Positions 1-26,471 of a DNA stretch of 26,471 nucleotides are shown here, piece after piece. The stretch spans positions 1 through 26,471 of the IMG/VR virus record IMGVR_UViG_3300025120_000457; one strand, written 5' to 3'. Position 1 is the stretch's first letter. Each line of letters starts with the position of its first letter. Below the pieces are notes generated by a model. That model was not told where the DNA came from. It did not search any database and worked only from the letters and a program-made list of their open reading frames with translations. The DNA is from a virus. The position numbers and the translations under genes were made by a program.

Positions 1-1
1 A

Positions 2-1684
2 TACGACGGTGGACCGTTTGCGTCAATGGTTAGAATTCTTGAGTATACAGATAAATTAGATTATCTTGTTGTTGCACATACACAAAAATTAGAAGAGTCA
101 GCAGGTAGAGTTGACTACAGCGGTGATGATGTTTATACAGGACTTGCACGTAAACTTGGATTAATTGATAAGAAATCAAATTCAACAACATATGAGCACC
201 CACAAGTAATTGACCTTGCATTTATGCATCATAAACTTCATAGTGCTTGTGCATTTTATCGTTCGGGATTTGATAGTGCAGTAAGTGTTATTGTTGATGG
301 TGCTGGTACATTTGTACCAATTGGTGTTAATAATGAACAAGTAATGAGTTGGGAAGTTGAAAGTATTATTGATTGTGATTATCCAGCAGTCTTTAATACA
401 CTACATAAAGTTTATGGAACAAGAGATCCTATACAAGGCGGTATTGTGCAAATGGATAGTACACAATTTGGTGAGAGCGGACGTACACACTCAGCAGTTG
501 TAAGTGATAGAGCAGGTATTGTTAAAGCATACGAAGCCGCAACTATGTACTGTGGATGGCAAAGTATCGAAGCAGGAAAAACTATGGGATTATTTCCATA
601 CGGTAAACCTAATGATAAGTTTCCAGCATTGTTTGACGACACAGCAGATTATCCATTAACAAATAGAAATATTATTGTTCCAAACTATCCTAATGGTGCA
701 ATGATTAATTCAGGGCTATATAAAGAACTTACAGAAGTTGGCAAGCCTGAAGAGGACTTAACACTTTTACAAAGCAGAAGAGATATTGCATATGCTGTAC
801 AAACAGAAACACAAGAACAAGTTACAGAATTAATTAAGAACGCTGTTGATATCTCTGGTAAAAAGAATGTTGTTATCAGTGGCGGATACGGACTAAACTG
901 TGTAGCAAATTATCATTATTTAGATGCACTTAAAGACGAAGGCATTAAGTTTTATGTTGAACCAGTTAGTAATGATGCTGGTACTGCTATGGGTGCGGCA
1001 ATGATGTTTTGGTACGGATTAGAAGACGAAACTGAAAAACGCCAAACACAAACATTATACTTAGGACCACATAATAATTACACATCCAAAGATGTTATTA
1101 CTAAAGCAAAAGAAGCCGGGGTAGAATTGTCAGATGCTACACATACAGATATTGTTGAATTAATTACGAATAAAAATATTGTTACACTATTCCAAGGACA
1201 AAGTGAAAACGGTCCACGAGCATTGGGTAACAGAAGTGTACTTTATGATCCAACTGATCCTAACGGTAAAGATCATGTTAATAACGTAAAACATAGAGAA
1301 TATTTTAGGCCTTTTGCTGGAACTATTTTACAAGACGATGTACACGAATGGTTTGATTTACGTGGAATGGAAGACAGTCCGCATATGATGTATGCTGTAA
1401 ACTGTCAGCCAGGTATTAAGGAAAAGATTCCTGCTATTATTCATATAGATGATACATGTAGAATTCAAACTGTTACACAAGAACAAAATAAACACTATTA
1501 TGATTTAATTAAAGCATTTAAAGAAAAAACAGGATGTCCTATTATCTTTAATACTTCATTTAATCTAGGTGGAGAGCCTCTTGTTGAAACTATTGAAGAT
1601 GCTATTTGGACCTTACAAAACAGCGATATTGAATACTTATACCTACCTGAGTTTGGAAAATTAATCACCGTTAAAAACGCATAG
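2..1684 (+). CDS. Carbamoyltransferase (NodU/CmcH/TobZ family), 5' end cut by window
   Basis: This family transfers a carbamoyl group from carbamoyl phosphate, via a carbamoyl-adenylate, to a hydroxyl on a sugar or natural product. The reading frame is open to the left window edge, so the ATG at 26 is probably internal and the true start, with the usual N-terminal 'GINxxHDAS'-type segment, lies outside. Visible family marks are the HHKLH histidine motif (about 227-241) followed by a DGAGT-type nucleotide-binding turn. Further along are the PRALGNRS motif (about 1214-1237) and a C-terminal NTSFNLGGEPLVET motif (about 1550-1590) typical of the family's C-terminal domain. The kinase-like Kae1 fold precedes that domain. 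A tail-fibre module follows downstream, and a heptose-nucleotide gene cluster lies on the other strand. I infer a role in decorating a phage- or host-made glycan. The substrate cannot be read from sequence. Family assignment is strong. Confidence 0.92.
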   Translation, partial: YDGGPFASMVRILEYTDKLDYLVVAHTQKLEESAGRVDYSGDDVYTGLARKLGLIDKKSNSTTYEHPQVIDLAFMHHKLHSACAFYRSGFDSAVSVIVDGAGTFVPIGVNNEQVMSWEVESIIDCDYPAVFNTLHKVYGTRDPIQGGIVQMDSTQFGESGRTHSAVVSDRAGIVKAYEAATMYCGWQSIEAGKTMGLFPYGKPNDKFPALFDDTADYPLTNRNIIVPNYPNGAMINSGLYKELTEVGKPEEDLTLLQSRRDIAYAVQTETQEQVTELIKNAVDISGKKNVVISGGYGLNCVANYHYLDALKDEGIKFYVEPVSNDAGTAMGAAMMFWYGLEDETEKRQTQTLYLGPHNNYTSKDVITKAKEAGVELSDATHTDIVELITNKNIVTLFQGQSENGPRALGNRSVLYDPTDPNGKDHVNNVKHREYFRPFAGTILQDDVHEWFDLRGMEDSPHMMYAVNCQPGIKEKIPAIIHIDDTCRIQTVTQEQNKHYYDLIKAFKEKTGCPIIFNTSFNLGGEPLVETIEDAIWTLQNSDIEYLYLPEFGKLITVKNA

Positions 1685-1702
1685 CGTCTTTCTTCAAACT
1701 CC

Positions 1703-1710
1703 GATAAATA
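1703..1710 (+). promoter_or_regulatory. T4-type late promoter box (GATAAATA)
   Basis: This is a GATAAATA octamer, one mismatch from the T4 late consensus TATAAATA. It lies 20 bases before the ATG at 1731. With the T4 spacing (box at about -13 to -6), transcription would start near 1716 and give a leader of about 15 bases with only a weak ribosome-binding site. The same octamer recurs before other virion genes in this window. Confidence 0.75.
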
Positions 1711-1730
1711 GTATAAAGCGAGTTTGAATT

Positions 1731-2120
1731 ATGATAGATATATTAAAATACTTTAAAAGAGGTTTACGAGGAACTATACTTGTAAACGATAGCCACTTTT
1801 CTTATGGTAGTCAATGGACAGCAATAGAAACTTCATTAGCAGTAGACAGATGGTATGCTGGTGATTTTGCATGTGCAGAGTATACTATTAGCATCGAACT
1901 TGGTAGAGATAAAAAAGAAATTATTAAATGTTTATTAACGGCTTCTCCAAATGAAGCAAGTGTAGTAGTGTATGGTAGAGCAAGCACAACTACTGATTTA
2001 GTTAGTGTAACTGCACAGGTTACTAACTCTTATGTTGAACTAGTATTAAGTCCAAAAACTGATGCACAAAAGGGCTGTAAAGCGTCCTTTAGTGCTAATT
2101 ATTTTAAGAGTCATACCTAA
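1731..2120 (+). CDS. Small conserved virion-like protein of unknown function
   Basis: A 129-residue protein with no signal peptide or membrane segment. A short basic amphipathic N-terminus (ILKYFKRGLRG) is followed by an alternating hydrophobic/polar pattern that suggests an all-beta fold. It contains the stretch AEYTISIELG at about residues 49-58 and a C-terminal ANYF motif. From memory, similar small proteins occur beside fibre genes in T4-like marine phages, but I do not know a function. It has its own late-promoter box at 1703 and stands just before the two fibre-like genes. That argues for a structural or tail-fibre-attachment role expressed late. This is an inference from position and expression signal only. 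Confidence 0.85.
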   Translation: MIDILKYFKRGLRGTILVNDSHFSYGSQWTAIETSLAVDRWYAGDFACAEYTISIELGRDKKEIIKCLLTASPNEASVVVYGRASTTTDLVSVTAQVTNSYVELVLSPKTDAQKGCKASFSANYFKSHT

Positions 2121-2130
2121 ATCATTGTTA

Positions 2131-2138
2131 GATAAATA
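2131..2138 (+). promoter_or_regulatory. T4-type late promoter box (GATAAATA)
   Basis: A GATAAATA octamer lies between the small virion-like gene and the GTG start at 2159. The predicted start of transcription is near 2144, leaving a leader of about 15 bases that contains a GTGGAG ribosome-binding site (2146-2151). It would drive the 311-residue gene and, four bases after its stop, the giant fibre gene. Confidence 0.78.
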
Positions 2139-2158
2139 TATAAAAGTGGAGTGTTAAG

Positions 2159-3094
2159 GTGGCCATAGAAGAACGTCAATTTGAATCAGAATTTGGATTT
2201 AAAAGTCCAGGCTTTACTGTAGATAAACTAGGTAATATCACAGCAACATCTATCAATGCCGCAGGAGCAGGTGGCACTGGGGGATCAGCCGCAGGTGATT
2301 ATACAGTAACACAAGTAAGCGGTCAATTTAGGCTTGCTAGTGATAGTGTGATTGTTGGTAGTGGAGATAATCCAACTATTGCAGTAACAAGAGGTCAAGA
2401 ATATACCTTTACATTAAGCATGACTGGTTCTCCAATAACTTTTAATATTCTAGATGCAACAGGTATTGCAAAATATAGTACTGGTATTCAACATCAAGCA
2501 GAAGATGGTACAATTTCAGATGGTGCCGCGGCACAAGGATTCATTACAGGTAAGTTAGTATTTACAGTTCCAGCAAGTGCACCTGATGTATTATATTATG
2601 GTAATTCAACAGGTAGCATAAAAGGTACAATAAATGTAAGTAATGCAGTAGAAGTTGATGCTACTTTTGCAAACTTAACAGCAACCGGCACAACGGCTTT
2701 ACAATCAATTACAGCAACAGCATTAACAGTAAACGGTAATAGTACAGTAACTGGAGATATGACTGTACAAGGTAAATTAATTGGAGACTCACTAAGCGTT
2801 AACGGATTAGGAGTTGCTGAATTTAATGCAGGCACTAATATTGTTTTACGTGCAGGCAATAAAATAGATTATGTTATTAACGATATTATATTAGGAACTA
2901 TTGATTCATCCGGATCAGATATAGCCGTAGTTAATACAACAATAGATAATACAACAATTGGTGCAACAACAGCATCAACTGGAGCGTTTACTACAGGAAC
3001 CGTTGCTAGTCAACCGACCACTGCAAATGGCATAAGTAATAAGAAGTACGTAGACAACACATCAACAGCATTAGCGATTGCACTTGGGGTATAA
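2159..3094 (+). CDS. Tail-fibre-like virion structural protein (GTG start)
   Basis: A 311-residue protein. The start is GTG at 2159, chosen because a GGAG ribosome-binding site sits 7 bases upstream (2148-2151) and the N-terminus MAIEERQFESEFGF is well formed. Residues about 50-160 form a beta-sandwich-like module: TRGQEYTFTL near 78-86, then VPASAPDVLYYGNSTGSIKG near 137-156. This resembles the cupredoxin-like 'YYxC' modules found repeatedly in marine T4-like virion proteins, but with the metal-ligand cysteine and histidine absent. Residues about 165-290 are Thr/Ser/Asn-rich short-period repeats (LTATGTT, TTIGATTASTGAF) typical of trimeric beta-helical fibre shafts. The C-terminus carries an ISNKKYVDNTS motif seen in many fibre proteins. 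It is followed after 3 bases by the giant fibre gene, so both are probably made together and may form one appendage. Exact role unknown. Confidence 0.85.
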   Translation: MAIEERQFESEFGFKSPGFTVDKLGNITATSINAAGAGGTGGSAAGDYTVTQVSGQFRLASDSVIVGSGDNPTIAVTRGQEYTFTLSMTGSPITFNILDATGIAKYSTGIQHQAEDGTISDGAAAQGFITGKLVFTVPASAPDVLYYGNSTGSIKGTINVSNAVEVDATFANLTATGTTALQSITATALTVNGNSTVTGDMTVQGKLIGDSLSVNGLGVAEFNAGTNIVLRAGNKIDYVINDIILGTIDSSGSDIAVVNTTIDNTTIGATTASTGAFTTGTVASQPTTANGISNKKYVDNTSTALAIALGV

Positions 3095-3097
3095 TTA

Positions 3098-6000
3098 ATG
3101 GCAAAGAAGAAAATTGGTAATTATAAGTTTAAGCCAGGAATAGGTTATACAGAAAATCTATTTCCAAACGCTTATGCATTATTAAATGCAAACAAGGCAT
3201 TTTTACAAGCAGAAACTGGACAGTTTATTACATCAAGAGTAAGTGATGCTACTGCATTTCAAGCAGACTTAATTTCATTAGTTGATGACTTAGAACAAGA
3301 AATAGTTTTAGGAACAACGGCTACTCAAAGACTTTGGGGGCAAATTGAAAATCAAAAAACTACTAATCAAAAGTTAACACGCAAAAGAACATTAACGAGA
3401 TTAAAAACTGCACTTGCGGCATTAAGCAATGTAACAAGTACATATCAAACTGCTATGGAAAATGCTATTGATGAAATTATAGACATTGCTGATAATGGAT
3501 TTACTTCAGCGACTGCATTAGTTACTTCGGAACGTACAGGCGAAACAGAACTTAATATCGGATATGCTGTTACACAAATAAAAAATAATAGAGCATTTAT
3601 GATTGCAGAAGTAAAAGCATTTATGAATGTTGATACTCCAGGTAATACAGTTACAACAGCGGCAACTTTTGAAACTAATTTAGGTTTATTATTAGATTGT
3701 ATTACACAAGATATATCAACAACAGCAAATAATTTAACTAAAACTGTTAATGAAGAAATTTATGTACTTACAGCACCAGCAGATAGATCACTTTTAGGTG
3801 ATGGTTTAACTAGACTTGCAACTGTTATAAAACAGATTGTTGAAAAGTCAACTGTAATACGTACTACTGGAAATTCATTAACACAAAGCACTACAGGTAC
3901 AGTATCAAGTACAGTACTAGGTGATAGAACTAGACAGCATGTATTAGATACACAAACTGTTGTTGCTAATGGAACTGTAGCAAGTTTGCCTAGTCCGGTA
4001 TATCCTAATTATAGTGACGAACCTGCGGCAGGACAAGCGGCGGCAACTGATTTAGAAAATAATAAAACTACTGTTGCAACTAGTGTAAATGGATTTTATA
4101 ATTACACATTTAATCAAGCAAAATGTGAAAGAGACACAGGACTAATTTTAAACGCTTATTTGTTTGATCTACGCTACGGCGGCAATATGAAAACATATAA
4201 CTATGCAAGTAAATATTGGGAAGGCGATGTTGCACAAGTTGACGGAACACGTTATCCAGAAACAGATACACATAGTTGGCTTACAGTATTAATTAAAGAC
4301 TTTGTTCTTAATAAAACAACATATCCAAATGAACAATCAGCAACAACACAAACAATTACAGGCACTGACGCAGAAGCCGGTGCTGATACACCAATTACAG
4401 ATTTAGGTACTTTAGTAGTTGATACTATTGCAGGTGGATTAAGTGCAAGACCTGTATTTGTAGACACAGGCGCAGGCTATATTAAATTTCCTGGAAATTA
4501 TGATTCTAGTGATATATTATTAATTACAAATACTACAAATAACGAAGTTATATATTCCTTTAATGATGTAAACGCTGGCGGTGTTACAGAATTAGCAACA
4601 GCATTTGTTTCAACTAATGACGTTGCTTATAAAGATGATCCAGACTTTCCAAAGTACTTACAAACAACTGACGCAATTACAAAAGTTTATTTAAACAAAA
4701 ATACATCAACACAGTTAAATGTAGACAGACTACAGATATATGTAGATACAGATGAATTAATTATTAGACCATTTGAGTTTGGTACAGATGCTATTGAAAG
4801 AAATAGAACTGCTGAACCACAGTCAATGCTTGACGCTGACTTTGAGTATGGACTACAGCCTACTAAGTGGAGTGCTATTGCAACGATGCGTGGATATCCA
4901 TCAGTTTACGAAATTCCAGGAACTGAAACTAGTGTTATATCAGTTGTGTCAGATAGTAGTGCAGGCACAGCAGGAGTTGGTAGTTCATTAATTACTGTTA
5001 CAACAGCAGGTGCTCATGGATTTGAACTTGGTGATGCTGTTACTATCAAAGGATTAAAACAAGACATACAAGGATACAGTAGAGCAGAAGGTGCATTTAT
5101 TATTATTGCAGTACCTAATGCAGTTAGTTTTCAATATTATGCAAAAGCAAAAGTTGGTGTAAGTGGAAATGTAAACATCGAAGCAGAAGCAACACAATTA
5201 AGACAAGCAGGATTTTATACTGGTGCTAGTATTGGCGTTCCAGCATTCAGCGTTGAAAGTAACGGTAGTTCAGGTGTACTTAGACCTGCATTGACTGTAG
5301 CATTAGGCGAAGATGTAATTCCATTTACAGTACAATCAGGAGGCGCACCAGAAGTTGGTGCTCCGATGACAGCATCAAGTGGTATTGCACTTGGTACACA
5401 GGTAACTGGTAAAGTTGGTACAGGTGGTATTGCAGTAACTCCAGTAGTTACAGCAGACTATGGTCCAGGCACAACAGATATTGATGTGCAAAGTGCTACA
5501 GGTATCCAACAAAATATGGCGGCTAATAAAGGCGACGGTACTCCTACACTTGTAAATACAGTTGTAGGTACTACTATTACATTTAGTGATGCAATAACAT
5601 CTGATGTTAAAGGTAACTATGTGCAATATACAGGTATTTCAGGACAAAACGTTGTTAGTTTAGGTTATGGGGCTAGTTTAAGTATTAGCAGAGCCGCTGG
5701 AAATTATTCATTAGTTGAAATTGTAAACTCAGGACAAGATTATAATGTTAACGATATTTTATTAATTCAAGGTGAGTTTTTGGGAGGTGTAACCCCTACA
5801 AACGATTGTACTATTACAGTTGATACAGTTGACACAGGCGGAGAAATTTTAACACTAACATTAGCAGGAAATGCATTTAATGGTACTGGAAATTTTGGTA
5901 ATGTTACAGGAGTATATCAAAACGGCCAAGGTAACGGCGGACTTTGGAATCTTGGATATACCAGTAATGTATATAATAGTGTTACATTAAGTAATCCATC

Positions 6001-9000
6001 CTTTCCTTCACAATCAGGTACAGTTAGCGGTGGTTCTGGTACAGGTGTGTTACTTGATTTTGTTATAACAAACAATTCGTATGCAGTAACAGTAGATCCA
6101 GCAGATGCAGGAGTAACAGGCTATAGTGTTTACGATATAATTGAAGTAGCAGGTAATAATTTAGGCGGTACATCACCTAACAACGATGCACAAGTTACTG
6201 TAGTAAGTGTAGATAGTAATGGTTACCCAACAGGAGTAAGTGTAACAGGTAATGGAGCCAATGCTACTAATAACTTTGTTAACGTAACATTTAGTACAAA
6301 TAATTCAGGTATTGGCGCAAACTTAAATATTGGCACAGACGGTGCAACATACACTCCGACATTTACAGTTACTGGTACAGGATTTGCAGTGAATGATACA
6401 GTCACAGTATTAGGTACACAAGTTGGTGGTGCAAGTCCATTAAACGATATTACAATTACAATAGATACAGTTGACACAGGTGGTGAAATTTTAACATTTA
6501 CTACATCAGGTACAGCAGTTAACAGTCATTCTTATACAGGTATTGCTAATGGAGTTAATTTAGTAGGTTCGGGTGCTGGTTTTGATGTTGTTATTGACGG
6601 TCTTACTGAAACATACCTAGTTACAGTTGCCACTGCAGGTAATAACTATGCCCCTAATCAAACAGTAGTTCTTCCGGGTACAAGTTTTGGTGGTGAAGCA
6701 GGAACTAACGACTTAACACTAACAATTACAGATGTTAGCAATGATTCAACACTTACAGCAGGTGGAATTTTAACAGTAAATGTTGCTGGTACAGCAGTTA
6801 AGTCTACAAGTGGATATAAAGTTGCAGATAGATTAAAAGTCAACGGTAGTTCATTCCCAGGAGGCGCTGATACAACAAACGATGCGATTATTGAAATTAC
6901 AGCAGTAGATAGCGGCGGCGGGATAACAAACTTTGCAACAACAGGTACAGCACCAAATGGTATAGAAACTTATACAGCAGTAACCGGTACAGCAAGTGCA
7001 AGCGGTACAAGTGCTACATTTGATGTAACACGTACTGGTACAACATATACTGCATTCTTAAATGGAGCAGGTGCTAACTTTGTTCAAAACGAAACTGTTA
7101 CAATTTTAGGTACAGATTTAGGTGGTGCTACAACAGCAAACGATTGTACAATTACTGTAGACAGTGTTGACGGTAGTGGTACAATTTTAACACTCACACC
7201 AACAGGTACTGCGGCAAACGTAGGCGCACTTAATAATACATCAGCGTCAAGTATTGCAGGTAATGGTGCTACATTTGATGTTGCGTTAGCAGGCGGCTCA
7301 TATACCACAACAGTTTCACAAGCAGGACAAGAATATTACACCGGACAAAAATTTATAGTCACTGGTAATTTACTTGCAGGTGGTACACCTACTAACGATT
7401 TAACAATTACAATTACTGGAGTTAATGCTTCGGGCGGTATTACAGCAATAGGATCTGTTGGTACAGCAAGTACTGATGTTGGCAGTTTTCCAAATGTTAC
7501 AGCAAATACAGCAAGTGCTACAGGTAACGGACTTAGTATAGATGTTTTAAGAGACGGTACTGCGGCAGATAGTAGTGTAGGTACTTACACATTTAGTATC
7601 AGCAATCCAGGCGGCAACTATAATATTGGCGATAAAATTAAAATCGGCGGTGAACTTTTAGGTGGTAACTCTGCTATACACGATGTAGAAGTGCTAGTCG
7701 ATTCAATTGATAGTGCTGGCGCGGTAGTAACTTTCACAGCAACTGGTGATGCCTTTGCAGGAACTAGTTTTGATTTATACAGTACAGTTACAATTGATAC
7801 TCCAACTACTGCACAACTTGCAACTACACTAGATATTAGTTTTAGTGCATTGGCTACATTAAGAATTAATTTTGATTCAGCACACGGACTAGTTCCAGGC
7901 GATACATTTATTACAACAGTTGACTCAGATGACGGTAGTAACAATCACGATTTAGCGGCTGGCTCATTTATTGCAACAACTATACCAAGTTCAACATCAC
8001 TTACATTTACTGCTAGAGCGGCAGGTGCAATTGATGCGGCAAGCGATAATATTAATGGTACAGTTTACCCAAGACCAGATTCGTTCTTTATTCACAGACC
8101 ATTTGATGGCGGTGTACAACTAGGAACAGGTGGACCACAACACGGTGCTCAAGCAATACGTCAAAGTAAAAAATATATTAGATATCAGTCAGGTAAGGGT
8201 ATTATGTATACCACTGGTGCGTTGTTTGCTCCAAGTTATGACTTAAGAACAGTAACATCATCAGGCATAGAAACAGGTTCAACGATTACAGTAACATGTG
8301 ATGACAATGATCACGGTTTACAAATTGGTGCAAGAGTTAAATTAATTGGTATTGAAACTGTTGGCTACAATGGTACATATACTGTAAATGATGTTCTTGA
8401 CGAACGTACATTTGAAGTTATAAACACACTAAACAGACTGGGCGGAACATCAGCAATATTAAGTTTTGGTGCTCAAATGTCAACATTCCAATGGCACGGT
8501 GCTACTGTACGTTCAGGTGTATTTGATGATCAAAACGGAATTTATTGGGAATATGATGGCACAAACTTATTATGCTGTCAGCGTACTTCAACTAAACAAA
8601 TTTCAGGCACAGGGGCAATAACACCAGATACAAATACAGTAACAGGTACAAATACTAGATTTAGAGATCAACTTAAAGCAGGTGATAGAATTGTTATACG
8701 TGGTATGACACATGTTATTAGTGGTATTGCAACTCAAACATCAATGACAGTTACACCAGACTATCGTGGAGTAAATGCGGCAGTAGGTACTAAGATATGT
8801 TTAGTTGCTGATAAAAAAGTTAGACAAACTGATTGGAACTTAGATAGGTTAGACGGAACAGGTCCAAGTGGATACGATTTTGATCCTGCTAAGATGCAGA
8901 TGATTGGAATTGAATATTCATGGTATGGTGCTGGTTTCATTGATTTTATGGTACGTGGTGCAGATGGTAACTTTGTATATGCACATAGAATTAGAAATTC

Positions 9001-10522
9001 AAATATTAACACTGAAGCATATATGCGTTCAGGTAACTTACCAGTACGTTATGAAATTACTAACGAAGGACAAAACGGCAAGTTAGCATCTACTATTGAT
9101 GCAACACAATCAACTATACCATTAACAGATGTTAGTTTCTTTCCAACTTCTGGAACAGTATATATTGATAACGAATTAATTAGTTTTACAGGAACTGATA
9201 CAACAACTAATAGTATTACAGGATGTACAAGAGCCGCAACACTTACAAACTTCCAAGCAGGTGCGGCACGTAGTTATACAGCAGGTGCAGGTGCGTCACA
9301 CGATGCTAGAACAGGTGTAATTTTAATTAGTAATACGTGTACACCACTTATATCACATTGGGGTTCAGCGTTTATTACAGATGGCGGCTTTGATGAAGAT
9401 CGTGGTTACATTTTCTCTTACACAGAACAAGCACTAACAGTTACGAATGTTAGACAAACAGCATTTATGATTAGACTAGCGCCTAGTGTTTCAAACGCTA
9501 TTATTGGTGACTTGGGAGATAGAGAACTACTTAACAGAGCACAGTTGCTACTAAGTTCACTAGAAGTTACATCAGAAGCAAACGCAACAGGTGCTATTGT
9601 TATTGAAGGTATTTTAAATCCGCAAAACTATCCTAAAAACCCAGCATTAATTAGTTGGACAGGACTAAGTGGGCTTGCACAAGGAGGCCAACCAAGTTTT
9701 GCACAGATTGCGTCAGGTGGTGGTATTACATGGTCCACTGGTGCGTCATCTACTACAACAAATATTACTGCACAAGCAGGAGTTAACGCTGTGCTTGATT
9801 CAGGACTATATAGATCAAGAAATGGTAGTAGATATTTGTATGTTAATGCTTCAGATTACAGATCAACATTTGGTACAGAAAGCACAGATCCTGTGCTAGG
9901 TAAAGCAATTAGTGGTAGTAATATTAGATCTAACACTAGAGTTGACGGAGGATATATTGCATCAAGCGGAAATTATGGTTACTTGTTCTTATCACAGACA
10001 CTAAGTGGTAATATTAATCAAAACGGCTCAAACGCAATGACAATTATATCACATGGTACGTTAGAAAATGCTAACTTTGCATATATTCAAAAAGCAAGTT
10101 GGGAAGCAAGTGGTGGTAGAGACGGTACAGCAGTAGCATCATCAAGTTCATCACCAAATTGGCCTGCTAACACAGTTATTAACAAAATTGAATTAGTGGA
10201 CTTTGCTGGTACAGAATATTATTTGATTGAATTTAATAATGCGGCAAGCGGAAATCTAACAGCAGGCTCAGGTACAATTACACTTGAATTTATATCACCA
10301 CCGTATGGACAACCAGGTGAAACAGTTCTATCATTTATTGCACAGCCAGGTGCCCGTGCTGACTTAGATTTATCTCAGTTGAAAGAACTTACAAATACTA
10401 CATTAGGTGGTAGAGGTACTTTTCCAAATGGTCCAGATGTTTTAGCAATTAATGTATTTAAAACTACTGGTACAGATGTTGAAGCCAACATCATTCTACG
10501 TTGGTCAGAGGCTCAAGCGTAA
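3098..10522 (+). CDS. Giant (2474 aa) repeat-containing tail-fibre-like structural protein
   Basis: An exceptionally long virion-type protein, starting at the ATG at 3098 with a GGGG ribosome-binding site at 3086-3089. The N-terminus (about residues 1-60; YKFKPGIGYTENLFPNAYALL) resembles the N-terminal segment of large structural proteins in marine T4-like phages and probably attaches it to the virion. Residues about 60-260 are helical and Thr-rich. Residues about 872-1562 hold eight degenerate copies of a 70-90-residue beta unit (see repeat feature). Residues about 1918-1990 contain a conserved virion module (GTGPSGYDFDP, then MRSGNLPVRYEI). The C-terminus ends in beta-rich, Gly/Ser-rich sequence. 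There are no signal peptide or enzyme motifs. The last 10 bases overlap the convergent dioxygenase gene on the minus strand. The probable role is host recognition or a long appendage; it could instead be a gp10- or gp12-like baseplate/fibre protein with repeat expansion. Confidence 0.88.
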   Translation: MAKKKIGNYKFKPGIGYTENLFPNAYALLNANKAFLQAETGQFITSRVSDATAFQADLISLVDDLEQEIVLGTTATQRLWGQIENQKTTNQKLTRKRTLTRLKTALAALSNVTSTYQTAMENAIDEIIDIADNGFTSATALVTSERTGETELNIGYAVTQIKNNRAFMIAEVKAFMNVDTPGNTVTTAATFETNLGLLLDCITQDISTTANNLTKTVNEEIYVLTAPADRSLLGDGLTRLATVIKQIVEKSTVIRTTGNSLTQSTTGTVSSTVLGDRTRQHVLDTQTVVANGTVASLPSPVYPNYSDEPAAGQAAATDLENNKTTVATSVNGFYNYTFNQAKCERDTGLILNAYLFDLRYGGNMKTYNYASKYWEGDVAQVDGTRYPETDTHSWLTVLIKDFVLNKTTYPNEQSATTQTITGTDAEAGADTPITDLGTLVVDTIAGGLSARPVFVDTGAGYIKFPGNYDSSDILLITNTTNNEVIYSFNDVNAGGVTELATAFVSTNDVAYKDDPDFPKYLQTTDAITKVYLNKNTSTQLNVDRLQIYVDTDELIIRPFEFGTDAIERNRTAEPQSMLDADFEYGLQPTKWSAIATMRGYPSVYEIPGTETSVISVVSDSSAGTAGVGSSLITVTTAGAHGFELGDAVTIKGLKQDIQGYSRAEGAFIIIAVPNAVSFQYYAKAKVGVSGNVNIEAEATQLRQAGFYTGASIGVPAFSVESNGSSGVLRPALTVALGEDVIPFTVQSGGAPEVGAPMTASSGIALGTQVTGKVGTGGIAVTPVVTADYGPGTTDIDVQSATGIQQNMAANKGDGTPTLVNTVVGTTITFSDAITSDVKGNYVQYTGISGQNVVSLGYGASLSISRAAGNYSLVEIVNSGQDYNVNDILLIQGEFLGGVTPTNDCTITVDTVDTGGEILTLTLAGNAFNGTGNFGNVTGVYQNGQGNGGLWNLGYTSNVYNSVTLSNPSFPSQSGTVSGGSGTGVLLDFVITNNSYAVTVDPADAGVTGYSVYDIIEVAGNNLGGTSPNNDAQVTVVSVDSNGYPTGVSVTGNGANATNNFVNVTFSTNNSGIGANLNIGTDGATYTPTFTVTGTGFAVNDTVTVLGTQVGGASPLNDITITIDTVDTGGEILTFTTSGTAVNSHSYTGIANGVNLVGSGAGFDVVIDGLTETYLVTVATAGNNYAPNQTVVLPGTSFGGEAGTNDLTLTITDVSNDSTLTAGGILTVNVAGTAVKSTSGYKVADRLKVNGSSFPGGADTTNDAIIEITAVDSGGGITNFATTGTAPNGIETYTAVTGTASASGTSATFDVTRTGTTYTAFLNGAGANFVQNETVTILGTDLGGATTANDCTITVDSVDGSGTILTLTPTGTAANVGALNNTSASSIAGNGATFDVALAGGSYTTTVSQAGQEYYTGQKFIVTGNLLAGGTPTNDLTITITGVNASGGITAIGSVGTASTDVGSFPNVTANTASATGNGLSIDVLRDGTAADSSVGTYTFSISNPGGNYNIGDKIKIGGELLGGNSAIHDVEVLVDSIDSAGAVVTFTATGDAFAGTSFDLYSTVTIDTPTTAQLATTLDISFSALATLRINFDSAHGLVPGDTFITTVDSDDGSNNHDLAAGSFIATTIPSSTSLTFTARAAGAIDAASDNINGTVYPRPDSFFIHRPFDGGVQLGTGGPQHGAQAIRQSKKYIRYQSGKGIMYTTGALFAPSYDLRTVTSSGIETGSTITVTCDDNDHGLQIGARVKLIGIETVGYNGTYTVNDVLDERTFEVINTLNRLGGTSAILSFGAQMSTFQWHGATVRSGVFDDQNGIYWEYDGTNLLCCQRTSTKQISGTGAITPDTNTVTGTNTRFRDQLKAGDRIVIRGMTHVISGIATQTSMTVTPDYRGVNAAVGTKICLVADKKVRQTDWNLDRLDGTGPSGYDFDPAKMQMIGIEYSWYGAGFIDFMVRGADGNFVYAHRIRNSNINTEAYMRSGNLPVRYEITNEGQNGKLASTIDATQSTIPLTDVSFFPTSGTVYIDNELISFTGTDTTTNSITGCTRAATLTNFQAGAARSYTAGAGASHDARTGVILISNTCTPLISHWGSAFITDGGFDEDRGYIFSYTEQALTVTNVRQTAFMIRLAPSVSNAIIGDLGDRELLNRAQLLLSSLEVTSEANATGAIVIEGILNPQNYPKNPALISWTGLSGLAQGGQPSFAQIASGGGITWSTGASSTTTNITAQAGVNAVLDSGLYRSRNGSRYLYVNASDYRSTFGTESTDPVLGKAISGSNIRSNTRVDGGYIASSGNYGYLFLSQTLSGNINQNGSNAMTIISHGTLENANFAYIQKASWEASGGRDGTAVASSSSSPNWPANTVINKIELVDFAGTEYYLIEFNNAASGNLTAGSGTITLEFISPPYGQPGETVLSFIAQPGARADLDLSQLKELTNTTLGGRGTFPNGPDVLAINVFKTTGTDVEANIILRWSEAQA
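5711..7785 (+). repeat. Eight tandem beta-domain repeats inside the giant fibre gene
   Basis: The encoded protein (residues about 872-1562) shows a unit repeated about eight times every 70-90 residues. The core is 'G-x-N/D-Y-x-(2-3)-D/N-x-(3-5)-G-x-x-L/F-GG-x-x-x-x-N-D-x-x-I-T-V-x-x-V-D-x-x-G-x-I', followed by a G-T-A/G-D-A-F/V tail. Clear copies have their LGG or equivalent Gly-Gly core near 5785, 6170, 6430, 6690, 6860, 7120, 7380 and 7660. Copies are strongly diverged in protein, but two share a nearly identical 33-base stretch (5822-5854 and 6464-6496). This suggests recent duplication or gene conversion on top of old divergence. Confidence 0.85.
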
Positions 10523-11040
10523 AGGTTATAATTTACAATACAGCGTGGATTGTCAGTTGGAAATCCTCCAGCATGTAGTGTGTTACCGTCAAACAAAACA
10601 ATACGTCCTTTTTTAGGTGTAACTCTTTGTAGTTCTTTATCATCTGCAAAGAATATTGTATCACCATCGCTATCATTTACATAATAGATTAAACCTAGAT
10701 GTTCTTCGGGTCTATCAGTATGCGGTGCATAATGATCTAATGTTGTTTTGTGAGGTACTGTAATAAAAAGCCTAGCAGTAATTATATCTATAAAATTTAC
10801 ATTAAGTGCTGGGCATACTATTTGAGGGACTTTGCTAAAATTTCCAAAGTGTTCTGTTAACTTTGTACTGCTTTTTAAAACATGCTCAAAACTTATAGGC
10901 ATTGTACCGTTATCTATAGCAGTAGGTTCATGTTTACATACAAGTGGTAACATTGCATTAACACTAGTGTTACCAAATACAAGAGTATGATAGTAGTCTT
11001 GTAATTCTGTTGGTATTAAATCGTCTTTAACTATTATCAT
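10513..11040 (-). CDS. 2OG-Fe(II) dioxygenase, prolyl-4-hydroxylase-like
   Basis: A 175-residue single-domain oxygenase of the 2-oxoglutarate/Fe(II) double-stranded beta-helix family. The metal triad is visible as H107-T-D109 (in YAPHTDRPEEH) and H156 (in GNTLHAGGF). R166 (in NPRCIVNYNL) is placed to bind the 2-oxoglutarate carboxylate. The layout is close to prolyl-4-hydroxylase-like proteins, which hydroxylate peptides or small molecules. It is the last gene of the minus-strand cluster and overlaps gmhB by 14 bases. Its stop overlaps the end of the giant fibre gene by 10 bases, with no room for a classical terminator. No convincing Shine-Dalgarno is present, so translation may be coupled to gmhB. 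It belongs to a different subfamily from the three other dioxygenases in the window. The substrate is unknown; fibre proteins or sugar intermediates are candidates by context only. Confidence 0.88.
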   Translation of the reverse strand: MIIVKDDLIPTELQDYYHTLVFGNTSVNAMLPLVCKHEPTAIDNGTMPISFEHVLKSSTKLTEHFGNFSKVPQIVCPALNVNFIDIITARLFITVPHKTTLDHYAPHTDRPEEHLGLIYYVNDSDGDTIFFADDKELQRVTPKKGRIVLFDGNTLHAGGFPTDNPRCIVNYNLYA

Positions 11041-11662
11041 TTAGACTGCTAACAAAAGCCTCAAGATTGTCAAATACTTTAGTTGCTTTTCTAAGTTGTT
11101 TATATGTAAATCTTTTGTTAAGTAATTCTTCAGTTTCTTTACCATATCCTGTACGTACAAGTATAGGTCTTGCACCCATCTTTATAGCGGCTTTCAGATC
11201 TGATATTTTATCTCCAACAAAATATCCTTTATTAAATTTAACATGTGTTACTTCTTGTTCACAACGTTTGAACATACCAGTGTTTGGTTTTGCAAACATA
11301 TCTTTCTTAGAACTACTAGCACTATAATATAAGCCATCAATACTAGGACATCCTGCTTCGCCTAATTTTTCAAACATATGAGTATGAACTTTTTCTACAT
11401 CTTCTTGACTATAAATTCCTTTTTCAATGCCACCTTGATTTGTAATAATAACAATTTTATGTCCAAGTTTACGTAGGTTAACAATAGCATCTAAACTACC
11501 ATCTTCAAACTCCCAATCGGCAACTTTGTATACATAGTCGCCAATGTCTTTATTGATAACTCCGTCTCTATCTAAACCTACTACACACTTTGGTGCAATA
11601 TAATCAGGTTTATAAAAGTCGATATTGACATCATCACTCCATACTATCTTTGGGTTGCTCAT
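11027..11662 (-). CDS. gmhB: HAD phosphatase, D-glycero-D-manno-heptose-1,7-bisphosphate 7-phosphatase-like
   Basis: GmhB removes the 7-phosphate from heptose-1,7-bisphosphate in ADP-heptose synthesis. All four HAD motifs are visible: DRDGVIN with nucleophile D31 and acid/base D33, TNQGG at 74-78, K125 in FAKPNTGM, and GDKISDL with acidic residues D151 and D155. The 'INKD...V....F.DG..DAI..L...GH.I.I.TNQGGI..G.Y' run is typical of GmhB/histidinol-phosphatase members. The Cys/His zinc-binding loop normally found just before the RKP motif in GmhB is missing: residues 110-124 read GLYYSASSSKKDMFA. This is either a zinc-independent variant or a related phosphatase. It overlaps the cupin gene by 29 bases and has an AAGGA site upstream. 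Placement beside hldD and hldE supports the heptose role. Confidence 0.85.
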   Translation of the reverse strand: MSNPKIVWSDDVNIDFYKPDYIAPKCVVGLDRDGVINKDIGDYVYKVADWEFEDGSLDAIVNLRKLGHKIVIITNQGGIEKGIYSQEDVEKVHTHMFEKLGEAGCPSIDGLYYSASSSKKDMFAKPNTGMFKRCEQEVTHVKFNKGYFVGDKISDLKAAIKMGARPILVRTGYGKETEELLNKRFTYKQLRKATKVFDNLEAFVSSLNDNS

Positions 11663-12059
11663 CTGATACTTTTCCTTTTATTTCGTCTAACAAACCTTCT
11701 TGGCTATCACCTGGAATAAGCCTATAATTATCTTCTACACTGTCAGCAGTGCTTACTTCTGTGATGCTACTGTTATCTTCTAATGCTTCTAGTTGATGTG
11801 GTAAAAGAGGTTTGTTACGCCATGTCATTCCTTGTGTAAGAGTTTGACTAAACAGTGTTGCAGTCTTTGTATCAATCCATCGTACAATAAAACTACCTTC
11901 GTTTACAAACCAACTTTCATCTTTTTCTTTATGAAAATGCATACTAAATTTATTTCCTTTTTTAGTAAACACCATCATCTTACCACAATATTTTTCATTA
12001 GTAGCCCAAATTAATTCAAAGCCCCAGCCTTTGTCTACTTTACCTTCTAGTCGTTCCAT
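11634..12059 (-). CDS. Small cupin-domain protein (sugar-isomerase-like)
   Basis: A 141-residue single cupin barrel. Probable metal ligands are H41 and H43 with E48 (HFHKEKDE) and H88 (LLPHQLEAL). The arrangement resembles the C-terminal cupin domains of mannose-6-phosphate isomerase/GDP-mannose pyrophosphorylase and other sugar-binding cupins. The N-terminus (KVDKGWGFELIWAT) also matches the K-x-WG-x-E pattern of those enzymes. The last 30 residues are acidic and probably flexible. A TTGGAG ribosome-binding site lies about 10 bases before the ATG. It overlaps the upstream dioxygenase by 13 bases and gmhB by 29 bases, so it is certainly part of the heptose cluster. It may be a sugar isomerase/epimerase or a regulatory sugar-binding protein. 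It is not an obvious replacement for GmhA, which has a SIS fold. Confidence 0.85.
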   Translation of the reverse strand: MERLEGKVDKGWGFELIWATNEKYCGKMMVFTKKGNKFSMHFHKEKDESWFVNEGSFIVRWIDTKTATLFSQTLTQGMTWRNKPLLPHQLEALEDNSSITEVSTADSVEDNYRLIPGDSQEGLLDEIKGKVSDEQPKDSME

Positions 12060-12691
12060 TCTTTAATCTCCAATTGTTTTACGTTATCGTAACCAAAATT
12101 TCCAAAAGCGAAAAAATTTGTTGCAAGACTGTATCTATCTTGATTACTTGTGTTAGGTTCAACACTATGTTCTACGTTACTAGGAAACATTATTAGCATA
12201 TCTTCTTCTACTTCAAATGGCCAACCTGATGCAACTACCGGAGTATAATTTTCTACAGGAACCTCAACTGTTTCACTAAAAACATTATCATAATGTTTAC
12301 GTCTATGCATAATTATTCTACCACACTCTTTAGGTGTTTGTAAGTAATATACTGCACTAATTAAACTATTAGCATGATTGTGCATATTAACATGTTCACC
12401 TGGAGGTTGTTTACTAATCCAACTGTTAGTCATTTTAAAATTAACCGATGTAGAATATCCTAAACAATTATGTACAAATGAACTTACTTCGCTAGTAATT
12501 TGTTCCTTTAATTCTTTAAAGTTGTTAAGTAGTTCTAATTTATCACTTGGTTTGTTTGGATTTGGTCTTGAAATAGTTTCATCATTATTAATTAATTGTT
12601 CTTTTATTTTATCGTTTAGTTTAGGCATACGCACTACACCTACTGGCACTGAAAATAATTGATGAAGTTCTAAGTTACCAAGTTTAAGCAT
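12047..12691 (-). CDS. 2OG-Fe(II) dioxygenase, phage type (paralogue A)
   Basis: A 214-residue protein homologous to the two tandem dioxygenases at 18561-19819. Shared marks are a starting 'LFSxPV' strand, a 'MTNSWISKQPPGEHVNMHNHAN' block carrying H104, H106 and N108, the 'SAVYYLQTP' strand, 'MFPSNVEHSVEPN' with H175, and R186 in 'RYSLATNFF'. Family members of this type are widespread in marine T4-like phages and hydroxylate unknown targets. The second metal-binding position (usually Asp in HxD) is not obvious, because the motif reads H-N-H-A-N. The ligand set therefore differs from the textbook HxD...H triad. The gene overlaps hldD by 8 bases and the cupin by 13, so it is expressed with the heptose genes, possibly modifying the sugar or an acceptor. 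Confidence 0.85.
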   Translation of the reverse strand: MLKLGNLELHQLFSVPVGVVRMPKLNDKIKEQLINNDETISRPNPNKPSDKLELLNNFKELKEQITSEVSSFVHNCLGYSTSVNFKMTNSWISKQPPGEHVNMHNHANSLISAVYYLQTPKECGRIIMHRRKHYDNVFSETVEVPVENYTPVVASGWPFEVEEDMLIMFPSNVEHSVEPNTSNQDRYSLATNFFAFGNFGYDNVKQLEIKEWND

Positions 12692-13520
12692 TTTGTATCC
12701 ATTCTTTAGGTGTTGTAAATTTAAAGTCGCCTAATGTTTTTAAAAGTTTTGTATTATCACTGCATGTATATTTTTGATACTGACTTTGTAATGCAGTTGG
12801 CATTGGAATAGATTGCACAGTTGCATTATACTTATTTGCAATATCATTAGCGATCGAACCAAAACTAGTTGTTGTTCCAGTACCTACATTCCATATACCC
12901 ATTTCGTCAATGTACATCATTTTTTCGATAATCTTACATACATCTCCAACATATATAAAGTCTCGTAAATACTCATCACTGCCTTCAAAAGGATGTACTT
13001 TTCCTGTTTCTTTTGCTTGCTTTGTAAATTTATGAAACACACTCATTTGATCGCCTTTGTGTTCTTCGTGTTCTCCATATACATTAAAGAAACGTAATCC
13101 TTTAATATTACATTTATAATCTTCCCATTTAAGCATTTGTACACTACGATCAAATAGATATTTTGACCATGCATAAGGACTTTGTGGTTGCTTAGGAGCA
13201 TCTTCATTGAACTGTTGCCCATCTCCGTATACACTAGCACTTGATGCATAAATTAAATCAACACCTTGCATGTCACACACTTGCATTAGCCTATGACTAA
13301 AGTCTAAGTTTTGCTTCATAACTTTTTCAACATCTCGTTCAGTGGTGCTTGATATTGCACCCATATGTATAACTTTATCAAATTGACTGCAATCAGGCAC
13401 TACATTTTCAATAAACTCGTATTCAGCAATGCCGTGTCCTTGATCCATTAGATGTTCTTTTAGATTCTTACCAATAAATCCGTCAGCACCTGTAATTAAT
13501 ATTTTTAAACTATCACTCAT
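12684..13520 (-). CDS. hldD: ADP-L-glycero-D-manno-heptose 6-epimerase-like protein
   Basis: HldD (RfaD) converts ADP-D-glycero- to ADP-L-glycero-D-manno-heptose, using a tightly bound NADP. The 278-residue protein is an extended short-chain dehydrogenase with the Rossmann motif GADGFIG (11-17), the SSTTE loop (58-61), and S93/S94 with Y116-x-x-x-K120 as catalytic residues. Also present are the HldD-specific stretches 'FFNVYGEHEEHKGDQMSVFHKF' and 'FEGSDEYLRDFIYVGDV', which closely match the bacterial enzyme. It is about 30 residues shorter than the E. coli enzyme because the segment after the first strands is trimmed. It overlaps hldE by 8 bases. Other SDR sugar epimerases are possible on fold alone, but the HKG and RDF motifs make HldD the best assignment. 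Confidence 0.9.
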   Translation of the reverse strand: MSDSLKILITGADGFIGKNLKEHLMDQGHGIAEYEFIENVVPDCSQFDKVIHMGAISSTTERDVEKVMKQNLDFSHRLMQVCDMQGVDLIYASSASVYGDGQQFNEDAPKQPQSPYAWSKYLFDRSVQMLKWEDYKCNIKGLRFFNVYGEHEEHKGDQMSVFHKFTKQAKETGKVHPFEGSDEYLRDFIYVGDVCKIIEKMMYIDEMGIWNVGTGTTTSFGSIANDIANKYNATVQSIPMPTALQSQYQKYTCSDNTKLLKTLGDFKFTTPKEWIQNA

Positions 13521-14655
13521 TTATTTTCTCTAATATACTTGTAGTTGAAAAATCTTCAACTGTAGGAACAATGTATACACTAGTTAAGTCATGTCCTACT
13601 ACTTCATTAACTTTATAATCTCCACCTTTAACAATTAAATTTGGTTTTAATAATTTAATTAAATTATAAGGAGTATCTTCACTAAAAACAATAACTTCGT
13701 CTACCCAAGATAAAATTTCTAATTGCTTTTTTCTAATTTCGACAGTATTAATAGGTCTATTGTCGCCTTTTAATGTACGCACACTATGATCGTCATTTAA
13801 TCCTACAATAAGTTTATCGCCTTTTTCTTTTGCCGCTTTTAATAATTCAAAATGACCTGTATGTAATATATCAAAACACCCATTAGTAAACACAACAGTA
13901 TTTTCTAAATCTCGTTTAGATAATTTATATGTACCACTATGTTTAACACTTTCTGTTGACCCTCTTGTTGCAAGTTCTAAACATTTTTTATGTGAGTAAC
14001 CTTTTGTAAGACCATAAACAAATCCTGCTAAGAAACAATCACCTGCGCCTGTTACATCTGATACTTCTACGTTTTCTACAGGTATATTATAACTTTTCCC
14101 ATCGATGTTTGCAATAACTTCTTTCCCTGCATTAGTTGTTATAATATTTCCTTGCCATTTGTCAAAACCAAATTTATAAAATTCGTTGTAATTTGGTTTT
14201 ACTAACCATGCACCTTCATACTCACTTGCATCACGTTTAGGATCTACAATAACTTTAGATCCCTGACTATTAATATGTGCAATAATTTCTTTAGAATTAT
14301 TTAAAACGCCTTTGTTATAGTCACTTAGTATAACATAATCGTATGGTGCAAAATCACTACGTAGTACATTCTTGAGTACAGCATCTGAGTCTGCATATTC
14401 ATCTTCATCCAGTCGTGTAATATAGTGTCCATCAGATATAATTCTAGTTTTAACACTACGTGGTTGTTCGTTGTGTACTAGTGTTGTATCTATATCTAAG
14501 TTTTTTAAATTTTCATATACAAGTCCTGCACCTCCTAGAGAAGTTGATACTTTATCGATATTAACTATAGGCACGGGAGCCTCTGGACTAATTCTTGAAC
14601 TAGTACCATATACATATTTGTCTAAAATAACATCGCCGAATACTAAGACTTTCAT
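13513..14655 (-). CDS. hldE: Bifunctional heptose-7-phosphate kinase / heptose-1-phosphate adenylyltransferase
   Basis: HldE carries out two steps of ADP-heptose synthesis. The N-terminal ribokinase-family domain (about residues 1-245) shows FGDVILDKY, the HldE-characteristic RISPEAPVPIV (21-31), GGAG (41-44) and the DVTGAGDCF active site with D206. The C-terminal cytidylyltransferase-like domain (about 253-380) shows TNGCFDILHTGH, with the HxGH-type motif at 265-268, then GLNDDHSVRTLKG and IVKGGDY. The protein has 380 residues against about 477 in E. coli; the kinase half is the shortened part, although its catalytic motifs are kept. The ATG follows a near-consensus sigma70-type promoter by only five bases. 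No ribosome-binding site is possible on that transcript, so a leaderless message is predicted. It is the first gene of the six-gene cluster. Confidence 0.93.
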   Translation of the reverse strand: MKVLVFGDVILDKYVYGTSSRISPEAPVPIVNIDKVSTSLGGAGLVYENLKNLDIDTTLVHNEQPRSVKTRIISDGHYITRLDEDEYADSDAVLKNVLRSDFAPYDYVILSDYNKGVLNNSKEIIAHINSQGSKVIVDPKRDASEYEGAWLVKPNYNEFYKFGFDKWQGNIITTNAGKEVIANIDGKSYNIPVENVEVSDVTGAGDCFLAGFVYGLTKGYSHKKCLELATRGSTESVKHSGTYKLSKRDLENTVVFTNGCFDILHTGHFELLKAAKEKGDKLIVGLNDDHSVRTLKGDNRPINTVEIRKKQLEILSWVDEVIVFSEDTPYNLIKLLKPNLIVKGGDYKVNEVVGHDLTSVYIVPTVEDFSTTSILEKINE

Positions 14656-14660
14656 ACTAT

Positions 14661-14689
14661 ATAATAACTTACTTACTAAGGTTTGTCAA
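14661..14689 (-). promoter_or_regulatory. sigma70-type early promoter for the heptose cluster
   Basis: On the minus strand a perfect -35 box TTGACA (14689-14684) is followed after exactly 17 bases by TATTAT (14666-14661), one mismatch from TATAAT. The hldE ATG begins six bases after the -10 box. The -35 box overlaps the last codons of the Nudix gene. A nearly identical promoter precedes the dioxygenase gene at 18561. This fits host-polymerase-driven early or middle expression. Confidence 0.8.
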
Positions 14690-15116
14690 GTAAATTTAAC
14701 ACTTTTGTTACAGTTTCTAATTTACTTTGATTAATTTTACTTTGCAATGTATTACGCAATCCGTGATGTAAAGGTTTAGGCCAACTACCACTTTTGACCC
14801 AAGCGTACCCATCATGTTCTCCGTTTAGAATAGGAATAAATTCTTCTTTAACTGCACAAAGATATGTATGAAATTGAAATTGATGATCAGTTGAGATAAA
14901 AGTTTCCAAAGGAATTGTTTTTTCGATCTTAGGTTCAAATCCAACTTCTTCGGTTATTTCTCGTTTTAATACTTCCCAAGGAGTTTCTTTACCTTCGCCG
15001 GTGCCGCCAACTAACCCCCATAGGTTTTTAGTCTTGCCTTGGGCTCGGTGTAATAAAAGAAAACGTTGTGTTTTTAGACTGTAGAATAGAGTTCCACTGC
15101 AAATTATCTGGTTCAT
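14676..15116 (-). CDS. Nudix hydrolase
   Basis: A 146-residue Nudix pyrophosphohydrolase, which cleaves nucleoside diphosphates linked to another group. The complete Nudix box G-x5-E-x7-R-E-U-x-E-E-x-G-U is present at residues 38-60 (G38, E44, R52-E53, E56-E57, G59). Upstream strands WGLVGGTG are typical of the MutT-like/NUDIX 1 group. The gene starts 8 bases after the gp15 stop with no obvious ribosome-binding site, so it is probably read from the late gp14-gp15 transcript by coupling. Its end holds the promoter for hldE. Substrate is unknown; candidates are oxidised nucleotides, nucleotide sugars (ADP-heptose is an obvious one to consider) or capped RNA. Confidence 0.88.
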   Translation of the reverse strand: MNQIICSGTLFYSLKTQRFLLLHRAQGKTKNLWGLVGGTGEGKETPWEVLKREITEEVGFEPKIEKTIPLETFISTDHQFQFHTYLCAVKEEFIPILNGEHDGYAWVKSGSWPKPLHHGLRNTLQSKINQSKLETVTKVLNLLDKP

Positions 15117-15124
15117 ACAAATAA

Positions 15125-16561
15125 TTAGCCGTTGAGTGCTATTCTCCAGGTCCCTCCTGGATATAATCCCTCAACACTTAACAGCCATTCATCGCCGTCC
15201 CAGCGATATTGTATGCCTGTATTTAAATTAGTAGTATATGTTACTGCGGATACAGTTGATGCATCAAAAACAATTACCCAACTTTGACCGTCCCATTCAA
15301 CAATATCATTACGTTTAGCAACTAAGTCTCCTGAGAAGCCTCTCCAAGCATCTGCACCTTCTACATTACTAGCATCACCTATATCATTTAATAATAATAG
15401 TCTACCGCCTAATCCTTTCATTACATTAGTTGGTACAGTTTTTTGTGGATCAATAATGTAATCAATAGTTGTCCATTGATTGTTGTTTCTAATAGGACCT
15501 TGTATAATAGTATTACTTGGGAACGTATCAGTATCCCAATTTATTATAAGTTGTGATTCGTTTATTGAATTGATACTAATTGTGCCAGTAATTTCGTGTG
15601 TAACTTCATTTAACTTTGTAAAGTATATTCTACTTATATCATCTTGATACTGTCCTGGGTGTGAATCTAATATTTGTCTCCAATTAGTTGCACCTACTAT
15701 ACCACGACTTTCTATTTGTGCTAGTGTACCCTGTACATATATACCATAATCTTGATAATTTGTACCTACTACATGTTTAGCCGCAGTAGTTTCAACTGAA
15801 CGATTTCCGTCTTTGTCTGCTACTCCAGGCACAACACTATCGTCGTGTGCATTTAATGTTGGCATACTTAATCCTAAATCTAATGTTCCTGTATTTTCGT
15901 CAAAGATACTTGTAATAATATTTGTAATAACACCAAGTCTTTTAACTTTAACTGGAGGACTGATATAAATTGGTGTACTAAATGTAAGTGTTGATACATC
16001 AATTTCGCTATCAACACCAACTGGTACACTTCTTGAACTCCATGTAACACTATCTAACATCACATGTGTTAAACTGGTCCAGTCTATATAGTTGTCAGTT
16101 GTTTGCACTTCTAAACTAGGATTAAACAATACTAGTATTTGTTCTAGTATTTGAAGTTTCATATCTGTATTGGTTGACCATATATCACAATTAAATGTAA
16201 GTTTATATGGTGTAGGCATTAATCTTTCTACTGTATAATTTTTACCTTCAAAATTTAGATATTCTTTATTATTACTATCGTATGCACGTTCTCTAATGTT
16301 TACTTTGCTAACATAACTAGCATCTGATGTACGTTCTCGATCTATTTCCATACCAGTTACATGCACAGCAATACGTGGAGCACTAGGTATTTTGTTTTCT
16401 GTGTTATCACGGATTATATTTGCAACTTGACGTGTAAGATCTCCATACGTAACAGGAATTTGTGTTAAGGCACCCTTGCCATCTTTAACTGAAAAATTAC
16501 TCATTAGTCTTACCATTTGAGTAACGTAGCGCCTTACTTGTCCATCATAAAAATGTTCCAT
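15125..16561 (-). CDS. gp15: Tail terminator / proximal sheath stabiliser, T4 gp15-like
   Basis: In T4, gp15 caps the finished tail and connects it to the neck. The N-terminal about 230 residues match the gp15 pattern: FYDGQVRRYVTQMVRLMSN, then IPVTYGDLTRQVANI, then TPYKLTFNCDIWSTN with LQILEQILVLFNP, then the WSSRSVPVG and YISPPVKV strands. It is 478 residues long against about 270 in T4. The added C-terminal half is beta-rich and ends in two small 'W/Y-DG-x-x-W' modules (roughly DIVEWDGQSWVIVFDA and IQYRWDGDEWLLS). Similar modules occur in gp14 and gp18 here. Its ATG overlaps the gp14 stop by one base (TAATG). It is transcribed away from gp13, unlike the colinear 13-14-15 order in T4. Confidence 0.85.
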   Translation of the reverse strand: MEHFYDGQVRRYVTQMVRLMSNFSVKDGKGALTQIPVTYGDLTRQVANIIRDNTENKIPSAPRIAVHVTGMEIDRERTSDASYVSKVNIRERAYDSNNKEYLNFEGKNYTVERLMPTPYKLTFNCDIWSTNTDMKLQILEQILVLFNPSLEVQTTDNYIDWTSLTHVMLDSVTWSSRSVPVGVDSEIDVSTLTFSTPIYISPPVKVKRLGVITNIITSIFDENTGTLDLGLSMPTLNAHDDSVVPGVADKDGNRSVETTAAKHVVGTNYQDYGIYVQGTLAQIESRGIVGATNWRQILDSHPGQYQDDISRIYFTKLNEVTHEITGTISINSINESQLIINWDTDTFPSNTIIQGPIRNNNQWTTIDYIIDPQKTVPTNVMKGLGGRLLLLNDIGDASNVEGADAWRGFSGDLVAKRNDIVEWDGQSWVIVFDASTVSAVTYTTNLNTGIQYRWDGDEWLLSVEGLYPGGTWRIALNG

Positions 16562-17715
16562 TAATTATCCGCCTTAGGTCTAAGTGCTTTTGATAAACTT
16601 TGTTTTTCTTTAACTGTTTCACCACCAATTTGTGATTGTGCAGGGTTATTAATAAATGTTGTTTTCTGTGTATTACGTGTGTCAGTATTAGTTAAGTCTA
16701 CTCTTACACCGTCTTGTAACTTAATCCAACGATTACCATCATACTTAAATAATCTTTTAGGTGAATAATCTGTTCTCAAAAAATAATCTCCGTCTACTGA
16801 TGCAGTTGGAAAACTAATCCCCATACCATAAGGTGCACCATTATTACTTTCAACGCCTAGTAAGTATCCTTGGTATCCTGCCCTATCTGGACGATCGCTT
16901 ATATCGCCTGCTTGAACACCTATGTTACTTGCATCTATGTCAGTTTCATCTGCTGTTTTGAGTGCAACAGTACCATCATCATTAGTTGCTAAAGTATAAT
17001 AATGTCCAATGTCATATCCTGACTTAGGTGCATCTGCTTCTGCTTGTGCAAGTACAGCATTATTAATATTCATTTCTGTTTCATATGTTGATAGTACATC
17101 ACGCAAAGTATCACTTGAACCTTCTTGTGCGGGCAAGTCTAATATTTCTTTAAACTCTTGTGAGTCAACAATTTGTTTTAATTTAATTCTATATAAATGC
17201 GGATACCATGTAGGTGAAAAACCTTCTGCGGCTCTGTTTACATCCTCTACTACATAATATCTTTTTAGTGCAACACTAAAATCATTTAGTGCATATTCGT
17301 CTTTTAAATGCGGTAACTCAATTACATCACCACTCATAATTTTTCTACCAAGTGTCTTTACACTATTATTAATATGTATGGTCATAAACAATGTGTCATT
17401 TTGTAGAAATAAACCAAATTGGCTCATATCAAAATCGATATCTTGTACATTGTAAATACCACGCATAGTATAAATGTCTGGATCATATTTTCTATCCCTA
17501 TTTTCAAGGAATAACATATCTTGAATATTTGTTTCTTTTACAGCATTATAGCGAGGCTGATCAGCAGTTGCATCTACAGTTTCTGGATTATTAGGACCTA
17601 GATATTTGTGAACGAATATATCTGTTCCGCCCACAGTAAACATTTCATAGACTTGTTTGTCCATAAACGTGTAATCATTGCCCTTTTCTGGTTTATATAA
17701 GGATAGTCTTGGCAT
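16561..17715 (-). CDS. gp14: Neck / head-closure protein, T4 gp14-like
   Basis: In T4, gp14 joins gp13 to make the neck that closes the filled head and docks the tail. Matching features are the segment 'MSQFGLFLQNDTLFMTIH', the 'GDVIELPHLKDEYALNDFSVALKRYYVVEDV' block corresponding to the GDLIYFP...FEI..VE pattern of gp14, and the following 'WYPHLYRIKLKQI' strand. The C-terminus is extended by about 130 residues and includes a 'LFKYDGNRWIKL' module. I place the start at the ATG at 17715 (MPRLSLYKPEKG), because a late-promoter box at 17728-17721 would start transcription there. In-frame ATGs at 17721 and 17739 are alternatives; the latter lies upstream of the predicted transcription start. No ribosome-binding site is seen. 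Confidence 0.82.
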   Translation of the reverse strand: MPRLSLYKPEKGNDYTFMDKQVYEMFTVGGTDIFVHKYLGPNNPETVDATADQPRYNAVKETNIQDMLFLENRDRKYDPDIYTMRGIYNVQDIDFDMSQFGLFLQNDTLFMTIHINNSVKTLGRKIMSGDVIELPHLKDEYALNDFSVALKRYYVVEDVNRAAEGFSPTWYPHLYRIKLKQIVDSQEFKEILDLPAQEGSSDTLRDVLSTYETEMNINNAVLAQAEADAPKSGYDIGHYYTLATNDDGTVALKTADETDIDASNIGVQAGDISDRPDRAGYQGYLLGVESNNGAPYGMGISFPTASVDGDYFLRTDYSPKRLFKYDGNRWIKLQDGVRVDLTNTDTRNTQKTTFINNPAQSQIGGETVKEKQSLSKALRPKADN

Positions 17716-17720
17716 ATACA

Positions 17721-17728
17721 TATTTATC
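17721..17728 (-). promoter_or_regulatory. T4-type late promoter box for gp14-gp15 (minus strand)
   Basis: Reading the minus strand, GATAAATA occupies 17728-17721. With T4 spacing the transcript starts at about 17715, which is the A of the in-frame ATG of gp14, so the message is predicted to be leaderless. It lies back to back with the gp13 late promoter. Confidence 0.75.
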
Positions 17729-17744
17729 GAACGAGACATCTATC

Positions 17745-17752
17745 GATAAATA
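17745..17752 (+). promoter_or_regulatory. T4-type late promoter box for gp13
   Basis: GATAAATA sits 18 bases before the gp13 ATG at 17771. The predicted start of transcription is near 17758, the first base of the GGAG ribosome-binding site, so the leader would be only about 13 bases. Confidence 0.78.
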
Positions 17753-17770
17753 CTAGTGGAGACTTTACAT

Positions 17771-18529
17771 ATGGCTACACTAGCAACTAAAAAACAAGAA
17801 GTTTACGACTATGTTTACGCACTATTAGGCGGAGGCATGGTAGACGTTGAACTAGATCCAATTCATTATCAAACTGCATTAGGAAAAGCGTTATCAAAAT
17901 TTAGGCAACGTTCAGATAATTCAGTTGAAGAATCATATATGTTTATGCCAACAGTTGAAGATCAGAATACGTATGTATTACCTAACGAAGTTATGGAAGT
18001 ACGAAAGTTGTTCCGTAGATCAATTGGTTCACGATCAGGCGGCGGAGATGGCGGAACATTATTTGAACCGTTCAATATGGCTTATACAAATACATATTTG
18101 TTATCAAGTTCTAACATGGGCGGACTAGCAACCTACGATATGTTTAGTCAATATCAAGAATTAGTAGGTAGAATGTTTGGTTCGTATATTGAGTTTAAAT
18201 GGAATACAACTACAAAAGAATTAACAATGTTACAGCGTCCACGTACACAAGAAACATTACTATTATTTGTATATAATTATAGATCAGATGAACAGTTATT
18301 AGCAGACTATCTTGCAGGTCAGTGGATTAAAGACTATACTGTAGCAACATGTAAATTTATGTTAGGTGAAGCACGTAGTAAATTTGCACAAATAGCAGGT
18401 CCACAAGGTGGTAGTTCACTTAATGGTGATGCACTTAAAGCAGAAGCACAAGCAGAACTAGAAAAACTAGAAATGGATGTATCACAGCAAGTAGCCGGTG
18501 GAGCAGGATACGGCTTTTTAATTGGTTGA
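17771..18529 (+). CDS. gp13: Neck protein, T4 gp13-like
   Basis: In T4, gp13 binds the portal and, with gp14, forms the neck after DNA packaging. The start is the ATG at 17771 (MATLATKKQEVYDYV), with GGAG 9 bases upstream. An in-frame GTG at 17756 is less likely, because it would precede the predicted transcript start. The 252-residue protein begins with a helical 'YVYALLGGGMVDVELDPIHYQTALGKALSKFRQRS' region equivalent to the 'LGxPVIEINVDxDQxxDRIDEAL' start of gp13. It continues with 'EESYMFMPTVEDQNTYVLP' and 'YRSDEQLLADYLAGQWIKDYTVATCKFMLGEARSKF', and ends with the 'GGSSLNGDALKAEAQAELEKLE' helix, which is the clearest gp13 signature. The stop codon TGA lies inside the -35 box of the next promoter. 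Genes 14 and 15 are divergent from it. Confidence 0.87.
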   Translation: MATLATKKQEVYDYVYALLGGGMVDVELDPIHYQTALGKALSKFRQRSDNSVEESYMFMPTVEDQNTYVLPNEVMEVRKLFRRSIGSRSGGGDGGTLFEPFNMAYTNTYLLSSSNMGGLATYDMFSQYQELVGRMFGSYIEFKWNTTTKELTMLQRPRTQETLLLFVYNYRSDEQLLADYLAGQWIKDYTVATCKFMLGEARSKFAQIAGPQGGSSLNGDALKAEAQAELEKLEMDVSQQVAGGAGYGFLIG

Positions 18530-18554
18530 CAAACAGCATAATAGATAGTATTAT
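18526..18554 (+). promoter_or_regulatory. sigma70-type early promoter for the tandem dioxygenases
   Basis: TTGACA (18526-18531), exactly 17 bases, then TATTAT (18549-18554). The ATG of the dioxygenase follows after six bases, so the predicted +1 coincides with the start codon. Both hexamers, the spacer length and the AAC following the -35 box are the same as in the hldE promoter at 14661-14689. The -35 box contains the gp13 stop codon. Confidence 0.8.
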
Positions 18555-18560
18555 TATACT

Positions 18561-19205
18561 ATGCATTATGAGATTACACCTTTATTTTCAACTCCTTTAC
18601 TAAAGTCACATATTGGACCATTAGATCCAATTACACTTGCATGGCTCAAGCGATTAGACTATCCGGATAGTTCAGTTGCTCAATATGGCAACGAAGATCA
18701 CTTACCGCAGTCAGAGCGAGGATTTGATGTCCTTAACCAGCCAAAATTATTAAACCTACAAACACTAATCAAACGTGCAGTAGATCATTTTGCTTATACA
18801 GTATTAGATGTTATTGATGAAGTAGAATTTAGACTTACAACTAGTTGGATTAATAAAATGGATGTAGGCAGTGATATAGAGTTACACAATCATGCTAACG
18901 CTGTGATTAGCGGAGTTTATTATCCTGATGTTGGACCGCAGAGTAACGGTCTTACGTTTAAGAAAAATAAGCAACATTTAAACAGTTTTCCAGAACATGT
19001 ACGTCCAGATACAAAGCAAAACTGGAGTCAATATACTTCTGGAGAATGGACTGTACAACCTGTAACAGGCGATGTATTAATTTTTCCTAGCCACTTAGAG
19101 CATATAGTTGCTAAGAGTTTAGATAAACAAGATAGATACAGTTTGGCTTTTAATTACTTTCCAAAAGGATCAATAGGACAAAATTCAGTTAGGACAAATA
19201 TATGA
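18561..19205 (+). CDS. 2OG-Fe(II) dioxygenase, phage type (paralogue B)
   Basis: A 214-residue protein with the same plan as the gene at 12047-12691. It starts with ITPLFSTPLL, then TTSWINKMDVGSDIELHNHAN carrying H109, H111 and N113. The SGVYYPDV strand follows, then TGDVLIFPSHLEHIV with H181 and RYSLAFNYF with R192 as the probable 2-oxoglutarate anchor. It is tandem with paralogue C (ATGA overlap at 19202-19205), and the N-terminal 36 residues of the two align position by position (PLFS-PL, then DP-T-AW--L-YPD). The start codon lies six bases after a strong -10 box, so no ribosome-binding site is available and the message is probably leaderless. Target unknown; oxygenases of this type are common in marine T4-like phages. 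Confidence 0.87.
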   Translation: MHYEITPLFSTPLLKSHIGPLDPITLAWLKRLDYPDSSVAQYGNEDHLPQSERGFDVLNQPKLLNLQTLIKRAVDHFAYTVLDVIDEVEFRLTTSWINKMDVGSDIELHNHANAVISGVYYPDVGPQSNGLTFKKNKQHLNSFPEHVRPDTKQNWSQYTSGEWTVQPVTGDVLIFPSHLEHIVAKSLDKQDRYSLAFNYFPKGSIGQNSVRTNI

Positions 19206-19819
19206 AATATCAAACAACTCCTTTATTCTCCATACCTTTATTTTATGCAAATATTGGAACTGTAGATCCTACAACAATGGCATGGGTAGAAAAACTAGAA
19301 TATCCTGATGAAGCGGCAGGGCATGAACATACTGCGGACAAGTATATTTTAAATAAACCTAAATTATCAGGACTAAAAACTCAAATACAAGAAGCATGTA
19401 ACGTTTTTGTAAAAGAAGAATTAAAAGTTAATGATGATGTTGTATTTGAATTACAAAATAGTTGGATCAACAAACATTCAAAAGATGAAAGTAATAGTTT
19501 ACACTGGCATAGTAATGCAATGTTAAGTGGAGTATATTATATTCAAAATGAGCCAGATGCTGGAGATATTGTTTTTAACAAATCACATTTATATACAAAC
19601 TTATTTCATGATACTGTAAAGGTAAGTTATTCAGAACCAACACAATATAGTGCAAATGAGTTTTATATTAGTCCTAGATCAGGAGACATAGTTATGTTTC
19701 CAAGCCATTTAGAACATCACGTAACCCCAAATCTAACAACAACACCACGTTACAGTTTAGCATTTAATTTTTTTGCTAGGGGAACTGTAGGCGGCGGTAC
19801 TTCGGAACTTAAAATATGA
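19202..19819 (+). CDS. 2OG-Fe(II) dioxygenase, phage type (paralogue C)
   Basis: A 205-residue tandem duplicate of paralogue B. Motifs are TTPLFSIPLF at the start and NSWINKHSKDESNSLHWHSNA with H101, H103 and N105. These are followed by SGVYYIQNEPDAGDIVF, then SGDIVMFPSHLEHHVTPN with H172, and RYSLAFNFFARG with R183. It starts at the ATG overlapping the previous stop (ATGA), with an AGGA site about 8 bases upstream inside the previous gene. It ends in the same kind of ATGA overlap with the nucleotide kinase gene. Low N-terminal identity outside the motifs indicates that the duplication is old. Keeping both copies suggests different substrates. Confidence 0.87.
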   Translation: MKYQTTPLFSIPLFYANIGTVDPTTMAWVEKLEYPDEAAGHEHTADKYILNKPKLSGLKTQIQEACNVFVKEELKVNDDVVFELQNSWINKHSKDESNSLHWHSNAMLSGVYYIQNEPDAGDIVFNKSHLYTNLFHDTVKVSYSEPTQYSANEFYISPRSGDIVMFPSHLEHHVTPNLTTTPRYSLAFNFFARGTVGGGTSELKI

Positions 19820-20427
19820 TTATTGGAATATGTGGCCTGATAGGCTGTGGTAAAGGTACAGTAGGAGATATCTTAGTTGAGAATCACGGATTTACAAAAC
19901 TAAGTTTTGCTGATAAATTAAAAGATGGTGTAGCAACAGTATTCAATTGGGATCGAGATATGCTAGAAGGCGATACCGTAGAAAGTAGAGAGTGGCGAGA
20001 AACACAAGACAAATTTTGGACTAGAGAAACAGGGCGTACTATTACCCCTAGATTAGTATTACAAGAGTTTGGTACAGATTGTATGCGACACGGATTTGAT
20101 AATGGTATTTGGGTAAGTTTAGTAAAACAAGAACTAGTTAAATATCCCAATAAAAATTTTGTTATACCTGATGTAAGATTTCCTAATGAAGCAAATATGA
20201 TTAAAAGTATACACGGCGAAGTATGGCGTGTAAAACGTGGACAAGATCCTGTATGGATGCGTATGTATGAAGATATTGGTGTTGAACCTAAAGATGTACA
20301 CGAGTCTGAATGGCGATGGGCAAAAGTTGATTTTAACAATGTTATATATAACGACTTAGGTATTGATGAACTTAAAAGTCAGGTAAAAGGTCTCCTTGCT
20401 TCCAACGAACACCTTGTTTCTGCATAA
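19816..20427 (+). CDS. gp1: Deoxynucleoside monophosphate kinase, T4 gp1-like
   Basis: A 203-residue P-loop kinase that would phosphorylate dNMPs to dNDPs for phage DNA synthesis. The Walker A motif is GLIGCGKGT (7-15). Further family marks are 'LSFADKLKDGVATVFNW' (residues 29-45), 'RLVLQEFGTDCMR' (about 79-91), 'GIWV', and 'VIPDVRFPNEANMI' (about 116-129), which are typical of the phage dNMP kinase family. The gene overlaps the dioxygenase by ATGA, so the early promoter at 18526 would serve all three genes. Its 3' end overlaps the antisense HNH gene by 56 bases, so its last 18 codons are shared with the HNH coding sequence on the other strand. Nucleotide specificity is not readable. Confidence 0.88.
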   Translation: MIIGICGLIGCGKGTVGDILVENHGFTKLSFADKLKDGVATVFNWDRDMLEGDTVESREWRETQDKFWTRETGRTITPRLVLQEFGTDCMRHGFDNGIWVSLVKQELVKYPNKNFVIPDVRFPNEANMIKSIHGEVWRVKRGQDPVWMRMYEDIGVEPKDVHESEWRWAKVDFNNVIYNDLGIDELKSQVKGLLASNEHLVSA

Positions 20428-20707
20428 TACGTTGACAATTGGCACATATAGTTTTTAAGTTCATTACTGAGCAGTTTTCTAAATTTCCATCTACATGATA
20501 TACATCAAATTGTTCTTGATGTTTGCTTTTATAATTACATTTTTCACAATGGTCTTTTTTGACATAACCACGTTGATGCCATTTAGGTACGCCATGCTTA
20601 GAACCATTACGTAAACATGTTTCGCACTTCTTACGATAATAGATTTTACCGGCTTTTTTATAGTTTATAGCCGCAGGTCTTAGTTTACAATCGCATAAAG
20701 GTCTCAT
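20372..20707 (-). CDS. Small HNH endonuclease (possible homing endonuclease)
   Basis: A 111-residue Cys-rich protein. Two zinc-binding sets are visible: C5, C7, C28 and C31 near the N-terminus, and C54, C57, C88 and C91 around the HNH core. The core itself is 'FDVYHVDGNLENCSVMNLKTICANC' split as H71, N78 and N83 within the two-cysteine-pair frame. This is the usual layout of small phage HNH nucleases. A GAGGT ribosome-binding site lies 12 bases before the ATG. It is the only gene between the dNMP kinase and gp18, is antisense to both, and overlaps the end of the kinase gene. That is the placement expected of a free-standing homing endonuclease inserted between phage genes. It could alternatively act in packaging or host DNA nicking. 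Confidence 0.82.
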   Translation of the reverse strand: MRPLCDCKLRPAAINYKKAGKIYYRKKCETCLRNGSKHGVPKWHQRGYVKKDHCEKCNYKSKHQEQFDVYHVDGNLENCSVMNLKTICANCQRIMQKQGVRWKQGDLLPDF

Positions 20708-20748
20708 AACGTATTTACCTCACCTTTTTGGTCCCTTTATCTGGTGCT

Positions 20749-20754
20749 ATTATA
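20749..20754 (-). promoter_or_regulatory. Possible -10 box for the HNH gene
   Basis: A perfect TATAAT on the minus strand (20754-20749) lies 42 bases before the HNH ATG. No good -35 hexamer is seen at 16-18 bases. It is a weak candidate only. Confidence 0.3.
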
Positions 20755-20774
20755 AGCATTTTAATTCTAATTCA

Positions 20775-20782
20775 TATAAATA
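20775..20782 (+). promoter_or_regulatory. T4-type late promoter box (canonical TATAAATA) for gp18
   Basis: This is the only exact TATAAATA among the late boxes in the window. The predicted start is near 20788, giving a leader of about 25 bases that contains a strong AGGAG (20801-20805) 7 bases before the sheath ATG. This is the best-formed expression signal here, as expected for a very abundant protein. Confidence 0.88.
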
Positions 20783-20812
20783 CTACGAACACTTTTATTA
20801 AGGAGAAACACA

Positions 20813-23800
20813 ATGGCATTATCATCACCAGGTGTTGAGGTTAAAGTAATTGACGAGAGTTTTTACACGCCCAGCGAACCAGGCACCGTACCAATGATAT
20901 TTGTTGCTACCGCACAAAATAAACAAAACGGCGGTGGAACTGGTACAGCACCAGGGACAACAGCGGCAAATGCAGGTAAACCTTTCTTGGTTACCTCACA
21001 AAGAGATTTAGTAGAAACATTCGGCGAACCATCATTTTATACGGATTCAAACAACAATCCGATACATGGAGGTGAACTTAATGAATATGGATTACAAGCG
21101 GCTTACTCATTATTAGGCGTAAGCAATAGAGCATATGTTGTTAGAGCAGGAATTGATCTTGCAGGATTGACAGCAAGTGCAGACGCTCCAACTAGTGCTC
21201 CAGCAAATGGAACATATTGGGTAGATACAGCAAACACTATCTACGGTGTGTCTGAATGGAATTCAGCGGCAGTAACTACAACTGGCGGACAGTCATTTAG
21301 TTACAAAGCCCCAACAATTATTACTGACGTAACAAAACTAGTTGGCGGTGTAGCAACAGGTGTACCTAAAACATCAGTAGGTGCAGTTGGTGATTATGCT
21401 ATCACAGCGGCAAGTACACTACACAAACTATACTACAAAAATGAAAGTGGTACTTGGGTTGAAGTAGGAACTGGCGCATGGAAAGCAAGTTGGTCTACAG
21501 TATCAGGTACTGCTGGCGCAACAACAACTTCAGGGTTGAACTTTACTATTAACAGTACAACAGTAACAGCAAACGCAACATCTGCAACAGCATTAGCAGG
21601 AGTAATTAACGGCTTGAGTATTTCAGGCGTAACTGCAACAGTTGAAGCGGCTAACGATATATTAAGATTACACTCAACAGGTGTTAACATTGTGATAGCA
21701 GAAGGCACAGGCGCTATGGGCGACATGGGTCTTTCAGCAGGAACATATGCGGCACCGGCGTTGAATATTGCCCCTCATACAAGTGTTCCCGAGTTTGGTT
21801 CAGGCGATACAACTCCACGCCCATCAGGAAGTATTTGGGTAAAAACTACTTCACCAAACAAAGGTGCTAAGTGGGCTATCAAAGCATGGAATAGTGCTAC
21901 ATCATTATGGGACACAAAAGATGTTTCAATTTTTAGTACACCCCAAGCGGCTTTAGCAACTCTTGATAAAACAGGCGGCGGTGCTAATTTAGCAATGAGT
22001 TCACTTTTCGTTAAATCAAATGATGCAGAAGCAAGTGACTTAGTTGCTAACTTCAAAGTGTACAAACGTAATGCAACTGGTGCAACATCAATTACATCAA
22101 GTGCAATTACTACACAAGCATCAAGTGGTTCAATTTCATTTACACTACAAGAGTCAATTGTTGGTAGTGCAACACTAGCAAGTGCAGTAACCATTACTGG
22201 AACAGCAGGTGGCGCGGCAACTGATGCAGACGTAATTGCAGGTGCAATTAATAATGCGGCAATGACAAATGTAAGTGCAAGTGTTGACAGTTCAAACAGA
22301 GTTGTAATTTCACACTCAAAAGGTGGCGAGATTAGAATTAAAGACACAAGCGGACATTTAGCAGAAATTGGTTTTAGTACAGCAAACACTACAAACTTAT
22401 ATGTGGCACCAGCAGGAGATACTGCTAGTGACTTTGTTGCTTCAAATTGGAAAGTGTTAACTGCAACTAACGGAGCAACTGCTCCAACAGCATTAGCAAC
22501 AGATGGTACATTATGGTACAATTCGGTTGTTGATGAAGCAGACATTATGGTACATAATGGTACAACTTGGGTAGGATATTTAGATTCAACAAGTCCGTAT
22601 TACAGTGCTAGTGCAGGTGATCAAACTGATCCAGCAGGACCAATTGTAAGTGCTACTGAACCTTTAGCGGCAACAGGACAATCAGATGGAACTGGTCTTA
22701 AAGATGGTGACATTTGGATTAACACTACAAACATTGGTAAGTATCCAGAGATTTATCGCTGGTCACATGCTAAACAACTTTGGGTGTTACTAGATTCAAG
22801 TGATCAAACAACACAAGACGGTGTACTGTTTGGAGATGCACGTTGGTCAACAGCAGGTGCTAACAGTAAAGAAGCAACTATTGCTGACTTACTAGCAAGC
22901 AACTTCTTAGACTTTGATGCTCCAGACCCAGCACTATATCCAAAAGGTATGATATTGTTTAATACACGTAGAAGTGGTTTTAACGTTAAGAAATTTGTAC
23001 GCAATGCAATTGATACAAATGCAAATAACGATAGAATGGGTGTTTCAGTACCAATGTCAAGTTACTATCCACACAGATGGAAAACTGAGTCAGCAAATAA
23101 TGCAGACGGTTCAGGTAAGTTTGGTCAATCGGCGCAGAGAGCAGTTGTTGTACAAGCAATGCAAGCAATGATTAACAGCAACCAAGATATTAGAGATGAT
23201 GAGTCCAGAATCTTTAACTTACTGGCGGCACCAGGATATCCAGAACTAATCGGTGAAATGATTACACTAAATTTTGACAGAGGCTTAACAGCATTTGTTG
23301 TAGGTGATTCACCAGCAACACTAGATTCAAGTGCTACATCAATTAACGAATGGGGCACAAACGTTGCTCTTGCAGTTGAAGATAATGCAGACGGTCTAGT
23401 AAGTAGGGATGAATACTTAGGTGTTTATTATCCATGGGGATTCACAAGTGATAATGCAGGCAACAACGTTGTTGTTCCGCCAAGTCACATGATGCTACGA
23501 ACTATTGCACTAAGCGATCAAGTTTCGTTTCCATGGTTTGCTCCAGCAGGTACAAGACGTGGTGGAATTACTAACGCAACAGCAACAGGGTATATTGATA
23601 GTGAAGGCGAATTTACTTCAATTGCACTAAACGAAGGACAACGTGATACGTTGTTTGGTATTAGTGTAAATCCAATTACGTTTATTACAGGTGCAGGACT
23701 TGTTTGTTTTGGTCAGAAAACTAGAGCAAAAAATGCAAGTGCATTAGATAGAGTAAACGTAGCAAGACTTGTTATATACATGCGTAGCCAACTTAATAAA

Positions 23801-24064
23801 CTTGCTAAGCCTTATATCTTTGAGCCAAATGATAAAATCACACGTGATGAGATCAAAAATGCGGCAGAAAGTTTAATGCTTGAGTTAGTTGGTAGTAGAG
23901 CACTATATGACTACATTGTAGTATGTGATGAATCTAACAATACTCCTAGTAGAATTGATAGAAACGAACTATACTTAGACATTGCAATTGAACCAGTTAA
24001 GGCAGTAGAATTTATTTACATTCCATTACGCCTTAAGAATACAGGGGAAATTGCAGGATTATAA
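20813..24064 (+). CDS. gp18: Contractile tail sheath protein, T4 gp18-like
   Basis: The sheath forms the contractile outer tube. The N-terminal about 115 residues (SSPGVEVKVID, VPMIFVATAQNK, VTSQRDLVETFGEP, YGLQAAYSLLGVSNRAYVVRAG) and the C-terminal about 380 residues are the conserved gp18 core. The C-terminal part includes FNTRRSGFNVKKF, YYPWGFTSD, PPSHMMLR, WFAPAG-RRG and the final NKLAKPYIFEPND / EPVKAVEFIYIPLRL. At 1083 residues it is far longer than T4 gp18 (659). The extra length is a central region (about residues 120-700) with four 'G-x-x-W-x-(D/N/K)-T' modules and two copies of an IN-like beta unit. In contractile sheaths such central domains project outwards, so this one probably decorates the tail surface. 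The gene has its own late promoter and a strong ribosome-binding site. Confidence 0.95.
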   Translation: MALSSPGVEVKVIDESFYTPSEPGTVPMIFVATAQNKQNGGGTGTAPGTTAANAGKPFLVTSQRDLVETFGEPSFYTDSNNNPIHGGELNEYGLQAAYSLLGVSNRAYVVRAGIDLAGLTASADAPTSAPANGTYWVDTANTIYGVSEWNSAAVTTTGGQSFSYKAPTIITDVTKLVGGVATGVPKTSVGAVGDYAITAASTLHKLYYKNESGTWVEVGTGAWKASWSTVSGTAGATTTSGLNFTINSTTVTANATSATALAGVINGLSISGVTATVEAANDILRLHSTGVNIVIAEGTGAMGDMGLSAGTYAAPALNIAPHTSVPEFGSGDTTPRPSGSIWVKTTSPNKGAKWAIKAWNSATSLWDTKDVSIFSTPQAALATLDKTGGGANLAMSSLFVKSNDAEASDLVANFKVYKRNATGATSITSSAITTQASSGSISFTLQESIVGSATLASAVTITGTAGGAATDADVIAGAINNAAMTNVSASVDSSNRVVISHSKGGEIRIKDTSGHLAEIGFSTANTTNLYVAPAGDTASDFVASNWKVLTATNGATAPTALATDGTLWYNSVVDEADIMVHNGTTWVGYLDSTSPYYSASAGDQTDPAGPIVSATEPLAATGQSDGTGLKDGDIWINTTNIGKYPEIYRWSHAKQLWVLLDSSDQTTQDGVLFGDARWSTAGANSKEATIADLLASNFLDFDAPDPALYPKGMILFNTRRSGFNVKKFVRNAIDTNANNDRMGVSVPMSSYYPHRWKTESANNADGSGKFGQSAQRAVVVQAMQAMINSNQDIRDDESRIFNLLAAPGYPELIGEMITLNFDRGLTAFVVGDSPATLDSSATSINEWGTNVALAVEDNADGLVSRDEYLGVYYPWGFTSDNAGNNVVVPPSHMMLRTIALSDQVSFPWFAPAGTRRGGITNATATGYIDSEGEFTSIALNEGQRDTLFGISVNPITFITGAGLVCFGQKTRAKNASALDRVNVARLVIYMRSQLNKLAKPYIFEPNDKITRDEIKNAAESLMLELVGSRALYDYIVVCDESNNTPSRIDRNELYLDIAIEPVKAVEFIYIPLRLKNTGEIAGL
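21520..22385 (+). repeat. Duplicated beta unit inside the sheath's variable domain
   Basis: Two protein segments, about 21530-21745 and 22165-22380, align along their length. Each has an F/VTI start, then T-A-T-A--A/G-INGL or INNA, then V-A-VE/VD, then LRLHS or VVISHS, then IxxxxG and a closing MGLS or IGFS. Between and around them are four 'G-T/S/D-x-W-V/Y/I' modules. This looks like an internal duplication of a surface-exposed domain. Confidence 0.75.
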
Positions 24065-24074
24065 TTCATAAAAT

Positions 24075-24096
24075 GAGCCCCTGAAATATGGGGCTC
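24075..24096 (+). terminator. Hairpin after gp18 (terminator-like, weak U tract)
   Basis: A perfect 7-bp GC-rich stem GAGCCCC / GGGGCTC encloses an 8-base loop, starting 11 bases after the sheath stop codon. It is followed by GTTAATGA rather than a run of T, so it is a poor intrinsic terminator. It may instead protect the 3' end of the abundant sheath message or attenuate readthrough. The gp19 late promoter begins 7 bases later. Confidence 0.6.
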
Positions 24097-24102
24097 GTTA
24101 AT

Positions 24103-24110
24103 GATAAATA
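24103..24110 (+). promoter_or_regulatory. T4-type late promoter box for gp19
   Basis: GATAAATA with predicted start near 24116, then AGGAG (24119-24123) 9 bases before the gp19 ATG. The leader is about 17 bases. It sits directly after the gp18 hairpin, so gp19 can be expressed independently of the sheath. Confidence 0.82.
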
Positions 24111-24132
24111 CTTGTAACAGGAGCAAACAGAT

Positions 24133-24762
24133 ATGGCAATTTCAACACTCTCAAAAATTACAGTACCACTAGCGAGCGACGCGAGTTCATCAACACAAGG
24201 TTTGTTGATGCCAAAACTACAGTATCGTTTTAGAGTGACACTTGAGAACTTTGGTGTAAGCACACCAACAACAGAACTAACAAAACAGGTAATTGATGTA
24301 ACACGCCCTACAGTAAACTTTGAGGAATTAGAAATTCCAGTTTACAACAGTAGAGCATACCTAGCAGGAAGACCTACTTGGGAACCAATTACATTAAACT
24401 TAAGAGAAGACGTTAACAACAGTGTACAAAAACTAGTTGGCGAACAACTTCAGAAACAATTTGACTTTTTCGAACAGTCAAGTGCGGCATCAGGTATTGA
24501 TTACAAATACACAACACGTATTGAAATCTTAGATGGTGGTAATGGTGCAAACACACCAAATGTACTAGAAACATTCGAGTTATACGGTTGCTTTATCCAA
24601 AATGCAAACTATAACACACTAGCATATAGTTCAAATGAACCAGTAACTATTTCATTAGCAATGCGTTACGACAATGCTATCCAAACACCAGTTGGTGAAG
24701 GAATTGGAACAGCAGTAGGTAGAACTATTAACAGTCTAGTAACAGGCGGCGGCGGAATATAG
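24133..24762 (+). CDS. gp19: Tail tube protein, T4 gp19-like
   Basis: gp19 polymerises into the inner tube through which DNA passes. The 209-residue protein shows the family pattern: LMPKLQYRFRVTLENFG near residue 25-42, TKQVIDVTRPTVNFEELEIPVYNSRAYLAG (about 50-78), and the 'WEPITLNLREDVNNSVQKLV..QL.KQFDF' block. It then shows 'YKYTTRIEILDGG', 'VLETFELYGCFIQNANYNTLAYSSNEPVTISLAMRYDNA' and a glycine-rich C-terminus. The length is close to that of marine T4-like tube proteins and a little longer than T4's 163. It is flanked by its own late promoter and a strong terminator, forming a one-gene late unit, which suits a highly expressed structural protein. Confidence 0.93.
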   Translation: MAISTLSKITVPLASDASSSTQGLLMPKLQYRFRVTLENFGVSTPTTELTKQVIDVTRPTVNFEELEIPVYNSRAYLAGRPTWEPITLNLREDVNNSVQKLVGEQLQKQFDFFEQSSAASGIDYKYTTRIEILDGGNGANTPNVLETFELYGCFIQNANYNTLAYSSNEPVTISLAMRYDNAIQTPVGEGIGTAVGRTINSLVTGGGGI

Positions 24763-24795
24763 TAAAGCCGTAATATTGCCATAGTATTGAAAAAG

Positions 24796-24826
24796 AGGGT
24801 GGCTTAGGTCACCCTTTTTTATTTTA
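24796..24826 (+). terminator. Rho-independent terminator after gp19
   Basis: A 6-bp stem AGGGTG / CACCCT (24796-24801 and 24810-24815) with an 8-base loop can be extended by A-U pairs from the AAAA before it. It is followed by six T and then ATTTTAT. It lies 34 bases after the gp19 stop and is the only classical intrinsic terminator in the window. Confidence 0.88.
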
Positions 24827-24845
24827 TACGCACTTTTCTTTTAAG

Positions 24846-24853
24846 GATAAATA
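24846..24853 (+). promoter_or_regulatory. T4-type late promoter box overlapping the leader of the baseplate gene
   Basis: GATAAATA ends only five bases before the ATG at 24859. With the box at -13 to -6 the start of transcription is exactly the A of the ATG. The AAGGA at 24843-24847 resembles a ribosome-binding site but lies upstream of the predicted start, so it would be absent from a transcript made from this promoter. Confidence 0.75.
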
Positions 24854-24858
24854 TTTAC

Positions 24859-26025
24859 ATGGCCAACATACTTAACGGATTCTTAAATAATGTTTTACAG
24901 GGTGCAACAAATCCTGGTGGTAATTTAAAAGATTATCAACATGCCGCAAGACTATTTACAGACGATGGCATGCGTCTTGCTCCCAAGACTAAATTCCTTT
25001 ATCATTGTGTCTTTGAATTAAGTCCTGAAGCACAAAAAGTTATACCCCAGTTAGATCAAAGACATAAACAAGAAATCAATATGCTTGTTAAGTCAGCAGA
25101 TTTACCTAAGTTTAGTATTCAAACTTCAACTAAAAATATGTATAATCGTAAAAAGAATTTACAAACTAGTATTGAATATGATCCAGTGAACATTACATTC
25201 CATGATGATAATATGGGATTAACTACAACATTGATGGAAGCATATTATAGATATTATTTTAGAGATGGAAATTATAACGATGATGGTATTAATCCTCCTT
25301 ATAATCCTCGTAACACATATACAGATCCAATTTCACAAAATTATAGATATGGTTTAGACAATGATCATAAAACACCTTTCTTTAATAAAATTACAATTTA
25401 CCAAATGGCTAGACACGAATATCTAGGGTATACATTAGTTAATCCTATGATTACAGGTCTAACACATGATCAAATGGATAGCATGGATAATGCTACACCT
25501 TCTCAAAATCAAATAAGCATTGCATATGAAGCAGTATATTATAGTAGAGGTGCAACAGGCGAAAACAGTCCAAAAGGATTTGCTACAACACACTATGATA
25601 AAACACCTAGTCCATTAGGTCTTGCTGGCGGAGGCACTAGTAGTTTATTCGGTGGTGGTGGAGTACTTGGTGGTATTAGTAGTGTACTTGGTGATATTGC
25701 AGGCGGCCAATTTAATCTTGGTACAGCATTAACTGCATTTAACACATTTAAAAATGCAAAATCATTATCAAAAGAAGGCTTACGTGAAGAAGGGTTTAAT
25801 ATTTTAAAAAGTACAATTACAAATATAGGAAGAGAAAATGTAGGTGGACTTAGTAATATTAGTATTCCTAAATCATCAGGCAATGGTGGTAATACATCGA
25901 TAACAAATACAAATGGCGGAGCAGTTGATACTGGTGCATTAATATATGGACAAAGAGTAAACCAGGCATCAGGCAATTCTACTGCCGGAACTACATTACA
26001 ATCACAAAGAAATGGACCAAGATGA
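24859..26025 (+). CDS. Tail-tube-fold baseplate protein (gp54/gp48-like tube initiator, tentative)
   Basis: A 388-residue protein. Residues about 40-250 have the layout of a tail-tube-like domain: 'PKTKFLYHCVFEL' strand, 'INMLVKSADLPKFSIQT' (the 'VKSADLP' turn is typical of tube proteins and T4 gp54), and 'IEYDPVNITFHDD...TTLMEAYYRYYF'. These are followed by 'ITIYQMARHEYLGYTLVNPMITGLTHDQMD' and 'NQISIAYEAVYYSRG'. The remaining about 130 residues are Gly/Ser/Asn-rich and probably flexible. Its position directly after gp19 and before gp4 fits a baseplate or tube-nucleating role. I cannot separate gp54-like from gp48-like, and a general virion protein is possible. It has its own late promoter, after a terminator, with a predicted leaderless start. 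It overlaps the next gene by ATGA. Confidence 0.72.
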   Translation: MANILNGFLNNVLQGATNPGGNLKDYQHAARLFTDDGMRLAPKTKFLYHCVFELSPEAQKVIPQLDQRHKQEINMLVKSADLPKFSIQTSTKNMYNRKKNLQTSIEYDPVNITFHDDNMGLTTTLMEAYYRYYFRDGNYNDDGINPPYNPRNTYTDPISQNYRYGLDNDHKTPFFNKITIYQMARHEYLGYTLVNPMITGLTHDQMDSMDNATPSQNQISIAYEAVYYSRGATGENSPKGFATTHYDKTPSPLGLAGGGTSSLFGGGGVLGGISSVLGDIAGGQFNLGTALTAFNTFKNAKSLSKEGLREEGFNILKSTITNIGRENVGGLSNISIPKSSGNGGNTSITNTNGGAVDTGALIYGQRVNQASGNSTAGTTLQSQRNGPR

Positions 26026-26387
26026 GTAGTACAGTTAAAATAGAACCAGTTGATAGTTCAGCAGAAATGAAAGAGTTTTTTAACAAATATTTTGTAGATC
26101 CAATATCGTATAATGCTACACAAGTTGATTCAGTTGTAGGATTTTTTCTTAAAAGAGGTTTTGAAGAAACATCAGCAACAGGTGTTGCAACAGTACTTTT
26201 ACAACAAGCAAAAATTGATAATGTTAATGTGTTTACATTGCTTGATACACTAAAAGGATTAACCGATGTACAAATTAGTAGTTTGGTTGGAGAAATTGTA
26301 AACTATAATAGATCTAAAGTTAGTGTAATAGGATTTAAAATAACCGACATTGTTACAAAACAAGAATCACGTAATATAGTGGTATAG
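26022..26387 (+). CDS. Small conserved virion-associated protein, function unknown
   Basis: A 121-residue, mostly alpha-helical soluble protein with no membrane segment. The central part (about residues 35-100) alternates helices: VDSVVGFFLKRGFEET, ATVLLQQAKIDNVNVFTLLDTLKGL, VQISSLVGEIVNYNR. A short beta C-terminus ends in NIVV. The start overlaps the baseplate-like gene by ATGA and gp4 starts 4 bases after its stop, so it lies within a late tail/head-completion operon. From memory, similar proteins occur at this spot in T4-like marine phages, but no function is known to me. It does not resemble T4 gp53 or gp25 in length or motifs. Confidence 0.85.
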   Translation: MSSTVKIEPVDSSAEMKEFFNKYFVDPISYNATQVDSVVGFFLKRGFEETSATGVATVLLQQAKIDNVNVFTLLDTLKGLTDVQISSLVGEIVNYNRSKVSVIGFKITDIVTKQESRNIVV

Positions 26388-26391
26388 ATCC

Positions 26392-26471
26392 ATGGGACGC
26401 TTTGCTCAGGGAAAATATAATCTAAAGAATCCAGACAAGTATATAGGTAATAGAACTCCTACTTATAGAAG
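26392..26471 (+). CDS. gp4: Head completion protein, T4 gp4-like (3' end outside window)
   Basis: Twenty-six codons are visible before the window ends: MGRFAQGKYNLKNPDKYIGN then RTPTYR. This N-terminus matches the 'K-x-NP-x-KY-x-GN-x-x-P-x-YRSSWE' start of phage head completion protein gp4 (gp50/gp4), which stabilises filled heads. The ATG at 26392 follows the preceding stop by 4 bases, and no strong ribosome-binding site is seen. Assignment rests on a short but characteristic stretch. Confidence 0.75.
   Translation, partial: MGRFAQGKYNLKNPDKYIGNRTPTYR

Follow-up and report, generated by a model that had tools for sequence, protein, structure and literature searches.

The loss of short words from phage genomes as a means of escaping restriction is already known. 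Complete or almost complete elimination of sites was reported for about one-tenth of viral genomes by Rusinov et al. (2018, PMC6286503), where site avoidance is described for orthodox Type II sites and is strongest in non-temperate phages. Among marine viruses, pelagiphages cluster by their density of GANTC, which PMC9516812 reads as a possible trace of restriction; as presented there, the pattern concerns this one motif and is clearest in Autographivirinae podophages. Restriction systems of SAR11 are themselves described as almost unreported in the same paper, and as nearly unreported in PMC7029224. Finally, the methyltransferase M.AbaBS3I of freshwater Chloroflexi modifies GCWGC as m4C, verified by TseI digestion (PMC6329791). 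As described in that paper, it establishes GCWGC as a genuine recognition site among bacteria of aquatic habitats, although the enzyme is marked as lying outside any restriction-modification system and its host lives in fresh water.

The stretch of DNA considered here (the window) comprises all 26,471 bases, 35.7% GC, of IMG/VR record IMGVR_UViG_3300025120_000457. The marine family to which it belongs resembles the set of Rusinov et al. in that dsDNA phages have lost nearly all copies of short Type II words, but it differs from that set, as described there, in consisting of uncultured phages, in having at least six words erased by lineage within one family, and in that the changes are visible on a tree. 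Where the pelagiphages are marked by GANTC, this T4-like family contains lineages that have totally erased GCWGC and AGCT, and the window holds 39 copies of GANTC. What is striking is the completeness of the loss and the variation of the lost words among lineages, which make this an unusually clean case.

Absence of GCWGC and AGCT from the window

The positions referred to below are as follows.

1..26471, no strand: the window, with 0 GCWGC (38.3 expected) and 0 AGCT (79.7 expected)
4025..4029, + strand: GCGGC where two Ala codons meet (GCG ahead of GC), illustrating what is written in place of GCWGC
7211..7215, + strand: GCGGC, a second example from the earlier note
21266..21270, + strand: GCGGC, a third example from the earlier note

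An earlier note on this DNA had claimed that GCAGC and GCTGC are missing where 15-20 would be expected, and that GCGGC and GCCGC are frequent. The counts are 0, 0, 44 and 11, and the absence is stronger than claimed, the expectation having been set too low: a maximum-order Markov model predicts 33.9 copies of GCAGC plus GCTGC, and 1000 synonymous-codon shuffles of the 22 ORFs in the window give 38.3 (sd 2.5, minimum 30). In these ORFs GCA and GCT are indeed the usual Ala codons (406 and 154, versus 55 GCG and 29 GCC), and immediately 5' of a codon that starts with GC the usage becomes GCG 33, GCC 9, GCA 0 and GCT 0, bearing out the proposed choice of rare GCG before GC; the Ala-Ala coordinates offered as examples were roughly right. 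Because GCGGC and GCCGC are increased where GCWGC is missing, the avoided word is GCWGC and not GCNGC. GATC, GANTC and GGCC are present as described (65, 39 and 10 copies). Overlooked at that time was AGCT, the sole 4-mer missing from the window, which is absent from each of the three codon phases.

Most of the GCWGC expected in the window would come from Ala-Ala codon pairs in one phase. Phase 0 accounts for 26.4 plus 10.1 of 38.2 expected sites and genes on the + strand for 33.5 of 38.2, so that the window alone is unable to exclude a codon-pair effect, whereas the pooled relatives do exclude it.

Erased and kept lineages in the family

Judged by its predicted tail genes, the window comes from a T4-like phage with a contractile tail, of which it is a fragment: a T4-type sheath, tube and sheath stabiliser are all matched (by sheath homology, the PHROG tail tube and head-tail adaptor families, and PF16724). 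Sheath and tube were the queries for relatives.

15125..16561, - strand: T4 gp15-like tail sheath stabiliser (PF16724, E 8.8e-31), by which the contig is recognised as coming from a T4-like phage with a contractile tail
20372..20707, - strand: small Cys/His-rich ORF of 111 aa, HNH/zinc-finger-like by eye only, carried by both erased and kept contigs
20813..24064, + strand: tail sheath of 1083 aa (sheath homology), query for relatives and basis of the tree
24133..24762, + strand: tail tube protein (phrog_4542, E 2.9e-52), second query for relatives

Among related IMG/VR contigs, 54 were scored as erased (806 kb) and 63 as kept (1.01 Mb), with 15 intermediate and 7 too-short contigs outside both pools. 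Since the contigs were sorted by their own GCWGC counts, what is informative is how far apart the two groups lie and that the phases and strands agree. The erased pool holds 9 GCWGC versus 1305 expected, divided as 9/1197, 0/72.6 and 0/35.9 (observed/expected) over phases 0, 1 and 2 and as 9/1019 and 0/286 over the two gene strands. The kept pool holds 2159 versus 2208 expected, which indicates that the null is calibrated too, even though kept contigs exceed expectation in phase 2 (119/72.4), making the codon null imperfect for some phases. The two groups span the same GC range (median 37.6% kept, 37.2% erased). Equal depletion at similar composition, which the earlier note had named beforehand as a refutation, was thus not what the 63 kept relatives displayed. 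The distribution of observed/expected ratios over 114 testable contigs has two peaks: 44 contigs lie at or below 0.1, a further 13 reach no higher than 0.4, the interval from 0.4 to 0.6 is empty, and 57 lie above it. Single contigs of 117, 110 and 86 kb lack the word entirely (0/134.6, 0/126.1 and 0/114, respectively), and a contig of 57 kb lacks both GCWGC (0/86.5) and AGCT (0/155.4).

The erased and kept states follow the sheath tree, on which at least 10 changes are needed for GCWGC and at least 5 for AGCT. Aligned sites that encode the same amino acids reveal how the word is lost: between erased and kept relatives 111 of 136 such GCWGC sites differ solely at the centre, with A/T replaced by G/C, while between kept relatives 161 of 181 remain GCWGC. 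Phosso, Atu_ph07 and PA5oct, three large phages of the T4-like type whose sheaths are among the nearest named ones (48-50% identity over 63-65% of the focal sheath), differ from the focal phage in that GCWGC is not erased (85/103, 48/58 and 53/54, respectively, in the stretches read); Atu_ph07 instead lacks CCWGG (0/30.1 in 43 kb).

Which word is lost varies within the family. When every 4-mer was scanned at 79 loci, with some contigs counted twice, only palindromes proved to be nearly erased: AGCT at 14 loci, CTAG and CATG at 4 each and GCGC at 2. In a palindrome census of 139 contigs, GCWGC was erased in 43 of 110 testable contigs, AGCT in 22/138, CATG in 6/112, CTAG in 4/136, TGCA in 2/139, GCGC in 1/68 and CGCG in 1/21. 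In a separate count, no erasure was seen for TTAA (0/142), GATC (0/127), GTAC (0/139) and ACGT (0/138). A joint motif covering AGCT and GCWGC was rejected, the two words being lost independently: one contig lacks AGCT and keeps GCWGC (L155), and another does the reverse (L009). Other phage families have other lists. HTVC008M-like marine phages, also T4-like, erase AGCT (16/64), ACGT (12/59) and TCGA (12/44), and HMO-2011-like marine phages erase CCWGG (46/51) and GATC (46/75); GCWGC is missing from the erased-motif lists of both.

Explanations for the loss

Selection against GCWGC itself, at the level of DNA, is well supported, because the loss is lineage-specific, holds in every codon phase and on both gene strands, and is mainly a change of the centre base. 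The best explanation, to which we give a probability of about 0.75, is that Type II restriction sites have been eliminated, lineage by lineage, under restriction by the host. Restriction is favoured because the words lost completely are short palindromes and vary between lineages and between phage families; both GCWGC and AGCT are palindromes, like the sites of orthodox Type II enzymes, and GCWGC is depleted in both gene orientations. Over long evolution, ancestors of these phages would have met hosts with Type II enzymes cutting GCWGC and, separately, AGCT. Each genome copy carrying such a site would have been at risk of cutting, and word-destroying mutations, mostly silent (for example GCA-GCN to GCG-GCN), would have been retained until no sites were left. 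Elsewhere in the family the same process, with other enzymes, would have removed CTAG, CATG, GCGC or TGCA. We infer that restriction is the agent and the host its encoder. The part of the earlier note that argued for selection on the word has thus held up; as to its appeal to a restriction system, no host yielded a methylase or nuclease for GCWGC, nor an enzyme for AGCT. It also counts against host restriction that GCWGC erasure persists over a wide divergence, which exceeds the simple prediction for a patchy host trait. The conflict in the host evidence, the scarcity of reported SAR11 restriction systems and the low counts of some non-palindromic words in single contigs weigh on the same side.

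That persistence is what would be expected if each infection exposed the genome to a nuclease of the phage's own. Methylase-free endonucleases encoded by the phages would cut GCWGC (or AGCT, CTAG and so on in other lineages) and destroy host or rival DNA, the phage itself being spared by its lack of sites. Such nucleases, differing among lineages, would make the erased words the footprint of a self/non-self system based on site absence, a reading that we consider doubtful. Erasure is indeed total and long-lived in large clades, and no C5 methylase (PF00145) was found in 39 phage records, nor an N6/N4 methylase (PF01555) in 26, the completeness of these records being not established. However, PADLOC and Pfam searches of 219 of the 229 family protein representatives, and of 106 further proteins from five erased contigs, gave no convincing Type II restriction gene among the matches listed (for PADLOC A1 the best 25 of 28 families, for Pfam the best 25 of 62, 42 and 53); the phage genomes scanned are incomplete, and restriction genes diverge fast. 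Of the matches with restriction labels, one is an HNH gene in a contig (G019) where GCWGC is only partly depleted; Type IV and Type IIG models both match one helicase-like protein, at its middle and end; and a "nicking endonuclease" model matches two erased contigs among 57 records, but also 14 of 14 control genomes. There is in addition one homing-endonuclease match among the family representatives, not traced to a contig. The erasure of AGCT in another phage family also argues against this reading.

Another conceivable cause of the loss is some other host or phage agent that reads short palindromes in DNA, for example a nucleoid factor, a packaging factor or repair nicking. The residual AGCT of several partial-loss contigs would fit this reading, since it lies within GAGCT (8/8 in L116, 6/6 in L148, 6/6 in L141, 1/1 in L139, 2/3 in L100, and 23/33 in L099 with L136, compared with 823 of 3018, or 27%, in AGCT-keeping contigs) and the avoided word is therefore not plain AGCT. 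Yet the range of erased words (GCWGC, AGCT, CATG, CTAG, GCGC and TGCA here; CCWGG, GATC, TCGA and ACGT elsewhere) fits Type II enzymes collectively, and we know of no single non-restriction agent that reads them all; we regard this reading as quite improbable. Codon-pair or mutational bias without nuclease selection is very improbable indeed. The Ala-Ala concentration in the window and the phase 2 excess of kept contigs could be taken in its favour, but the erased pool lacks GCWGC in phases 1 and 2 and is depleted in both gene orientations, and relatives in the same GC range keep the word at expectation. Methylation-driven C-to-T decay, moreover, predicts GTWGC or GCWAC, while the observed difference is mainly W to S at the centre.

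Hosts, record value and further words

Comparisons of predicted proteins point to conflicting hosts. In two lineages a permease shares 79-84% identity with SAR11 proteins, but contigs labelled Dehalococcoidia or Chloroflexi come about as near (75-81%), and the closest match of one copy is such a contig. ClpP resembles SAR11 (69%) less than it does other bacteria of the same phylum (73%), and HldD, with best matches at 42-43% identity, carries no useful host signal. SAR11 may not even be a host of this family. C5 methylases, with specificities not assigned, are present in Pelagibacterales (71 of 397 above the cut-off); a few adjoin nuclease-like genes, and in one Pelagibacteraceae genome a BsuBI/PstI-type nuclease adjoins a C5 methylase.

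Erased words can be read straight from fragments of uncultured viruses, and may constitute a record of the restriction specificities met by each lineage. Such a record would be resolved to a single base: GCWGC but not GCSGC, and HAGCTD instead of AGCT in some contigs. Should host restriction be the true cause, it would offer a testable link between phage and host in the sea, and would suggest a restriction pressure in bacterioplankton above what is frequently assumed.

Two gene clusters that are enriched in erased contigs were set aside. The small Cys/His-rich ORF beside the sheath, which has no match in Pfam or PHROG, was considered as the agent of erasure, but such a role is unsupported, since its cluster has members in 44 erased contigs and also in 35 kept ones (Fisher p 0.0009 for enrichment, uncorrected for the tree). 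A dNMP kinase cluster is enriched in erased contigs (39 vs 15, p 5e-8), but the states follow the tree and PHROG makes the gene a kinase.

Among longer words, CTGCAG falls below expectation in the focal family (GCWGC-erased contigs 56/340, kept contigs 189/515) and in HTVC008M-like phages (58/245); HMO-2011-like phages show no such deficit (363/322). A connection with the Pelagibacteraceae BsuBI/PstI-type nuclease is only suggestive, because other 6-base palindromes are low in the erased group too (AGCGCT 0/79.7, ACGCGT 0/39.7) and the host evidence conflicts. A few non-palindromic words are also low in single contigs, for example ACGCT at 1/38.5 in one of them (G018).

Absent words in the window and its relatives

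Neither GCAGC nor GCTGC (together GCWGC) occurs in the window. The earlier note had claimed this from the sequence alone, and the counts agree: a maximum-order Markov model predicts 33.9 sites in the 26,471 bases, and 1000 synonymous-codon shuffles of the 22 ORFs gave a mean of 38.3 (sd 2.5, minimum 30). In the same ORFs GCGGC and GCCGC occur 55 times, compared with 9.9 expected from the codon shuffle, and the coordinates offered in that note correspond to true GCGGC sites at 4025, 7211 and 21266. AGCT, the sole absent 4-mer, is also at 0 with 79.7 expected. The window encodes the following features.

T4 gp15-like sheath stabiliser
Sheath protein, 1083 aa
Tail tube proteins, head-tail adaptor and dNMP kinase
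10513-15116, minus strand: genes resembling, by eye, an ADP-heptose module (HldE-, HldD- and GmhB-like), with a 2OG-oxygenase (PF13640), a cupin-like gene and a Nudix-like gene
12047-12691 (minus), 18561-19205 (plus) and 19202-19819 (plus): three related, co-clustering ORFs, the second matching a 2OG-Fe(II) oxygenase PHROG
20372-20707, minus strand: small ORF rich in Cys and His, overlapping the dNMP kinase gene at that gene's end; members of its cluster are present in 94 contigs, with no Pfam or PHROG match

The named phages that top the listed sheath matches are Phosso, Atu_ph07 and PA5oct-like phages (48-50% identity over 63-65% of the sheath); uncultured IMG/VR contigs are closer, with sheath identity up to 91%. 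Scans with the sheath and the tube collected 156 loci, which together with the window and three reference phages represent 142 distinct contigs. When the 5-mer count was repeated in these relatives, the absence of GCWGC proved to be real and to extend far beyond the window. In an unbiased word scan of 79 loci of at least 10 kb (some contigs counted twice), the near-erased 4-mers were all palindromes (AGCT, CTAG, CATG and GCGC), the leading near-erased 5-mer was GCAGC/GCTGC (39 loci), and non-palindromic near-erased words were merely scattered, at 1-3 loci each.

A census of palindromic 4-mers and of 5-mers with W or S at the centre covered 139 focal contigs, a word being called erased when observed at no more than one-tenth of an expectation of at least 12. 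At least one word is erased in 59 of them. GCWGC leads with 43 of 110 testable contigs, followed by AGCT (22/138), CATG (6/112) and CTAG (4/136), and more rarely by TGCA (2/139), GCGC (1/68) and CGCG (1/21). In a count over the 142 contigs, no testable one has lost TTAA (0/142), GATC (0/127), GTAC (0/139) or ACGT (0/138). Whole contigs can be entirely free of a word. GCWGC stands at 0 with 134.6 expected in 117 kb, 126.1 in 110 kb, 114 in 86 kb, 69.2 in 66 kb and 86.5 in 57 kb, the last also with AGCT at 0/155.4; elsewhere GCGC is at 0/117.8 in 118 kb and CTAG at 0/105 in 55 kb. The hexamer AAGCTT is scarce in the focal family, also in contigs that retain AGCT (66/273 over 70 contigs).

A helicase-like gene served as the query for a third scan, which gave 80 loci, 78 long enough for counting and 54 with at least 8 sites expected. 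GCWGC is zero in 32 of the 54 (one on a contig already in the set), intermediate in 4 and near expectation in 18. A related helicase (about 70% identity) is encoded by two large phage contigs, L554 of 357,559 bases and L550 of 261,806 bases, so the wider group includes some jumbo genomes.

Composition, the fate of sites, and history

Could the absence reflect composition or coding? The observed/expected ratio for GCWGC has two peaks. Among the 114 testable contigs it is 0.1 or less in 44, from 0.1 to 0.4 in 13 and higher than 0.6 in 57, with no contig from 0.4 to 0.6. Pooled contigs scored as erased (n=54, 806 kb) hold 9 sites versus 1305 expected, distributed over the codon phases as 9/1197, 0/72.6 and 0/35.9 and over the gene strands as 9/1019 and 0/286. 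Those scored as kept (n=63, 1.01 Mb) hold 2159 versus 2208 expected (1875/1960, 165/176 and 119/72 by phase); 15 intermediate and 7 too-short contigs lie outside both pools. Since the pools were sorted by their own GCWGC counts, what is informative is that the distribution has an empty middle and that codon phases and gene strands agree; this argues against codon-pair bias and RNA-level causes. Equal depletion in genomes of similar composition, which the earlier note named as a refutation, is not what the 63 kept relatives display, their GC (33.9-41.9%, median 37.6) overlapping that of the erased group (33.4-40.1%, median 37.2). ACGCGT is at zero in both pools, and AGCGCT stands at 0/79.7 in the erased and 8/113 in the kept pool.

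In nine protein clusters, GCWGC sites of kept contigs were compared with the most similar erased protein; 238 sites were alignable and 556 were not. Amino acids had changed at 102 of the 238, and 111 of the 136 sites with the same amino acids differed solely in having G or C as the central base. When kept relatives were compared with each other, GCWGC was intact at 161 of 181 such sites.

In a sheath tree of 119 rows, built with FastTree, the erasure states group into clades. Scoring intermediate contigs as not erased gives a minimum of 10 changes for GCWGC and 5 for AGCT. Some contigs within mostly erased groups retain about a quarter of the expected GCWGC, dispersed along the contig, such as L066 (48 sites in 167 kb) and L014 (50 in 99 kb). 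Perhaps the pressure was lifted and sites are coming back; another reading is that erasure is in progress. For AGCT, the residual sites of several partial-loss contigs lie largely in a GAGCT context (L116 8/8, L148 6/6, L141 6/6, L139 1/1, L100 2/3, L099 and L136 together 23/33), which would fit HAGCTD as the avoided word; the GAGCT share in AGCT-keeping contigs is 27%. In the window's clade AGCT is zero in all ten flank classes (155 kb).

The agent of erasure

GCWGC is the recognition sequence of ApeKI, and AGCT that of AluI. Lineage-specific removal of Type II restriction sites by the focal phages is the best explanation of the pattern, and we infer a host-side enzyme as the agent. An agent borne by the phages themselves is unlikely, in family genomes that are not known to be complete. 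Searches of 39 family records found no C5 methylase, and searches of 26 found no N6/N4 methylase. Scans with PADLOC and Pfam took in 219 of the 229 protein representatives of the family (321 if reference phages are counted), restricted to proteins of 90 to 1300 aa outside the three commonest structural clusters, and a second set of 106 representatives from five erased contigs. Among the matches listed (the best 25 of 28 PADLOC families, and the best 25 of 62, 42 and 53 Pfam families) there is no convincing Type II restriction gene. One is a homing-endonuclease match, and an HNH gene lies in G019, a contig with partial GCWGC depletion. One helicase-like protein of G027, a GCWGC-keeping contig, accounts for the Type IV as well as the Type IIG restriction matches; the protein's cluster is also present in the erased G018. 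A "nicking endonuclease" model matches the erased G1100 and G1103 among 57 records; it also matches all 14 control genomes, and so looks like a general repair enzyme.

Which host is involved? Two erased lineages, G018 and G003 (the latter near the window's clade), carry a permease with 79-84% identity to Pelagibacteraceae proteins. Its similarity to contigs with a Dehalococcoidia or Chloroflexi label is about as high, one of them being the best match of the G003 copy, and the ClpP of G018 is 73% identical to other genomes of SAR11's phylum versus 69% to SAR11. These host affinities conflict. C5 methylases score above cut-off in 71 of 397 Pelagibacterales genomes, and in 7 of 53 in one family. 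Six methylase-neighbour genes comprise one BsuBI/PstI-type nuclease and one HNH_2 protein, both above cut-off, two PDDEXK_5-like genes just under it, and two without any match. Pelagibacteraceae genomes (L473-L480, L482 and L483) have C5 or N4/N6 methylase genes besides CcrM, a few of them adjoining BsuBI/PstI, HNH_2 or PDDEXK_5 nuclease-like genes. Such genes are of interest because restriction systems are almost unreported in SAR11, according to two papers (PMC7029224, PMC9516812).

Restriction-site elimination is described as a phage strategy in PMC6286503, and PMC6329791 gives TseI as an enzyme for GCWGC. On the favoured explanation, the focal family shows this known strategy with unusual completeness and resolved along a phylogeny; titles and abstract openings in the open-licence literature yielded no description of GCWGC erasure in marine phages.

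Other marine phage families

Erasure of this kind, but of different words, also occurs in two further families of marine phages; the erased motifs listed for them do not include GCWGC. In 71 HTVC008M-like contigs, also T4-like, the erased words are AGCT (16/64 testable), ACGT (12/59) and TCGA (12/44), and, with fewer testable contigs, GASTC (8/17), CASTG (7/27) and CGWCG (7/8). In 77 HMO-2011-like contigs they are CCWGG (46/51), GATC (46/75), CGWCG (11/18) and TCGA (8/69). Six-base palindromes are generally low in the HMO-2011-like phages (L301-L380; median observed/expected 0.12). The HTVC008M-like contig L221 has TCGA at 0/37 in 22 kb, and a 43-kb stretch of the Agrobacterium phage Atu_ph07 (L158) has CCAGG/CCTGG at 0/30.1 and CCCAG/CTGGG at 0/29.6.
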